Of a DNA stretch of 64,000 nucleotides, positions 1-64,000 are shown one piece after another. The notes under the pieces are model-generated. The model was not told where the DNA came from. It made no database searches and saw nothing but the letters and a program-made list of their open reading frames with translations. Numbering within the stretch: the stretch's first letter is position 1; each line of letters starts with the position of its first letter. The position numbers and the translations under genes are program-made. The DNA is from Simplicispira sp. 125 (lineage in GTDB: Bacteria; Pseudomonadota; Gammaproteobacteria; Burkholderiales; Burkholderiaceae_C): assembly GCF_003096555.1 (NCBI RefSeq), contig NZ_QEKM01000001.1, forward strand, positions 2,666,001 to 2,730,000. Reading direction: 5' to 3'.

Positions 1-890
1 TCGGTCAGCACAAAACGCAACTGCTCAGGGTTCTGCCAATCCACCTTGGCAGGCTTGAGCGGCTGGCCGTCCAGACTCAGGCCGTGGCGCAAGCGCTCCA
101 ACAGCGCGGGAGGAAACACCGCCTGGACGTTGGTGCGCACCGGGTCACGCTCATCCATTTCCTGCAAGGGCGCAGCACGCTCACCCGATCGCCGGGCATC
201 GGGCCCTTCATACACCACGCGCACCAGATATTCCTTGTCGATCAGAGAGTCTTCCCCGATGAGCTGGCGTGCCACACGCCCATCCTGCGTCAGCACGAGG
301 AGACCCACCGAATCGATGTCGAGCCGACCCGCAGGCGCCAAGCCACGCAGATGCGGCGGCGTAAAACGCAGGCCGCTGGGGTCTTCACGCCAATGCGTAC
401 GCGGGTTGATGAGGGCCACTGCCGGTGTGTGCCCGTCTTCGGCCTGTCCCGACACATAGCCCATGGGCTTGTGCAGTACGATGGTGACCTGGCTGGCTTG
501 CTGGCGCTGCGCTGCGCGCTCGACGGTGACCTTGTCCTGCGGCGTGACCTTGACGCCCATTTCCGCCACCTTGCCGTTCACGTAGACCCAGCCATGGGCG
601 ATCCAGTCATCGGCCTCGCGGCGCGAGCATAGGCCCAGCTCGGCCAGGCGCTTGTTCAGGCGCGTACCGGCGGATGCTGATGCCGCCACAGGGTGCGCCA
701 CCCGCCGCCCACGGGGTAGCGGCGCGGCATCCCTGCGGGGCCCGGGGCTGGCGGCGGGCGGCGGCAGGACTGGACGATCGGGCGGTTGGGCGGGCGGTTG
801 GGCGGGCGCTGCAGGACGGCGCAGGCTCAGGCGCCGGGAGGCGGTGGGCTGCTCAGGAGGGACTGCAGGCGGGCGAGGGCTGGAGGGCAT
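1..890 (-). CDS. RsuA/RluB/E/F-type pseudouridine synthase (3' end outside window)
   Basis: This family isomerises a uridine of rRNA to pseudouridine. The gene runs off the left edge, so only about 296 N-terminal codons are visible. It starts at ATG 890. Residues 1-77 are a Pro/Ala/Arg-rich low-complexity extension that includes a tandem PAQPP repeat. An S4 RNA-binding domain follows from about residue 78 (LNKRLAELGLCSRREAD). The catalytic core has HKPMGYVSG and the catalytic-aspartate motif GRLDIDSVGLLVLTQDG, then KEYLVRV. RluF or RluB-like specificity for 23S rRNA is likely but cannot be decided from motifs. The start could lie further downstream, because the extension is unlike the family core. 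Confidence 0.85.
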   Translation of the reverse strand, partial: MPSSPRPPAVPPEQPTASRRLSLRRPAAPAQPPAQPPDRPVLPPPAASPGPRRDAAPLPRGRRVAHPVAASASAGTRLNKRLAELGLCSRREADDWIAHGWVYVNGKVAEMGVKVTPQDKVTVERAAQRQQASQVTIVLHKPMGYVSGQAEDGHTPAVALINPRTHWREDPSGLRFTPPHLRGLAPAGRLDIDSVGLLVLTQDGRVARQLIGEDSLIDKEYLVRVVYEGPDARRSGERAAPLQEMDERDPVRTNVQAVFPPALLERLRHGLSLDGQPLKPAKVDWQNPEQLRFVLT

Positions 891-959
891 GGTCAGAAAG
901 CGGTGCAATGGGTGCGCAGGACGCCATGGGCAGCCTCGCGCGATAACGGGTCCAGAACT

Positions 960-3293
960 TCAGGCCTGCTGCTCTTGCCAAGCCAGAAAATCCTTCGCCG
1001 GCAATGGCCGGCTGATGTGATAGCCCTGCGCTTCATCGCAGTTCAGGGTGCGCAGACGTTCCAGGATGTCCGCATTTTCCACGCCTTCGGCAACCACACT
1101 CAGGCCCAGATTGTGCGCCAGGTCAATGGTGGAGCGCACGATCTGCTCGTCGCCTTCGCCTTCCTGCATACCCATCACAAAGGACTTGTCGATCTTCAGC
1201 TCTTGCACCGGCAGGCGTCGCAGGTAGGCCAGCGACGAGTAGCCCGTGCCAAAGTCATCAATGGAGAGCTTGAAACCCTGCTGTGACAGGCGGTTGAGCA
1301 TGGCCTCGGCGCGCAGCGGATCGTCCATGATGGCGCTCTCGGTGATTTCAAGGCACAGGCTTGAAGCCTGTACGCCATGGCGCGACAAGATAGCCGCCAG
1401 TCGGGTGCTCAGCTCGGGGTCGAGCAGATCGCGGGTGGACAGGTTGACCGACACACGCAATTGCAGCGCCCGGGAACGCTCATCGGCCAGGAGGCGCACC
1501 ACAGCGTCAAAAACCCACAACGTGAGTTGGCGCACGAAACCGGTCTGCTCGGCAAAGGGGATGAACTCCATGGGCGGCACCAGACCGCGGTGCGGGTGCT
1601 GCCAGCGCACCAAAGCCTCGGCAGCACACCCCTGGGCACTGTGCAGCGCCACCTTGGGCTGCAGGAAAAGGCGCAGCTCGCTTTGGTCAACGGCGCGCCG
1701 CAGATCGCCCAACAGCGTCAAAGTCTGTGCACTCGACGAATCGAGCGCCGGGTCATACAGCAGGGCGGCACTCAGTTTGCGCTTGGCCGCGTACATGGCG
1801 ATTTCTGAGCGGTTGAGCAAGGTGTCGGCATCTGCGGCATCGCCTGGCCAGCAGGCAATGCCGATGCCTGCACTCAAATCCACCGTCTGGTCATCGAACT
1901 CCAGCGGTGTCTCGAAGGAACGTGCAATTCCCCGTGCCACCTCCAGCGCCTGGATACCATCGGTATCGTGCAACAGCAGCGCAAATTCATTGCCACCCAC
2001 GCGCGCCACCATGTCTTCGGGCATGTGGACATGGGGCCGCAGCCGTCCGGCCACGGCCTGCAACAACCGATCGCCAAAGGCGTAACCCAGCACATCATTC
2101 ACATGCTTGAAGCGGTCCAAATCGAGCAACAGCACGGCCAATGGGCGCGGTTCGTCACCCTGCGCCTTGATGGACTGCATCAAGGCACTGCGAAAACGCT
2201 CACGATTGGGCAGGCCCGTCAAGCGGTCCCGGTAGGCCAGGTCGCGCACCTTGGATTGCTGGCGGGCAATATCGAGGCGCATGTGGTCGAAAGAACGGGC
2301 CAGATCCCCGATCTCATCGGCACGCTCCATGTGCTCCATGGGCACGCTGTAATCTCCCTCCGAGAGCCGCCCTGTGGCAGTCAGCAGTGAACGCAGCGGC
2401 GTCGTCACGCGCCGCGCCATGGCCCCGCTGCCCAGTGCAAAAAGCACAAGACCGCCCACCGTGATGCTGGCCAGCAGAAACTGCAGCTGCCGGTACGGCG
2501 CCACCAGCGGATCAACAGAACGCAGCAGCAATGCATGCACCTGCCCCCCCAGGGCGTCCATGCTGCTGGACCGCACCAGCAGGGTTCCGGCATCGGTCTC
2601 CAGTTCGTTCACCGCGCCGCCACTGTCACGCAGCGCGGCCAGCGCAGAACCCGTCAGCGTGCTCACAGGCAGCGACACGGCCCCGCCTTCCGGCTGTACC
2701 CGCACGGTCACGTCCACAGCCAGCAACTGGCGCATTTCTTCGGCCAAGGGCTGGCCAATCGGGAAACCCATCAACACCCAGCCAATCACCACAGGCGCCT
2801 TGAGCGGCACCATGACAAACATGTAGGCCTGCCCACCCAGCACAGCGACCTGGCTCGACTGGGGTTGTGCGGCCAGAGCCTGGATGACTGGCGACAGAGA
2901 TTCCGGCAGGGGAGGCATCCCTTCGGCCAGACTGGTGGCGCGCAGAGCGAATTGGGTGTCCAACAAGGCGGTGACAACCGCACCAATGCGTGCGCCGTGG
3001 TTCTCCAGCGCCGACTGGATGGTGTCCCGGTCGCCCGAATTGACTGCCGAACGGAAACCAAAATCGGCGGCCAGCAGGACCGACCCCTGGCGCAGACGCT
3101 CAGCGTTTTGTTCCAGTAGCCGGTGCCACACCCGTTCGTCGGTATCGAGCTCTCGCGCAATCTGGCTCCTTGCGTTGCGGTCGATGCTGGCGCGCACGAC
3201 GGCGAAACCTGCCGCTTGCACGACCAGCAAGAGCAGCAGCGAAATGCCCACGAGGCGGGCAATGAGACTGCGCGGCAAAGCCCGAAACGTCAA
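960..3293 (-). CDS. Membrane GGDEF/EAL protein, probable cyclic-di-GMP phosphodiesterase
   Basis: This 777-residue inner-membrane signalling protein has a transmembrane helix at about 12-32, a periplasmic sensor region at about 33-268 (double-Cache-like by layout), a second helix at about 270-292, a HAMP linker to about 345, a GGDEF domain at about 352-510 and an EAL domain at about 525-775. The GGDEF signature reads GGNEF, so cyclase activity is doubtful. The EAL domain keeps EALVRW, EITES, DDFGTGYSSL, KIDKSFV and AEGVE, so c-di-GMP hydrolysis is likely. The start is TTG at 3293, overlapping the stop of the upstream cupredoxin-like gene by four bases (TTGA), which implies translational coupling. 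The degenerate GGDEF may act as a GTP-sensing module; that is inference. Confidence 0.93.
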   Translation of the reverse strand: MTFRALPRSLIARLVGISLLLLLVVQAAGFAVVRASIDRNARSQIARELDTDERVWHRLLEQNAERLRQGSVLLAADFGFRSAVNSGDRDTIQSALENHGARIGAVVTALLDTQFALRATSLAEGMPPLPESLSPVIQALAAQPQSSQVAVLGGQAYMFVMVPLKAPVVIGWVLMGFPIGQPLAEEMRQLLAVDVTVRVQPEGGAVSLPVSTLTGSALAALRDSGGAVNELETDAGTLLVRSSSMDALGGQVHALLLRSVDPLVAPYRQLQFLLASITVGGLVLFALGSGAMARRVTTPLRSLLTATGRLSEGDYSVPMEHMERADEIGDLARSFDHMRLDIARQQSKVRDLAYRDRLTGLPNRERFRSALMQSIKAQGDEPRPLAVLLLDLDRFKHVNDVLGYAFGDRLLQAVAGRLRPHVHMPEDMVARVGGNEFALLLHDTDGIQALEVARGIARSFETPLEFDDQTVDLSAGIGIACWPGDAADADTLLNRSEIAMYAAKRKLSAALLYDPALDSSSAQTLTLLGDLRRAVDQSELRLFLQPKVALHSAQGCAAEALVRWQHPHRGLVPPMEFIPFAEQTGFVRQLTLWVFDAVVRLLADERSRALQLRVSVNLSTRDLLDPELSTRLAAILSRHGVQASSLCLEITESAIMDDPLRAEAMLNRLSQQGFKLSIDDFGTGYSSLAYLRRLPVQELKIDKSFVMGMQEGEGDEQIVRSTIDLAHNLGLSVVAEGVENADILERLRTLNCDEAQGYHISRPLPAKDFLAWQEQQA

Positions 3294-3931
3294 GGCTGCA
3301 ACCCCACCATCTGCACCGTGACCACGGCTTCGCCCGCAGCCGGCACCGTCAGGGTTTGTTGCAGAGCGGGCGTACCCACCGGCTGGCGTGGGTGCCAGAC
3401 GCGCAACTGGTAGCTGCCTGTGGGCACGTTATCGAGGCGCACGCGGCCTGCCACAGAGCCACCCAGGCCCGTCTGTGCGTAGTAGGGTGTATCCAGCACA
3501 ACAATCCAACCCACCATGTTGTCGTGGATATTGCAGCCCAGCAAGACCACTCCCGGCTGATCAAACAGCACCGGCTGGGCATCCTTGCCCTTGTAGAGCT
3601 TGAGTTCAAATTTCTTGGTAGGCGAGAAAGAATAGACATGGTGACGCACCGCGTCCATGTTCGGAAACTGCACCTCGGTGCCCACGGTGGTCACCAGCAC
3701 GGCAGGCACAAATTGCTTTTGTTGCTGTGCCATGACCACGCCATGCATAGGCCTCACCTGGCGGCGCGCCTCGGCGGACTCCAGATAAACCACCGCCTGA
3801 TCCAGGGGCTTGTCTGCAGCGGCGTCACGAACCTCCACCTGCACACTGCCCGCCCAGGCCGACGCCAGGGGCAACAGCGCCAACCCGACCGCCCGCAACC
3901 AGGAACCTACCGGCAATAGCAGTGATTTCAT
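3290..3931 (-). CDS. Secreted cupredoxin-like protein (methylamine-utilisation-protein-like)
   Basis: This is a 213-residue exported protein. I chose ATG 3931 because a GGAG ribosome-binding site lies about nine bases upstream and a signal peptide (MKSLLLPVGSW...ASAWA) follows. A longer reading frame extends upstream but would bury the signal. The central part resembles a plastocyanin fold with possible type-1 copper ligands: His in RHHVYSF, then Cys, His and Met in GCNIHDNMVGW. A C-terminal beta-sandwich segment (VPTGSYQLRVWHPRQ) follows. Related genes are usually labelled methylamine utilisation protein, but no amine dehydrogenase genes are nearby, so that name is not functional evidence. 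Coupling to the downstream GGDEF/EAL gene suggests it may deliver a periplasmic signal to it. Confidence 0.82.
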   Translation of the reverse strand: MKSLLLPVGSWLRAVGLALLPLASAWAGSVQVEVRDAAADKPLDQAVVYLESAEARRQVRPMHGVVMAQQQKQFVPAVLVTTVGTEVQFPNMDAVRHHVYSFSPTKKFELKLYKGKDAQPVLFDQPGVVLLGCNIHDNMVGWIVVLDTPYYAQTGLGGSVAGRVRLDNVPTGSYQLRVWHPRQPVGTPALQQTLTVPAAGEAVVTVQMVGLQP

Positions 3932-4006
3932 CGCGGCGGGCTCCTTTGTCCCTTGTTTATAGCGCATGCCAAAGTGCACAAAATTTCTGACAGTCTCGTG
4001 CACACG

Positions 4007-4726
4007 TCATTTGCCCTCGCGGAGCCAACCTGCACGCATGGCTTCCAGATTCAGCACCCTGAGACCGCCGTATTCGACACGAATGGCCCCTTGCGCTTCC
4101 AGCGTGGCCAGGGACTCGTTGACGCGCTGGCGCGACAGCCCCACCAAATAGGCCAGTTCTTGCTGGGTAATGCGCAGCACTTCCCCCACACCGGGGTAAA
4201 GCACCGAGTTGAACAGCGCGGCCAAGCTGCGGGCGACCCGCACATCCGGGTTGTTCAATCGATCGATTTCGCGCGCCGCGATGAATTGCCCCAGGCGCTC
4301 GTTGAGCTGGTGCATTACAAACCGGTTGAACCCGATGGAGTGGTCTAGCAGCCAGTGAAAAGTATCAATGGGCAGCCCGGCGACCACACTCTTGCGCAGC
4401 GCCTGGACGTTGTAGCGGTAGGGTTCGCGCTTGACCGCCGTGCCCTCTCCAAACCAGCCTCCAGGTGGCAGACCGGCAAAGGTCATGGTGCCGCCATCGG
4501 CGTTGTCGTTGCTCATTTTCAACAGCCCTTCGACTACGCCGAACCAGTAGGTGACAGGGCGTCCGATTCGGCAAACGTAGTCGCCGGCCAGGGCATCGCC
4601 CACGAGCAGCGCTGCCACTGCGCGCTCACGCTCGGCAGCCTGCAGGAGGGACAGCCAAGGAATCCCGCCCAACTCTTCCGTGGTGGGCTGGCGTCGGCGG
4701 TGGTGCAGTGACAAGTCCTGGTACAT
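4007..4726 (-). CDS. Crp/Fnr-family transcriptional regulator
   Basis: This 239-residue regulator has an N-terminal cyclic-nucleotide-type beta-roll (about 35-150, with VVEGLLKMS and GGWFGEGTAVKRE) and a C-terminal winged HTH (about 165-235) with recognition helix LSRQRVNESL. Start ATG 4726 is preferred because homologous proteins begin 15-20 residues before the GIPWL segment. Upstream TTG (4864) and ATG (4789) codons are in frame but have poor context. It is transcribed divergently from the binding-protein gene at 4927, and inverted repeats between the two and before the acyl-CoA ligase make it the probable regulator of the transport cluster. The effector is unknown. It has no Fnr-type cysteine cluster. 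Confidence 0.9.
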   Translation of the reverse strand: MYQDLSLHHRRRQPTTEELGGIPWLSLLQAAERERAVAALLVGDALAGDYVCRIGRPVTYWFGVVEGLLKMSNDNADGGTMTFAGLPPGGWFGEGTAVKREPYRYNVQALRKSVVAGLPIDTFHWLLDHSIGFNRFVMHQLNERLGQFIAAREIDRLNNPDVRVARSLAALFNSVLYPGVGEVLRITQQELAYLVGLSRQRVNESLATLEAQGAIRVEYGGLRVLNLEAMRAGWLREGK

Positions 4727-4826
4727 ACGGTGATTGCTGGGCGGAACGCCTGGGAAACCAGCGCGCCTTGCGCATTGGTTCCTGAGCATGCCCTTTCTTT
4801 TCAAGAAAATTTGTACGGGAATACCA

Positions 4827-4853
4827 CGACACAAATTGTCGTCGGAAAGACAA
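4827..4853. promoter_or_regulatory. Candidate operator for the divergent Crp-type regulator
   Basis: TTGTC at 4836-4840 and GACAA at 4849-4853 form an inverted repeat with an 8-base spacer. Overlapping it, CGACA (4827-4831) and TGTCG (4837-4841) form a second repeat. The site lies between the divergent regulator and binding-protein genes. The first repeat, including most of its spacer, recurs at 6143-6160, which argues for a specific protein site. Confidence 0.6.
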
Positions 4854-4926
4854 AATATTTCCAATTTGCGCTCAATGATAGGTGTGTCAAGGCTTCACCG
4901 CTCAGAACACAGAGGAGCAACGTCAC

Positions 4927-6108
4927 ATGCATTTTCCCCCTTCCCCCACGGCTTCATCGTCTGCACAGCCCTATTTCCCCAGGCGTCGCAGCGTGCTCGC
5001 CGCCGCTCTTGCCCTGCCCGTGCTGGGTTGGGCCTCGCGTGCACATGCGCAAGACGGCGTGGTGAAGATCTTTCAATCGACCGCACTGACAGGCCCGCTG
5101 GGTGATCTGGGCTCTGCCATGCACCAGGGCGCCAAGGCTGCCTTCGCTGGCGCCAATGCACGCGGCGGCGTACATGGGCGAAAAATTGAGCTTGCGACCC
5201 TGGACGATGGGTATGAAATTCCGCGTGCCCTGGCCAACGTCGACAAGTTTCTGGCAGACCCCGATTGCTTCGCTCTCTTCAACTGCATGGGCACCCCCAT
5301 GGTGGGCGCAATGATGCCCAAGGTGCTGGAGTCGGGCGTGCCGTTCTTTGCCCCGTTCACGGGGGGGCAGCTCAGCCGCATTCCGGGCGCCCGCAATGTC
5401 TTCAACATCCGCGCCAGCTACGCCGAGGAGGCTGAGAAGGCTGTGCAGCACCTGGCCACCATCGGCATCCGCCGCATTGCGGTCGTGTACCAGAACAACG
5501 CCTTCGGCAAGGAGGTGTTTGACAGCGCGCAAAAGGCCATTGCCGAAGCCAAGCTACCCCCGGCCCTCACGGCCACGGTAGAGAACGACTCTTCCGATGC
5601 GGCCAGCGCCGCAGCCAAGCTGGCCGCTGGCAATCCCGAGGCGGTGTTGATCGGTCTTGCGGGCAAGCCCGCCCTGGAGTTTGTGAAGGCTTTTCGCCCA
5701 ATGCGCCAGGGCGTCACGCTCTATGCGCTCTCGGTGCTGGGCACCTCGGCCAATGTCAAAGCGCTGGGGCCCCACGCCACCGGCATGGCCATTTCACAGG
5801 TTATGCCTCTGCCATCGAACGTGGTGGTTCCTGTCGTGCGCGAATTCCAGCAAGCCCTCAAGGCCCTGGGCACACCGGCCGACTCCTCACACTTGGCGCT
5901 GGAGGGCTACATCAATGCCCGCGTCTTCATCGAAGCGCTGCAGCGTGCCGGGCGCAACCCGACGCGTGCCGCGTTTATTGATGCGACCTGGAATCTCAAA
6001 AAAATGGATCTGGGAGGTTTCGAAGTGAACGCCAGCACACCCGAGCGCAATGCCTCTCGTTTTGTGGAGCTCACGCTGGTGACGCGTGACGGTCGGTTCA
6101 TGCGCTGA
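4927..6108 (+). CDS. ABC transporter periplasmic binding protein (type I, LivK-like), first of two
   Basis: This 393-residue periplasmic solute receptor belongs to the branched-chain amino acid/organic acid binding family (Peripla_BP_6). Start ATG 4927 has a GAGGAG site nine bases upstream. The N-terminus carries PRRRSVLAAALALPVLG followed by ASRAHAQ, a signal peptide with a twin-arginine-like pair, so Tat export is possible. The mature protein begins QDGVVKIFQSTALTGPLG, typical of these receptors. It is the first gene after the divergent regulator and is separated from the rest of the cluster by about 155 bases containing a copy of the operator-like repeat. The ligand cannot be deduced. The two nearby CoA ligases suggest a carboxylic acid. 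Confidence 0.92.
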   Translation: MHFPPSPTASSSAQPYFPRRRSVLAAALALPVLGWASRAHAQDGVVKIFQSTALTGPLGDLGSAMHQGAKAAFAGANARGGVHGRKIELATLDDGYEIPRALANVDKFLADPDCFALFNCMGTPMVGAMMPKVLESGVPFFAPFTGGQLSRIPGARNVFNIRASYAEEAEKAVQHLATIGIRRIAVVYQNNAFGKEVFDSAQKAIAEAKLPPALTATVENDSSDAASAAAKLAAGNPEAVLIGLAGKPALEFVKAFRPMRQGVTLYALSVLGTSANVKALGPHATGMAISQVMPLPSNVVVPVVREFQQALKALGTPADSSHLALEGYINARVFIEALQRAGRNPTRAAFIDATWNLKKMDLGGFEVNASTPERNASRFVELTLVTRDGRFMR

Positions 6109-6142
6109 TGGGGTACATACCCGATCAGGAGTTTCCCTTAAA

Positions 6143-6160
6143 TTGTCGTCACAAAGACAA
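6143..6160. promoter_or_regulatory. Second copy of the TTGTC-N8-GACAA operator-like repeat
   Basis: TTGTC (6143-6147) and GACAA (6156-6160) flank GTCACAAA. The site at 4836-4853 has GTCGGAAA in the same place, so 16 of the 18 positions are identical. It lies about 100 bases upstream of the acyl-CoA ligase start, where a promoter for the main liv operon would be expected. Binding by the Crp-type regulator encoded at 4007-4726 is inference. Confidence 0.6.
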
Positions 6161-6263
6161 GATAGCGTCAAAGTCAGTCCTACGATAGCCCCAGAGGTGT
6201 GGCATAGGCTCCACCACCGGAACTACCGGACCCACAGACATCTTGCACATGATAGGAACCGGA

Positions 6264-8198
6264 ATGAAGACCACGTTCCCGCAACTGCTGCTCAAACACG
6301 CAGCCGAGCGCCCCACCGACGCGGCGCTGCGCGAAAAAGAATACGGCATCTGGCAGACATGGACCTGGAATGACACCGCCGAAACCGTACGGCACCTGGC
6401 CTGCGGCCTGCTCGCCCTGGGTTTCCAGCGCGGCCAGAACCTGGCCCTGGTGGGCGACAACCGCCCCCACCTCTACATGAGCATGGTGGCCGTGCAGAGC
6501 ATTGGCGGCGTGCCCATTCCGCTCTACCAGGATGCCGTGGCCTCTGAAATGGCCTTCGTGATGGAGGATGCCGAAGTCCAGTTCCTGTTCGCCGAGAACC
6601 AGGAACAGGTCGACAAGCTGCTGGAAGTGCGCGAAACCGTGCCCGGCATGGCACACATCATTTACGACGACCCGCGCGGCCTGCGCAAATACGACCAGCC
6701 CGGCCTGATCAGCACCGAAAAACTCAAGGAACTGGGTGCCGAATGGGACCGCACCCACGCAGGTGCCTGGGATGCCCAGGTGGCACAGAACAGGCCCGAC
6801 GATGTGTCGGTGATCCTCTACACCTCGGGCACCACCGGCAAGCCCAAGGGCGTGTGCCAGACCCACGCAAGCTTCATCGGCTCCGCCCAAGGCGGCGTCG
6901 AGGTCGATGGCCTGAACCCCAAAGACAACGTGATTTCCTACCTGCCCCCGGCCTGGGTGGGTGATCACCTGTTCTCGCTGGCCCAGTGGCTGGTGGCGGG
7001 CTTCACCATCAACTGCCCCGAGTCGGCCGCCACCGTCTCCATCGACCTGCGCGAGATCGGCCCGACCTACTACTTCGCGCCGCCGCGCGTGTTCGAGGGC
7101 ATGCTGACGTCTGTCTCCATCCGCATGGAAGATGCCGCGCCCTTCAAGCGCTGGATGTACGCCAAGGCCATGGACCTGGCCCGGCGCGTGGGCTCGGACA
7201 TCCTCGACGGCAAGCCGGTGGGTTTGATGGACCGCCTGATGTACACCTTGGGTGACATCACCATCTACGGCCCGCTGCGCAACGTCATGGGCCTGTCGCG
7301 CATTCGCGTGGCCTACACCGCGGGCGCTGCCATCGGCCCGGACCTGTTCCGCTTTTTCCGCTCCATCGGCATCAACCTCAAGCAACTCTACGGCCAGACC
7401 GAGACCTGCGCCTATGTGTGCATCCAGAAGAACGGCCAGGTCAAGCTCAACACAGTGGGCCAGGCCGCGCCCGGCATCGAGCTGAAGATTGCCGACAACG
7501 GCGAGGTGCTGGTCAAGGGCGTCTCGGTGCTCAAGGAGTACTACAAGCGCCCCGACGCCACGGCCGAGGTCATCGACGCCAACGGCTACTTCCACACCGG
7601 CGATGCCGGCGTGCTCGACCAGGACGGCCACCTGCGCATCATCGACCGCGCCAAGGACGTGGGCAAGCTCACCGGCGGCGCCATGTTCGCGCCAAACTAC
7701 ATCGAGAACAAGCTCAAGTTCTTCCCGCAGGTCAAGGAAGCCGTGTGCTTCGGCCACGACAAAAACCAGGTCTGCGCCTTCATCAACATCGACTACGAGG
7801 CCGTGGGCAACTGGGCCGAGCGCCAGGGCCTGCCCTATGGCGGCTATGTGGACCTGGCCTCCAAGCCCCAGGTGCTGCAGCTCATCGCCGAATGCATCGG
7901 CCAGGTCAACGCCGACCTGGCGAGCGAGCCTGGCATGTCCGACACGCAGGTAGCGCGCTTCCTGGTGCTGCACAAAGAGCTGGACCCCGATGACGACGAG
8001 CTGACCCGCACCCGCAAGGTACGCCGCAACTTCATCGCACAGAAGTACGGTGTGCTGGTCGATGCACTCTATGACGGCCGCACCGCGCAGTTCATTGAAA
8101 CCCAGGTCAAGTTCGAGGACGGCCGCACCGGCAGCGTGAGCGCCACGCTGCAAATCCTCGACGCCAAGATCCATGCGCCTGCCAAGGCCACTGCCTGA
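6264..8198 (+). CDS. AMP-forming acyl-CoA synthetase (long-chain/aromatic acid type)
   Basis: This 644-residue adenylate-forming ligase activates a carboxylic acid to its CoA thioester with ATP. Motifs in order are the P-loop YTSGTTGKPKG at about 187-197, YGQTETC at about 377-383, HTGDAG and the hinge-region IDRAKDVGKLTGG. Start ATG 6264 follows an AGGAACCGG stretch; TTG 6243 and ATG 6249 are weaker alternatives in the same frame. The gene is followed 18 bases later by the LivG-type ATPase gene and is probably cotranscribed with it, suggesting vectorial uptake: the transporter brings in an acid and this enzyme traps it as a CoA ester. The family label is long-chain fatty acid CoA ligase, but an aromatic or branched acid substrate is equally possible. 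Confidence 0.92.
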   Translation: MKTTFPQLLLKHAAERPTDAALREKEYGIWQTWTWNDTAETVRHLACGLLALGFQRGQNLALVGDNRPHLYMSMVAVQSIGGVPIPLYQDAVASEMAFVMEDAEVQFLFAENQEQVDKLLEVRETVPGMAHIIYDDPRGLRKYDQPGLISTEKLKELGAEWDRTHAGAWDAQVAQNRPDDVSVILYTSGTTGKPKGVCQTHASFIGSAQGGVEVDGLNPKDNVISYLPPAWVGDHLFSLAQWLVAGFTINCPESAATVSIDLREIGPTYYFAPPRVFEGMLTSVSIRMEDAAPFKRWMYAKAMDLARRVGSDILDGKPVGLMDRLMYTLGDITIYGPLRNVMGLSRIRVAYTAGAAIGPDLFRFFRSIGINLKQLYGQTETCAYVCIQKNGQVKLNTVGQAAPGIELKIADNGEVLVKGVSVLKEYYKRPDATAEVIDANGYFHTGDAGVLDQDGHLRIIDRAKDVGKLTGGAMFAPNYIENKLKFFPQVKEAVCFGHDKNQVCAFINIDYEAVGNWAERQGLPYGGYVDLASKPQVLQLIAECIGQVNADLASEPGMSDTQVARFLVLHKELDPDDDELTRTRKVRRNFIAQKYGVLVDALYDGRTAQFIETQVKFEDGRTGSVSATLQILDAKIHAPAKATA

Positions 8199-8216
8199 GA
8201 CACCGGAAAGCAGCCC

Positions 8217-9002
8217 ATGACCCAGAAAAAGATTGGCGACGTCATCCTGGACGTCAAGAACATCAGCCTGCGCTTTGGCGGCGTGAAGGCCCTGACGGAC
8301 ATTTCCTTCAACGTGAAGGAGCACGAAATCCGCTCCATCATCGGACCCAACGGCGCCGGCAAGAGCTCCATGCTCAACTGCATCAACGGTGTCTACACGC
8401 CCTCGGAGGGTTCGATCACCTTCCGTGGTAAGACCTTCGGCCACATGAACAGCCGCCAGGTGGCCGAGATGGGCGTGGCACGCACGTTTCAGAACCTGGC
8501 GCTTTTCAAAGGCATGAGCGTGATCGACAACATCATGACCGGCCGCAACCTCAAGATCAAAAGCAACCTCCTGCTGCAGGCGCTGCGCATCGGCCCGGCC
8601 GAACGTGAGGAAATCGCGCACCGCGAGAAGGTCGAGCACATCATCGACTTCCTCGAAATCCAGGCCTTCCGCAAGACCCCCGTGGGTCAATTGCCCTACG
8701 GCCTGCAAAAGCGCGTCGACCTGGGCCGTGCACTGGCCATGGAGCCGCAGGTACTGCTGCTCGATGAGCCCATGGCCGGCATGAACGTGGAAGAGAAGCA
8801 GGACATGTGCCGCTTCATCCTCGATGTGAACGACGAGTTCGGCACCACCATCGTGCTGATCGAGCATGACATGGGCGTAGTGATGGACATCTCCGACCGT
8901 GTCGTGGTGCTGGACTACGGCAAAAAGATCGGCGATGGCGAGCCCGAAGAGGTGCGCAACAACGAAGACGTGATTCGCGCCTATCTGGGCACCAGCCACT
9001 AA
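8217..9002 (+). CDS. livG: Branched-chain-type ABC transporter ATPase (LivG family)
   Basis: This 261-residue ATPase energises the importer with the LivF-type subunit encoded at 12822. It has Walker A GPNGAGKSS, an atypical but family-consistent signature LPYGLQKRV, Walker B VLLLDEPMAGM and an H-loop IEHDM. Start ATG 8217 sits 18 bases after the ligase stop. It lies in the run ligase-livG-livH-livM-livK-livF. The symbol follows family resemblance; the substrate need not be a branched-chain amino acid. Confidence 0.93.
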   Translation: MTQKKIGDVILDVKNISLRFGGVKALTDISFNVKEHEIRSIIGPNGAGKSSMLNCINGVYTPSEGSITFRGKTFGHMNSRQVAEMGVARTFQNLALFKGMSVIDNIMTGRNLKIKSNLLLQALRIGPAEREEIAHREKVEHIIDFLEIQAFRKTPVGQLPYGLQKRVDLGRALAMEPQVLLLDEPMAGMNVEEKQDMCRFILDVNDEFGTTIVLIEHDMGVVMDISDRVVVLDYGKKIGDGEPEEVRNNEDVIRAYLGTSH

Positions 9003-9006
9003 AAAC

Positions 9007-9095
9007 ATGACCCCCACGCTTGTCACTTCGTGTACTGCGCTGCCCCCCAAGGGGGCCTCGGTCGCCTTGGGGCGGCCCAGCGCCGACCGACTCTG
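9007..9095 (-). repeat. Single copy of the CCTTGGGG-type intergenic repeat
   Basis: This GC-rich element between livG and livH contains CCCCCCAAGGGGG and CCTTGGGGCGGCC blocks and a CACTTCGTGT block. It is the reverse complement of the unit present three times in tandem at 27843-28095. It can fold into a hairpin inside the operon and may tune the levels of the upstream and downstream transcripts. Confidence 0.8.
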
Positions 9096-9109
9096 AACGG
9101 AAAAAGCAA

Positions 9110-10039
9110 ATGGCATTCTTTCTTGAAACACTGATTGGCGGCCTGATGGCCGGCATGCTCTATTCGCTGGTGGCTCTCGGCTTCGTGCTGATCTACAAGG
9201 CCTCGGGCGTCTTTAACTTCGCCCAAGGCGCCATGGTGCTGTTCGCAGCGCTGGCCATGGCCCGTTTTGCCGAGTGGATTCCAAAATGGACTGGCATCGA
9301 CAACCTGATCGTGGCCAATCTTCTGGCCTTCGTGATCGCGGGCGTCTTCATGTTCGCGGTGGCCTGGCTCATCGAGCGCCTGGTGCTGCGCCACCTGGTC
9401 AACCAGGAAGGCGCCACCCTGCTGATGGCCACGTTGGGCATCACCTATTTTCTTGAAGGCCTGGGCCAGACGTTTTTTGGCAGCGACATCTACAAAATCG
9501 ACATTGGCATGCCCAAGGATCCGGTGTTCCTGTTCGAATCCATGTTCCCGGGCGGTGTACTGGTGAACAAGGAAGATGTGATAGCCGCCGCGATCGCCGC
9601 CGCGCTGGTGCTGCTGCTGAGCATCTTCTTCCAGAAGACGAAAACCGGCCGCGCCCTGCGCGCCGTGGCCGACGACCACCAGGCGGCCCAGTCCATCGGC
9701 ATCCCGCTCAACCACATCTGGGTCATCGTCTGGTGCGTGGCGGGCGTCGTGGCCCTGGTGGCCGGGATGATCTGGGGCTCCAAGCTGGGCGTGCAGTTCT
9801 CGCTCACCACCGTGGCGTTGCGCGCCCTGCCAGTGGTGATCCTGGGCGGCCTGACCTCGGTACCTGGCGCCATCATCGGTGGCCTGATCATCGGCGTGGG
9901 CGAAAAGCTCTCCGAGGTGTACCTGGGCCCCTTCGTGGGCGGCGGCATCGAAATCTGGTTTGCCTATGTGCTGGCACTCGTGTTCCTGCTGTTCCGTCCG
10001 CAAGGTCTGTTCGGCGAGAAGATCATCGACCGCGTCTGA
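9110..10039 (+). CDS. livH: Branched-chain-type ABC transporter permease (LivH family)
   Basis: This 309-residue inner-membrane permease has about eight hydrophobic segments. It opens MAFFLETLIGGLMAGMLYSL with the LivH-typical GLMAGMLYSLVALGFVLIYKASG followed by FNFAQGAMVL, and ends with LLFRPQGLFGEKIIDRV. Start ATG 9110 is chosen because the longer in-frame extension translates the intergenic repeat. A GGAAAAA stretch upstream is a modest ribosome-binding site. It pairs with the LivM-type subunit encoded 30 bases downstream. Confidence 0.93.
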   Translation: MAFFLETLIGGLMAGMLYSLVALGFVLIYKASGVFNFAQGAMVLFAALAMARFAEWIPKWTGIDNLIVANLLAFVIAGVFMFAVAWLIERLVLRHLVNQEGATLLMATLGITYFLEGLGQTFFGSDIYKIDIGMPKDPVFLFESMFPGGVLVNKEDVIAAAIAAALVLLLSIFFQKTKTGRALRAVADDHQAAQSIGIPLNHIWVIVWCVAGVVALVAGMIWGSKLGVQFSLTTVALRALPVVILGGLTSVPGAIIGGLIIGVGEKLSEVYLGPFVGGGIEIWFAYVLALVFLLFRPQGLFGEKIIDRV

Positions 10040-10069
10040 ACCACCCCAAGAACAACAAGGAGAGAACCC

Positions 10070-11146
10070 ATGTTCTACCGCGAAAACGGCCAGTTCAAGA
10101 CCAGCTACCGGGCCGACCAGCAGATTTTCCCGATCGCCCAGGACCGCATTGCCCTCGCCCTGCTGCTGGCCGTGGCCTTCCTGGTGGTGCCCATGCTGGC
10201 CAGCGATTATTTCTACCGCGCCATCCTGATTCCGCTGGTCATCATGTCGATGGCGGCGCTGGGCGTGAACATCCTTGTGGGCTACTGTGGCCAGATCTCG
10301 CTGGGTTCGGGCGCCTTCATGGCCGTGGGCGCTTACGGGGCCTTCAACTTCTTCGTGCGTTTCCCCGGCATGCCCTTGATTCCAGCGCTGATCCTGGGCG
10401 GCCTGTGCGCCACCTTCTTCGGCATTCTGTTCGGGCTGCCCAGCCTGCGCGTCAAAGGCCTGTACCTGGCCGTGGCCACGCTGGCCGCGCAGTTTTTCAG
10501 TGACTGGATGTTCCTGCGCATCAAGTGGTTCACCAACAACTCGGACTCGGGCTCGGTGTCAGTGAATAACCTGCAGGTTCTGGGCATGTCCATCGACAGC
10601 GCTGTGAGCAAGTACCTCTTCTGCCTGACACTGCTGGTCATCGTGGCCCTGCTGGCCAAGAACCTGGTGCGCGGCGCCATTGGCCGCGAGTGGATGGCTA
10701 TCCGCGACATGGACGTAGCCGCCGCCGTGATCGGCATCCGCCCGATGTACGCAAAGCTCAGCGCCTTCGCCGTCAGCTCCTTCATCATCGGCATGGCCGG
10801 CGCGCTGTGGGCCTTTGTGCACCTGAGCGCGTGGGAACCAGCAGCCTTCTCGGTGGAAATTTCGTTCCGCCTGCTGTTCATGGTGATCATCGGCGGCATG
10901 GGCTCCATCATGGGCGCATTCTTTGGCGCGACCTTCATCGTGGTGCTGCCCATCTTCCTCAACCAGTTTCTCCCGGCACTGGCTGGCCTGTTCGGGTTCG
11001 AGATTTCCACGGCGGCCGTTTCGCACGCCGAACTGATGATCTTTGGCGCCCTGATCGTCTGGTTCCTGATCGTCGAACCCCATGGCTTGGCCAAGCTGTG
11101 GTCCATCGGCAAGCAAAAACTCCGCCTCTGGCCGTTCCCGCATTGA
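10070..11146 (+). CDS. livM: Branched-chain-type ABC transporter permease (LivM family)
   Basis: This 358-residue second permease is preceded by an AAGGAG site. Hydrophobic helices start at about residue 25. Family-typical stretches are ALGVNILVGYCGQISLGSGAF near residue 63-83, GLYLAVATLAAQFF, and the coupling region GREWMAIRDMDVAAAVIGI near residue 204. It forms the membrane channel with the LivH-type protein encoded immediately upstream. Confidence 0.93.
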   Translation: MFYRENGQFKTSYRADQQIFPIAQDRIALALLLAVAFLVVPMLASDYFYRAILIPLVIMSMAALGVNILVGYCGQISLGSGAFMAVGAYGAFNFFVRFPGMPLIPALILGGLCATFFGILFGLPSLRVKGLYLAVATLAAQFFSDWMFLRIKWFTNNSDSGSVSVNNLQVLGMSIDSAVSKYLFCLTLLVIVALLAKNLVRGAIGREWMAIRDMDVAAAVIGIRPMYAKLSAFAVSSFIIGMAGALWAFVHLSAWEPAAFSVEISFRLLFMVIIGGMGSIMGAFFGATFIVVLPIFLNQFLPALAGLFGFEISTAAVSHAELMIFGALIVWFLIVEPHGLAKLWSIGKQKLRLWPFPH

Positions 11147-11265
11147 GGGCTGCTGCAGGAAACCACTTACACGCTATTCCTGATACCGACAGCCCTGATA
11201 GGGGCGTCCACTACGCAACTGGTATTTCCCCCGTGCTTCAACACTTTCATTCAAAGGAGACATCC

Positions 11266-12594
11266 ATGAAGCTTTCGAAAATCGTGATTGCCGCTACTGT
11301 CGTGGTCGCAGGTGCAGCGTCGCTGTCCACCAGCGCGCTGGCGCAGGCCAAGGAGCAGTTCTTCCCGCTGCTGTCTTACCGCACCGGCCCCTACGCACCC
11401 AACGGCACGCCCTGGGCCAACGGCAAGCAGGACTATCTCAAGATGATCAATGCCCGCGACGGCGGCATCAACGGTGTCAAGCTCACATTTGAAGAGTGCG
11501 AAACCGGCTATGCCACGGACCGCGGCGTGGAATGCTACGAACGCCTCAAGAGCAAGCCCGGCGTGGCCCTGTTCGACCCGCAAGCCACCGGTATCACCTT
11601 TGCACTGACCGAAAAGGCCCCTGTGGACAAGATCCCGCTGATGACGCTGGGATATGGCCTGTCGGTGGCGCAGGACGGTATGGCCTTCAAGTGGAACTTC
11701 CCGTTGATGGGCAGCTACTGGACCGGCGCCGACATTCTGATCCAGCACATCGGCAAGGGCCTGGGCGGCATGGACAAGCTCAAGGGCAAGAAGATTGCGC
11801 TGGTGTACCACGACAGCCCGTTCGGCAAGGAACCCATCCCGCTGCTGCAGGAGCGCTCCAAGATGCACGGTTTTGAGCTGCAGATGCTGCCCGTGACGGC
11901 CCCCGGTGTGGAGCAAAAGGCCACCTGGCTGCAGGTGCGCCAGAGCCGACCCGACTATGTGCTGCTCTGGGGCTGGGGGGTGATGAATTCGACCGCCCTG
12001 AAGGAAGCGCAAGCCACTGGTTTCCCGCGCGAAAAAATGTACGGCGTGTGGTGGGCCGGTGCCGAGCCTGACGTGCGCGACGTGGGCGAAGGCGCCAAGG
12101 GCTACCACGCTCTGGCGCTGAACGGTTCGGGCACGCAGCCCAAGGTGATCCAGGACATTCTCAAAAACGTGCACGACAAGGGACAGGGCACAGGGCCCAA
12201 GGATGAGGTGGGTTCGGTGCTGTACACCCGGGGCGTGATCATCCAGATGCTGGGTGTGGAAGGTGTGCGCCGTGCGCAGGAGCGCTTTGGCAAGGGCAAG
12301 GTCATGACCGGTGAGCAAGTGCGCTGGGGCCTGGAGAACCTGGCCCTCGACCAGAAAAAGCTCGATGCCATGGGCTTTAACGGTGTGATGCGCCCGCTGT
12401 CCACGAGCTGTGCCGACCACATGGGCTCGACCTGGGCCCGTGTGCAGACCTGGGACGGCAAGAAGTGGGACATCGGCGCCGACTGGTACCAGGCCGATGA
12501 GCAGATTCTCAAGCCCATGGTCAAGGCAGGTTCTGAAAAGTACATGTCCGACAAGAAGCTGACACGCCGCGATACGGCCGATTGCCAGTCTTGA
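11266..12594 (+). CDS. ABC transporter periplasmic binding protein (LivK-like), second of two
   Basis: This 442-residue solute receptor has a classical signal peptide (MKLSKIVIAATVVVAGAAS, cut after SALA). Start ATG 11266 has AAAGGAGA upstream. The mature protein begins QAKEQFFPLLSYRTGPYAPNG, characteristic of the subfamily that travels with CoA-ligase-linked liv clusters. It is clearly different from the receptor encoded at 4927 (longer, different N-terminus), so the transporter appears to serve two receptors. About 120 bases separate it from livM. Downstream come a repeat and a strong hairpin before livF. Confidence 0.92.
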   Translation: MKLSKIVIAATVVVAGAASLSTSALAQAKEQFFPLLSYRTGPYAPNGTPWANGKQDYLKMINARDGGINGVKLTFEECETGYATDRGVECYERLKSKPGVALFDPQATGITFALTEKAPVDKIPLMTLGYGLSVAQDGMAFKWNFPLMGSYWTGADILIQHIGKGLGGMDKLKGKKIALVYHDSPFGKEPIPLLQERSKMHGFELQMLPVTAPGVEQKATWLQVRQSRPDYVLLWGWGVMNSTALKEAQATGFPREKMYGVWWAGAEPDVRDVGEGAKGYHALALNGSGTQPKVIQDILKNVHDKGQGTGPKDEVGSVLYTRGVIIQMLGVEGVRRAQERFGKGKVMTGEQVRWGLENLALDQKKLDAMGFNGVMRPLSTSCADHMGSTWARVQTWDGKKWDIGADWYQADEQILKPMVKAGSEKYMSDKKLTRRDTADCQS

Positions 12595-12604
12595 TTCGGT
12601 TCAT

Positions 12605-12718
12605 CCCCCTGAGGCGCTTTCGCGCCTTCCCCCTTCTCTCGAATCGCTGCGCGATTCGGGAAGGGGGACGCCACCGGCGCGGCGGGGCGGCCCTTGCGCG
12701 GTGGCCCTGGCCTGGGCC
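12605..12718. repeat. Intergenic repeat, GGCGGGGCGGCCC family, copy 1
   Basis: This GC-rich intergenic element holds an imperfect hairpin at 12629-12667 (CCCCCTT arm, GAATCG/CGATTC inner stem, AAGGGGG arm), then GGGGGACGCC and GGCGGGGCGGCCCTTGC blocks ending GGCCTGGGCC. A related copy lies in reverse orientation at 60761-60858. It sits directly after the binding-protein stop codon and may end or stabilise that transcript. Confidence 0.75.
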
Positions 12719-12765
12719 GTGTCCGCTCAACGGCTGATTACGTAGCGGTTGCCCTCGGGCAGCCG

Positions 12766-12803
12766 CCAATCGAAAGGGTTGCCAACTCAACCCTTTCGAT
12801 TGG
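12766..12803 (+). other. Perfect 16-bp hairpin upstream of livF
   Basis: The arms CCAATCGAAAGGGTTG (12766-12781) and CAACCCTTTCGATTGG (12788-12803) are exact complements around the six-base loop CCAACT. There is no U-run, so this is not a standard terminator. The right arm ends only 18 bases before the livF start and just before its GAAGG ribosome-binding site, a position suited to blocking RNA decay or affecting initiation. Confidence 0.85.
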
Positions 12804-12821
12804 CAAAGCGAAGGCAACACA

Positions 12822-13631
12822 ATGGACTCCAAAAACATCGTTCTGAACGTCAACGGCATCGAGGTCATCTACAACCACGTGATCCTTGTGCTCAAGGGTG
12901 TCTCGCTGCAGGTGCCCGAGGGCAGCATCGTGGCCATCCTGGGCGGCAATGGTGCCGGCAAGACCACCACGCTGCGCGCCATCTCGAACCTGCTCAAGGG
13001 TGAACGGGGAGAAGTCACCAAGGGCAACATCGATCTGCGCGGCGAACGCATCGAGAACCTCTCGCCGGCCGATCTGGTCAAGCGCGGCGTGGTGCAGGTG
13101 ATGGAAGGGCGCCACTGCTTTGCCCACCTCACCATCGAGGAAAACCTTCTGACCGGCTCCTACACGCGCTCGAGCAAGGCGGAGATCGCTGCCAACCTGG
13201 AGAAGGTCTACAACTACTTCCCGCGCCTCAAGACACGCCGCACCTCTCAGGCGGCCTACACCTCGGGGGGCGAGCAGCAGATGTGCGCCATTGGCCGCGC
13301 CCTGATGACCAACCCCAGCATGGTGCTGCTGGATGAGCCCTCCATGGGCCTTGCGCCGCAGATCGTCGAAGAGGTGTTCAACATCGTCAAGGATCTGAAC
13401 ACCAAGGAAAAGGTCACCTTCCTGCTGGCCGAGCAGAACACCAACATGGCCCTGAAGTATTCCGACTATGGATACATCATGGAATCGGGCCGCATCGTGA
13501 TGGACGGCGTCTCTTCCGACCTGGCCAACAACGAAGACGTCAAGGAGTTCTACCTGGGCGTCGGCGGCGGCGAGCGCAAGAGTTTCAAGGACGTCAAGAG
13601 CTACAAGCGCCGCAAGCGCTGGCTGGCCTAA
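12822..13631 (+). CDS. livF: Branched-chain-type ABC transporter ATPase (LivF family)
   Basis: This 269-residue ATPase has Walker A GGNGAGKTT, a signature region TSGGEQQMCAIGRAL, Walker B MVLLDEPSMGL and LAEQNTNMAL in the H-loop position, where Asn replaces the usual switch histidine; this is common in LivF relatives. The Lys/Arg-rich tail (KDVKSYKRRKRW) is longer than in typical LivF. Start ATG 12822 is preceded by GAAGG. It completes the transporter together with livG, livH and livM and is followed about 100 bases later by a second ligase-family gene. Confidence 0.93.
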   Translation: MDSKNIVLNVNGIEVIYNHVILVLKGVSLQVPEGSIVAILGGNGAGKTTTLRAISNLLKGERGEVTKGNIDLRGERIENLSPADLVKRGVVQVMEGRHCFAHLTIEENLLTGSYTRSSKAEIAANLEKVYNYFPRLKTRRTSQAAYTSGGEQQMCAIGRALMTNPSMVLLDEPSMGLAPQIVEEVFNIVKDLNTKEKVTFLLAEQNTNMALKYSDYGYIMESGRIVMDGVSSDLANNEDVKEFYLGVGGGERKSFKDVKSYKRRKRWLA

Positions 13632-13737
13632 AGCCATAGGGGCCCATGGGCTCTTCAACCACCAAAGGGCGGCCCGGCATCGATCGGATCGCCGTGTCCG
13701 CAGCTCCCGCACGAATTTGCACCGCACTGGAACTTCC

Positions 13738-14985
13738 ATGACCTCTTTCTACGACGCGCTGGAAACGCGCACACCAGCCGAACGCGAAGCAGCCCACATG
13801 GCGGCGCTGCCTGTGCAGGTAGCCCATGCGCGCGCGCACTCGCCGGCCTTCGCCGCGATCCTGGCCGATGTGGATCCCACCTTGGTGACCAGCCGTGCCG
13901 CTCTGGCCCGCCTGCCGGTCACCCGCAAGCATGAGCTGCTCGAGCGCCAACAGGCAGAGCGCTCGCACAATGTGTTTGGGGGGTTTGCCACGGTCGGCTT
14001 TGGTGCTGCTATGCCGCGCGTCTTCGCGAGCCCCGGCCCCATTTATGAGCCCGAGGGAACCCGCCGCGATTACTGGCGCATGGCGCGGGCCTTGAATGCA
14101 GCCGGTTTTAAGGCGGGCGAACTCATCCACAACTGCTTTTCTTACCACTTCGTTCCCGCGGGTTCGATGATGGAAAGTGGCGCCCATGCCCTGGGCTGCA
14201 CCGTTTTCCCCGGCGGCACGGGCCAGACCGAGCAGCAGGTGCAAGCCATGGCCGATTTGCGTCCTGCCGGTTATATCGGCACGCCCAGCTTCCTCAAGCT
14301 CATTGTCGAGAAGGCACTGGACATGCAGGTGCCGCTGCCCAGCATCACCAAGGCATTGCTCTCGGCCGAGGCCTTCCCGCCGTCGCTGCGCGACTGGTTT
14401 GCCGAGCGCGGCATCACCGGCTACCAGTGCTACGGCACCGCAGACCTGGGTCTGATTGCCTACGAAACAGCCGCGCGTGAAGGCCTGGTAATGGACGAAA
14501 ACGTGATCGTTGAGATCGTACGACCCGGCACCGGCGACCCGGTGCCCGAGGGCGAGGTGGGCGAACTCGTCATCACCACACTGAACACCGACTACCCACT
14601 GATCCGCTTTGGCACGGGCGACCTCTCGGCCATCTTGCCCGGCACCTGCCCCACTGGTCGCACCAACACGCGCATCAAGGGCTGGATGGGCCGTGCCGAC
14701 CAGACCACCAAAGTACGCGGCCTGTTCGTGCATCCGGGCCAGGTCGCCCTGATCACCAGCCGCTTCCCGCAGGTGTTGCGTGCACGCCTGGTGGTGCGCG
14801 GCGAAATGGCGAACGACCAGATGGTGCTGCAAGTGGAAACCACCGAAACCACTGGGGGCCTCGCACCCCGGCTGCAGGATGCCATCCGAGAAGTGACCAA
14901 GCTGCGGGGCGAGGTGGAACTGGTCGCCCCGGGCACCCTGCCCAACGACGGCAAGGTGATCGAGGACGCGCGCAGCTACCGCTGA
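13738..14985 (+). CDS. PaaK-like AMP-binding protein with degenerate P-loop
   Basis: This 415-residue protein resembles phenylacetate-CoA ligases: it has the GYQCYGTADLGL active-site region, PEGEVGELVIT, the fold-ending LIRFGTGDLS and a C-terminal IKGWMGRADQTTKVRG hinge. Where PaaK carries its glycine-rich SSGTTG loop, this sequence reads FASPGPIYEPEG, so phosphate binding must differ. Start ATG 13738 is used; TTG 13717 is also in frame. It is the last gene of the transport cluster. It may be a second ligase of altered mechanism or a non-catalytic partner. Confidence 0.85.
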   Translation: MTSFYDALETRTPAEREAAHMAALPVQVAHARAHSPAFAAILADVDPTLVTSRAALARLPVTRKHELLERQQAERSHNVFGGFATVGFGAAMPRVFASPGPIYEPEGTRRDYWRMARALNAAGFKAGELIHNCFSYHFVPAGSMMESGAHALGCTVFPGGTGQTEQQVQAMADLRPAGYIGTPSFLKLIVEKALDMQVPLPSITKALLSAEAFPPSLRDWFAERGITGYQCYGTADLGLIAYETAAREGLVMDENVIVEIVRPGTGDPVPEGEVGELVITTLNTDYPLIRFGTGDLSAILPGTCPTGRTNTRIKGWMGRADQTTKVRGLFVHPGQVALITSRFPQVLRARLVVRGEMANDQMVLQVETTETTGGLAPRLQDAIREVTKLRGEVELVAPGTLPNDGKVIEDARSYR

Positions 14986-15000
14986 TACGGATTTTCCGGG

Positions 15001-15330
15001 CTACGCTCCCCAAACCACGTCCTGCCCCTCGGCAGCGCTGCGGCGCAGCATGTCGATAAAGGGCGCGGCCCGCTGGCGCAGCGTGACCGTATCCTGCTCC
15101 GCGTCACCGGATTCTGTCTCCTTGGCCTCGTCGGCCTGGGCCGCTTCGGCCCTGCGGCGTTCATCGGCTGCCACGGCGGCCTCCAGCGCCGCTATAGCCG
15201 AAGGAATCTGCGCGGCCGTCACGATGCCCTGGCGTGCTGGCTCCCTGCCCATGGCCTGCAGCAGGCGCCGCCCGTGCGGCTCCAGCAGGATCAGATCGGC
15301 CGTGGCGCGGGATTTGAATTTGTAGAGCAT
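15001..15330 (-). CDS. DUF1840 family protein
   Basis: This small cytoplasmic protein of 109 residues begins MLYKFKSRATADLILLEPHG, the hallmark of DUF1840, and has an Ala/Glu-rich probable coiled middle and a conserved tail (RAAPFIDMLRRSAAEGQDVVWG). Function is unknown. Its start lies inside the 3' end of the CFA synthase gene (40-base overlap), and its AAGGAAG ribosome-binding site is within that gene, implying translational coupling. Confidence 0.88.
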   Translation of the reverse strand: MLYKFKSRATADLILLEPHGRRLLQAMGREPARQGIVTAAQIPSAIAALEAAVAADERRRAEAAQADEAKETESGDAEQDTVTLRQRAAPFIDMLRRSAAEGQDVVWGA

Positions 15331-16601
15331 GGCACTTCCTTGGAATACATGTAGTCGCGGGTGAACGGGTACGCCGATTGTGCACCGGGCAAGGCGCCCG
15401 CCTGCGCTCCGCCGTCGGGCCGCGCCGCGAGGATCTGGTGCAGGGAGATCCAGCCGCGCTCGAAGCCCAGCGCACTGCCCGCCAGGTACAGGCGGTAGGC
15501 GCGCAGCGCCTGGGCGGCCTCCACGGGGCCGGCTTGCGCCTCCAGCACCTGCTGCGCTCGAGGCAGCACTGCCTCGAGCGCATCCGACCAGGCCCAGAGC
15601 GTGCGCGCGTAGTGGGGACGCAGGTTTTCAGTGTCCACCATCTCCAGGCCCGAGCGGGCCAGGTCGTGCAGCACCGTGCTCACGTGCAGCAACTCACCGC
15701 CCGGGAAGATGTACTCCTCGATGAAATCGCCCATGCCAGCGCCCAGCTCCGTGTTGTCCACTCCTGCGGCGGTGATGCCATGGTTCAGCAGCAGCCCGCC
15801 GGGCCGCAGCAGACCGTGCAGGGTACCGAAGTAGCGCGGCATCTGCGCCCGCCCGACATGCTCGAACATACCGACGGACGCAATCCGGTCGAACGGTTCG
15901 AGGTCCTCCATCTGGCGGAAGTCGCACAGCTGCATGCGCACACGCGATTGCAGGCCGCACTCGGCGATGCGGCGCTGCGCATGGGCGTGCTGATTGCGCG
16001 ACAGCGTGATGCCGGTGGCATCGGCACCGTAATGCTCGGCCGCCCACAGCAGCAGCCCGCCCCAGCCCGCACCCACGTCGAGCAGGCGGTCCCCGGGGCG
16101 CAGCCGCAGCTTGCGGCAGATGTGGTCGAGCTTGGCCTCCTGCGCCTGCGCGAGCGTGAGGTCCGGCGTGCGGTAGTAGGCGCACGAGTACACACGCAGC
16201 GGATCAAGCCAGAGCGCGAAGAAATCGTCCGACAGGTCGTAGTGGAACCGCACATAGCGCGTATCGCGCACGACCGTGTGCACCACCAGGGACCGGGCCC
16301 GGGCCATGGCGCGCGTCCACCAGCCGGTGTGGTCGTGTGCAGGGTCGTGCACCACCAGCCCGGCGGCTGCGGCCATCAGTGCGCGCATACTGCCCTCCAT
16401 CTCCACGCGGCCTTCCACGATGGCCGCGCCCACATCACCCACCTGCCCGCCCGCCAGGGCGGCGAGCGTCAGCCGGTCCGCGAAGCGCAGGCGGACATCG
16501 GCGTCCTGGCTGCCCAACCGCTGCCCGCCCGGCAGTTCGAGCGCCAGGCGGACTGGCAGACGGTGCAGCCGCTCTTCGAGGTTGTGCAGCAGATGTGGCA
16601 T
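15291..16601 (-). CDS. cfa: Cyclopropane-fatty-acyl-phospholipid synthase family methyltransferase
   Basis: This 436-residue enzyme would transfer a methylene group from S-adenosylmethionine to unsaturated acyl chains of membrane phospholipids. Visible motifs are HYDLSDDFFALWLDP, YSCAYYR, the SAM-binding LLDVGAGWGGLLLWAAEHYG at about 169-188, and EYIFPGGELL; it ends YPFTRDYMYSKE plus a short tail. Start ATG 16601 begins MPHLLHNLEERLHRLP. It overlaps the DUF1840 start. A role in membrane stress or stationary phase is the general expectation; nothing local shows regulation. Confidence 0.92.
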   Translation of the reverse strand: MPHLLHNLEERLHRLPVRLALELPGGQRLGSQDADVRLRFADRLTLAALAGGQVGDVGAAIVEGRVEMEGSMRALMAAAAGLVVHDPAHDHTGWWTRAMARARSLVVHTVVRDTRYVRFHYDLSDDFFALWLDPLRVYSCAYYRTPDLTLAQAQEAKLDHICRKLRLRPGDRLLDVGAGWGGLLLWAAEHYGADATGITLSRNQHAHAQRRIAECGLQSRVRMQLCDFRQMEDLEPFDRIASVGMFEHVGRAQMPRYFGTLHGLLRPGGLLLNHGITAAGVDNTELGAGMGDFIEEYIFPGGELLHVSTVLHDLARSGLEMVDTENLRPHYARTLWAWSDALEAVLPRAQQVLEAQAGPVEAAQALRAYRLYLAGSALGFERGWISLHQILAARPDGGAQAGALPGAQSAYPFTRDYMYSKEVPCSTNSNPAPRPI

Positions 16602-16751
16602 GGTCTGCCATTCTTGTCCCGCTGGCCGCCCACCGTCAACACGGCGGGCAGCCCTGGCACCGGGGCTACGCCCCCAGCGTGCCCGGACCCAGCCGCGCAG
16701 GTGGTGCCATGGGCCGGCCCCGCAACTCCGGCAAGGCGGGGACGAAAGTCC

Positions 16752-17702
16752 TCAGGAATGGGCCTTGCCGACCGACAGGCCCGCCCGCGTGCGCAGCAGC
16801 CACTGGCCAAGGGCGCCGCCATACAGGATGAAGGCCAGCGCCGCGCCGATCAGCGGTAGCGCCGCGAACACCCAGCCCGTGAGACGCTCGCCGCCCAGAG
16901 CCACGCCCACCAGCAGCGCCACGGCCGGGTTCACGAACGAATAGCTGCCCGCCACGGCGGCCGAGGTGTTTTGCAACAGCCACAGGTAGGCATTGAGCGC
17001 CACCAGCGTTCCCATGGCCAGCAGATAGACCCAGGCCATCCACGAGCGTGCGCTCACATGGGCGAGCTGCTGCACCGGCTCAAACCACAGCGCCACCACC
17101 AGCCCCATCGCACCGCCTACCAGCCACTGCGCCGCCGACGCCATGGCGGGTGGCGGGAGCGACAGCCTGCGCGACGCATACGAGCCGAGGCTCCAGCACA
17201 GCGGCGCGCCAAAAGCCAACAGCGCGCCCCAGCCGGAGGTTGAGAAATCGCCCTCCAGCGCCAGCAGCAATGCCCCCACCACGCCCAGCGCCAGCCCGGC
17301 CCAGCTGGTGGCAGGCACTTTTTCACCCCCCCAGTGCGTCCACAAAGCCAGCCACATGGGCATGGTGGTGACCACGGTGGCCATCAGGCCGGAACCGATG
17401 CCCATTTTTTGCGCAAAGCCAATGCAGTTCATGGCCAGGAAGACCATCAACCCACCCACCACGGCACTGCTGCGCCACTGCGCCCGCGTGGGCAGCGTAT
17501 GTCCTTGTGCCAGGGCCACCAGCAGCATCACCCCCCCGGCACACAGGAAGCGCGCCGCATTCATCAGCAGCGGCGGCATGGTTTCTAGAGCAATGCCCAT
17601 GGCAAAGTAAGTGGTTCCCCACACGACATAGACCAGCAGCAGCGCCACGGCCAAAGCCATACCCCGCCGGCTGGCGGCTTGCATATTGAAAATAGACGTC
17701 AT
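16752..17702 (-). CDS. EamA/DMT-family transporter
   Basis: This 316-residue membrane protein has ten predicted hydrophobic helices in two EamA repeats. The first repeat starts at about residue 15 with LAVALLLVYVVWGTTYFAMG. The second ends IGAALAFILYGGALG. Members export amino acids or other metabolites. It is divergent from an Lrp/AsnC-type regulator with only 67 bases between the starts, the classic arrangement for a regulator controlling an amino-acid exporter. Start ATG 17702 is used; ATG 17684 is possible. Confidence 0.9.
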   Translation of the reverse strand: MTSIFNMQAASRRGMALAVALLLVYVVWGTTYFAMGIALETMPPLLMNAARFLCAGGVMLLVALAQGHTLPTRAQWRSSAVVGGLMVFLAMNCIGFAQKMGIGSGLMATVVTTMPMWLALWTHWGGEKVPATSWAGLALGVVGALLLALEGDFSTSGWGALLAFGAPLCWSLGSYASRRLSLPPPAMASAAQWLVGGAMGLVVALWFEPVQQLAHVSARSWMAWVYLLAMGTLVALNAYLWLLQNTSAAVAGSYSFVNPAVALLVGVALGGERLTGWVFAALPLIGAALAFILYGGALGQWLLRTRAGLSVGKAHS

Positions 17703-17729
17703 ATTCTCTGCTTTACCGAAAATTTGTTT

Positions 17730-17746
17730 GAAATTTTGTCAATTTC
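17730..17746. promoter_or_regulatory. Candidate Lrp-type operator between divergent genes
   Basis: GAAATT (17730-17735) and AATTTC (17741-17746) form an inverted repeat with a five-base spacer in a very AT-rich 67-base intergenic region. A TTTACCGAA direct repeat flanks it on both sides (about 17712 and 17754). Position and base composition fit autoregulation and control of the EamA gene by the Lrp-type protein; binding is inference. Confidence 0.5.
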
Positions 17747-17769
17747 TGAATTTTTACCGAATACACCCC

Positions 17770-18261
17770 ATGACGCAAGCAAATATTCAGATAGATGACG
17801 TTGACTCCAGAATTATTTCGGCCTTAGCGGCAGACGGCCGTCGTTCCTATGCCGACATTGGTGCCGAGGTGGGGCTATCCACCGCTGCCGTGCACGAGCG
17901 GGTGAAAAAAATGCTGGAAAAAGGCGTAATCCGCCGTTTTTCCATCAGCGTGGACCCGGACCGCGTAGGGCTGAACTTCACCGCCTTCGTGGCGATCCGC
18001 AACGATGGCGGCATCCACTGCCGCGACGTGGCACCGCGCCTGCTGGCCATGCCACAAGTGGAAGAGCTGCACAGCGTGGCAGGCGAATACGATTTTTTGG
18101 CCAAAATCCGCACCACCCATGCGCGTGCGCTCGAGGATGTGATCTACCAGATCAAGGCCATCCAGGGCGTGGCCCGCACGACCAGCACCGTCGTGCTGAA
18201 CACCGAATTTGAAGACCGCCCGCTGGATCTGGGCTGGCTGGCCAAACCGACTGAACCATGA
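17770..18261 (+). CDS. Lrp/AsnC-family transcriptional regulator
   Basis: This 163-residue regulator has an N-terminal HTH (DSRIISALAADGRRSYADIG, recognition helix LSTAAVHERVKKM) and a C-terminal RAM ligand-binding domain (FTAFVAIR, VEELHSVAGEYDFLAKIR). Start ATG 17770 gives MTQANIQIDDVD. It is divergent from the EamA transporter and its stop overlaps the next gene by ATGA, so regulator, arsC-like gene and half-MFS gene are probably cotranscribed. Confidence 0.93.
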   Translation: MTQANIQIDDVDSRIISALAADGRRSYADIGAEVGLSTAAVHERVKKMLEKGVIRRFSISVDPDRVGLNFTAFVAIRNDGGIHCRDVAPRLLAMPQVEELHSVAGEYDFLAKIRTTHARALEDVIYQIKAIQGVARTTSTVVLNTEFEDRPLDLGWLAKPTEP

Positions 18262-18629
18262 GCACCATCACCATCTACCACAACCCCCGCTGCAGCAATT
18301 CCCGCAGCGCGCTGGCCCTGATCCGCAGCCACGGCATCGAGCCCGAGGTCATCGAATACCTGCGCCACCCGCCCAGCCGTGAAACCTTGTTGGCCCTGGT
18401 GGCCGCCAGCGGCGGGCCAGTGATCGACCTGGTGCGCAGCAAGGAAGCCGCATTCACCGAACTGCACCTGGACCAGCCCGGCGTGACCGATGCCCAACTC
18501 ATCGAAGCGATGCTACAGCACCCCGTACTGATCAACCGCCCCATCGTCGTCTCACCCCGGGGAACGCGGCTGTGCCGCCCGCCGGAGCAGGTGCTCGACC
18601 TCCTGCCGCCCGCCACCCCGGGCGCTTAA
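18258..18629 (+). CDS. ArsC-family (glutaredoxin-dependent type) reductase
   Basis: This 123-residue thioredoxin-fold protein has the ArsC active-site segment YHNPRCSNSR (Cys about 12) and the distal RPIVVSPRGTRLCRP motif. In true arsenate reductases this cysteine accepts arsenate and glutathione/glutaredoxin resolves it. There is no arsB, arsH or arsR nearby, so arsenate may not be the physiological substrate (YfgD-like proteins share this pattern). It starts within the Lrp gene stop codon (four-base overlap). Confidence 0.88.
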   Translation: MSTITIYHNPRCSNSRSALALIRSHGIEPEVIEYLRHPPSRETLLALVAASGGPVIDLVRSKEAAFTELHLDQPGVTDAQLIEAMLQHPVLINRPIVVSPRGTRLCRPPEQVLDLLPPATPGA

Positions 18630-18662
18630 GCTGCCCTTCTAGAGCGTGACGCAGGACCGGCC

Positions 18663-19310
18663 ATGACCGCCCACCCACAGCGCTGGGCCGTGGCATGCCT
18701 GGGAACCACCCAGACCCTGGCCTGGGCTTCGTCGTACTACCTGCCCGCCATGTTGGCGGCCCCCATGGCACGCGACCTGGGGGTCAGTACACCGACGGTC
18801 TTTGCAGCGTTCTCGCTGGCGCTCGTCGTCTCGGCGCTATTGGGCCCGCTGGCGGGCCACGCAATTGACCGGCATGGCGGCCGCCCGGTGCTGCTGGCTA
18901 CCAACATGGTGTTTGCGCTGGCGCTGGCAGCCCTGGCGCTGGCACAGGGCCCCGTCACCCTGTTTGCAGCCTGGGCGCTGATGGGCATCGCCATGGCACA
19001 CCCGCTGGGCGCCTTGCTGCTGGTCACGCTGGGCGGGCCTGCGGCGGCGGTTTTCACCGCGCTGCATGGCGCGGGCAATGGCATTCTGACCATTGCCAAG
19101 GGCACCCTGCCGCTGGCACTCTTTGGGCCTGCGGGCTATGGCATGCGCCAAGGCTGGCTCATGGCACCAGCGCGCGTGGCGCAGGCTTTTGCCCCACTGC
19201 TGTTTGGCCTGCTGCTCGACCGTGCAGGCGCTTCGGCCATCCTGCTGACCGGAGCGCTGGGGCTGACGGTGGTGCTGGCCCTGTGGGCGCTCAAGCGCTC
19301 GCCCCCTTGA
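18663..19310 (+). pseudogene. Half-length MFS transporter, probable internal deletion
   Basis: The open frame gives 215 residues, about half a normal 12-helix MFS protein. Residues 1-110 look like helices 1-4, including the loop motif GHAIDRHGGRPVL. From about residue 111 the sequence (AHPLGALLLVTLGG, then LHGAGNGILTIAKGTLPLALFG) resembles the last helices of MFS proteins, so the middle six or so helices seem to be missing with the frame preserved near 18990-19000. No internal stop is present. It could be a nonfunctional remnant or, less likely, a half-transporter. It follows the arsC-like gene by 33 bases. Confidence 0.7.
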
Positions 19311-19323
19311 TTTTTACCGACCG

Positions 19324-20454
19324 ATGCCCCTTTCACACCTTGCCCGTTTTTGCGTCTACAGGCCCCTCGCCTTTGCGGGGTTTTTCGTCCTGGCAGGCTG
19401 CGCGCATGGCGACAGTGCATTGGCGTACTACTGGCAGTCCGTGCGCGGCCATGTCCAGATCATGCAGGCCGCTCAGCCGCTGGAGGCCTGGATCGCGCGC
19501 GACGACCTGGCCCCGGCCCTGCGCGAGCGCCTGCGCCTGGCACAACGTGCCCGGGACTTTGCCGTGACGGAACTGGCCATGCCCGACAACGACAGCTACC
19601 GCCGCTACGCCGACCTGCAACGACCAGCCGCTGTCTGGAACGTGGTGGCGGCGCCGCCCTATGCGCTGCAGTTGCACACTTGGTGCTTTCCGGTGACGGG
19701 CTGCATTGGCTACCGGGGCTACTTCAGCGAAGCCGATGCCCAGGCCGAGGGCGCACGCCTGGCTGCGCAGGGGCTCGAGGTCGAGGTGTATGGCGTGCCT
19801 GCCTATTCCACCCTGGGTTACATGAACTGGGCCGGTGGCGACCCGCTGCTGAGCACCTTCATCGGCTGGCCCGAGGGCGACTTCGTGCGCCTGTTGTTCC
19901 ACGAGCTGGCACACCAGGTGGTGTATGCCAGCGGCGACACGCTGTTCAACGAATCTTTTGCCACGGCTGTGGAGCGCCTGGGCAGCGCCCAATGGCTCGC
20001 CACACAGGCCACGCCCCAGGCCCGCGAGGCCTTTGCCGCCAGCCAAGCGCGGCGCAACCAGTTCCGCGCCCTGACGCGGACGACACGCGCACGTCTGCTC
20101 GAAATATACACATCAAATCAGTCTCAAACGCTTGATGAGAAAGCGCTATCAGCTATGAAAACAGAAGCGATGGATGCGTTCCGCAGGGACTATGCCGCAC
20201 TGCGCAGCCACTGGCACGCCCCCCCTGCACAACAGGCCGGCTACGACCGATGGGTAGAGCACGCCAACAACGCCAGCTTTGCTGCGCAGGCCGCCTATGA
20301 CGAATGGGTTCCAGCCTTCGAAGCGCTGTTTGAACAGTCGGGACGGCGCTGGCAACCGTTCTATGATGCAGTCAAAGAACTGACTGCATTGGCGCAGCCG
20401 GTGCGCGCCGAGCGTCTGCGTGCCCTGTTACCTGTCAACGCCAGCCCCCATTGA
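19324..20454 (+). CDS. Putative lipoprotein zinc aminopeptidase (PF10023-like)
   Basis: This 376-residue predicted outer-membrane lipoprotein has the lipobox FFVLAGC at about 20-26. The zinc-peptidase motif HELAH occurs in LLFHELAHQVVYASGDTLFNE at about residue 197, with a downstream Glu in FNESFATAVERLG as third ligand or partner. The family is annotated as predicted aminopeptidase; the substrate is unknown. Codons at about 262-280 are encoded by a copy of the interspersed palindrome, an in-frame insertion in a helical region. Start ATG 19324 lies 13 bases after the half-MFS gene. Confidence 0.85.
   Translation: MPLSHLARFCVYRPLAFAGFFVLAGCAHGDSALAYYWQSVRGHVQIMQAAQPLEAWIARDDLAPALRERLRLAQRARDFAVTELAMPDNDSYRRYADLQRPAAVWNVVAAPPYALQLHTWCFPVTGCIGYRGYFSEADAQAEGARLAAQGLEVEVYGVPAYSTLGYMNWAGGDPLLSTFIGWPEGDFVRLLFHELAHQVVYASGDTLFNESFATAVERLGSAQWLATQATPQAREAFAASQARRNQFRALTRTTRARLLEIYTSNQSQTLDEKALSAMKTEAMDAFRRDYAALRSHWHAPPAQQAGYDRWVEHANNASFAAQAAYDEWVPAFEALFEQSGRRWQPFYDAVKELTALAQPVRAERLRALLPVNASPH
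20111..20164 (-). repeat. Interspersed palindrome inside the aminopeptidase gene
   Basis: Read on the minus strand this stretch shows the blocks ATAGCT, AGCGCTT, AAGCGTT and a GACTGA block with the spacing found in the intergenic copies. It is in frame within the host gene and encodes part of a Ser/Gln/Lys-rich segment (SQTLDEKALSAMKTEA). Confidence 0.75.
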
Positions 20455-20465
20455 GGAGACGCAAC

Positions 20466-20798
20466 ATGTCCATGATCCACATCCACCGCCACCACCACCT
20501 GGGCATGCCCGAGGCCCGCAAAATCGCCTTCCTATGGGCCGAACAAGCCGAGGAAAAATTCGACATGGAATGCGCCTACGAAGAAGGCGACACCCAGGAC
20601 ACCGTGTATTTCACCCGTGCCGGCATCAAGGGCACCTTGCAGGTGCTGGGCGACCAGTTTGAGTTCAAGGCCGAGCTGGGTTTTCTGGTCAGCGCTTTCA
20701 AGGCCCGCATCGAGACCGAGATTGCCGAGCAGCTCGACACGCTGCTGCACCCGCCCAAGGTCGGCAAGAAAAAGAAACCAGCGGCGCCCAAGGCCTGA
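20466..20798 (+). CDS. Polyhydroxyalkanoic acid system family protein (PHA_gran_rgn)
   Basis: This 110-residue protein opens MSMIHIHRHHHLGMPEARK and has a basic tail KVGKKKKPAAPKA. The pattern matches the small PHA-granule-associated family (PF09650) of betaproteobacteria. Start ATG 20466 follows GAGGAG at 20453-20458. The precise role in polyhydroxyalkanoate storage is not established. It ends just before a strong bidirectional terminator. It is near the acyl-CoA-binding and WS/DGAT genes, which also concern acyl storage. Confidence 0.82.
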   Translation: MSMIHIHRHHHLGMPEARKIAFLWAEQAEEKFDMECAYEEGDTQDTVYFTRAGIKGTLQVLGDQFEFKAELGFLVSAFKARIETEIAEQLDTLLHPPKVGKKKKPAAPKA

Positions 20799-20822
20799 GG
20801 GCCGGGCAACACCCGCCTGTGC

Positions 20823-20862
20823 GCACGCAAAAAAGCCCTCGAAAGAGGGCTTTTTTGCGTGC
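20823..20862. terminator. Bidirectional rho-independent terminator
   Basis: A perfect 18-bp stem (arms 20823-20840 and 20845-20862) closes on a GAAA tetraloop. The GC core AGCCCTC/GAGGGCT is flanked by A6 and T6 runs, so it can terminate transcription from both sides: the PHA protein gene on plus and the small minus-strand gene at 20886-21056. Confidence 0.93.
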
Positions 20863-20885
20863 GGCGATCCGCGCGTTGCGAGCGG

Positions 20886-21056
20886 TCAGCCGCCCTTTTT
20901 CGAGCGCTTGCCCGGGTTCTTTTTGCTGCGTGTGGCCACGCCGCGCTCCAGGCTCACGCGCTGGCCACGACCGCTGGTGGGCAGGCTCATGCCTGGCAGC
21001 GGCTTGGGCTGGGGGGTGAATTTACGGTCTGCTTCGGTAACGATCTTGTTGCCCAT
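20886..21056 (-). CDS. Small basic protein of unknown function
   Basis: This 56-residue protein begins MGNKIVTEADRKFTPQPKPL and has a strongly basic tail (RSKKNPGKRSKKGG). Start ATG 21056 is the most plausible; ATG 21090 is also in frame. The high Lys/Arg content suggests nucleic-acid or ribosome association, but I recognise no family. It is convergent with the PHA protein gene across the bidirectional terminator. Confidence 0.55.
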   Translation of the reverse strand: MGNKIVTEADRKFTPQPKPLPGMSLPTSGRGQRVSLERGVATRSKKNPGKRSKKGG

Positions 21057-21148
21057 GGCGAAGTCTCTGTCAATGGTTGGAAAACCCATATTAGGCCATA
21101 GGCGCGGGGCAAGGCCTCCAAAGGCCCTGCCCGGGCCCTGGCCAGCGA

Positions 21149-21403
21149 TCAGCTCAGTGACTGGATGAGGTCGATGTACTGCTGCTTGGCGGCGTCCAGT
21201 TCGGTGCCCTTGAGCTTGCTCCAGGCGTCCCACTTGGCACGGCCCACCATGTCGGAAAAACTGGGCTTCTTCTCGGTGTTGTCACCTGCGGTGCCTTGCT
21301 TGTACAGCGCATAGATGCTGAGCAGCGTGGCGTTGTCTGGGCGCTCGCTGAGGTTCTTGGATTGGGCTACGGCAGCTTCGAAAGCGGCGTTGAGATCAGC
21401 CAT
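21149..21403 (-). CDS. Acyl-CoA-binding protein (ACBP)
   Basis: This 84-residue four-helix protein binds acyl-CoA esters in the cytoplasm. Signature stretches are SIYALYKQGTAGDN, KWDAWSKLKGTELDAAKQQYI and a C-terminal IDLIQSLS, a full-length ACBP. A good AGGAG site precedes ATG 21403. It is divergent from a WS/DGAT acyltransferase that consumes acyl-CoA, so the two may share regulation and substrate flux. Confidence 0.95.
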   Translation of the reverse strand: MADLNAAFEAAVAQSKNLSERPDNATLLSIYALYKQGTAGDNTEKKPSFSDMVGRAKWDAWSKLKGTELDAAKQQYIDLIQSLS

Positions 21404-21548
21404 GGTCAGATGCTCCTGGGTTCAGGGGGTGGGAAAAAACGGGGGAGCCAACCCCCTGCAACGATGTATCTTACGGCTACGCTGCGGCCACAATGGCGAA
21501 AATCCATAGACGCCCGCCTCCAATGACAACCCTCAGGACCTTCCGCAC

Positions 21549-23135
21549 ATGGTGACCCGCATCCCTTCACGCGCCGCCGCAGGCACGCCCGCCGCCCCCA
21601 CGGATCAGCCCAGCGCCAGCAACGTCGCACGCGACGCCGCCCTGGCCATGCAAAAAACCGTGCGCCGCGCCGCCAGCGGCATGCTGGGCCTGTCGGGCGA
21701 GCGCATGAGCAAAGTCGATACCGCCTGGCTGCGCATGGATTCGGACAGCAACCTGATGATGATCAACGGCGTGTGGACCGTCGCGCCCGGCATTTCGCTC
21801 CAGGCCCTGCAAGAGCGGGTGCAGCAGCGCCTGCTGCAGTACCCGCGCTTTCGCCAGCGCGTGGTCGAGGACGCCGCAGGCGCCACCTGGGTCGAGGACC
21901 AGCGCTTTGACATCGACGCCCACGTGCAGCGCATCACACTGCCCCGGCGCCGGGGGGGCAGCCAGCAGGCAGCGCTGCAAAATTTTGTGGGCGACCTGGC
22001 CATGAAACCGCTCGACCCCCGGCGCCCGCTGTGGCACTTTTATCTGGTGGAAGATTTCGTGGGCGACGATGGCCTGCCGGGCAGCGCCCTGGTGGTGCGC
22101 CTGCACCACTGCATTGCCGATGGCATTGCCCTCATCTCGGTCACCATGTCGCTGGTGGACGGGGGTACAGAGCCCCCCAAACGCCGCAAAAAGACCGCAG
22201 CCAACGCCGAGGCCTGGATTGCAGACACGCTGATCAAGCCCTTCACGGGCATGACCGTGAAAGCGCTCGACCTGGTGGGCGAGAGCGCCGCCAAATCGCT
22301 GCACATGCTGCTCGACCCCGAAAAGGCCGTGCAGCACGGCCTGGCCGGTTCGATGGACGCGGCCCGCCTGGGCTACCAGCTCCTCAGTGATGCGGCCGCA
22401 CTGGCCCTCATGCCCGATGACTCCCCCACGCTGCTCAAGGGCATGCCCGGCAACGCCAAGCGCGTGGCCTGGTGCCCGCCGCTGCCGCTCGACGAGGTCA
22501 AGGCCATCGGCAAGGCGCTGAACTGTTCGGTCAACGACGTGTTGCTGTCCTGCGTGGCCGGCGCCATCGGCAGCTACCTGCGCCGCCACGGCGACGACAC
22601 CGCGGGCAAAGAAATCCGCGCCATGATCCCGGTGAACCTGCGGCCCATGGAAGAGGCCTGGAAGCTGGGCAACCATTTCGGCCTGGTGCCGCTGGTACTG
22701 CCCATCGGCATCACCAACCCGATCGAGCGTGTGTATGCAGTGCGCAGCCGCATGGCCGCGCTCAAGGGCAGCACGCAGCCACTGCTGGCGTTTGGCCTGC
22801 TGGCCGTGGCCGGCCTGCTCATCAAGCCGGCGCAGGACGCCCTGCTGGGCCTGTTCAGCCGCAAGACCACGGCCGTGATGACCAACGTGCCCGGCCCGCG
22901 CGAACCGCTGGCGCTGTGCGGCTCGCGCGTGACGCAGTGCATGTTCTGGGTGCCCCAGTCGGGCCATGTGGGCCTGGGCGTGTCCATTCTGAGCTACGGC
23001 GGCGGCGTGCAGTTTGGGGTCATCACCGACACCCAGCTGTGCCCCGAGCCCCAGCAAATCATCGACGCCTTTGCACCCGAATTCGCCGCGCTTTCTACCC
23101 TCACGATGATGCTGCCGTGGGGCGAGGAAGAGTAA
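21549..23135 (+). CDS. WS/DGAT-family O-acyltransferase
   Basis: This 528-residue protein is of the bifunctional wax ester synthase/diacylglycerol acyltransferase family. The catalytic HHxxxDG motif is present as RLHHCIADGIAL at about residues 183-194. Other family stretches are RMDSDSNLMMING near the start of the domain, PLWHFYLVED and the C-terminal TNVPGPREPLALCG. It would esterify a fatty alcohol or diacylglycerol with acyl-CoA to form storage lipid. About 40 extra residues precede the domain. ACBP is encoded divergently 145 bases away. Its 3' end overlaps the start of a DUF922 gene. Confidence 0.93.
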   Translation: MVTRIPSRAAAGTPAAPTDQPSASNVARDAALAMQKTVRRAASGMLGLSGERMSKVDTAWLRMDSDSNLMMINGVWTVAPGISLQALQERVQQRLLQYPRFRQRVVEDAAGATWVEDQRFDIDAHVQRITLPRRRGGSQQAALQNFVGDLAMKPLDPRRPLWHFYLVEDFVGDDGLPGSALVVRLHHCIADGIALISVTMSLVDGGTEPPKRRKKTAANAEAWIADTLIKPFTGMTVKALDLVGESAAKSLHMLLDPEKAVQHGLAGSMDAARLGYQLLSDAAALALMPDDSPTLLKGMPGNAKRVAWCPPLPLDEVKAIGKALNCSVNDVLLSCVAGAIGSYLRRHGDDTAGKEIRAMIPVNLRPMEEAWKLGNHFGLVPLVLPIGITNPIERVYAVRSRMAALKGSTQPLLAFGLLAVAGLLIKPAQDALLGLFSRKTTAVMTNVPGPREPLALCGSRVTQCMFWVPQSGHVGLGVSILSYGGGVQFGVITDTQLCPEPQQIIDAFAPEFAALSTLTMMLPWGEEE

Positions 23136-23701
23136 CAGCCGCGCTCTGCACGGCCCCGGCAGTTGCGCTGCTGCTGGCCTGCAGCATGGCCTTTGCGGAG
23201 GTCACGGAAGAACACGCCGAGCAGCCGTACACGGTGGACGTCCCGCCTGGCCAGACACTGCGCCAGGCCCTCAATGCGGCCACCCCCATCCGCGAGGGCG
23301 GGCAGCGTTTTCATGGCCATACGCAGTGGAACGTGCACTGGAATTTCTGGTGGAACCGTGATGCGGCCGGGCACTGCCGCATCGCCCGCGTCAGCACACG
23401 GCTGTCCACCCGCATCCAAATGCCCGTGCTGCGCACCGCCAGCGATGCACAGCAGGCCCGGTTCGCACGCTATGCCCGGGCCTTGCACCAGCACGAGCAG
23501 GGCCATGTGCAGTTCGGCCGCCGGGCCGCGCAGTCCATCGACCAGGGCATCGCCGCCCTGTCCGAGGCCCCGGACTGCCCCACTCTGGAGCGGCAAGCCA
23601 ATGCATTGGGCCACCGCTTGCTGGCAGAACAGGCCGCGCTGGAAAAAACCTACGACCGCGACACACGGCATGGTGCAACACAAGGCGCACAGGTTGATTG
23701 A
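23117..23701 (+). CDS. DUF922-family secreted putative zinc protease
   Basis: This predicted exported protein of 194 residues has a signal peptide (VTAALCTAPAVALLLACSMAFA) followed by a DUF922-like domain with the metal-binding motif HEQGH (about residue 127) in LHQHEQGHVQFG, and TPIREGGQRFHGHTQWNVHW. I chose GTG 23117, which overlaps the WS/DGAT stop and gives a short basic n-region. ATG 23186 is the only ATG nearby but would remove the signal peptide. Activity and partner are unknown. The 3' end abuts an interspersed palindrome. Confidence 0.75.
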   Translation: MGRGRVTAALCTAPAVALLLACSMAFAEVTEEHAEQPYTVDVPPGQTLRQALNAATPIREGGQRFHGHTQWNVHWNFWWNRDAAGHCRIARVSTRLSTRIQMPVLRTASDAQQARFARYARALHQHEQGHVQFGRRAAQSIDQGIAALSEAPDCPTLERQANALGHRLLAEQAALEKTYDRDTRHGATQGAQVD

Positions 23702-23760
23702 TGCTATATATTTTATAGCTTATAGCGCTTACCGGATAAGCGCTTGAGCCCTAAAACACT
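23702..23760 (+). repeat. Interspersed palindrome (intergenic copy)
   Basis: The core AGCGCTTA (23724-23731) and TAAGCGCT (23737-23744) form a perfect 8-bp stem with loop CCGGA. ATAGCT lies three bases 5' of the core and a GCCCTA block three bases 3' of it, matching other copies. It fills the whole gap between two convergent genes, where it may serve as a terminator-like structure. Confidence 0.88.
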
Positions 23761-23761
23761 A

Positions 23762-24856
23762 TCAATCAAGCCCCTGCACTGCCTGGAACAAGGCCTGCCG
23801 CGCCTGGGCAATGATCTGGCCTTTCCAGGCATCGGTGTCGGTGCAGAAGGCCGCCAGCATCTGCGCCTTGATCTGTGCTGCCAATGCTGTCGGCGCCTCC
23901 GGGTGGATGTGAAGCCAATGCTCGGCACGCAGCGCCTGCAGCATGTCCAGAATGGGCAGGGTGCCGTACTCCATGGCAATGCCGGTGTACTGGGCTTGCG
24001 GACATTCGTCGTAGATGGCGGTCCACATCAGGCCCGTCAGAAACGCTGAAGTGGACGTTCCATCGTAGAACGAGGTAATGGGTGTCGCTCCGTTGCCCCC
24101 CCACCATTGGCGGGCACGCGCAAGGGCGGCAGGATCGTCGCGCCCGGCATAGATGCGCTCGCCATGGCCGCTGGGCCCCAGGCCGGTGTGCAGGTCAATC
24201 CAGCCGATGCGCTGGGCCCGGCTGCCATGCTGGCGCAGCACCTGGCGCAGGGTGCGGTTGCTCCAGGTGGGCGCCGTGCCGCCAAAGAACATCCCCTGCG
24301 CAAATTCATGCTGCCCCTGCGAGATGGCGGCCTGCCAGGCCGCTTCGCCCCGGGTGGCGATGAACTGCTCCACCGCCGCTACGTTGTCGGCTGCAGGCGG
24401 CCAGGTGGACGGCAGCAAAAAGGGCTCGACCTCGCGGTAGGCCTCATTGACCGGCAAGGGGCGGCTGAAGTCCTGGAAGTTGCGGTTCAAATCCACGTTT
24501 TCGTGCGTGGTGCGGCGGGTGTGCGAGAAGCCATAGGGGTTGAGCGCGTGGATATAGAGCACGGCCACGCCGTGCGCGCGCGCTTCTTCGCGCCAAGCGG
24601 CATCGTGCAGCGCATAGACCTGCACACCGCTGCCGCAATACCCCTCGACCCCGTGGCAGGCGCTGCTGACGATCAGCAGCTTTTCGGCGTCCGGTGGGCC
24701 GTCGCGCACAACGTCCATGGCCAGGTCTTCCCCATCGCGCCCCTTGAGCGGGTGGGCGTGCGACTCGATCGGCAGCCCGGCGGTGGCCGCGGCCTCCAGA
24801 AACTGCACGCGGGCGCGGGCGTAGCTGCCAGCAAAGGCGTCGGTGATCCCGATCAT
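23762..24856 (-). CDS. DUF2817 family protein (M14 carboxypeptidase-like)
   Basis: This 364-residue protein has the M14-like zinc pattern of DUF2817: SACHGVEGYCGSG (His/Glu ligand pair), NVDLNRNF and the distal IDLHTGLGPSG. It has no signal peptide, so it is probably cytoplasmic and acts on small peptides or modified amino acids. It starts at ATG 24856, overlapping the stop of the M20 hydrolase by ATGA; the two hydrolases form a translationally coupled pair that may act on the same substrate. Confidence 0.9.
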   Translation of the reverse strand: MIGITDAFAGSYARARVQFLEAAATAGLPIESHAHPLKGRDGEDLAMDVVRDGPPDAEKLLIVSSACHGVEGYCGSGVQVYALHDAAWREEARAHGVAVLYIHALNPYGFSHTRRTTHENVDLNRNFQDFSRPLPVNEAYREVEPFLLPSTWPPAADNVAAVEQFIATRGEAAWQAAISQGQHEFAQGMFFGGTAPTWSNRTLRQVLRQHGSRAQRIGWIDLHTGLGPSGHGERIYAGRDDPAALARARQWWGGNGATPITSFYDGTSTSAFLTGLMWTAIYDECPQAQYTGIAMEYGTLPILDMLQALRAEHWLHIHPEAPTALAAQIKAQMLAAFCTDTDAWKGQIIAQARQALFQAVQGLD

Positions 24857-26064
24857 GCGGCGCCCTTAGGCTGGCCCAGCCATTCGTTGGCCAGGCGCAC
24901 CCAGTAGGTAGCGCCCAGCGGGATGAGCGCATCGTTGAAATCGTAGCTGGGGTTGTGCAGCGTGCACGGCCCGCCGCCATGGCCCATGGCGCGGTGGTCG
25001 CCGTCGCCGTTGGCAATGAAGCAATAGGCCCCGGGCAGGGCTTGCAGCATGTAGGCAAAGTCTTCGGCGCCCATGGTGGGCTCCTGCGCCAGCACGTTGG
25101 CATCGCCCACGATGGAGGCCATCACCTTGCGGGCAAACGCAGCCTCCGCGGGGGCGTTGACGGTGGGCGGGTAGTTGCGCACGAATTCGAATTCGCACTG
25201 GGCGTCGTGCGCGGCGCAGGCATGCTGGGCAATCTGGCGCATGCGTTGCTCGATCAGGTCGAGCACCTCCAGAGTGAAGGTGCGCACCGTGCCTTGCAGC
25301 TCGCAGCTGTCGGGCACCACGTTGGTGGCTTCGCCTGCGTGGATCATGGTGACCGAAATCACGCCCGCATCCACGGGCTTTTTATTGCGGCTGATGATGG
25401 TCTGGAACGACTGCACCATCTGGCAGGCAATCGGCACCGGATCGATGCCCGTGTGCGGCATGGCGGCGTGGCCCCCTTTGCCCCGGATGGTGATCTTGAA
25501 TTCGTTGGACGAAGCCATCACGGGTCCGGGACTGACCGCAAACTGGCCCACCGCCATGCCTGGCCAGTTGTGCATGCCAAACACGGCCTCCATGGGAAAG
25601 CGCTCAAACAAGCCATCCTTGATCATCTCGCGCGCACCACCACCGCCTTCCTCGGCCGGCTGGAAGATCAGGTAGACCGTGCCATCGAAATCACGATGCT
25701 TTGCCAGATGCTGCGCCGCTGCGAGCAGCATGGCGGTGTGCCCGTCGTGGCCGCAGGCGTGCATCTTGCCCGGGTGCTGGCTGGCATGATCGAAGGTGTT
25801 GAACTCCTGCATGGGCAGCGCATCCATGTCGGCGCGCAGGCCGATGGCCCGGCCACACGCGCCGCCGTCGCGCCCGTGCACGATACCCACCACCCCGGTG
25901 GTTCCCATGCCGCGGTGGATGGGAATGCCCCAGTCGGCCAGGTTTTGCGCCACCAGATCGGCGGTGCGCAATTCCTCGAAGCACAGTTCGGGATGGGCGT
26001 GGATGTCGCGGCGCACCGCAGCAATGAGTGCTGCCTGGGCAGCGATGGAGTCGATGACTTTCAT
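24853..26064 (-). CDS. M20-family amidohydrolase (hippurate hydrolase/aminoacylase type)
   Basis: This 403-residue metal-dependent hydrolase has LRADMDALPMQE, the metal-binding ACGHDGHTAMLLAAA, FQPAEEGGGGAREMI and the late MGAEDFAYML motif, all expected in M20 aminoacylases that cleave N-acyl or N-benzoyl amino acids. Start ATG 26064 follows a GGAGCT stretch. It is coupled to the DUF2817 gene. The 181-base gap upstream (26065-26245) contains no gene that I can support. Confidence 0.93.
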   Translation of the reverse strand: MKVIDSIAAQAALIAAVRRDIHAHPELCFEELRTADLVAQNLADWGIPIHRGMGTTGVVGIVHGRDGGACGRAIGLRADMDALPMQEFNTFDHASQHPGKMHACGHDGHTAMLLAAAQHLAKHRDFDGTVYLIFQPAEEGGGGAREMIKDGLFERFPMEAVFGMHNWPGMAVGQFAVSPGPVMASSNEFKITIRGKGGHAAMPHTGIDPVPIACQMVQSFQTIISRNKKPVDAGVISVTMIHAGEATNVVPDSCELQGTVRTFTLEVLDLIEQRMRQIAQHACAAHDAQCEFEFVRNYPPTVNAPAEAAFARKVMASIVGDANVLAQEPTMGAEDFAYMLQALPGAYCFIANGDGDHRAMGHGGGPCTLHNPSYDFNDALIPLGATYWVRLANEWLGQPKGAA

Positions 26065-26245
26065 GGACGGTAGCTCCTTCTTCGCAACAGTCTACCCATG
26101 CCGGAGAGGCTGTGGGCCAGGAGCAAACTCTGCCCAGCACGGCGAATGGTTATCAACCCCCAGCACGGCGACGCCACGGGCCCTTGCCATCACGCGGCAA
26201 CCGCCGGTTCGCGGTCATCGGCCCGCCAACACCGCGCACCTGCGT

Positions 26246-27814
26246 CTACAGCGCCTTGCGCAAAGTGGTTGTGGGTATCTTGAGCGCTTCGCGGTATTTG
26301 GCCACGGTGCGGCGTGCACACTCGATGCCTTGTTCCTTGAGCATGTCTGCCAACTGGTTGTCGGACAGCGGCTTGGCAGGGTTTTCGGCGGCGACGAACT
26401 GCTTGATGAGCGCGCGCACGGCCGTGCTCGACGCATTGCCGCCGGTGTCGGTGCCCAGGCCCGAGCCGAAAAAATACTTGAGCTCGTAAGTGCCCTGCGG
26501 CGTGGCCATGTATTTGGCCGTGGTCACGCGCGAGATGGTGGATTCATGCAGGCCCAGCTCGTCGGCGATATCGCGCAACACCAGCGGCCGCATGGCCAGT
26601 TCGCCATGCACGAAAAAATTTTTCTGCCGCTCGACGATGGCGCGCGAGACACGCAAGATGGTGTCAAAGCGCTGCTGGATGTTCTTGATGAACCAGCGCG
26701 CCTCCTGCAGTCGCTGCTGCAAGGCCTGGTGTCCATCCCCCCCTTTGTGGCCGCGCAGGGCTCCGGCATAGATGTCGTGCACACGCAGGCGCGGCATCAC
26801 ATCGGGGTTGAGCTGCACATTGAACTGCTGGCCACTGCGGCCCACACGGGTCACGAGCACATCGGGAATCACGATGTTGCGCTCCACATCAGCAAAGCGA
26901 CGCCCGGGGCGCGGTTCGAGCCGGGCGATCAGGGCCATGGCGGCGCGCGTGCGCTCTTCGCTGGTGCCACACAGCGCAACGAGGCGGCGCACATCACGGC
27001 GTGCCAGCAACTCCAACGGTTGCCGACAGATGCACAGCGCGTTCTGCACTGTGCTGGGATTTTCAACGCCGTCCTGGAGCAGTGCCTGGAGTTGCAGGGT
27101 GAGGCATTCCGCCAGATTGCGCGCCCCCACACCGGAGGGCTCCAGACTTTGCAGCAGCCGCAGCGCCACGGTGAAGCGGTGCACCAGCTCTTCGATCTGC
27201 TCCAGATCGCTCTCGCCTGCCAGCCCCAGGGCCAGGGATTCCAGGGAATCCTCCAGATAACCGTCGTCGTTCAACGATTCGATCAGGTATTGCAGCGCAG
27301 CCCGGTCCAGTGCCGACAGGCGCAGCGCCAGTGCCTGTCGGTGCAGAAATGCCGTGAGCGACTCATGGCCATGCGCCAAATCGGCAGCGTCGGCTTCGCT
27401 GTCGCCATCGCTGCTGCCGTTGTTGCGCGCAGGGGCGTCGCCCCCCCATTCGCCATCGTCTGCGGCCATCTCCGTGGTGCCGTCGCCGCCCCAGTCGGGT
27501 TCATCGGAGGCACCCACAGAATCCGCATCATTTCTGCCTTCAAGGCTTGATGTACTTACGCCATCAGCTCCTGAATAAATAGCAACCTCAGCCGCCGCAT
27601 CGTCCCCTTGTGCAGGTACGTCGGACTGGGCCAGACCGAACTCCTCGCGCGGCGCATCTTCCGTATTGCGTTCGAGGAAAGGGTTTTCATCGAGCATCTG
27701 CTCGATTTCCTGCGACAGCTCTTGCGTGGAAAGTTGCAGCAGGCGGATGGATTGCTGCAGCTGCGGCGTCAGTGCCAGATGCTGCGAAACGCGCAGTGAG
27801 AGACCGGGCTTCAT
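26246..27814 (-). CDS. rpoN: RNA polymerase sigma-54 factor RpoN
   Basis: This 522-residue alternative sigma factor recognises -24/-12 promoters and needs AAA+ activators. Region I is the Gln/Leu-rich MKPGLSLRVSQHLALTPQLQ. An acidic variable region II spans about 50-175. The core-binding domain follows, and the C-terminus carries the RpoN box ARRTVAKYR. Start ATG 27814 matches the conserved N-terminus; the longer frame would translate the repeats upstream. Region II contains residues encoded by a copy of the interspersed palindrome (about 76-93). It lies downstream of lptA-lptB in the usual order. No hpf gene follows; an M20 gene does. Confidence 0.97.
   Translation of the reverse strand: MKPGLSLRVSQHLALTPQLQQSIRLLQLSTQELSQEIEQMLDENPFLERNTEDAPREEFGLAQSDVPAQGDDAAAEVAIYSGADGVSTSSLEGRNDADSVGASDEPDWGGDGTTEMAADDGEWGGDAPARNNGSSDGDSEADAADLAHGHESLTAFLHRQALALRLSALDRAALQYLIESLNDDGYLEDSLESLALGLAGESDLEQIEELVHRFTVALRLLQSLEPSGVGARNLAECLTLQLQALLQDGVENPSTVQNALCICRQPLELLARRDVRRLVALCGTSEERTRAAMALIARLEPRPGRRFADVERNIVIPDVLVTRVGRSGQQFNVQLNPDVMPRLRVHDIYAGALRGHKGGDGHQALQQRLQEARWFIKNIQQRFDTILRVSRAIVERQKNFFVHGELAMRPLVLRDIADELGLHESTISRVTTAKYMATPQGTYELKYFFGSGLGTDTGGNASSTAVRALIKQFVAAENPAKPLSDNQLADMLKEQGIECARRTVAKYREALKIPTTTLRKAL
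27535..27585 (-). repeat. Interspersed palindrome inside rpoN
   Basis: On the minus strand the stretch begins GCTATTTATTC and contains GAGCT, a degenerate GGCGT/AAGCCT core and an AGGC block, aligning with the intergenic copy at 48444-48502 over the left half. It is in frame with rpoN and encodes part of the acidic variable region (VAIYSGADGVSTSSLEG). It is more degenerate than the other copies. Confidence 0.65.
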
Positions 27815-27842
27815 GAGAGCACTTTCACCCGGGCCGGCAATG

Positions 27843-28095
27843 GTTTTGCCGCCGGGTCGCCCCAAGGCAAAACGCGACCCCCTTGGGGGGCAGCGACCAC
27901 ACAAAGTGAGGGAGCGTGGGGGCTATGTTTTGCCGCCGGGCCGCCCCCAAGGCAAAACGCGACCCCCTTGGGGGGCAGCGACCACACGAAGTGAGGGAGC
28001 GTGGGGGCTATGTTTTGCCGCCGGGCCGCCCCAAGGCAAAAAGCGGCCCCCTTGGGGGGCAGCGACCACACGAAGTGAGGGAGCGTGGGGGCCAC
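27843..28095. repeat. Triple tandem array of an 84-85 bp GC-rich unit
   Basis: Three near-identical units (27843-27926, 27927-28011, 28012-28095) fill the lptB-rpoN gap. Each contains TTTTGCCGCCGGG, CGCCCCAAGGC, CCCCCTTGGGGGGCAGCG and GAAGTGAGGGAGCGTGGGGG. CGCCCCAAGG and CCTTGGGGGG can pair into a hairpin. The same unit occurs once, inverted, at 9007-9095. Differences between copies are a few substitutions and one inserted C. Confidence 0.93.
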
Positions 28096-28097
28096 AC

Positions 28098-28880
28098 TCA
28101 CATCCGGAAATGCTCGCCCAGGTACACGCGGCGCACCTCGGCGTTGTCCACGATTTCAGACGGCGTGCCCTGGGCCAGCACATTCCCGTCGCTGATGATG
28201 AAGGCGTGGTCGCAGATCCCCAGCGTTTCACGCACGTTGTGGTCGGTGATGAGCACGCCAATGCCGCGCTCCTTGAGGAAACCAATGATGCGCTGGATCT
28301 CGATCACGGCGATGGGATCAATGCCGGCAAAGGGTTCATCGAGCAGGATGAACCGTGGCTGTGTCGCCAGCGCGCGGGCGATCTCGACGCGGCGGCGCTC
28401 GCCACCCGACAGAGCCAGCGCGGGAGAATCGCGCAAATGGTCCACGCGCAGCTCCTGCAGCAACGCGGTGAGACGCTCTTCGATCACGGCTGCAGGCAGC
28501 GGTTGGCCCTGGTCATCGCGCTGCAGTTCGAGCACGGCGCGCACGTTTTCCTGCACCGTGAGCTTGCGAAAGATGGAGGCCTCTTGCGGCAGATACGACA
28601 GCCCCAGGCGCGAGCGCCGGTGGATGGGCATGTGCGCCACCGACTGGCCGTCGATGCGGATATCGCCCCCATCGCTGCGCACCAGCCCGACGATCATGTA
28701 AAACGATGTGGTCTTGCCCGCGCCATTGGGCCCCAGCAGGCCGACCACTTCGCCTTTTTGCACTTCCAGCGAAACGTCTTTGACCACCTTGCGGCTGCCA
28801 TAAGACTTGGCCAGGTGCAGCACTTCCAGGCGGCTCGTTGGCGCGGCTTGCGCGCCCGCAGGCATCGATGGGGCGCTCAC
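28098..28880 (-). CDS. lptB: LPS export ABC transporter ATPase LptB
   Basis: This 260-residue cytoplasmic ATPase powers LPS extraction by LptFG. It has Walker [18 protein letters not shown], signature [16 protein letters not shown], Walker [14 protein letters not shown] and [11 protein letters not shown]. The first 17 residues ([17 protein letters not shown]) are an extension ahead of the usual LptB start. Its ATG overlaps the lptA stop (ATGA), giving tight coupling. The triple tandem repeat follows before rpoN. Confidence 0.97.
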
Positions 28881-29599
28881 TTGGCACCACCGCCAAGCGT
28901 GGTGCTGGAACGCAAGCCCGGCGCCGAAGCTGCAGCCGCTGGCGCCGCGGCCGTGTCAGGCACGACCTCCTTGGGCGACAGCACGGCCCGCACGCGGCCA
29001 CCACTGGCCGGGTTATCACCGGTTGTTTTCTGTCCGTCCACGGTGAACACATCGGTCTGGTTGTTGTAGACGATCACGGCACCCGTGATGGCGTCGTTGA
29101 CCACAGCACCCCGCAGGCGGCGCAGCTCGGCATTGCGCACAAAGCGCACCGTGTCGCTGCGCCCGTCGTACTCGATCACTTCGCCCTCGCCTTCGATGAA
29201 CTCTTCGGGAGCACCTGGCGCTCCATCGCGCCGCTGGCGGAAGAACGCCCGGCGCCCGGCGTCGGCTGTGACCACGCCGGCTTGGTACCCATCGGCATCT
29301 TGCCGCACTTCGAGGCGGGCGCCGCGCAGAACGATGCTGCCCTTGGTCATCACGACACGGCCGGTAAAGACGCTGGTTTGCTTAAGGTCGTCGTGGCGCA
29401 GCGCATCGGCCTCGATGTTCATGGGCTTGCTCCGGTCGGCCTTTTCTGCCTGCGCCCCGCCCACCCCAGCCAGCAGGGCCAGAGACGCCAGGGCAGGCAC
29501 CCAGCGGCGCAGGAGGCAGCCTGCCTGCCGCGCTTGCACGTGCCTTGCTCGCGCGCCCGGACTGCGGTCGCCCGGAGGAATCGAAGAATGAATGTCCAT
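28877..29599 (-). CDS. lptA: LPS transport periplasmic protein LptA
   Basis: This 240-residue periplasmic bridge protein (OstA/LptA beta-jellyroll) carries LPS from LptC to LptDE. The domain starts [23 protein letters not shown] at about residue 60; [13 protein letters not shown] and [20 protein letters not shown] follow. Start ATG 29599 precedes a signal-like segment ([23 protein letters not shown]). The C-terminal tail is Ala/Pro-rich and longer than in E. coli. No lptC or kdsC lies immediately upstream; a dsbA terminator does, so lptA probably has its own promoter here. Confidence 0.93.
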
Positions 29600-29705
29600 G
29601 CGGCTTTCCAGAGAAGCATACCCTTCCAGGGCACGCGAAATGTGCAGGGCACGAATCTTGCAAGCATTGTAGCCCTGACACTGTTGCGTCATAAACCCGG
29701 GGCGT

Positions 29706-29730
29706 AAAAAAGCCCGCCAGGGGCGGGCTT
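29706..29730 (-). terminator. Rho-independent terminator after dsbA
   Basis: Read on the minus strand, AAGCCCGCC and GGCGGGCTT pair around a short loop and are followed directly by T6. It closes the argS-SPOR-dsbA run and separates it from lptA. Confidence 0.9.
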
Positions 29731-29770
29731 GTGGCACGCAAAGGCCTGCGCACTGTGCAAGCGACGCTGT

Positions 29771-30436
29771 CTAGCCCTTGGAACCTGCGCCCTTTTGCAC
29801 CACGCCTGCAAGGTATTCCACTACCTGCAGCACGCCCGAAAGGCTGCCGGCCATGGTGCCGTCGGTGTAGAACCGCCCGGCCACACCCATGGAGGGGACA
29901 CCCTCGACGCCATAGGCCTCCTGCAACTGTGCAGCGCGGCGCACCTGGCTCGCCACGTTGAAGGAGCCATACATCTCCTTGAACTTTGCGATGTCGATGC
30001 CGGGCTGCTTGCCCATCCACTCCAGGATGGCATCTTCCTTCGCGAGGTTCACTTTCTCCACATGGATGGCACGGAACACGCGGGCGTGCAACTCACCCAC
30101 CTTGCCCATGCCTTCGAGAGCGTAGTACAGCTTTTGCTGGGCTTCAAAGCTCTTGTTGAAAGCGACAGGAACACGGCGCACGGCCAAATTTTTCGCCTGC
30201 GCAGACTTCGTCCAAGCCTCCAGGGTGGGCTCAAAGGCATTGCAATGGCCGCAGTTGTACCAAAAGAACTCGATCACCTCGACCTTGCCGGCAGGCGCAT
30301 CGGTGGCTACCGGCTTACCCAGCTTGGCGTAATCTTTACCCTCCTTGGGCTGCGCGCCCTGGGCCAGCGCAGACAGTGGCAAGGCCGAAGCCACCAGGGC
30401 CGTGGCAGTGGTCAGGGAAAACACACGTCGTTTCAT
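29771..30436 (-). CDS. dsbA: Thiol:disulfide interchange protein DsbA
   Basis: This 221-residue periplasmic oxidase has a clear signal peptide (MKRRVFSLTTATALVASALP, cut near LSALAQ). The active site reads FFWYNCGHCNAFEP, a CGHC motif instead of the CPHC of E. coli DsbA. The cis-proline loop reads GVEGVPSMGVAG. It introduces disulfides into exported proteins. The CGHC motif, as in eukaryotic PDI, may alter redox potential; that is inference. It lies 50 bases downstream of a SPOR gene. Confidence 0.93.
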   Translation of the reverse strand: MKRRVFSLTTATALVASALPLSALAQGAQPKEGKDYAKLGKPVATDAPAGKVEVIEFFWYNCGHCNAFEPTLEAWTKSAQAKNLAVRRVPVAFNKSFEAQQKLYYALEGMGKVGELHARVFRAIHVEKVNLAKEDAILEWMGKQPGIDIAKFKEMYGSFNVASQVRRAAQLQEAYGVEGVPSMGVAGRFYTDGTMAGSLSGVLQVVEYLAGVVQKGAGSKG

Positions 30437-30486
30437 TCAATCACTCCTTGTTCTTGGGGTATCTGAGCAGCGGTCTGAGGCAAAGT

Positions 30487-31113
30487 TCAGCGCTGTACGC
30501 GCACCAGGGCGGCCTCAACGCCGGCCCCGGCCAATTTTTCCTTGAGCTGGTCGGCATCATCCCGCTTGACGAACGGGCCCACGCGCACCCGGAAGACATT
30601 GCGGCCGTTCTGCTCGCGCTCGCTCACACGCGCCTCCCAGCCCAGCATGGCGAGTTTGGCACGCTGCGCATCGGCATCCTGCTGGGTGCGGAAGGCACCA
30701 GCTTGCACGAAGTAGTCAAACGGGTCCACATTGCCCGCCGCCGCCGCCTTGGCAACCGCCAGGTCACCCAGTGGGTCGGCACCCGGCTTGCTCTCCGCCT
30801 TGCTGGCTGCCGCCTTGGCAGGCACCGCTGCCGCACGCGCATCGGCAGAAGCCGCAGCGTTGGGTGCAGATGCCACGGGCGCTGGCACTACGGCACGGGT
30901 TGGGTTCTTTCCGTACAGCGGAGAATTGGGGTCCCAGTTCTTGTTTTTTTGTGCTTCGGCAGCGTCCTGGTCCACGCCACGGGTACTGCCCTTGTTCAGA
31001 AAGGGCACGGGCACCTTGGTCACATAAACCGCCACGGCAAGCGCCACGCCCAAGCCCACGACCAGGCCAAGGATGAAGCCGACAATGGTGCCGCCCTGTT
31101 GTTGTTTTTTCAT
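30487..31113 (-). CDS. SPOR-domain membrane protein
   Basis: This 208-residue protein has a short cytoplasmic N-terminus, one transmembrane helix (about 10-32, VGFILGLVVGLGVALAVAVY), an Ala/Lys-rich periplasmic linker and a C-terminal SPOR domain (about 130-205, DYFVQAGAFRTQQDADAQ to VRVGPFVKRDDADQLKEKL). SPOR domains bind denuded peptidoglycan at division sites, and the layout resembles FtsN-like proteins. It lies between argS and dsbA, all on the minus strand. Confidence 0.93.
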   Translation of the reverse strand: MKKQQQGGTIVGFILGLVVGLGVALAVAVYVTKVPVPFLNKGSTRGVDQDAAEAQKNKNWDPNSPLYGKNPTRAVVPAPVASAPNAAASADARAAAVPAKAAASKAESKPGADPLGDLAVAKAAAAGNVDPFDYFVQAGAFRTQQDADAQRAKLAMLGWEARVSEREQNGRNVFRVRVGPFVKRDDADQLKEKLAGAGVEAALVRVQR

Positions 31114-31127
31114 AAGTCAGTTACCGC

Positions 31128-32825
31128 TCACATTCTGCGGGGGGCCGATACGCCCAACACCGCCAGCCCATTGTGCAATACCTGCGCCGTGGCTGCGACC
31201 AAGGCCAAGCGTGCCCGCTTGACGGCCTCATCGTCCACCAGGATGCGCTCGGCATCGTAATAGCTGTGGTAGCTCGCGGCCAGGTCGCGCAGGTAGAAGG
31301 TCACGTCGTGCGGCGCCTCGCCCGCGGTGGCTGCGGTGAGCATCTCGGGGTATTTGGCCAGTTGCAGCATCAGCGCCTGGGCCTGCGGGCCGTCCAGTGG
31401 CGAGAGGTCCACGCCCGCCAACGTCGCGACGTCGCCGCCCCAACCTGCCAGCACCGAGCAGATGCGCGCATGGGCGTACTGCACGTAGTACACGGGGTTG
31501 TCGTTGTTCTGGGCCACCGCCAAGTCCACATCAAAGGTGTACTCGGTGTCGGGCTTGCGGCTGAGCAGAAAGAAACGCACGGCATCCTTGCTGGTCCACT
31601 CGATCAGGTCGCGCAGCGTGACGTAGCTGCCCGCGCGCTTGCTGATCTTGACCTCTTCGCCGCCCTTGACCACGCGCACCATGGTGTGCAGCACGTAGTC
31701 GGGGTAGCCCTGCGGGATACCCACATCGGCCGCCTGCAGGCCCGCGCGCACACGGGCAATGGTGCCGTGGTGGTCGGTACCCTGGATGTTGACAACCTTG
31801 GTAAAGCCGCGCTCCCACTTGGCGATGTGGTAGGCCACATCGGGCACGAAGTAGGTGTAGGTGCCGTCCTGCTTGCGCATGACGCGGTCCTTGTCGTCGC
31901 CGTAGTCGGTGCTCTTGAGCCACAGCGCGCCGTCCTGCTCGTAGGTCTTGCCGTTGGCGACGAGCTTGTTCACCGTGGCCTCGACGCGGCCACTGGTGTA
32001 CAGGCTCGACTCGAGGTAGTACTCGTCGAATTTCAGGTTGAAGGCCTGCAAGTCCTTGTCCTGCTCGTTGCGCAGGTAGGCCACGGCAAACTGGCGAATC
32101 GACTCCACATCATCCACATCACCACTGGCGGTGAAGGTGCGGTCGTCGGCCTTGACGGTTTTCTTGGCCAGAAAGTCGGCGGCGATGTCGGCAATGTAGT
32201 CGCCGTTGTAGAACGCCTTGCTTGCGGGATTCTCTGGGTCGATAGGCCAGCAGTCATCACCGGGCTTGAAGCCTTTGGCGCGCAACTGGGTGCTGTGGGT
32301 CAGCGTCTGGATCTGCACGCCCGCGTCGTTGTAATAGAACTCGCGGTGCACCTTCCAGCCCTGGGTGGCAAACAGGTTGCAGATCGCATCGCCCAGCGCG
32401 GCCTGGCGGCCATGGCCCACATGCAGCGGGCCCGTGGGGTTGGCCGAGACGAATTCCACCAGCACCTGCTGGCCATTGCCAGCCTGATGGCCAAAACGCT
32501 CGCCAGCGGCCAGCACCTCGCGCACCACCTCTTGCTTGGCAGCGGGCTGGAGACGGATGTTCAGAAAACCCGGCCCGGCGATTTCAATGGCCTGGACCCA
32601 GCGCGCAAAAGCAGGCGTGGCTTCCAGCGCCGCCTTGAGTTGTTCGCCTAAAGCACGCGGGTTGAGTTTGAGCGGCTTGGCCAGCTGCATGGCGGCGGTG
32701 CAGGCAAAGTCACCATGGGCCGCCACCTTGGGCGACTCAAAAGCGGCCCGGGCACCGGCACCGGGAGAAAGTTGGTCCAGCTCAGCCGCCAAGGCGGCCA
32801 GCAATTCATTTTTGGCAGAAAGCAT
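31128..32825 (-). CDS. argS: Arginyl-tRNA synthetase
   Basis: This 565-residue class I synthetase charges tRNA-Arg. The HIGH-type motif is [12 protein letters not shown] near residue 130, and the KMSKS-type loop is degenerate (KISKRAG), as is usual for ArgS. The N-terminal Add-1-like domain precedes it, and the C-terminal anticodon-binding helical domain ends [17 protein letters not shown]. Start ATG 32825 ([13 protein letters not shown]); a TTG one codon earlier is in frame. Confidence 0.97.
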
Positions 32826-32946
32826 CAACCGATTTTACGGGGCCGTGGCCGAGCCGCCACGCAGTGGGTCATCCCCGTTGTAGCGTGGCCCGTTGTGTGA
32901 TGGAATTCCGCAGGGGTTTCCCCTTCCATTTTTTACTGGAGTCACC

Positions 32947-33237
32947 ATGAAACAGCTTCTTTCCCTGGCCGCACTGGGTATGGCACTGGCATTGGGCAGC
33001 GCCCATGCCGCTGAAGAGAAAGCGCCGACCAAGCAGCAAACCAAGATGGCCACCTGCAACAAGGAAGCTACGGGCATGAAGGGCGATGAGCGCAAGGCTT
33101 TCATGAAGAACTGCCTGAGCAACAAACCCGAAGCAGCGGCAACCCAACAGACCAAAATGAAAACCTGCAACGCCGAAGCCGCAGGCAAAAAGGGTGACGA
33201 GCGCAAGGCTTTCATGAGCGAGTGCCTCAAGAAATAA
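32947..33237 (+). CDS. PsiF-repeat periplasmic protein
   Basis: This 96-residue protein has a signal peptide (MKQLLSLAALGMALALGSAHA) and two PsiF repeats, each with a CN.EA.GMKGDERKAFM..CL-type pattern (Cys pairs near 37/55 and 74/92). Start ATG 32947 has CTGGAG upstream. PsiF was first described as phosphate-starvation inducible in E. coli; the molecular role is unknown. It is followed by a terminator. Confidence 0.9.
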   Translation: MKQLLSLAALGMALALGSAHAAEEKAPTKQQTKMATCNKEATGMKGDERKAFMKNCLSNKPEAAATQQTKMKTCNAEAAGKKGDERKAFMSECLKK

Positions 33238-33261
33238 GCGCTACGCTCCCCCACTACCACA

Positions 33262-33299
33262 CCCCCGCAGGCCTGGCCTGGCGGGGGTTTTGTCTTTTT
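33262..33299 (+). terminator. Rho-independent terminator after the PsiF gene
   Basis: The arms CCCCCGC (33262-33268) and GCGGGGG (33281-33287) enclose AGGCCTGGCCTG and are followed by TTTTGTCTTTTT. The T-rich tail ends at the stop of the convergent DUF2214 gene. Confidence 0.88.
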
Positions 33300-33757
33300 C
33301 AGCCCCGGGTGCCCACACCCCGCGCCAGGAAGGCCGCCGCCAGCAACAGCAAGCCCAGCAGGTGCGTCTCGATCATGATCCAGCGGCGCGCAGCACGCAC
33401 TTCGTCCTCGGGCGGCAAGGCCCCCGTGGCCTCTAGCGTGCGGCGCCAGCGCCTAAACGACAGCGTGGGCCGCAGCGACATCAGCCACATGGCGGCAAAC
33501 AGCCCCAGCTTGGCATGCAACAGCGGCTGGCTCCAGTACCAGCCCACGCCTTTCATGCCCCACCAGGTGCGCGCCAGGCCTGCCAGCAAAACGCAGGCGG
33601 CCGCCACCATATAGATCAGGTCCAACCGCACCAGGCGGTGCACCACGGCGGGGTTCATCCATTCCATGCGGCACAGCGCTGCTTCGCTGGCCATGAAGAC
33701 CACCATGGTCATGATGGCCACCAGATGGAAAAAAGCGAGCAAGGCTTCCAGGGTCAT
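33299..33757 (-). CDS. DUF2214 family inner-membrane protein
   Basis: This 152-residue protein has four hydrophobic helices: MTLEALLAFFHLVAIMTMVV, IYMVAAACVLLAGLARTWWG, HAKLGLFAAMWLMSL and HLLGLLLLAAAFLARG. The order and the conserved SEAALCRMEW and WYWSQPLLHAKL stretches match DUF2214. Function is unknown; CopD-like membrane proteins are distant look-alikes. Start ATG 33757 overlaps the LysR stop (ATGA). Confidence 0.85.
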   Translation of the reverse strand: MTLEALLAFFHLVAIMTMVVFMASEAALCRMEWMNPAVVHRLVRLDLIYMVAAACVLLAGLARTWWGMKGVGWYWSQPLLHAKLGLFAAMWLMSLRPTLSFRRWRRTLEATGALPPEDEVRAARRWIMIETHLLGLLLLAAAFLARGVGTRG

Positions 33758-34686
33758 GCGGGGGCTCCGGTTTTCCAGAATTGGGGTTGTTCGTAGTGGT
33801 GCTTGAGGTGGTCGATCCACAGCCGCACGCGCAGTGGCAGGTGCTTGCGCTGTGGAAACAGCACAAAAATACCGTTGGGCGGCGCGGCATAGTCTTCCAG
33901 TACGGCCACCAGTTGGCCAGAGGCAACTTCGCTCTCGACCTCCCAGGTGCTGCGCCAGGCAATGCCATGGCCTGCCAGGCACCAGTCGTACAGCACCTGG
34001 CCGTCCGAGCAGTCCAGCGGCCCGCCCGGCTTGAGGTGTACCACCTCACTGCTGCCATCTTCGCCCGGCATGCGAAAGGCCCAACCGCGCGTTTGCGAGG
34101 CTTCACTCGACAACGTGAGGCAGTCGTGCTGGGCCAGTTCGGTGGGGTGCTGGGGCGTACCACGGCGCTCCAGATAGCCCGGCGTGGCGACGCACAGGCG
34201 CCGGTTATCGGCGATGCGCACGCTCACCAGCGAGGAGTCGGGCAGGTCGCCCACGCGCACGGCGCAGTCAAAGCCCTCGCCCGCCAGGTCGACCACGCGG
34301 TCGCTGAGGTTCAGCGAGATGGTGACATCCGGGTGCAGCGCCCGAAAGCGCGGTACGAGCGGCGCCACATGGCGGCGGCCAAAGCCGGCCGGCGCGGTGA
34401 CACGCAAATGTCCGCTGGCCTTGACGCCACCGGCCGACACGCTGGCCTCGGCATTGGCCACATCGGACAGCAGGCGCTGGCAGTCCTCCAAGAAAGCACT
34501 GCCCTCGTGCGTGAGGCTGATGCGCCGCGTAGTGCGCACCAGCAACTTCACGCCCAGATGCTCCTCCAGCGCATCCAGCCGACGGCCCATGATGGCCGGC
34601 GCCACGCCTTCGGCACGCGCTGCGGCCGTGAGGCTGCCGCGCGTAGCGACCGATACAAAGGACTCGAAGGCCTTGAGTTTGTCCAT
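33754..34686 (-). CDS. LysR-family transcriptional regulator
   Basis: This 310-residue regulator has the N-terminal winged HTH (SFVSVATRGSLTAAARAEGV, RRLDALEEHLGVKLLVRTTR) and a two-subdomain periplasmic-binding-like effector domain, of the AaeR/CrgA-like subgroup by its GHLRVTAPAGFGRRHVAP stretch. ATG 34686 is used; TTG 34695 is also in frame. Its stop overlaps the DUF2214 start, so both are probably cotranscribed and the membrane protein may be a target. The effector is unknown. Confidence 0.93.
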   Translation of the reverse strand: MDKLKAFESFVSVATRGSLTAAARAEGVAPAIMGRRLDALEEHLGVKLLVRTTRRISLTHEGSAFLEDCQRLLSDVANAEASVSAGGVKASGHLRVTAPAGFGRRHVAPLVPRFRALHPDVTISLNLSDRVVDLAGEGFDCAVRVGDLPDSSLVSVRIADNRRLCVATPGYLERRGTPQHPTELAQHDCLTLSSEASQTRGWAFRMPGEDGSSEVVHLKPGGPLDCSDGQVLYDWCLAGHGIAWRSTWEVESEVASGQLVAVLEDYAAPPNGIFVLFPQRKHLPLRVRLWIDHLKHHYEQPQFWKTGAPA

Positions 34687-34756
34687 GGGCGCCAATTATG
34701 GAGACAAACCCCCAGAACGAATCATGCGCACATCATGTGCAAGGCTTAAGAGATAT

Positions 34757-34815
34757 GGCTCAAATTAGCCTCTAGCGCTTATTCAATAAGCGCTAACAGC
34801 TATGTATTCAATAGC
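34757..34815 (-). repeat. Interspersed palindrome (intergenic copy)
   Basis: The core TAGCGCTTAT (34773-34782) and ATAAGCGCTA (34786-34795) is a perfect 10-bp stem with a three-base loop, the best-preserved stem of the family. ATAGCT and GGCTA blocks flank it in the minus-strand reading. It lies upstream of the LysR gene. Confidence 0.9.
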
Positions 34816-34841
34816 ATTCGCGGCTGTGACTTCAGAAACGC

Positions 34842-35018
34842 CTAGTGTCCTGAGTGAAAAGTTGGTTGGAAAAATAAAGATACCGAAATCGTCGTCAGGC
34901 AAAGCGCAAACCACAGCATGGCGGTATCGGCGTCTGCCAGCTCCACCGCAATGGATTCGGCAAAGCCAATGCCCACAAAACTGCCCATCGCCACGGCATC
35001 TCCAGCCTGTACGGACAC
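34842..35018 (-). pseudogene. Short membrane-protein-like reading frame, probable gene remnant
   Basis: From GTG 35018 a 58-codon frame reads VSVQAGDAVAMGSFVGIGFA and continues through an acidic stretch to a hydrophobic segment (TAMLWFALCLTTISVSLFF) before TAG at 34842-34844. It has protein-like composition with one likely transmembrane helix, but a stop codon lies just upstream of the start and no ribosome-binding site is evident. It may be the 3' remnant of a transporter gene. The rest of 34816-35155 shows nothing else I can support beyond the malate synthase upstream region. Confidence 0.35.
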
Positions 35019-35155
35019 ATTCCACTCTTACCAATAAGTCACTAGTTTTGAGCTTTTTTGGTTATTTATGCCTATTCATATTTGCAATACAGTGTTGATA
35101 TGGCCCTTGCCTCGCGCGGGCCGCTGTTTTCATTTCTTTCAAGAAGGCTTTCTCC

Positions 35156-37363
35156 ATGACCGATCGCACCACCGTCCACGGCCTGCAAGTGGCTACTCCC
35201 CTGCTCCGCTTCATCGAAGACCAGGTTCTGCCCGGCACCGGCATCGACAAGGCAGTTTTCTGGAAGGGCTTTGACGCCATCGTGACCGACCTGGCGCCGC
35301 GCAACCTCGCCCTGCTGGCCGAGCGCGACCGCCTGCAGACTGAGCTGGACACCTGGCACAAGGCCAACCCCGGCCCCATCAAGGACATGGTGGCTTACCG
35401 TGGCTTCCTGGAGAAGATCGGTTACCTGGTGCCTCAACCTGCCAACGTGCAGACCACCACGGCCAACGTAGATGACGAACTGGCCGTGCAGGCCGGCCCA
35501 CAGCTGGTGGTGCCCATCCTGAACGCCCGCTACGCCCTGAACGCCGCCAACGCACGCTGGGGCAGCCTGTACGACGCGCTGTACGGCACGGATGCCATTC
35601 CCGAGACCGATGGCGCCGAAAAGGGCCAGGGCTATAACCCCGTGCGTGGCGCCAAGGTGATTGCCTTTGCGCGTGACGTGCTCGACCAGTCGGCCCCCCT
35701 GGCCAGCGGCTCGCACAAGGACGCCACCGGCTACCGCGTGGAGAATGGCCAGTTGGTGGTCTCGCTGGCGGGCGGCAGCACCGGTCTGAAAGACCCAGCA
35801 CAGTTCAAGGGCTACCAGGGCGACGCTACCCAGCCCACATCGGTACTGCTGCAGCACAACGGCCTGCACCTGGACATCCAGATCAACCGCAGCACGCCCA
35901 TTGGCAAATCTGACGCAGCAGGCGTCAGCGATGTGGTGCTGGAAGCGGCCCTGTCCACCATTCTTGATCTGGAGGATTCGGTCGCCGCCGTGGATGCCGA
36001 GGACAAGGTGCTGGGTTACCGCAACTGGCTGGGCATCATCCAGGCGACCCTGACCGAACAGGTCGCCAAGGGCGGCAAGACCTTTACCCGTGGCCTGAAC
36101 CCCGACCGTCTGTACACCGCACCCAATGGCGCCGCCGAGGCCGTGCGCCTGCATGGCCGCTCGCTCATGTTCCTGCGCAACGTGGGCCACCTGATGACCA
36201 ATCCGGCCATCCTGTACACCGACGCGCAGGGCGTTCAGCGCGAGATTCCCGAAGGCATCATGGACGCCGTGGTCACCACGACCATCGCGCTGCACGACCT
36301 GCAGGGCCATGGCAAGGACGGCATCCGCAACTCGCGCAAGGGCAGCGTCTACATCGTCAAGCCCAAGATGCACGGCCCGGCCGAAGTGGGCTTTGCCGCC
36401 GAGCTGTTCGGCCGCGTCGAAAAGCTGCTGGGCTTGCCAGACAGCACGGTCAAGCTGGGCATCATGGACGAGGAGCGCCGCACCTCCGTCAACCTCAAGG
36501 CCTGCATTGCTGCCGCACTGAGCCGTGTGGCGTTCATCAACACGGGTTTCCTCGACCGCACAGGCGACGAAATGCACACCGCCATGCACGCGGGCCCGAT
36601 GATCCGCAAGGGCGACATGAAGACCAGCGCCTGGATTGCCGCCTACGAGAAGAACAACGTGCTGGTCGGCCTCTCGTGCGGCCTGCGCGGCAAGGCGCAA
36701 ATCGGCAAGGGCATGTGGGCCATGCCCGACCTGATGGCCGAAATGCTCAAGCAGAAAATCGCCCACCCCAAAGCTGGCGCCAACACTGCCTGGGTGCCCA
36801 GCCCCACTGGCGCAACGTTGCATGCCCTGCACTACCACCAGGTCAACGTCAGCGACATCCAGATGGAGCTGGAAAAAACCGACTTCAACGCCGTGCGCGA
36901 CGACCTGTTGACCGGCCTGCTCACCATCCCCGTTACCGCCAGCCCGAACTGGAGCGACGCCGAAATCCAGCAGGAGCTCGACAACAATGCGCAAGGCATT
37001 CTGGGTTACGTGGTGCGCTGGGTGGACCAGGGCGTAGGCTGCTCCAAGGTGCCCGACATCCACAACGTCGGCCTCATGGAAGACCGCGCCACGCTGCGTA
37101 TCAGCAGCCAGCACATGGCCAACTGGCTTTTGCATGGTGTGGTGAGCGAAGGCCGCATCCAGGCGACCTTCCAGCGCATGGCCGCCGTGGTGGACCAGCA
37201 AAATGGCAGCGACCCGCTGTACCAACGCATGGCGGGCAACTTCGAGACCAGCATGGCTTACAAGGCCGCGTGCGAACTCGTTTTCAAGGGCCTGGAGCAG
37301 CCCAGCGGCTACACCGAGCCCCTGCTGCACGCTTGGCGTCTGAAGGTCAAGGCGGCATCCTGA
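35156..37363 (+). CDS. glcB: Malate synthase G
   Basis: This 735-residue cytoplasmic enzyme condenses glyoxylate with acetyl-CoA to malate (glyoxylate/glycolate pathway). Its length and sequence match the G isoform, not the 530-residue A isoform. Recognisable stretches are [20 protein letters not shown], the catalytic [44 protein letters not shown] and [14 protein letters not shown]. Start ATG 35156 follows AAGAAGG. It is monocistronic, with its own terminator. Isocitrate lyase is not in the window. Confidence 0.97.
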
Positions 37364-37372
37364 GCCTCACGA

Positions 37373-37432
37373 ACTATCATGTTGATAGCTTCTAACGCTT
37401 GACAGTAAAGCGCTGGAGGCTATTTTTATAGA
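37373..37432 (+). repeat. Interspersed palindrome (intergenic copy) after malate synthase
   Basis: The plus strand shows GATAGCT, AACGCTT, AAGCGCT and GGCTA blocks with spacers of 3, 7 and 3 bases, then a T-rich TATTTTTATAG. It starts ten bases after the glcB stop and precedes the glcB terminator. Confidence 0.87.
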
Positions 37433-37438
37433 AAACAA

Positions 37439-37458
37439 ACGGCGCCTTCGGGCGCCGT
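37439..37458 (+). terminator. UUCG-loop hairpin, probable glcB terminator
   Basis: ACGGCGCC (37439-37446) and GGCGCCGT (37451-37458) pair around TTCG, an especially stable tetraloop. The following TGTGCCTT is only weakly T-rich, so termination may be partial. Confidence 0.7.
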
Positions 37459-37495
37459 TGTGCCTTCTCGGTACCTGCGCCCTACACTGAAGGTC

Positions 37496-37729
37496 ATGCC
37501 GCAACCGCAAGCCCCTTCTGCCGCCCAATGCCCTTTGTGCGGCCAACCCAACCAATGCGCCATGGCGCAAGGCCAGCCCGCAGATGAATGCTGGTGTATG
37601 CACGGCGTGATCACGCCCATGGCACTGGCATCCCTGGCGCTGCAGGAGCGCGGCCAACGCTGCATCTGCCCATCCTGCGGTCGGGGTTTGCAAGTACCAC
37701 CGGGCGCTGCGACAACTGCGCCTTTATGA
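37496..37729 (+). CDS. Cysteine-rich CWC family protein
   Basis: This 77-residue small protein has a CPLCGQPNQCAMAQG start, a DECWCMH centre that gives the family its name, and a final CICPSCGRG, so eight cysteines could bind zinc. Function is unknown. Start ATG 37496 follows GAAGG. Its stop is 28 bases before the tautomerase gene. Confidence 0.82.
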   Translation: MPQPQAPSAAQCPLCGQPNQCAMAQGQPADECWCMHGVITPMALASLALQERGQRCICPSCGRGLQVPPGAATTAPL

Positions 37730-37757
37730 TGCATTTTTTACACGAGGATTACGCCCC

Positions 37758-37946
37758 ATGCCCACGTACCATATCGAGATGATGGAAGGCCGCACCATTG
37801 AGCAAAAACGCAAGCTGGTGGAAGAGATCACCCGTGTTTCTGTCGAAGTTTTGGGTGGATCTCCAGAGTCTGTCGACATTCTCATCACCGATGTGAAGCG
37901 TGAAAACTGGGCCACCGGCGGCAAGCTCTGGCTGGAACGCAGCTAG
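37758..37946 (+). CDS. 4-oxalocrotonate tautomerase family protein
   Basis: This 62-residue protein exposes Pro as residue 1 after Met removal (MPTYHIEMMEGRTIEQKRKL), the catalytic base of this superfamily, and has the typical TRVSVEVLGGSPESVDILIT middle. It probably forms a small oligomer and tautomerises an enol/keto acid; the substrate is unknown. GAGGA precedes the start. A DHA2 exporter gene follows 11 bases later. Confidence 0.92.
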   Translation: MPTYHIEMMEGRTIEQKRKLVEEITRVSVEVLGGSPESVDILITDVKRENWATGGKLWLERS

Positions 37947-37957
37947 GCAAAATCCCC

Positions 37958-39427
37958 ATGCGCAGCACCGATTCCGCGGCCGTGCTGCGTGAGCGCCATG
38001 GCGAGCACTATCGCTGGCTGCTGCTGCTGTCCGTCATGGTCGGCACGATGGCGTCGATCATGTCGTCGACCATCGTCAACGTAGCGATTCCCGACATCAG
38101 CCACCACTTTGTCTTGGGCCAGGCCCGCGCGCAGTGGGTGAGTTCTGGCTTCATGGTCGCCACTACGGCGTCCATGCTCACTACACCATGGCTCCTGTCC
38201 CGCTATGGCTATCGGCACACCTACATCTCGGCCATGGTGCTGTTGCTGCTGGGCGGCATGGCAGGCGGGCTGGCCCACCACTTCAGCCTGGTCATGGTCG
38301 CCCGCGTGGCCGAAGGGCTGGCGGCGGGCATTGTGCAACCGATTCCGGCTGTCATCATCCTGCATGCGTTTCAACCGCATGAGCAAGGTCGGGCAAGCGG
38401 TTTTTTTGGGATGGGAGTGGTGCTGGCGCCAGCTATAGGGCCCAGCATCGGTGGCCTGTTGGTGGACTGGTTTGGCTGGCGGTCCATCTTTTTTATGGTG
38501 GTGCCGTTCTGTATCGCATCGATCGCATTGGCCTGGAAATATGTGCCGGTGAATGCGCCTGGCGGCGTGAGCGCAGACCCAAAAAGTGCTTCGCTCGACT
38601 GGCGCGGCATGGCGCTTGGCACTCTGGGCACGTTGTGCCTGCTCAATGGTCTGGTTTCCCTGCACAGTGGTCCACTTGCCGAGGCCCTTGGCCTGCTGCT
38701 GGGCGCAGTGTTTTCCCTGGTGCTGTTCATCTGGTGGCAGCGCCGTCAGGCGAACACCGGCCGACATCCCTTGATGGATTTGCGCGTATTTGGCTACCGC
38801 TCCTTCGCCATGGGCAGCGTAGTGGCGTTCATCTATGGGACGGCGCTTTTCGGTTCAACCTATCTGCTGCCAGTCTTCATGCAGTTAGGCTTGCAAATGT
38901 CGGCCTCGCTGGTGGGCACCATCATGCTGCCCGCCGGTATTGTGCTGGCCATCACCATCCCCATCGTCGGACGCCTGGCCGACCGGCAATCTACCCAAAT
39001 GCTGGTCAGTATCGGGCTGGCCTTGCTAGCACTTTCTTTTGCGCTCATGCTACTGGTTGGCCTGCAATCAGCGATGTGGATGCTGGTGCTGTTTTCCATC
39101 CTGGGGCGTGTCGGTCTTGGCTTCATCCTGCCTTCACTCAACCTGGGCGCCATGCGCCCCCTGCCCAAGCCTCTGATCTCTCAGGCATCGAGCGCCATCG
39201 GCTTTGTGCGTATGCTCGGCGGCGCGGCCGGCGTCAGCCTCTGCGGTATTGTGCTGGAGTGGCGTATCGCAGCCCACGGCGACGCACTTTCCGTAGCCGC
39301 CAGCAGCCCTGCGCGCGTCACAGCGTTTGGCGAAACCTTCCTGATGCTCGCCGGCCTGTGCCTGCTTGCGCTGGTGGCGGCTTGGCAACTGCGCGAGACA
39401 CCTCCAGCAACCTCCTCCGTTCAATAA
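37958..39427 (+). CDS. MFS multidrug exporter, DHA2 (EmrB/QacA) family
   Basis: This 489-residue inner-membrane protein has about 14 hydrophobic helices. It carries the DHA2 helix-1 pattern SSTIVNVAIPDI, the loop-2 stretch LLSRYGYRHTY and GFFGMGVVLAPAIGPSIGG (motif C), typical of proton-driven drug or solvent exporters. The gene directly follows the tautomerase gene. Its codon use looks somewhat less GC-rich than the neighbouring minus-strand genes; I did not compute this. No regulator is adjacent. Confidence 0.92.
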   Translation: MRSTDSAAVLRERHGEHYRWLLLLSVMVGTMASIMSSTIVNVAIPDISHHFVLGQARAQWVSSGFMVATTASMLTTPWLLSRYGYRHTYISAMVLLLLGGMAGGLAHHFSLVMVARVAEGLAAGIVQPIPAVIILHAFQPHEQGRASGFFGMGVVLAPAIGPSIGGLLVDWFGWRSIFFMVVPFCIASIALAWKYVPVNAPGGVSADPKSASLDWRGMALGTLGTLCLLNGLVSLHSGPLAEALGLLLGAVFSLVLFIWWQRRQANTGRHPLMDLRVFGYRSFAMGSVVAFIYGTALFGSTYLLPVFMQLGLQMSASLVGTIMLPAGIVLAITIPIVGRLADRQSTQMLVSIGLALLALSFALMLLVGLQSAMWMLVLFSILGRVGLGFILPSLNLGAMRPLPKPLISQASSAIGFVRMLGGAAGVSLCGIVLEWRIAAHGDALSVAASSPARVTAFGETFLMLAGLCLLALVAAWQLRETPPATSSVQ

Positions 39428-39462
39428 TTTTCTATCCAAAGCGCTCGTCGCCCGCAAGTTAT

Positions 39463-40254
39463 ATGTGCCAGCTTTTGGGAATGAACTGCAACACGCCCAC
39501 GGACGTGACCTTCAGCTTCACGGGTTTTGCGCAACGGGCCGGACATACCGGCGACCATAGCGACGGCTGGGGCATCGCATTTTTTGAAGACAAAGGTGTG
39601 CGTCACTTTGTGGATCACCAACGTGCGCTCGATTCACCGGTCGCAGACCTCATTCGACGCTATCCAATCCAGAGCTGCAATGTGATTGCACACATTCGCA
39701 AAGCGACCCAAGGCGCCGTCGCACTGCAAAACTGCCATCCTTTTGTGCGGGAACTGTGGGGACGGTATTGGGTTTTTGCGCACAACGGCGACTTGAAGGA
39801 CTTTCGTCCCCTGCTACATGGCAGCTTTCACCCAGTGGGTGCTACCGACAGCGAGCATGCATTTTGCTGGATCATGCAGGAACTGGCCAAGTCCCATGCC
39901 CAGGTGCCCAGTATCAGCGAACTCACACTCACACTCCGTGAGCTGGCGTCGCGCATTGCACCCCATGGTACTTTCAACTTCCTGCTCTCCAACGGCCAAG
40001 CTCTCTGGGCGCACGCCTCCTCCAATCTGTACTTTATCGAGCGTCGCCATCCCTTTGCCAGCGCCCAACTAGCCGACGAAGATTTGCATGTGGATTTCTC
40101 TACGCAGACCTCACCGAGCGACAAGGTTGCCGTCATTGTGACTGCCCCGCTGACACGGGACGAGCCCTGGACCGCCTTTGGGCACCAAGAACTCAAGGTA
40201 TTTGTGGATGGCGCTGTCTTCCATCCAGAAATATCCCGCCCGCAAGCGCCGTAA
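39463..40254 (+). CDS. Class II glutamine amidotransferase (YafJ-like)
   Basis: This 263-residue protein has a catalytic N-terminal Cys (MCQLLGMNCNTPTD) exposed after Met removal, GHTGDHSDGWGIAFFED, AHIRKATQG and the VFAHNGDL motif. It is a free-standing Ntn-hydrolase glutaminase domain without a fused synthetase. The acceptor substrate is unknown. Start ATG 39463 is dictated by the catalytic Cys. It is convergent with the rRNA operon. Confidence 0.92.
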   Translation: MCQLLGMNCNTPTDVTFSFTGFAQRAGHTGDHSDGWGIAFFEDKGVRHFVDHQRALDSPVADLIRRYPIQSCNVIAHIRKATQGAVALQNCHPFVRELWGRYWVFAHNGDLKDFRPLLHGSFHPVGATDSEHAFCWIMQELAKSHAQVPSISELTLTLRELASRIAPHGTFNFLLSNGQALWAHASSNLYFIERRHPFASAQLADEDLHVDFSTQTSPSDKVAVIVTAPLTRDEPWTAFGHQELKVFVDGAVFHPEISRPQAP

Positions 40255-40318
40255 TGCAATTTTTTAAAAACTGCGCTTCAGACTAAGGGTTCTTTCGATA
40301 TCCAGTCCCAGAAACAGG

Positions 40319-40348
40319 AACGCCCCGCTCATTGCTGAGAGGGGCGTT
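40319..40348 (-). terminator. rRNA operon terminator
   Basis: AACGCCCC and GGGGCGTT pair on the minus strand about 15 bases beyond the 5S 3' end, followed by a T-containing tail (CCTGTTTCTGG). Position and stem strength fit the rrn terminator. Confidence 0.82.
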
Positions 40349-40363
40349 GCTGCGCTGTAAGAG

Positions 40364-40477
40364 CCTGACGATGACCTACTTTCACACGGGAACCCGCACT
40401 ATCATCGGCGCAAAGTCGTTTCACGGTCCTGTTCGGGATGGGAAGGAGTGGTACCAACTTGCTATGGTCATCAGGCA
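40364..40477 (-). rRNA. rrf: 5S ribosomal RNA
   Basis: The minus strand begins TGCCTGATGACCATAGCAAG and ends GTAGGTCATCGTCAGGC, with complementary ends (TGCCTGA/TCAGGC) and internal CCCATCCCGAACAGGACCG, diagnostic of 5S rRNA. The length is about 114 bases; the ends are approximate to a few bases. Confidence 0.95.
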
Positions 40478-40598
40478 TAACTTGGTGCTGGGCAGTTTTT
40501 GAGGACTGCCTGGCGAATTCATAGAGTTTGGAATCAGCTTATATTTTGATTGCGACAACTTGGCATAACATCCCTGATCTGGAGAGATCAAAGTTATA

Positions 40599-43477
<2,879 letters not shown>

Positions 43478-43720
43478 CTATAACTTTGACGTCTCTTGCG
43501 AAACATCTCCATCTAATTTTTCAAGGACTTGCAAGGTCTTTCACCTTGCGCGTTATGCCGTAATATGAATGTTTCTTCGGTATTGCTACCTAGAGAACAA
43601 TTCGTCATTACTTGAATAAAACAAAGTTTCATTCGTGTTGACGCAATCAAATTTCATGTTGCTGATGGCACGGTGCATCTTTCGATGCTTTCCATCAGCA
43701 ACGCTGATTCGACTCTATGA

Positions 43721-43734
43721 ATTTTTAAAGAACA
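43721..43734 (-). promoter_or_regulatory. boxA-like antitermination element in the 16S-23S spacer
   Basis: The minus strand reads TGTTCTTTAAAAAT between tRNA-Ala and 23S, close to the boxA consensus for NusB/S10 antitermination. Confidence 0.7.
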
Positions 43735-43831
43735 GCCGATTGATCGAACTATCTCGATCAACAACAAAACAGCCTTTTGCAAAGCTGCTTTGGTGTTGAT
43801 TTGCTGCACTGCCTTGTGCAACTTTGGATGT

Positions 43832-43907
43832 TGGTGGAGGATGACGGGATCGAACCGACGACCCCCTGCTTGCAAAGCAGGTGCTCTCCCAGCTGAGCTA
43901 ATCCCCC
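43832..43907 (-). tRNA. tRNA-Ala (anticodon TGC)
   Basis: The minus strand starts GGGGGATTAGCTCAGCTGGG, has the anticodon loop CTTTGCAAG, the T-arm GGTTCGATCC and an encoded CCA end. It is 76 bases long and located in the rRNA spacer. Confidence 0.96.
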
Positions 43908-43946
43908 AGGAACCGCATTGTCTTCTCACGTGTCGCCCGCAGCACT

Positions 43947-44023
43947 TGGTGGGTCTGGGTGGTCTCGAACCACCGACCCCCGCCTTATCAAGACGGTGCT
44001 CTAACCAACTGAGCTACAGACCC
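43947..44023 (-). tRNA. tRNA-Ile (anticodon GAT)
   Basis: The minus strand starts GGGTCTGTAGCTCAGTTGGT, has the anticodon loop CTTGATAAG, the T-arm GGTTCGAGACC and an encoded CCA end. It is 77 bases long and is transcribed before tRNA-Ala in the spacer. Confidence 0.96.
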
Positions 44024-44125
44024 AGGCCTGCCTCTACTCACTCACATGCTTTCACATATGCGCTTGCAGCGACTTTTTCCAACAACCGATAAGTGTGGGC
44101 GTTCAATTAGAACTGCAGTTTTCCA

Positions 44126-45659
<1,534 letters not shown>

Positions 45660-45887
45660 GATCTTGATAAATTTAAAGTCTTCCGACTTCACTCATAAAA
45701 ACGGAATTGAAGTGAACTTCACTTCTATCTCCATGAGCGTTTAAAGTCTTGCGACTTCAGTTCCAAAAGAACTTCGCAATTCGCTTCAAACGCCCACGCT
45801 TATCGGCTGTATATTTTTAATGTTCCCGCAAAAACCAGATTTGCATCTTTGTTTTTGCCAACTCCGCCGCGATCAGCAGAGCCTCAA

Positions 45888-45917
45888 ATTATAACAGGTT
45901 TTTTTATTTCCTGTCAA
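45888..45917 (-). promoter_or_regulatory. rRNA operon promoter with consensus -35 and -10
   Basis: On the minus strand TTGACA (45912-45917) and TATAAT (45888-45893) are both perfect sigma-70 hexamers, 18 bases apart, with an A-rich spacer. About 230 bases separate it from the 16S start; that leader holds repeated AAGTC..GACTT-type stretches and the 16S processing arm. Confidence 0.88.
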
Positions 45918-46190
45918 CACAAGGGGTCTTTCAACCCCCTGCATCTTTTCACTTCCCATCAGCACCGCAAGCAGCACTTCCGTTCAGCGAAGCCTTGCAT
46001 TGTATACCGGGTTTTTACTCCCCACCACGCAAAACCGAAGATTTTTTATCCGCCCCTCTCAACAATCTCAGCCCAGGCTCTTCAACCCCCAGACCACATC
46101 GGCTCAGTCGCTCTTCCTAGGAAGAACCTCTGTGCAGCGAAGCCCTCGACTGTAGCACAGTATTTCGGCTCCTCGGCTCAAGTTTCGCTT
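45918..46190 (-). other. Gene-free region upstream of rrn with two further promoter-like repeats
   Basis: The region lies between the gshB stop and the main rrn promoter. GGCTTCGCTG occurs twice on the minus strand (near 45985-45994 and 46135-46144), each about six bases downstream of a TACA-containing -10-like element (TATACA at 46001-46006; TGCTACA at 46151-46157). These could be tandem rrn promoters with a shared discriminator. No gene is visible. Confidence 0.45.
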
Positions 46191-47141
46191 TTATTCCTTG
46201 TTCGTCGCTTCTTCCAGGGCATCGATGAACAAGGAGGCTACGTCGCAGCCTGTTTGCTGCTGTATCTCCTGAAAGCAGGTCGGGCTGGTGACATTGATTT
46301 CCGTGACATAGTCACCAATCACATCCACGCCGGCCAGGAGCAATCCACGATCCTGCAAGATGGGGCCCAATGCGTGGGCAATTTCAAAGTCGCGCTCTGA
46401 TAGCGGCCGTGCCACACCCTTTCCGCCGGTGGCCAGGTTGCCACGCACTTCGCTGCCCTGGGGAATACGCGCAAGGCAAAACGGCACGGGGCGACCACCA
46501 ATGATGAGTACTCGCTTATCGCCCTCGACGATTTCGGGGAGGAACTTCTGCACCATCAGGCTTTGTGTTCCACCTCGGTTCAGGGTTTCCGTGATGCTGC
46601 CCAGGTTCATGCCATCCGGCCCTACGCGAAAGATGCCCATGCCCCCCATGCCATCGAGTGGTTTGAGGATGATGTCGCGGTGTTCTGCATGGAAGCGCTG
46701 GATGTCGCGCGCATCGCGCGTCACCAGCGTAGGGCCAATGAATTGCGGGAACTCCATGATGGCCAGCTTTTCTGGGTGGTCGCGCAGGGCGCGCGGCTTG
46801 TTGAACACCCGTGCGCCATCGCGCTCAGCCTGCTCGAGCAGGTGCGTGGCATAGAAATACTCGCTGTCGAAGGGCGGGTCCTTGCGCATGAGCACAGCGT
46901 CAAAATCTGCCAGGGCCACCGCTCGTTCCGTGCGCACACGAAACCAGTCTTCGGCGTGTCCGGTCAGCGCAATGTCGCGCACCTGGGCCATTACGGGCCG
47001 ACCACGCTCCCACATGACATCTTGCGGCTGGCAGGCCGCAAGCGTGTGCCCTCGGCGCTCGGCCTCGCGCATCATTGCGAAGGTGGTGTCCTTGTAGGTT
47101 TTAAAGACTTCGAGTGGGTCGGCAATGAAAAGCAGTTGCAT
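46191..47141 (-). CDS. gshB: Glutathione synthetase
   Basis: This 316-residue ATP-grasp enzyme adds glycine to gamma-glutamylcysteine. Start ATG 47141 gives MQLLFIADPLEVFKTYKDTT, the standard N-terminus and length. ATP-grasp stretches are ILKPLDGMGGMGIFRV, VQKFLPEIVEGDKRVLII and YVTEINVTSPTCFQEI. The gshA partner lies about 3.4 kb upstream on the same strand with benE and kup between them. Confidence 0.97.
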   Translation of the reverse strand: MQLLFIADPLEVFKTYKDTTFAMMREAERRGHTLAACQPQDVMWERGRPVMAQVRDIALTGHAEDWFRVRTERAVALADFDAVLMRKDPPFDSEYFYATHLLEQAERDGARVFNKPRALRDHPEKLAIMEFPQFIGPTLVTRDARDIQRFHAEHRDIILKPLDGMGGMGIFRVGPDGMNLGSITETLNRGGTQSLMVQKFLPEIVEGDKRVLIIGGRPVPFCLARIPQGSEVRGNLATGGKGVARPLSERDFEIAHALGPILQDRGLLLAGVDVIGDYVTEINVTSPTCFQEIQQQTGCDVASLFIDALEEATNKE

Positions 47142-47190
47142 GGTGTGGCTTTGGAAATGACGATTTGAGCGTTGGGCCCCAGCCCCTGCG

Positions 47191-48378
47191 TTACCAGGAT
47201 GCCGTGCCGCGTCGTGCGTACTGTTGCACAAACAGCGCAACGCTGCCGGCCACCACGCCCCAGAAGGCCGATCCAATGCCTCCGATCACTACACCACTGA
47301 GGGTGACCAGAAACGTAATCAGGGCTGCTTCGCGGTGCCCCTCGTCGCGCAAGGCGACAGCCAGGCCGTTGCCGATGGTGCCCAGCAGCGCGAGCCCGGC
47401 GATGCCAATCACCAGTTCCTTGGGAAACGCCGTCAGCAAGCCCGTGACCACAGCACCAAAAATACCAATCAGAACATACAGCGCTCCGCAGGAGACTGCT
47501 GCGGTGTAGCGCCGGTTTGGGTCTTCATCGGCTTCGGGGCCCATGCAGATGGCGGCCGTGATGGCGCTGAAATTGAGAGCGAATGCACCGAAGGGTGCCA
47601 GCACCAGCGTCGCCAAGCCTGTCAGGGTGATCAAACCTGAGACCGGCATGTCGTAACCTGTGGCGCGCATGACCGCCACCCCGGGCAGATTCTGGGACGC
47701 CATGGTGACTACAAACAGGGGCAAGGCCAGGCTGACCAGCGCGCCCCAGGTGAACTGCGGCGTAGTGAATTGGGGCATGGCCAGTTCGAACGCAACTGCC
47801 GACCAGGCCATCTGGCCTTGCAAAGCCGCGTAGGCAATAGCAACGGCCAAAGTGACGACCACGGCATAACGAGGCAACAGTCGGCGCGTGACCAAATAGC
47901 TGGCCAGCATCACCAAAATCAGCGGCAAGGCTGTTTGCGCGGCAGCAAAAGCCTGCAGACCAAACCGCGCCAATACCCCCGCCAACAGGGCGGATGCGAT
48001 TTCCATGGGGATGCGGCCCATGATGCGCTCGAACCAGCCCGTGACGCCCGCCACCGTAATGAGCGCCGCGCAAACCATGAAAGCACCGATCGCCTCGGCC
48101 ATGCTGAAGCCCCCAGCCATGCCCGCAGTGGCCAGGACGGCGGCGCCCGGCGTGGACCAAGCCACCATGACGGGCTTACGCAGCCACAGCGAGGGCACCA
48201 GTGAACACAAGCCCATGCCCAAACCCAGGGCCCACATCCAGGAAGTGACCTGCGCCGGTGTGGCGTGGAAGGCCTGCGCTGCCTGGAAAACGATGGCGAC
48301 CGAACTGGTGAACCCCACCAGCACGGCTACGAATCCGGCAGTGAAGGCCGACAGACTCAGATCTTTGAAAAATCGCAT
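47191..48378 (-). CDS. benE: BenE-family benzoate/proton symporter
   Basis: This 395-residue inner-membrane protein has about 12 hydrophobic segments. Family stretches are AGFVAVLVGFTSSVAIVFQA, WSTPGAAVLA, FVVTMASQNLPGVAVMRATGY and FALNFSAITAAICMGPEA. It is named for benzoate uptake in Acinetobacter; no benzoate catabolic genes are in the window, so the substrate is uncertain. Start ATG 48378 is preferred (MRFFKDLSLSAF); ATG 48387 is possible. An interspersed palindrome lies 66 bases upstream. Confidence 0.88.
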   Translation of the reverse strand: MRFFKDLSLSAFTAGFVAVLVGFTSSVAIVFQAAQAFHATPAQVTSWMWALGLGMGLCSLVPSLWLRKPVMVAWSTPGAAVLATAGMAGGFSMAEAIGAFMVCAALITVAGVTGWFERIMGRIPMEIASALLAGVLARFGLQAFAAAQTALPLILVMLASYLVTRRLLPRYAVVVTLAVAIAYAALQGQMAWSAVAFELAMPQFTTPQFTWGALVSLALPLFVVTMASQNLPGVAVMRATGYDMPVSGLITLTGLATLVLAPFGAFALNFSAITAAICMGPEADEDPNRRYTAAVSCGALYVLIGIFGAVVTGLLTAFPKELVIGIAGLALLGTIGNGLAVALRDEGHREAALITFLVTLSGVVIGGIGSAFWGVVAGSVALFVQQYARRGTASW

Positions 48379-48443
48379 GGGCAGCATCCGGTTACTCGTG
48401 CCAGCGGCAAAGCTGCACAACGCAGCACTCTCTTGCACAAAAT

Positions 48444-48502
48444 TGCTATTTAAATAATAGCTGATAGCGCTTACGGGTAAAGCGAAAGAGGCTAAAAACA
48501 CT
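48444..48502 (+). repeat. Interspersed palindrome (intergenic copy) between benE and kup
   Basis: The plus strand shows GCTATTTAAAT, AATAGCT, AGCGCTT, AAAGCG and GGCTA blocks in the family order. The right core arm is one base imperfect. It lies in the promoter region of benE. Confidence 0.87.
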
Positions 48503-48535
48503 TCAAAAGAGGTGAAAGCCCCCCCGCAGCGTGCC

Positions 48536-50404
48536 TCACAGCTCGATCTTGGAGCCTAGCTCGACCACTGCGTTGTTGGGCAGGTTCAGAAAGTCTGCCG
48601 CCGCGCTGGCGTTGCGGTGCATCTGGGCAAACAGCTTTTCGCGCCATGGCGCCATGCCGCCGCCAATCGACGGGATGACCGTATCGCGCGAAAGGAAATA
48701 GCTGGTGGTCATGGGCTCGACTTCGCAGCCGCGCCCACGCAGCAGTTGCAGGGCGCGCGGCACATCGGGGTCGTTCTTGAAACCGTAATGGATCACCACT
48801 TGCCAGCAGTCGTGCCCCAACGATTCGACCTGCAGGCGCTTATCCAGCCCGATCCAGGGAACCTCATGGTTTTGCACCGTCACAAACAGGTTCTGGCGGT
48901 GCAGTACCTTGTTGTGCTTGAGGTTGTGCAACAGGGCATTGGGCACCGCACCATGCTCGGAGCTCAGGAACACAGCGGTTCCGTCGACCCGCGTCGGCGG
49001 GCTGATGAAAACCGAATCGAGAAAGCTGACCAGATCGATCGCGTCGGAGCGCAATTTGTCGTTCAGCAGATAACGGCCCCGCTTCCAGGTCATCATCAAT
49101 GTGAAGACCGCGCCGCCAATCAGCAGCGGGAACCACCCGCCCTGGAACAATTTGAGCAGGTTGGAGCTGAAAAACGCGAGATCGACGATAAAAAAGCAAC
49201 CCGTGGCGGCCACACACAGCGCCAGCGGATAGTTCCAGCGATAGCGCAGCACGAAGAAGGTCAGCACGGTGGTGATCAGCATGTCCAGCGTGACGGCGAT
49301 GCCATAGGCGGCTGCCAGATTACTGGACGAGCGGAACATCACCACGGCCAGCACGATGGCGACAAACAAGCCCCAGTTGACAAACGGTATGTAGATTTGC
49401 CCGGTATCGCGCACGCTGGTGTGCTGCACGTTCAGACGTGGCAGATAACCCAGCTGGATCACTTGTTTGGTCACACTGAAGGCACCGGTAATCAGGGCCT
49501 GCGAGGCAATCACCGTCGCCATGGTGGCCAATACCACCAGCGGCACCAGCGCCCAGTCCGGGGCCATCATGTAGAACGGGTTCTTCACCGCTTCGGGGTT
49601 GGCCAGCAGCAGCGCACCCTGGCCAAAGTAATTGAGCGTGAGAGAAGGCATCACCACGGCGAACCAGGCCATGCGGATGGGTTTTTTTCCGAAATGGCCC
49701 AGGTCGGCATACAAGGCCTCGGCGCCCGTCACACACAGTACCACGGCCCCAAGGATGATGAAACTCGTTCCCGGGTTGTAGAAAATGAAACCTATTGCAT
49801 GGTGAGGGCTCAGCGCCCACAGGATTTCGGGGTGGCCAATGATGTGCGAGACCCCCAGAGCCGAAATGCACAGCATCCACACCAGCGTGATCGGCCCGAA
49901 AAAACGGCCAATACCGCCCGTACCCCGCTTTTGCACCACAAAAAGGCAGAACAGCACCAGCAGTGTCAGAGGCAGAACGAACTGGGTGAAATGCGGGGAA
50001 ACCACCTCCAGCCCTTCCACCGCCGACAAAACCGAGATGGCCGGGGTGATGACGCCATCACCATAGAACAGCGAAGTGCCAAAAATACCCATGGCCAGCA
50101 GGGCACTGCGCAGGCGGGGCTTGTCCTTCACCGCCTGCGACGCCAGCGCCAGCATGGCCACCAGCCCGCCCTCGCCATTGTTGTCGGCCCGCAGCACCAG
50201 TACCACGTACTTGATGGACACGATGACGGTCAACGTCCAGAACAGGATCGACAGAATGCCGTAGATGTTGGCCTGCGTGAAAGGCACGTGGCCTGAGGCA
50301 AAGACCTCTTTGAGTGCATACAGCACACTGGTGCCGATATCGCCATAGACGACACCGATGGCAGCCAGAGTGAGCGCTGCCGCAGAAGATTTTGTGTGCT
50401 GCAC
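48536..50404 (-). CDS. kup: KUP-family potassium uptake protein
   Basis: This K+/H+ symporter has about 12 helices and a cytoplasmic C-terminal domain. It carries [21 protein letters not shown] at the N-terminus, [20 protein letters not shown] and [23 protein letters not shown] 50404 is chosen because AGGGGA lies just upstream and it gives 622 residues, the length of E. coli Kup. A longer frame extends to 50512. It is placed between gshA and benE in a minus-strand group that also carries trkH and trkA. Confidence 0.95.
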
Positions 50405-50557
50405 TGATTTCCCCTGCCTGCCGGGCGGACAGGGTTCCATGAACCTGAGAGGGCTTATTCTGCGCTCCCAGGCCCCGCCCCTCCGGTGTGTGCGGAACCA
50501 TTCACCCCGCAAAATTACAATTTGTTGCGTCGCAACAACTGAACGCGACCGCCCCGC

Positions 50558-51853
50558 TCAGTCGTAAATTTCGGCGTCCGGGTTGGTTGCTTCCAGCTCG
50601 TAGCTTGCGGCCAGCATGGCCAGGCGCGCCACCACACCATACATATAGAAGCGGTTGGGCGCACTGGCCCCGGGGCGTACACCGCGCTGCGGCAGGTGAT
50701 TGCTGTGGTCAAACGCCAGCGGCACAAAATCGGCGCCTGGCGCGTTGAGGTTCTCGTCCACGCCCCGGTCAGCGTGCACACGGTAGAAGCCCCCCACCAC
50801 GTAACGGTCCATCATGTAAACCACGGGCTCGGCCACGGCGTCGTGCATGCGCTCCTGGGTCAGCACGCCTTCCTGAACGATGACGTCATGCACGGGCTGC
50901 CCGTCCTTGATCACCGCCACCATGTTCTTGGCTTTGGGGTTGAGCGCTTGCAGCTCCTTGGCATCGTGCACCGTCATCACGCCCATGCCATGGGTGCCGT
51001 TATCAGCCTTGACCACCACAAACGGTTTTTCGTGGATGCCGTATTCCTTGTACTTGCGCCGGATCTTGCCGAGCAGCGCGTCCACCTGGGCCTGCAACCC
51101 TTCCATCCCGGTATCGGCTGCGAAATCGACCTCTCCACATTTGGCAAACATCGGGTTGATGAGCCACGGATCGATACCCAGCAGTTTGCCAAAGCGTTTG
51201 GACACCTCTTCATAGCTGCGAAAGTGGTTGCTTTTGCGCCGCACAGACCAGCCCGCATGCAACGGTGGCAGCAGGTATTGTTCGTGCAAGTCTTCCAAAA
51301 TGCCCGGTGCACCGGCCGACAGGTCGTTATTGAGCAGGATGGTGCAGGGGTCGAAGTTCTTGAGCTCCAGGCGCCCGCGGGTGCGCACCACGGGTTCGAG
51401 CGTAATGGACTCGCCACTGGGCAACTCGATCACGGTGTTCTTCTTGACCTCGGGGCTGATGGAGCCCACGCGCACATTCAAACCGGCCATATTGAAGATG
51501 CGCTGCAACTGCACCAGGTTTTCCAAATAGACGCTGTTGCGCGTGTGGTTCTCGGGAATGATCAGCAGGTTGCGTGCCTCGGGGCAGATCTTCTCGATAG
51601 CCGCCATGGCCGCCTGCACTGCCAAAGGCAGCATCTCGGGCGTCAGGTGGTTCCAGCCCCCGGGAAACAGGTTGGTATCGACCGGCGCCAGCTTGAACCC
51701 GGCGTTACGGATGTCCACCGAGGTGTAGAACGGCGGCGTATGCTCCATCCACTCCAGCCGGAACCAGCGCTCTGTGGCGGGCATGGAGTCGATGATGCGC
51801 TGTTCAAGCTCGTTGATGGGCCCGGTGAGGGCCGTGATGAGGTTCGGGACCAT
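50558..51853 (-). CDS. gshA: Glutamate-cysteine ligase, proteobacterial ATP-grasp-like type
   Basis: This 431-residue enzyme catalyses the first step of glutathione synthesis. It belongs to the distinct GshA group found in beta- and some other proteobacteria, not the E. coli type. Recognisable stretches are DTNLFPGGWNHLTPEMLPLA, LIIPENHTRNSVYLENL, VKADNGTHGMGVMTV and MDRYVVGGFYRVHADRG. Start ATG 51853 gives MVPNLITALTGPINELEQ. It lies between kup and trkH; GSH and K+ homeostasis are linked in proteobacteria through Kef-type channels, but kef genes are not in the window. Confidence 0.95.
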   Translation of the reverse strand: MVPNLITALTGPINELEQRIIDSMPATERWFRLEWMEHTPPFYTSVDIRNAGFKLAPVDTNLFPGGWNHLTPEMLPLAVQAAMAAIEKICPEARNLLIIPENHTRNSVYLENLVQLQRIFNMAGLNVRVGSISPEVKKNTVIELPSGESITLEPVVRTRGRLELKNFDPCTILLNNDLSAGAPGILEDLHEQYLLPPLHAGWSVRRKSNHFRSYEEVSKRFGKLLGIDPWLINPMFAKCGEVDFAADTGMEGLQAQVDALLGKIRRKYKEYGIHEKPFVVVKADNGTHGMGVMTVHDAKELQALNPKAKNMVAVIKDGQPVHDVIVQEGVLTQERMHDAVAEPVVYMMDRYVVGGFYRVHADRGVDENLNAPGADFVPLAFDHSNHLPQRGVRPGASAPNRFYMYGVVARLAMLAASYELEATNPDAEIYD

Positions 51854-51947
51854 GGCTGCCTTGAATGACGCGGTTGGAGTCGATTGTAGGGACTTGCACA
51901 GCGCCTCCCAGACTTTTCAGAGTGCCACAGATGCCCATTTCTCAGCC

Positions 51948-53414
51948 TCAGCGCCGCCAAAACGCCGGCGTCAGCAGCGCCATAAAGCTCAAGATCTCCA
52001 GGCGCCCCAGCAGCATGCCCAGCGTACACACCCAGGTCTGGAAGTCGGTCAGCACCGTGTAGTTAGAGGTTGGCCCGACGATGCCCAGGCCCGGGCCGGT
52101 GCAGTTGACGCTGGCGATCACAGCGCTGAAGGCCGTCAGCGGGTCGAGGTCGGTCAGCATGAGCACCATGCTCAAAACGATGATGGTGCCACCATAGACC
52201 AGCATGAAGGCCATGACCGAAAAAATCATGCGGGGCTCTACCACCGCGCCGCCCAGACGCACGGGCTGCACTGCGTTCGGGTGCACCAGGCGCGTGAGTT
52301 CGCGGCGCGCCTGCTTGACCAGAATGAGCATGCGCACCATCTTGATGCCTCCGCCGGTCGAGCCGGCGCTGGTGGCCACGCCCGAGAGCATGAGCATGAA
52401 CACCGGCGCAAACACCGGCCAGGTCAGATAGTCCACCGTAGCATAACCCGTGGTGGTAGCCACCGAAACCACATGAAAAACGCCATGCCGCAGCGCCTCC
52501 AGCGGACCGTACACCCCCTTGGCCCACAACAGGGCGGCCACGAACAGGCCGCCGCCCAGCAGCGCGGTAAACGTGGCACGCATCTCCGGGTCCCGCCAAA
52601 AACCGTACCAGTGCCCCTTGCGCATGGCGACGAAATACAGCGCAAAATTGCAGCTCGCCAGCAGCATGAACACCAGCGCGATGCATTCCAGCAGCGGCGA
52701 CTGGAAGTGCGCAAAACTCGCATCGTGCGATGACAGCCCGCCCAGGCTCACCGTCGTGAACATGTGCATGGCGGCGTCGAGCGGCTCCATGCCGCCCAGC
52801 CAGTAGGCCAGCGCGCAGCCGAGCGAAAAGAAAAAATAAACCCCCCACAGCCCCTTGGCCGTTCCGGTCATGCGCGGCGTGAGCTTGGTGTCCTTGATGG
52901 GGCCAGCGGCTTCGGCCTTGAACAGCTGGGCGCCGCCCACGCCCAGCAGCGGCAGCACGGCCACGGCCAGGATCAGGATGCCCATGCCGCCGATCCACTG
53001 CAGGAAGGTGCGCCACACATTGACCGATACCGGCAAGCTGTCCAGGCCCGACAAAACAGTCGACCCGGTGGTCGTCAGGCCTGACACCGCCTCGAAATAG
53101 GCATGGGTGAAAGACAAGGGGCGTCCGACCGCGTCGCACGCCAGCATGAGCGGTATGGAGGCAAAAAGCGGCAGCAGCGCCCATACCAGCGACACCAGCA
53201 TCACGCCATGGCGCGGCTGCAACTCGCGTTTGTAGCGGCGCAGAAAAACCACCAGAGCCAGGCCCGCCAGCAACGTCACGCCCATGGACAGCGGGTAAAC
53301 CTGCCACACGCCATCCTGCCAGTACCAGGACACCGCCAGCGGCACGCCCATGGCCATGGCAAACAGCATGATCAGCATGCCCAGCACGCGCAGAACGGGA
53401 AAAACGTCGGTCAT
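51948..53414 (-). CDS. trkH: TrkH-type potassium channel subunit
   Basis: This 488-residue membrane protein has four membrane-pore-membrane repeats. Selectivity-filter-like loops are TTTGSTVL, TTVSLGGLSSH, TTTGYATVD and VNCTGPGLG; QWIGGMGILILAVAVLP is typical. It forms the conducting part of the Trk system, gated by TrkA, which is encoded 25 bases upstream. Start ATG 53414. The C-terminus ends LEILSFMALLTPAFWRR, the conserved Trk end. Confidence 0.96.
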   Translation of the reverse strand: MTDVFPVLRVLGMLIMLFAMAMGVPLAVSWYWQDGVWQVYPLSMGVTLLAGLALVVFLRRYKRELQPRHGVMLVSLVWALLPLFASIPLMLACDAVGRPLSFTHAYFEAVSGLTTTGSTVLSGLDSLPVSVNVWRTFLQWIGGMGILILAVAVLPLLGVGGAQLFKAEAAGPIKDTKLTPRMTGTAKGLWGVYFFFSLGCALAYWLGGMEPLDAAMHMFTTVSLGGLSSHDASFAHFQSPLLECIALVFMLLASCNFALYFVAMRKGHWYGFWRDPEMRATFTALLGGGLFVAALLWAKGVYGPLEALRHGVFHVVSVATTTGYATVDYLTWPVFAPVFMLMLSGVATSAGSTGGGIKMVRMLILVKQARRELTRLVHPNAVQPVRLGGAVVEPRMIFSVMAFMLVYGGTIIVLSMVLMLTDLDPLTAFSAVIASVNCTGPGLGIVGPTSNYTVLTDFQTWVCTLGMLLGRLEILSFMALLTPAFWRR

Positions 53415-53439
53415 GGCACAAGCGCTGCGGACTGCAGCG

Positions 53440-54897
53440 TTAGAAGAACGTGGCGCTCACGCGGAAGAGTTTTTCCACATCCGGCACAAGGCGCTTGTGG
53501 GGCAGGAAGAAAACCACGTGGTCGTTGCTTTCGATCACCGTATGGCTGTGCGGAATGATGACCTCGGGCGGTACGCTCGGCGCACCGGGCAACACCTCGG
53601 CACCGGCTTCGGGCAAGCCGCGCACGATCAGCCCGATGTGCACGTCCTCGGGCAAGCGCAAGTCGCTCACCTTGCGCCCGATGACACGCGAGCTCTTGCG
53701 GTCGCCACGCGCCACGATCTCCAGCGCCTCGGCCACGCCGCGGCGCAGGCTGTGCACGGCCTGCACATCGCCCCGGCGCACATGCGCCAGCAGCTCGCCC
53801 AGCATGGCCTGCGCAGGGGACAGGGCAATGTCGATCTGCGTGCCATGCATCAGGTCGGCATAGCTGCGCCGGTTGATCAGCGCCAGCACGCGCTTGGCAC
53901 CCATGCGCTTGGCCAGCAGGCTGGACATGATGTTGTCCTCGTCGTCATCGGTGAGCGAGAGAAACAGGTCCACCTCTTCGATGCTCTCGCTCTCGAGCAG
54001 CTTCTCGTCAGTGGCATCACCCTGCAACACCAGCACATGCGAGGGCAGCGCAGAGGCCAGGTCGATACAGCGCTGCGGGTTGTCCTCAATCAGCTTGACG
54101 TGAAAGCGCCCCGGTTCGGCACCGAGCTTTTTCGCCAAGCGCAAACCTACATCGCCGCCACCGGCCACCATGATGCGGCGCACCGTGCGCGCCTGCTGGC
54201 CATTGCGGCGGTGCAGCGACGCCAACACAAAAGGCAGGTTCTCACGTGCGGCGAGCACAAACACTTCGTCACCGGGCTCGATGCGCGTGCTGCCGCTGCA
54301 CGGCACAAAACGGTCGGGCTCCTCCGGAAAGCGGCGGTAAATGGCCACCAGGCGCATGGCCACATCGGGCGTCGCTTCGCGCACCTCGCCAATGGTTTTG
54401 CCCACCATGGGTGCGCCCGCGACCGCGCGCGTGGCCACCAGGCAGGCCCGCCCGCCGGCAAACTCGCGCACCTGCATGGACTCGGGGTATTCGATGAGCT
54501 TGCTGATGTAGCGCGTGAGCGAAGCCTCGGGACAGATGATGCTGACAGCAAAGCCCTCGGGACCTGCCAGCGGTCCGGCGGCATCAAACCCCGACGAGCG
54601 CACGCGCGCAATGCGCGTGGGGATGTTGAACAACAGTTGCCCCACCTTGCAGCACACCAGATTGGTCTCGTCCTGCGCTGCGCAGGCAATCAGGATGTCG
54701 GTGTCCTTGGCGCCAGCCTCGGCCAGCACCGCAGGGTCAATGCCGTTGCCCACCACGCCGCGCAGATCCAGGTGGGCTTCAAGCTCGCGCAGGCGGTCGG
54801 CATCGGTGTCGATGACGGTGATGTCGTTGCGCTCGGACACCAGGCTTTCGGCCACGCTTTGGCCCACGCGGCCCGCCCCCAGAATGATGATTTTCAT
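53440..54897 (-). CDS. trkA: Trk system potassium uptake protein TrkA
   Basis: This 485-residue cytoplasmic NAD(H)-binding gating ring has two RCK repeats, each a Rossmann domain plus TrkA-C domain. The first starts MKIIILGAGRVGQSVAESL, the second RRIMVAGGGDVGLRLAKKLG near residue 237. It is about 27 residues longer than E. coli TrkA (458). It is upstream of and probably cotranscribed with trkH. Confidence 0.96.
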   Translation of the reverse strand: MKIIILGAGRVGQSVAESLVSERNDITVIDTDADRLRELEAHLDLRGVVGNGIDPAVLAEAGAKDTDILIACAAQDETNLVCCKVGQLLFNIPTRIARVRSSGFDAAGPLAGPEGFAVSIICPEASLTRYISKLIEYPESMQVREFAGGRACLVATRAVAGAPMVGKTIGEVREATPDVAMRLVAIYRRFPEEPDRFVPCSGSTRIEPGDEVFVLAARENLPFVLASLHRRNGQQARTVRRIMVAGGGDVGLRLAKKLGAEPGRFHVKLIEDNPQRCIDLASALPSHVLVLQGDATDEKLLESESIEEVDLFLSLTDDDEDNIMSSLLAKRMGAKRVLALINRRSYADLMHGTQIDIALSPAQAMLGELLAHVRRGDVQAVHSLRRGVAEALEIVARGDRKSSRVIGRKVSDLRLPEDVHIGLIVRGLPEAGAEVLPGAPSVPPEVIIPHSHTVIESNDHVVFFLPHKRLVPDVEKLFRVSATFF

Positions 54898-54931
54898 GGT
54901 GCGTCAGGCGCAATGTAAGCGTGGCGCACGC

Positions 54932-56212
54932 TCAGGCACGCACTTCGCCTTCGCCCAGCACAACGTATTTGAGCGAGGTCAGGCCTTCGATCCCCACAGG
55001 CCCGCGCGCATGGAATTTGTCGGTGCTGATGCCGATCTCGGCGCCCAGCCCGTATTCAAAACCATCGGCAAAGCGCGTGCTGGCGTTGACGATCACGCTG
55101 CTGGAATCCACCTCGCGCAAAAACTGCTGGGCATGCCTGTGGTCAGAGGTGAGGATGGCCTCGGTGTGGTGGCTGCTGTACTGGTTGATGTGGTCAATGG
55201 CTTCCTGAACGCCCGCCACCACGCGGATGGAGATGATGGGCGCGAGGTATTCCTCAGACCAGTCCTGCTCGGTGGCATCGACCAGTTTCGCTCCCGAAAC
55301 AGGAGCTAACAGCGCCCTGCTTTCGGCGCAAACCCGCATTTCCACCCCTTTTTCCGCGAAGATGCTGCCGATGCGGGGCAGGAATGCCGCGGCCACGCCG
55401 CGCGCCACCAGCAGGCTTTCGCTGGCGTTGCAGGGGCTGTATTTCTGGGTCTTGGCGTTGTCGGCTACGCGCACGGCCATGTCGAGGTCACAGGGGTCGT
55501 CCACATAGGTGTGGCAGTTGCCGTCCAGGTGTTTGATGACGGGCACTTTGGCGTCCGCGCTGATGCGCTCGATCAAACCCTTGCCACCGCGCGGAATGAT
55601 CACATCCACATACTGCGGCAGGGTGATGAGTTGGCCCACCACTGCGCGGTCGGTGGTCTGCACCAGTTGCACGGCATCCTGCGGCAAACCCGCCTCGGCC
55701 AGCGCCTGCTGCACCAACCGGGCCAGCGCCTTGTTGGAGTCGATCGCCTCGGAGCCGCCACGCAGGATGCAGGCATTGCCACTCTTGATCGACAAGCTGG
55801 CCGCCTCGATGGTGACGTTGGGACGGCTCTCGAAAATCATGCCGAACACACCAATCGGCACGCGCATCTGGCCCACGCGGATGCCGCTGGGCTGCTGTTT
55901 CATGCCGATGATCTCGCCAATGATGTCGGGCATGGCGGCCAACTGCTCGCAGCCCTGGGCGCAGGTCTCCAGCACCTGGGGTGTGAGCTTGAGGCGGTCC
56001 ACCAGGGGCTCGGCCAGGCCGGCGGCGCGGGCGCGCTCCAGGTCACGCGCGTTGTCCTGCTGCAGCGCCGGGGTTTGTTCGCGCAGCAAGCGCGCCAGCG
56101 CACGCAGCGCTTTGTTTTTGATAGCTGCTGGCGCTTTAGCCATAAGGGCTGAAGCCACTTTTGCCTGCAAACCGAGGGTCTGGGTGTATTCGGAGACGTT
56201 GAGGGCGTTCAT
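54932..56212 (-). CDS. proA: Gamma-glutamyl phosphate reductase
   Basis: This 426-residue enzyme makes glutamate-5-semialdehyde for proline synthesis. It has [36 protein letters not shown], the catalytic-cysteine region [14 protein letters not shown], and the C-terminal [19 protein letters not shown] and [10 protein letters not shown]. Start ATG 56212. Two stretches of the gene (about residues 17-33 and 292-309) resemble the interspersed palindrome. proA, the arginase gene and the ornithine cyclodeaminase gene within 5 kb all feed proline/ornithine metabolism. Confidence 0.96.
55285..55335 (+). repeat. Possible degenerate palindrome copy inside proA (weak)
   Basis: The plus strand shows CAGGAGCT, three bases, AGCGC, then a CGGCGC right arm. 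The left part aligns with the rpoN copy, but the right half is poor. It encodes [14 protein letters not shown] in proA. Confidence 0.35.
56113..56162 (+). repeat. Possible palindrome copy inside proA, N-terminal part
   Basis: The plus strand shows GATAGCT, three bases, GGCGCTT, seven bases, AAGGGCT, then a poorly matching GCCAC block. The left half matches the family at 13 of 14 block positions. It encodes [15 protein letters not shown], a region that is naturally Ala/Lys-rich in ProA, so chance or codon-level resemblance is possible. Confidence 0.45.
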
Positions 56213-56428
56213 GCCTGGATTCTGCCGCAGTTAGCGCCCGCGCAACGCCTGGCCCACGCCTTCCCTACAAGCCGGGCGAGAACCGGTGCCTTATTCACCC
56301 TGGGCGCACGCCCAGCGCCTCCTCCTACGCCGTGGTGCGTTCACCGCTGACAGACGAATCGCGGCACAGAACTAGCATGGAAAGCTCACTGGCAAGCTGT
56401 TTTGCCATCCCTTTACAGGAGATTTCCC

Positions 56429-56638
56429 ATGAGCGTAGCCAAGGTCATTGAAGTCAGCGCCACCAGCGCCAAGAGTTTTGAAGATGCCATCAACCAGGGC
56501 ATCGCCCGCGCCTGCGACAGCGTGAAAAACGTGCGCGGCGCCTGGATCAAGGAGCAGAAAGTGTCCGTAGAAGACGGCCGCATCACCTCGTATCGCGTGA
56601 ACATGCAAGTGACGTTTGTCGTGGGCGACGGCAAATAA
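56429..56638 (+). CDS. Dodecin-family flavin-binding protein
   Basis: This 69-residue protein (MSVAKVIEVSATSAKSFEDA) has the flavin-stacking Trp in RGAWIKEQKV and the terminal YRVNMQVTFVVGDGK. Dodecins assemble as hollow dodecamers that store riboflavin or FMN. Start ATG 56429 follows AGGAGA. It is a single gene between divergent proA and convergent holA. Confidence 0.95.
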   Translation: MSVAKVIEVSATSAKSFEDAINQGIARACDSVKNVRGAWIKEQKVSVEDGRITSYRVNMQVTFVVGDGK

Positions 56639-56702
56639 GTTCGCCCTGTGCCCGCGCAGCTTGTATGGGTCGCGGGCGACTCACACCAGCGCGTGTCACC
56701 CA

Positions 56703-57752
56703 CTAACCGCGACAGGTTTTACCCAGCTGCATTGCCAACCGCTGCAACGCCTGCCAGGGCTGCGTCGGCCAGTCGGGCTGCTTGAGGCCCTTGACGATGC
56801 CGTCCACCAGGTGGGCCGATTGCAGCAGGCGCGCCAACGCGGCGTCGCCCACGCGCGGCAGGATGCGTTCGTACAGGCGCTCCTTGGTGCCCCAGATGCG
56901 GTTTTCCCGCAGGGCCATGGGCAAGGGGCGGCCTGCGTTCATGGCATCTTTCACGCGCTTCAAGGCGCGAATATCCTCGGCCAGAGCCCAGTGCACCAGC
57001 ACCGGCGCTTCGCCCTCGGCTTCCAGGCCATCGAGCATGCGCTGCACGCGCAGCACCTGGCCCGCCAGCACCGCCTCGGAGAGCTTGAAAACGTCGTAGC
57101 GCGCTACGTTGAGCACGGCCGCCTCCACCTGCGCCTGCGAGAGCTCGCCCGGCGGATGCAGCAGGCCCAGCTTGCTGATCTCCTGGTGCGCCGCCAGCAG
57201 GTTGCCTTCCACCCGGTCGGCAAAAAACTGCAGCGTGCGCTGGCCCTCTTCTCCCGCCGCCACGCGCTGGCCCTGCACGCCCAGGCGCTGGGCAATCCAC
57301 TGCGGCAGCGCACCGCGCTCGATGGGGTCGATCTGCACCGCCACCCCCGCAGCGTCGAGCGCGCCAAACCAGGCGCCCGTTTTGGTCGCCTTGTCGAGCC
57401 TGGGCAGTTGCACCACGGTGAGCGTGCTGTCGTTGCCCCGCGCGCCTTCAGCGATCTGCTGCAGCGCCACACTGCCATCCTTGCCGGGCTTGCCCGAGGG
57501 GATGCGGATTTCGATGATCTGCCGGTCGGCGAACAGGCTCAGACTGCCGCCCGCCGCCAGCACCGCGCTCCAGTCGAAATGCGCGCCCGCCACGGTGAAG
57601 CTGCTGCGTTCGGTGTAGCCCTGGGCGCGTGCGGCGGAGCGAATGGCATCCGCTGCCTCTTGCTGCAACAGGGCTTCGTCGCCATGCAGCACATACAGCG
57701 GCGCAAGGCCGCGTTGCAGCTGTGCGGTCAGTTGGGCCAGGGCGACTTGCAT
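56703..57752 (-). CDS. holA: DNA polymerase III delta subunit
   Basis: This 349-residue clamp-loader subunit opens the beta clamp. It has LAPLYVLHGDEALLQQEAADAI at the N-terminus, FADRQIIEIRIPSGKPG, and the helical C-terminal region LVHWALAEDIRALKRVKDA. Start ATG 57752. In related genomes holA normally follows leuS-lptE directly; here a plus-strand arginase/cyclodeaminase pair lies between holA and lptE. Confidence 0.93.
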   Translation of the reverse strand: MQVALAQLTAQLQRGLAPLYVLHGDEALLQQEAADAIRSAARAQGYTERSSFTVAGAHFDWSAVLAAGGSLSLFADRQIIEIRIPSGKPGKDGSVALQQIAEGARGNDSTLTVVQLPRLDKATKTGAWFGALDAAGVAVQIDPIERGALPQWIAQRLGVQGQRVAAGEEGQRTLQFFADRVEGNLLAAHQEISKLGLLHPPGELSQAQVEAAVLNVARYDVFKLSEAVLAGQVLRVQRMLDGLEAEGEAPVLVHWALAEDIRALKRVKDAMNAGRPLPMALRENRIWGTKERLYERILPRVGDAALARLLQSAHLVDGIVKGLKQPDWPTQPWQALQRLAMQLGKTCRG

Positions 57753-57944
57753 GGGCGGCAGTGTATCGCCCCGCCCTGGTGCGGCCAGTGCACTCGGCCC
57801 CTCAGCAGCGCCCTTGATTGCGCATAGCGCTATTTTTCACTGGCAAAGTGCATTGCATCCTGCAGTAATTGCACAATTTTCTCACTTTTCTTTGGCCGCG
57901 CCCTTGCGGAGAATTCTCTGCATACACAAGATAAGGAGACCATC

Positions 57945-59024
57945 ATGGTGAATTTCATGGGCGTAAACAGCGTACGCGAACTGGTGCAGCACGTCGGGTT
58001 GGCACATTTCTTGGAGCAACTGGTGGAGGCCATGGACAGCGACTACCGGCGCTGGGAGCAGTTCGACAAATCGGCGCGGCACGCCATTCACTCCCCCGTC
58101 GGAGTGATCGAACTCATGCCCACCAGCGACGGGCACCTGTACTGCTTCAAGTATGTCAACGGCCACCCCAAGAACACGGCCGAGGGCTTGCTCACCGTCA
58201 CGGCCTTTGGTGTACTGGCCGATGTGGACACCGGCTACCCGCTGCTGGTGTCCGAACTCACGCTGACCACCGCACTGCGCACCGCCGCCATGTCGGTGCT
58301 GGCCGCGCGCCACCTGGCCCGGCAGGACAGCCGCACCATGGCGCTGATCGGCAATGGCGCGCAAAGCGAGTTCCAGGCGCTGGCTTTCTATCACCTGCAG
58401 GGCATCCGCCAACTGCGCCTGTTCGACACAGACCCCGGAGCCAGCGCAAAACTCGAACGCAACCTAACGCGCCTGGACCTGCCGGACCTGCAGATCGTGC
58501 GCTGCGCATCGGTGCAGGAGGCCGTGCGCGGCAGCGACATCGTGACCACGGTCACCGCCGACAAGCGCAACGCCACCATCTTGCTGCCCGAGATGATCGA
58601 GGCGGGCATGCACCTCAATGCCGTGGGTGGCGACTGCCCTGGCAAGACCGAACTGCACGAAGGCATCCTGCGCCGCAGCGACGCCCTTGTGGTGGTCGAG
58701 TACGAACCCCAATCGCGCGTCGAGGGCGAAATCCAGCAATTGCCCGCCGACTTTGCCGTGACCGAGTTCACCCGCGTGCTGCGCGGCACAGCACCAGGTC
58801 GGCGCACGGGGCAGGAGGTGACGGTTTTTGATTCAGTCGGTTTTGCACTGGAGGATTTCTCGGCCCTGCGCACACTGCACGCGCTGCTGCAACAATACCC
58901 GCACCTGGCGACCCCCATTGATTTGGTGCCAGAGATGCAAGACCCCAAGGACCTGTTCGGCGTGCTGCACGGCGCGGCCCGCCAGGCCCCCACCCCCGCC
59001 CATCCGGAGGCCCTGCCCGCATGA
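57945..59024 (+). CDS. Ornithine cyclodeaminase
   Basis: This 359-residue NAD-dependent enzyme converts ornithine to proline and ammonia. The Rossmann motif reads ALIGNGAQSEFQALAFYHL (about 126-144); substrate-side stretches are GVIELMPTSDGHLYCFKYVNGHP and LNAVGGDCPGKTELH. Start ATG 57945 has AAGGAG seven bases upstream. It overlaps the arginase start by ATGA, so arginine is processed to ornithine and then proline by one transcript. Ectoine or other mu-crystallin-type activities are less likely given this partner. Confidence 0.94.
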   Translation: MVNFMGVNSVRELVQHVGLAHFLEQLVEAMDSDYRRWEQFDKSARHAIHSPVGVIELMPTSDGHLYCFKYVNGHPKNTAEGLLTVTAFGVLADVDTGYPLLVSELTLTTALRTAAMSVLAARHLARQDSRTMALIGNGAQSEFQALAFYHLQGIRQLRLFDTDPGASAKLERNLTRLDLPDLQIVRCASVQEAVRGSDIVTTVTADKRNATILLPEMIEAGMHLNAVGGDCPGKTELHEGILRRSDALVVVEYEPQSRVEGEIQQLPADFAVTEFTRVLRGTAPGRRTGQEVTVFDSVGFALEDFSALRTLHALLQQYPHLATPIDLVPEMQDPKDLFGVLHGAARQAPTPAHPEALPA

Positions 59025-59977
59025 ACCCCGACACATCCCGCACCCGCTCCCCCATCAGCCTGATTGGCGCGCCCACCGACATTGGCGCGGGCGCACGCGG
59101 TGCCTCCATGGGGCCTGAGGCCTTGCGCGTGGCGGGACTGCAGGCGGCGCTGGAAAGCCGTGGTCTGCAGGTGCTGGACCGCGGCAACCTCAACGGCCCG
59201 GCCAACCCCTGGTTACCGCCGGTCAATGGCTACCGCCATTTGAACGAAGTGGTGCTGTGGAACCAGGCTGTTTTCGATGCGGTGCGCGGCGCACTGCAGC
59301 AGGGCCACCTGCCCGTTTTGCTGGGCGGCGACCACTGCCTGGGGCTGGGCAGCATCAGCGCCGTGGCGCGCCATTGCGTGGACACCGGCCGCAAGCTGCG
59401 CGTGCTGTGGCTGGACGCCCATGCCGACTTCAACACCAGTGCGCTCACTCCCAGCGGCAACGTGCATGGCATGCCCGTAGCCTGCCTGTGCGGGTTTGGC
59501 CCGGCTGCACTGACCGAACTGGCGCGCATGCCCGGCGGCGGGCCTGCACTGCGTCCCGACCAGATCCGCCAAATCGGCATCCGCAGCGTGGACGCGGGCG
59601 AGAAGCGCTTTGTGCACGAACAGGGGCTGGAGGTGTTTGACATGCGCTTCATCGACGAAGTGGGCATGCGCCAGACCATGCTGCAAGCGCTCGATGGCCT
59701 GGATGCCGACACCCACTTGCACGTGAGTTTTGACGTGGATTTTCTCGACCCGGACATCGCTCCCGGCGTGGGCACCACGGTGCCCGGCGGCCCGACCTAC
59801 CGCGAGGCGCAGCTGTGCATGGAGATGATTGCCGACAGCGGCTGCCTGGCCTCGCTCGACATCGTCGAACTCAACCCCGCGCTGGATGTGCGCAACAAGA
59901 CCGCTTTACTCGCGGTGGACTTGGTGGAATCCCTGTTTGGCAAGAGCACGCTGATGCGCGTGTCTGCAAAAAACTAA
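59021..59977 (+). CDS. rocF: Arginase
   Basis: This 318-residue binuclear manganese enzyme hydrolyses arginine to ornithine and urea. The metal ligands are all visible: GGDHCLGLG, WLDAHADFNT, and SFDVDFLDPDIAPGVGT near the C-terminus. GNVHGMPVACLCG fits an arginase rather than agmatinase loop. It is coupled to the cyclodeaminase gene. Its TAA stop overlaps the lptE stop on the other strand by two bases, so the pair is inserted with no spare sequence at this end. Confidence 0.95.
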   Translation: MNPDTSRTRSPISLIGAPTDIGAGARGASMGPEALRVAGLQAALESRGLQVLDRGNLNGPANPWLPPVNGYRHLNEVVLWNQAVFDAVRGALQQGHLPVLLGGDHCLGLGSISAVARHCVDTGRKLRVLWLDAHADFNTSALTPSGNVHGMPVACLCGFGPAALTELARMPGGGPALRPDQIRQIGIRSVDAGEKRFVHEQGLEVFDMRFIDEVGMRQTMLQALDGLDADTHLHVSFDVDFLDPDIAPGVGTTVPGGPTYREAQLCMEMIADSGCLASLDIVELNPALDVRNKTALLAVDLVESLFGKSTLMRVSAKN

Positions 59978-60471
59978 GGTTTGACGGCCGCGAGGCGGCG
60001 CAGCAGTTGCTGCACCAGGTCGGTCTGCATGTTGCGGTACAACAGTGCCTCTTCGGCTTCCTTGGCCAGTGCGATGGTTTCGCTGTAGCTGATATCGCGC
60101 TGCTGCAGCAGCTCGGTGTCGGGAATGAGGGCTGTGCCATCCAGCGTACGCAGGCGAAAACGGATGCGCAGACGCAACTGCAGTTCGCGCACCTGGCCGG
60201 AGGCATTGAGCCCTACCACGGCGCGCTCGTGCTGCTCAGACAACAGATCCAGCACGGCCTCGGCCGTGGGCAGCGCAGCGGGGTCGCGCAGCACCTTGAG
60301 CGGCCCGCCTGCGCCTTCCAGCGTGCGCTGCAGCTCCAACGCCAGGGACGAAGCTGGCGGTGCGGCGATGAAAAGGGAGCCGAACGCAAACTCGGGCACC
60401 CCTCGCAGGCGAAAGCCACAACCCGCCAGAACGGCGGCGGGCACGAGGGTCAGAAGGGCGCGTCTTTGCAT
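59974..60471 (-). CDS. lptE: LPS-assembly lipoprotein LptE
   Basis: This 165-residue outer-membrane lipoprotein plugs LptD. The N-terminus MQRRALLTLVPAAVLAGCGF has lipobox VLAGC (Cys 18). FRLRGVPEFAFGSLFIA is the typical start of the mature domain. Start ATG 60471. It is separated from leuS by about 394 bases containing a repeat and from holA by the inserted plus-strand pair. Confidence 0.92.
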   Translation of the reverse strand: MQRRALLTLVPAAVLAGCGFRLRGVPEFAFGSLFIAAPPASSLALELQRTLEGAGGPLKVLRDPAALPTAEAVLDLLSEQHERAVVGLNASGQVRELQLRLRIRFRLRTLDGTALIPDTELLQQRDISYSETIALAKEAEEALLYRNMQTDLVQQLLRRLAAVKP

Positions 60472-60760
60472 ATCAATGATCCTAGAAACGGCAGTTGGAT
60501 GTGCCCGCCGGTGCCGTGATCTGGGTGTCAGGCAAGGCGAGACGACGCGGCAGGCTCCTACCCACAAGGAGGAGCAACGCCGCATAGCGCTCTGAGCGCA
60601 GTGCTGACGGGTGCATAGCGCTCCCACCCATCAGGTGAACACCATCGAAGCCATCAACGATAGCTTTCATGCGGCTTAGCAAGAGATACAAAGCGGTCAA
60701 CTGCTGTCTCTAGGATGGCCCATTGCACTACGCGCCACCCACGACGCATGAAACAGGCGC
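60472..60760. other. Gene-free stretch between lptE and leuS
   Basis: No convincing gene is visible on either strand. The stretch contains the direct repeat GCATAGCGCTC (near 60583 and 60613). It is followed at 60761 by a GC-rich repeat that runs almost to the leuS stop codon. Together they break what is usually a compact leuS-lptE junction. Confidence 0.6.
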
Positions 60761-60858
60761 GGCCCAGGCCAGCGGCCCCCGTGCAAGGGCCGCCCCGCCG
60801 CACTGGGGGCGTCCCCCTGCGAGAGCGGGGGGAAGGAGCGCAGCGACACAGGGGGGCG
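60761..60858 (-). repeat. Intergenic repeat, GGCGGGGCGGCCC family, copy 2
   Basis: On the minus strand this reads GGGGGACGCC, then GCGGCGGGGCGGCCCTTGC, ending GGCCTGGGCC, the same block order as 12605-12718. The hairpin region differs in sequence but keeps complementary GC-rich arms. Confidence 0.75.
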
Positions 60859-60865
60859 TTTCACT

Positions 60866-63547
60866 TCATACCACCACGTTGACCAGGCGCCCGGGCACCA
60901 CGATCACGCGCTTGGGAGCGGCGCCGCCCGCATGGGCCACAAAGACCTCGCTGGCCACGGCAATGCGCTCGATCTCGGCCTTATCGGCCTGTGCCGGCAC
61001 CTGGATGGCGCCGCGCAGCTTGCCATTGACCTGCAACACCAGTTCGATTTCGTCCTGCACCAGCGCATCGGGCGCCACCTGTGGCCAGGGTGCGTCGAGC
61101 AGATCGCCCAGGTGCTGTGCGTAGCCCAGCTGGCTCCATAAGCCGTGCGCGATGTGCGGCGTGGCCGGGTACAGGCAGCGCAGCAAAATGCCAAAGCCTT
61201 CGATCAGTGCCACCTGTGCGCCCGCGCAATCCAGGGCCTTGAAGTCTTCGAGCGCATTGATCATCTTCATCGCGCCCGAGACCACGGTGTTGTACTGCAT
61301 GCGCTGGTAGTCGTAGTCCACCTGCTTGAGCACGGTGTGGATCTCCAGGCGCAGGGCCTTGGCCTCCTTGCCAAAATTTACATCTTTTAGGCTTGTAGCG
61401 CCCGCCACACTTGCGCTGGCAGCTACACCATCCATAGCAGCCAGTTTGAAACCGAAGTTCCAGACTCGGCGCAGGAAACGGTAGCTGCCTTCGACGGCGG
61501 CATCGTTCCATTCCAGCGTGGCTTCGGGCGGCGAGGTGAACATGGTGTACAGGCGAGCGGTGTCGGCGCCGTACTTTTCAATCAGGTCCTGCGGGTCCAC
61601 GCCATTGTTCTTGGACTTGGACATGGTGCCCACGCCCTCGTAGTCGATGGCGGTGCCCACGGGCAAATCACCCACGGCGTTGACCAGCCGGGCACCGACG
61701 ACCTTGCCCGCCGCGTCGTGGACATGCTCCACGTCGTGCGGCCAGAAATACTCCTTGCCACCCTTGTCGGTGCGGCGACTGTAGATATGGTTGAGCACCA
61801 TGCCCTGCGTGAGCAGTTTGGTGAAGGGCTCATCGACCTTGACCAACCCCAGGTCGCGCATCACCTTGGTCCAGAAGCGCGCGTACAGCAGGTGCAGGAT
61901 GGCGTGCTCGATGCCGCCGATGTACTGGTCCATCGGCATCCAGTAATCAGCACCTTCGGCCACCATGGCCTCGGTGTTCTTCGGGTCGCAGTAGCGCATG
62001 AAGTACCACGAGCTGTCGACGAAAGTGTCCATGGTGTCGGTCTCGCGCCGCGCGGCCTTGCCGCAGACCGGGCAGACGACACCGGCGTGGAAGCCTTCAT
62101 GCTTGTGCAGCGGGTTGCCCGAGCCGTCGGGCACGCAGTCGGTGGGCAGCACCACCGGCAGGTCTTTTTCCGGCACCGGCACGGCGCCGTGCTCGTCGCA
62201 ATGGATGATGGGGATGGGCGTACCCCAGTAGCGCTGGCGCGAGACGCCCCAGTCGCGCAGGCGCCAGGTGGTCTTGAGTTCGCCCAGGCCCTTTTCGCCC
62301 AGCGCATGGGCCACGGCCGCCACGGCGTCCTTGTACGACAGGCCACTGAAGCTGCCGGAGTTGACGGTGACGCCGCGCTGCTTATCGGCGTACCAGTCAT
62401 TCCACTGGTGGTAGTCGAAAGTCTCGCCATCGACCAGCACCACCTGCTTGATGTCGATGCCGTACTTGAGGGCAAAAGCAAAGTCGCGCTCGTCATGCGC
62501 AGGCACACCCATCACGGCGCCGTCGCCATAGCCCATGAGCACATAGTTGCCCACCCACACGGCCACCTGCTCGCCGGTCAGTGGGTGGGTGACGAACAGG
62601 CCCGTGGGCACGCCCTTCTTCTCTTGGGTGGCGAGCTCGGCCTCGGTGGTGCCGCCGCTCTTGCATTCTTCGATGAAGGCAGCCAGCGCGGGGTTGGTCT
62701 TGGCTGCGTGGGTGGCGAGCGGGTGCTCGGGCGCCACGGCGCAGAAAGTGACGCCCATGATGGTGTCGGCGCGCGTGGTGAACACGTACATTTTGCCGCC
62801 GCCGATCAGCGCCCCATCCGTGCCGTGGATGGTGTGCGGGAAGGCGAAGCGTACGCCCTCACTCTTGCCGATCCAGTTCTCCTGCATGAGCTTGACGCGC
62901 TCGGGCCAGCCGGGCATTTTGTCACCGGCCACATTGGCCAGCAGTTCTTCGGCGTAACCGGTGATCTTCAGGTAGTAGCCGGGAATTTCGCGCTTTTCCA
63001 CTGGCGCGCCGGTGCGCCAACCCTTGCCGTCAATGACCTGTTCGTTGGCCAGCACCGTCATGTCCACTGGGTCCCAGTTCACGGTCTGGGTCTTGCGGTA
63101 GGCAATGCCTTTTTCCAGCATTTTCAAGAAAAGCCACTGGTTCCACTTGTAATAAGTGGGGTCGCAGGTGGCAATCTCGCGGCTCCAGTCGATGGCCAGG
63201 CCCATCGCCTGCATCTGCTTCTTCATGTAGGCGATGTTGTCGTAGGTCCACTGCGCCGGTGGCACGCTGTTTTTCATCGCGGCGTTCTCGGCCGGCAGGC
63301 CAAACGCATCCCAACCCATGGGCATCAGCACGTTGTAGCCGTTCATGCGCAGGTAGCGCGTGAGCATGTCGTTGATCGTGTAGTTGCGCACATGGCCCAT
63401 GTGCAGCTTGCCGCTGGGGTAGGGCAGCATGGAGCAGGCGTAGAACTTCTTTTTGCTGCTGTCTTCGGTCACGCGGTAAGCGTCGCCGTCCGTCCAGTGC
63501 GCCTGCGCGGCGCGCTCGACCTCAGTGTGTTGGTATTTGTCTTGCAT
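60866..63547 (-). CDS. leuS: Leucyl-tRNA synthetase
   Basis: This 893-residue class I synthetase has the HIGH-type motif [14 protein letters not shown] at about residue 48, a CP1 editing domain ([21 protein letters not shown]), a zinc-like [18 protein letters not shown] region, and KMSKS-type [14 protein letters not shown] at about 640. Start ATG 63547. Residues at about 702-722, in the linker between catalytic core and anticodon-binding domain, are encoded by a copy of the interspersed palindrome. Confidence 0.97.
61381..61440 (-). repeat. Interspersed palindrome inside leuS
   Basis: On the minus strand the blocks GCTAT, GTAGCT, AGCGC, GCGCT and GCCTA occur in the family order. The copy is in frame and encodes [19 protein letters not shown] in an inter-domain linker, a plausible tolerated insertion. 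Confidence 0.7.
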
Positions 63548-63625
63548 GGATGCCCGGAAATAAGAAGGTGCAGCCGCAAACCGCTGCGTTGCCGGGATTT
63601 TAGGCGCTGGCAGCGCCGCGCTTGT

Positions 63626-64000
63626 TCAGCGTGTCGAAGGCGACGGTGCAGCCGCCGCGGGGTCGGCCACGAAACCAATGCGCTGCAGCCCTGCGGCATG
63701 CGCCGCGCCCATGATTTCAACCACCCGCCCATAAGGCACAGCGGCATCGGCGCGCAGCTGCACCTCGGTATCGGGTTGGCTGGCGGCTGTTTCTGCCAGG
63801 TGCTGCGCCAATGCCTCTTGTGTCAGTGGCTGGTCGTCCAGGAACACCTGCCCGGCCTTGTCGACCACCAGCGTGACGGCCTGGGGTGCGGCACCCGGTA
63901 CGGTGCCGTCGGCACGCGGCAGGTCCAGCCGAATGGAGCTGGCCAGCAACGGAGCGGTCAGAATGAAGATCACCACCAGCACCAGCATCACATCGACCAG
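63626..64000 (-). CDS. ExbD/TolR-family biopolymer transport protein (5' end outside window)
   Basis: The visible part is about 124 residues. It begins inside the single transmembrane helix (LVDVMLVLVVIFILTAPLLA), with the catalytic-type Asp of the proton path, followed by the periplasmic domain (VTLVVDKAGQVFLDDQPLT, QLRADAAVPYGRVVEIMGAA). It partners an ExbB/TolQ motor to energise the outer membrane. The partner gene would lie to the right of the window. ExbD and TolR cannot be separated on this fragment. Confidence 0.9.
   Translation of the reverse strand: MVDVMLVLVVIFILTAPLLASSIRLDLPRADGTVPGAAPQAVTLVVDKAGQVFLDDQPLTQEALAQHLAETAASQPDTEVQLRADAAVPYGRVVEIMGAAHAAGLQRIGFVADPAAAAPSPSTR

Follow-up and report, generated by a model that had tools for sequence, protein, structure and literature searches.

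The genome of Simplicispira sp. 125 contains, by estimate, several hundred copies of a partly palindromic 71-bp element that are located both between genes and, in frame, within protein-coding genes. We slightly favor the view that this element is a REP/REPIN-like palindrome family that multiplies as discrete copies in Comamonadaceae chromosomes, each copy being very long-lived at its site. The pertinent observations are that the copies are discrete, that gains at some intergenic sites and at one site in proA add length, that gene 3' ends and, for each orientation, one reading frame are preferred, that the codons of one coding copy (in RpoN) are unusually conserved, and that the element was lost in one nested clade. 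The finding matters because the element resides within about 6% of the genes called in the 464 kb sampled, including rpoN, leuS, proA, priA, truB and dapF; the nested element-free clade provides a natural comparison that makes it testable by which route palindromes get into genes and whether host benefit or their own spread maintains them.

A 71-bp element repeated across the genome

The sequence-only reading had described a palindromic unit of 50-60 bp composed of short blocks; the element was confirmed but the size was not, the consensus of aligned copies being 71 bp with AT-rich flanks. The core AGCGCTT-N(3-8)-AAGCGCT has 66 matches in the 3.97-Mb genome, with a spacer of 7 in all core matches listed, compared to one match for the reversed control pattern with loose spacing and none with spacing 7. 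A 71-column profile yielded 83 matches of at least 8 bits (about one per 5.6 kb) in a 464-kb sample that consisted of the window (the whole 64,000-nucleotide stretch analyzed here) and 20 stretches of 20 kb, and no matches of at least 6 bits in three order-3 Markov null sequences equal in size to the sample. The genome-wide number of about 700 copies is an extrapolation from this sample because the whole-genome listing scored 150 of the 1980 candidates. Fifty-two copies align without gaps over 71 bp, with an information content of about 59 bits over the 71 columns; since the alignment was drawn with an ungapped profile, copies with indels would escape it. The 5' half elements lie nearly all within full copies. 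The proposed link to Comamonadaceae held up, and searches further afield returned three plasmid records with the element (Diaphorobacter, Comamonas and Acidovorax) and, in a pattern scan of viral contigs, 54 matching stretches.

The window contains eight full copies (42-80 bits with the 71-column profile), four of them intergenic. The copy at 23700..23770 (+ strand, 72.6 bits) lies between convergent genes and has an ortholog in the relative G213 (72.2 bits, length equal within 1 bp). The copy at 34748..34818 (- strand, 80.0 bits) has divergent neighbors, that at 37370..37440 (+ strand, 69.4 bits) directly follows the stop codon of the gene at 35156-37363 (+ strand), and that at 48442..48512 (+ strand, 67.4 bits), flanked on both sides by genes of the - strand, is found in the same place in 7 relatives and is missing from 5. 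Rfam searches of the window produced gathering-level matches to rRNA and tRNA only, and no family at E<=1 in positions 34600-37600, which include two copies.

Copies inside genes

About a third of the sample copies (28 of 83) are called coding. When each was compared with 600 synonymous recodings of its own peptide, using a profile derived solely from 42 intergenic copies, 25 of the 28 outscored all recodings, in support of the earlier claim that the element recurs both between genes and, in frame, within them; the three failures (L020:12221, L018:10968 and L023:3637) are sited at the ends of called genes. Together, the Markov nulls and the recodings rule out chance or codon bias as the source of the element. 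For the four full coding copies in the window, the intergenic-only profile gives 68.7, 56.5, 34.1 and 32.4, against 39.1, 19.8, -0.8 and 0.0 for the best of the respective recodings. Across the 392 called genes of the sample, with genes shorter than 300 bp left unscored, the best score per gene ranges from 29.7 to 81 in 22 genes (those at about 30 bits or more), the next being 9 and the remainder at most -9. Phase 0 is used by 19 of the 26 coding copies of at least 24 bits (19 of 24 without two that failed the recoding test); in this phase, the consensus is free of stop codons when read on the opposite strand and has a single one, within the loop, when read on the same strand.

In the window, a copy at 20101..20171 (- strand, 71.6 bits) lies inside a peptidase-like gene (19324-20454, + strand) and scores 47-70 bits in all 12 same-genus orthologs found; the protein is 3 to 4 amino acids longer than those in 10 rows from other families. 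This gene matches no NCBIfam family, leaving the original aminopeptidase name without confirmation, whereas the identification of RpoN was confirmed by NCBIfam. The rpoN copy (27516..27586, - strand, 42.6 bits; gene 26246-27814, - strand) occupies a variable region near the N-terminal part. The leuS copy (61371..61441, - strand, 41.7 bits; gene 60866-63547, - strand) covers codons 704-721 and is detectable in the same place, at 15 bits or more, in 15 of 80 leuS loci. LeuS of Delftia and Tepidimonas is equally long without the motif, that of Variovorax is about 10 residues shorter at this site, and the best solved homolog is 6 residues shorter.

The proA gene (54932-56212, - strand) contains two sites that had been listed as weak candidates. 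The first is a full copy (56106..56176, + strand, 57.9 bits) superimposed on codons 17-35, and the second, at 55287..55317 (+ strand), is a 5' half element that scores 14.1 bits with a half profile; no other solitary 5' half in the coding DNA of the sample reaches 13 bits. At this second site, the relatives G200 and G207 have a full in-frame copy that adds 57 and 54 bp, respectively, and is missing from 18 other genomes of the same genus, including that of the window; this is a clean in-frame insertion. By contrast, ProA 17-35 aligns without gaps with 10 of 10 rows from other families and with PDB 4ghk, and the peptide encoded there by element-free genomes is identical or of the same length. 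The expectation that coding copies fall in linker or variable regions thus fits RpoN and the peptidase-like gene but not ProA 17-35.

Most of the compared coding copies leave protein length almost or entirely unchanged (0-11 added residues), a pattern that calls for an explanation of how such copies entered the genes. The copies in TruB, TilS, ThiL and DapF add 4 to 11 residues, and those at PriA 149-166 and in a DsbD-like helix (589-606) none compared to element-free homologs. At ProA 17-35, PriA 149-166, the DsbD-like helix and, within the family, LeuS, element-free homologs encode the same peptide or one of matching length, which is the outcome that the sequence-only reading had named as refuting its interpretation. 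The suggestion that a mobile element is domesticated as an inserted peptide is thus not supported as a general account; it fits proA site 2 and perhaps TruB, TilS, ThiL, DapF and LeuS, but not ProA 17-35 or PriA. The earlier interpretation as a whole is therefore partly supported.

Gain and loss among relatives

Gains were also identified between genes. The copy L220:5098 is present in G210 only, the spacer being shorter in 7 of 8 compared relatives and longer in G141, and L227:8113, present in G203 and G211, adds 81 to 85 bp. No target duplication of the kind that marks a MITE is definable because the copy boundaries are too diverged.

In stretches picked around rpoN and proA, 16 carrier relatives have 106 matches in 580 kb, whereas G201, G202 and G205 have a single match in 101 kb, which is AT-rich and was judged spurious. 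These three genomes form a clade nested among carriers (support 99/98), which lost the element, with decay by point changes. Their ProA peptide is kept, with codons different from those of carriers, and their RpoN peptide is not (identity 0.24). Among carriers, synonymous codon identity within the rpoN element is 0.885 versus 0.644 outside (none of 518 windows scored higher), and at ProA 17-35 it is not raised (0.701 versus 0.691, with 162 of 408 windows higher); these counts are pairwise and not independent.

Under the favored REP/REPIN-like view, new copies would originate from hairpin-forming single strands placed by a putative enzyme, and those in genes would persist only if a stop-free frame is available and the protein tolerates them. 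Subsequently, the host loop may shrink around the element; alternatively, in the strictest cases (ProA 17-35 and PriA), the element may have taken the place of an equally long stretch of resident DNA. At the DNA level, the arms would be maintained either by selection acting through a bound protein or by conversion among copies, with the 7-base loop free to vary. Against this view, the length gained from many coding copies falls far short of a whole element, no mobilizing enzyme for the element was found, target duplications are not definable, synonymous conservation is not elevated at ProA 17-35, and the RpoN peptide is not retained in the element-free clade.

Entry into genes by replacement, or spread of a functional site

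Copies could enter genes without insertion if hairpin single strands annealed at replication gaps wherever short matches exist and took the place of the resident patch; short-patch recombination of this kind occurs in Acinetobacter baylyi. The gap-free ProA 17-35 alignments point in this direction, as do the PriA copy, which overlies a conserved stretch, LSxEQxxA, whose E-Q falls in the free loop, and a linker copy in an ExbB-like gene (identified by eye) of the sister genomes G203 and G211, which differs by merely -12 to +15 bp from eight copy-free relatives. Nevertheless, length was added at proA site 2 and in several gains between genes, old copies may be insertions that were later trimmed, no case of recent replacement was observed, and no publication on such a mechanism was found in the literature searched, so that we consider this route rather unlikely. 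Similarly doubtful is the broader proposal that the element spread into genes mainly by equal-length overwriting, leaving behind a peptide of element origin that persists after the DNA motif is gone, as ProA in the element-free clade might illustrate. Since replacement overlaps with the favored explanation, the odds we assign to the explanations sum to more than one.

We attach an equally low probability to a functional DNA site, either an uptake signal or the binding site of a chromosome-organizing protein, spread by selection or drive acting on point mutations. DNA uptake sequences are present in hundreds of copies, genes included, with preferred frames, and the element resembles them in all these respects. 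Moreover, its arms are conserved while the 7-base loop and the encoded protein vary, it is superposed on conserved peptides, orthologs of the DsbD-like helix show intermediate scores (-51 to 40), and in the clade that lost it the codons are unlike those of carriers. However, the element is much longer than uptake sequences and discrete, with hardly any partial matches and with some copies that insert length, and its ~59 bits far exceed the ~14 bits that, by our arithmetic, suffice for ~700 sites. Among the 150 matches listed, there is no strand bias along the chromosome (p 0.81), and neither replication-strand bias nor even spacing was seen. A link to competence was rejected: comEC, the sole gene checked, also occurs in G201 and G202, which lack the element, and is thus uncorrelated with it.

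A resident REP-type transposase

The genome encodes one Y1 REP-type transposase of 235 residues (NCBIfam REP_Tyr_transpos, 75.2 bits, below the cut-off of 80). A REPIN moved by this enzyme would be compatible with the palindrome, with inverted doublets (5 close pairs in the set of 83 copies) and with the element-like sequence of at least 20 bits that 13 of the 16 carriers examined have at the 3' end of this gene. Yet gene and element are not distributed alike: counterparts are encoded in the element-free G201, G202 and G205, whereas none was found in the carrier G141, and no full-size form in the carrier G220. Furthermore, the gene is flanked by a different, conserved GGGGTCAGA-type repeat that also occurs in the element-free clade and in another family, and the element is found at many gene ends regardless. 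The case for this transposase as the mobilizer is weakened accordingly, and we view it as quite unlikely.

Placement and structure

Both neighbors were called for 51 of the 52 intergenic copies, and 213 gaps of at least 60 bp served as the background. Convergent neighbors are enriched (17 of 51 copies versus 26 of 213 gaps; odds ratio 3.6, p 0.0006) and divergent ones depleted (3 of 51 versus 44 of 213; p 0.013), and 38 of the 51 copies lie within 40 bp of a 3' end. The hairpin is more stable than in shuffled sequences for three of the four intergenic copies in the window, with z-scores for the copy at 34748 of -4.2 (+ strand) and -2.5 (- strand). A paired change in proA (GCTAT/ATAGC to GCTCC/GGAGC) had suggested compensating changes that uphold an RNA structure, but a test on 95 copies gave no support, with no Watson-Crick excess on the stem diagonals. 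Despite the 3'-end and convergent preference and the stable hairpins, bidirectional transcription terminators or mRNA 3'-end structures of repeated origin are a highly improbable explanation, given the absence of clear orientation bias between co-directional genes (18 copies in the same and 13 in the opposite orientation), the lack of base-pair covariation and the large share of intragenic copies.

Relation to known repeats

No publication on this element was found in the literature searched, and CRISPR is the sole repeat topic in the available parts of two Rhodoferax papers (PMC2755013, PMC5374385). The likeness to the protein-coding palindromic elements of Rickettsia that had been noted from the sequence is genuine insofar as both are palindromic repeats with intergenic and in-frame copies, the latter in conserved genes in Rickettsia, as described in the accessible portions of PMC2229807. 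The Rickettsia elements are 105-146 bp long (PMC2229807, as available in part), as opposed to 71 bp and hundreds of copies by estimate here, and most of the compared coding copies here add 0-11 residues rather than a full element; residues missing in relatives, the Rickettsia-type feature, were seen at proA site 2 in G200 and G207 but not at ProA 17-35 or PriA.

Intragenic REPs of the GTAG and CGTC superfamilies, found in genes for TruB, DNA ligase and tRNA synthetases, share with the element the short palindromes, the preference for 3' ends and convergent genes, the doublets and the intragenic copies (PMC3733652, as far as the text is accessible). By inspection, the consensus of the 71-bp unit lacks GTAG, CGTC and their complements; none of the terms Comamonad-, Acidovorax, Polaromonas and Rhodoferax appears in the main text of PMC3733652. 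The REPIN-RAYT systems similarly combine inverted halves that form a hairpin with long-lived copy populations, but the available text of PMC3116915 and PMC8049555 describes REPINs as extragenic, unlike the element, with its 28 called and 25 confirmed coding copies among 83, and no cognate tyrosine transposase tracks the element here.

Finally, the beta-proteobacterial repeat element (BRE) occurs in Bordetella and in Comamonadaceae, with some copies in coding sequence as is the case here, but is about 90 bp long, has a G+C content of 69% in Bordetella, reaches no more than 29 copies and is often arranged in tandem (PMC3110155, as available in part); the two are set apart by size, G+C and arrangement on the basis of the description of BRE rather than its sequence. 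A BRE-like tandem is located upstream of rpoN, separate from the element.

Abundance and profile of the element

The 3.97-Mb genome, a single contig that holds the window (2,666,001-2,730,000), contains 66 occurrences of the core AGCGCTT-N7-AAGCGCT. A 71-column profile, started from 21 strict copies and then refined on a 464-kb sample of this genome (the window and 20 stretches of 20 kb) and 15 core-match loci, detects 83 copies in the 464 kb, 80 of them scoring at least 20 bits, and yields zero matches in three Markov nulls. The density is one element per 5.6 kb which, extrapolated from the 464-kb sample, suggests about 700 copies genome-wide. The places where the sequence-only reading had put the element, between and inside genes, all hold real copies, that at 55285 in proA being a half copy only. 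The consensus of 52 copies, aligned gap-free after selection by the ungapped profile, is nnTGCTATnAATTTnATAGCTGCTAGCGCTTnnnnnnnAAGCGCTAGAGGCnAATTTnACnnnAAA. Two stretches from different genome places (L003 and L011) carry the same element with matching flanks across the 101 displayed bases, and are probably a duplicated region. Among 200 evenly drawn genomes of the family, the strict core is present in 35 (27 of 141 genera), with a patchy distribution even inside a single genus.

Copies within protein-coding genes

According to our own gene calls (a purpose-written codon model; 392 genes covering 87% of the sample), 52 copies lie between genes, 28 inside genes and 3 at gene edges. The coding copies are no artefact: with a profile built from 42 intergenic copies alone, 25 of the 28 outscore all 600 synonymous recodings of the peptide they encode, and the 3 that fail sit at the ends of called genes. 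Best scores per gene fall into two groups: 22 genes reach about 30 bits or more, one scores 9, and the next is at -9 and below. Phase 0 is used by 19 of the 26 coding copies with at least 24 bits, a preference explained by stop avoidance: the consensus has no stop in phase 0 of the opposite strand and one, at the loop, in phase 0 of the same strand; one more opposite-strand frame has a single stop, in the AT-rich end, against four in each of the remaining three frames. A DsbD-like gene (L035:8515-10728) has two copies, one in an apparent signal peptide, as judged by eye, the other in a probable membrane helix.

Insertion and possible replacement

Copies insert at least sometimes. At the second proA site, the relative G200 has a full copy and 57 additional bp compared with 18 other genomes of the genus, that of the window included; in G207, a full copy adds 54 or 55 bp compared with 17 of the same 18 genomes, and 2 bp compared with G204, this difference arising through a different pair of segments. 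Intergenic copies found in one or two species also lengthen the spacer (L220:5098 in G210; L227:8113 in G203 and G211); the former spacer is shorter in 7 of 8 relatives and much longer in G141. At the 48442 site, the lengths at absent sites differ from -152 to +564 bp; absent sites with such unequal lengths are uninformative on insertion, neither for nor against.

Most of the coding copies compared change the protein length little, a whole element being equal to 18-24 residues; the genes, about nine, were selected by eye for their conserved appearance. Relative to the best solved homologue, the copies add 2 to 5 residues in a xanthine-dehydrogenase-like subunit, 4 in TruB, 6 in TilS and LeuS, 7 in ThiL, 8 in a flavoprotein and 10 to 11 in DapF; the copy in the peptidase-like gene adds 3 to 4 relative to other families. 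LeuS without the motif has the same length in Delftia and Tepidimonas and about 10 residues less in Variovorax, so that its evidence on insertion is ambiguous. ProA 17-35 (window 56106..56176) and PriA are the hardest cases for insertion. The former aligns gap-free over 423 residues with ProA 4ghk, which we take to be a Burkholderia enzyme, and also with 10 rows from other families. In PriA, the local change is about 0 against the best solved homologue, with 3 residues fewer directly after the copy; the motif arms fall on variable residues, and a conserved Glu-Gln lies in the free loop. The PriA copy occurs in all 14 carriers of the element examined, this genome included (16-70 bits), and is absent in G201 and G202. 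The copies may either have been inserted and later trimmed or have replaced resident DNA directly.

Age, upkeep and loss

A leuS copy of at least 15 bits occupies the same place in 15 of 80 loci, including those of Acidovorax delafieldii, Rhodoferax antarcticus, R. bucti, Curvibacter delicatus and a Polaromonas MAG; 2 loci with 1.8 and 6.8 bits are ambiguous, and the remaining 63 are negative. In pairwise counts among related genomes, the RpoN element of carriers shows low amino-acid identity (0.52) and a synonymous codon identity of 0.885 versus 0.644 outside (0 of 518 windows higher). The respective values are 0.763 versus 0.659 for the peptidase-like gene (30 of 354 windows higher), and ProA of carriers shows no synonymous excess (0.701 versus 0.691; 162 of 408 higher). 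Across orthologues of the DsbD-like helix, scores span -51 to 40 bits, the element aligns gap-free and the peptides are largely alike; the score of -50 in the basal relatives G204, G209 and G216, together with the tree, suggests a single gain with later decay in some lineages.

Three relatives (G201, G202 and G205) have one match in 101 kb, an AT-rich one that we judged spurious, versus 106 in 580 kb of 16 other relatives, a carrier density that may be slightly high because the stretches were selected around rpoN and proA. In a tree of RpoN and ProA with element regions masked, these three form a clade nested inside the carriers, with G207 as sister and G200 next. At ProA 17-35, the clade has an amino-acid identity of 0.87 with carriers and a synonymous codon identity of only 0.306 versus 0.591 outside; it scores -6 to -13, and ten other-family rows, further from the motif, -15 to -50. 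Thus, the peptide was retained and the DNA now has ordinary codons. The RpoN peptide is not retained (identity 0.24). The insert at the second proA site (L236:10865), found in G200 and G207, is missing from this clade, the length there being that of other genomes, which could reflect exact deletion, transfer or two origins.

Candidate enzyme

The sole Y1 transposase match of this genome is a REP-type tyrosine transposase gene (L251:3397-4104, minus strand; 235 residues; NCBIfam REP_Tyr_transpos, 75.2 bits with a cut-off of 80), present in most genus members searched. Of 16 carriers examined, 13 have element-like sequence at the 3' end of the gene. The gene occurs in the element-free clade too, was not found in the carrier G141, and in the carrier G220 the only match found is IS200-sized. 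The repeat that is conserved in the flanks of the gene itself belongs to the GGGGTCAGA type, resembling TIRs with GGGGWSAS in PMC3733652; AATTGGGGTCAGAnTCnAATTA-like repeats flank the gene in most of the genus members that have it, as well as in one other family. The comEC gene is present in carriers and also in the element-free G201 and G202; it was not found in the incomplete genome of G205.

Placement, structure and known systems

Intergenic copies are enriched between convergent genes and near 3' ends and depleted in divergent gaps, as described for REPs in PMC3733652. The hairpin is more stable than shuffles in 3 of the 4 intergenic copies of the window. No compensating changes were found among 95 copies; therefore, it seems to be the letters themselves that are conserved, rather than base pairing. 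Five close pairs of copies make longer doublets, 4 of them spaced 39 bp in opposite orientation; doublets with two inverted 5' halves around different insides are found at L018:12281-12390, L016:3582-3691, L017:18302-18411 and L034:17429-17538, the inside of the first being itself a long near-perfect hairpin.

The element works like a REP or REPIN; we did not assign it to REPIN-RAYT or to the GTAG/CGTC REPs because defining features of these groups were looked for and not found. The likeness to the Rickettsia elements is the in-frame position within genes, and BRE was set against the element by description alone. Among the papers listed by the literature searches, none describes the element.

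The window also contains a complete rRNA operon (5S, 23S, two tRNAs, 16S; 40363-45659, minus strand) and, just upstream of rpoN (27846-28095), a G+C-rich repeat of roughly 90 bp in about 3 tandem copies. By description alone, this repeat recalls the published BRE in length, G+C content and tandem order.
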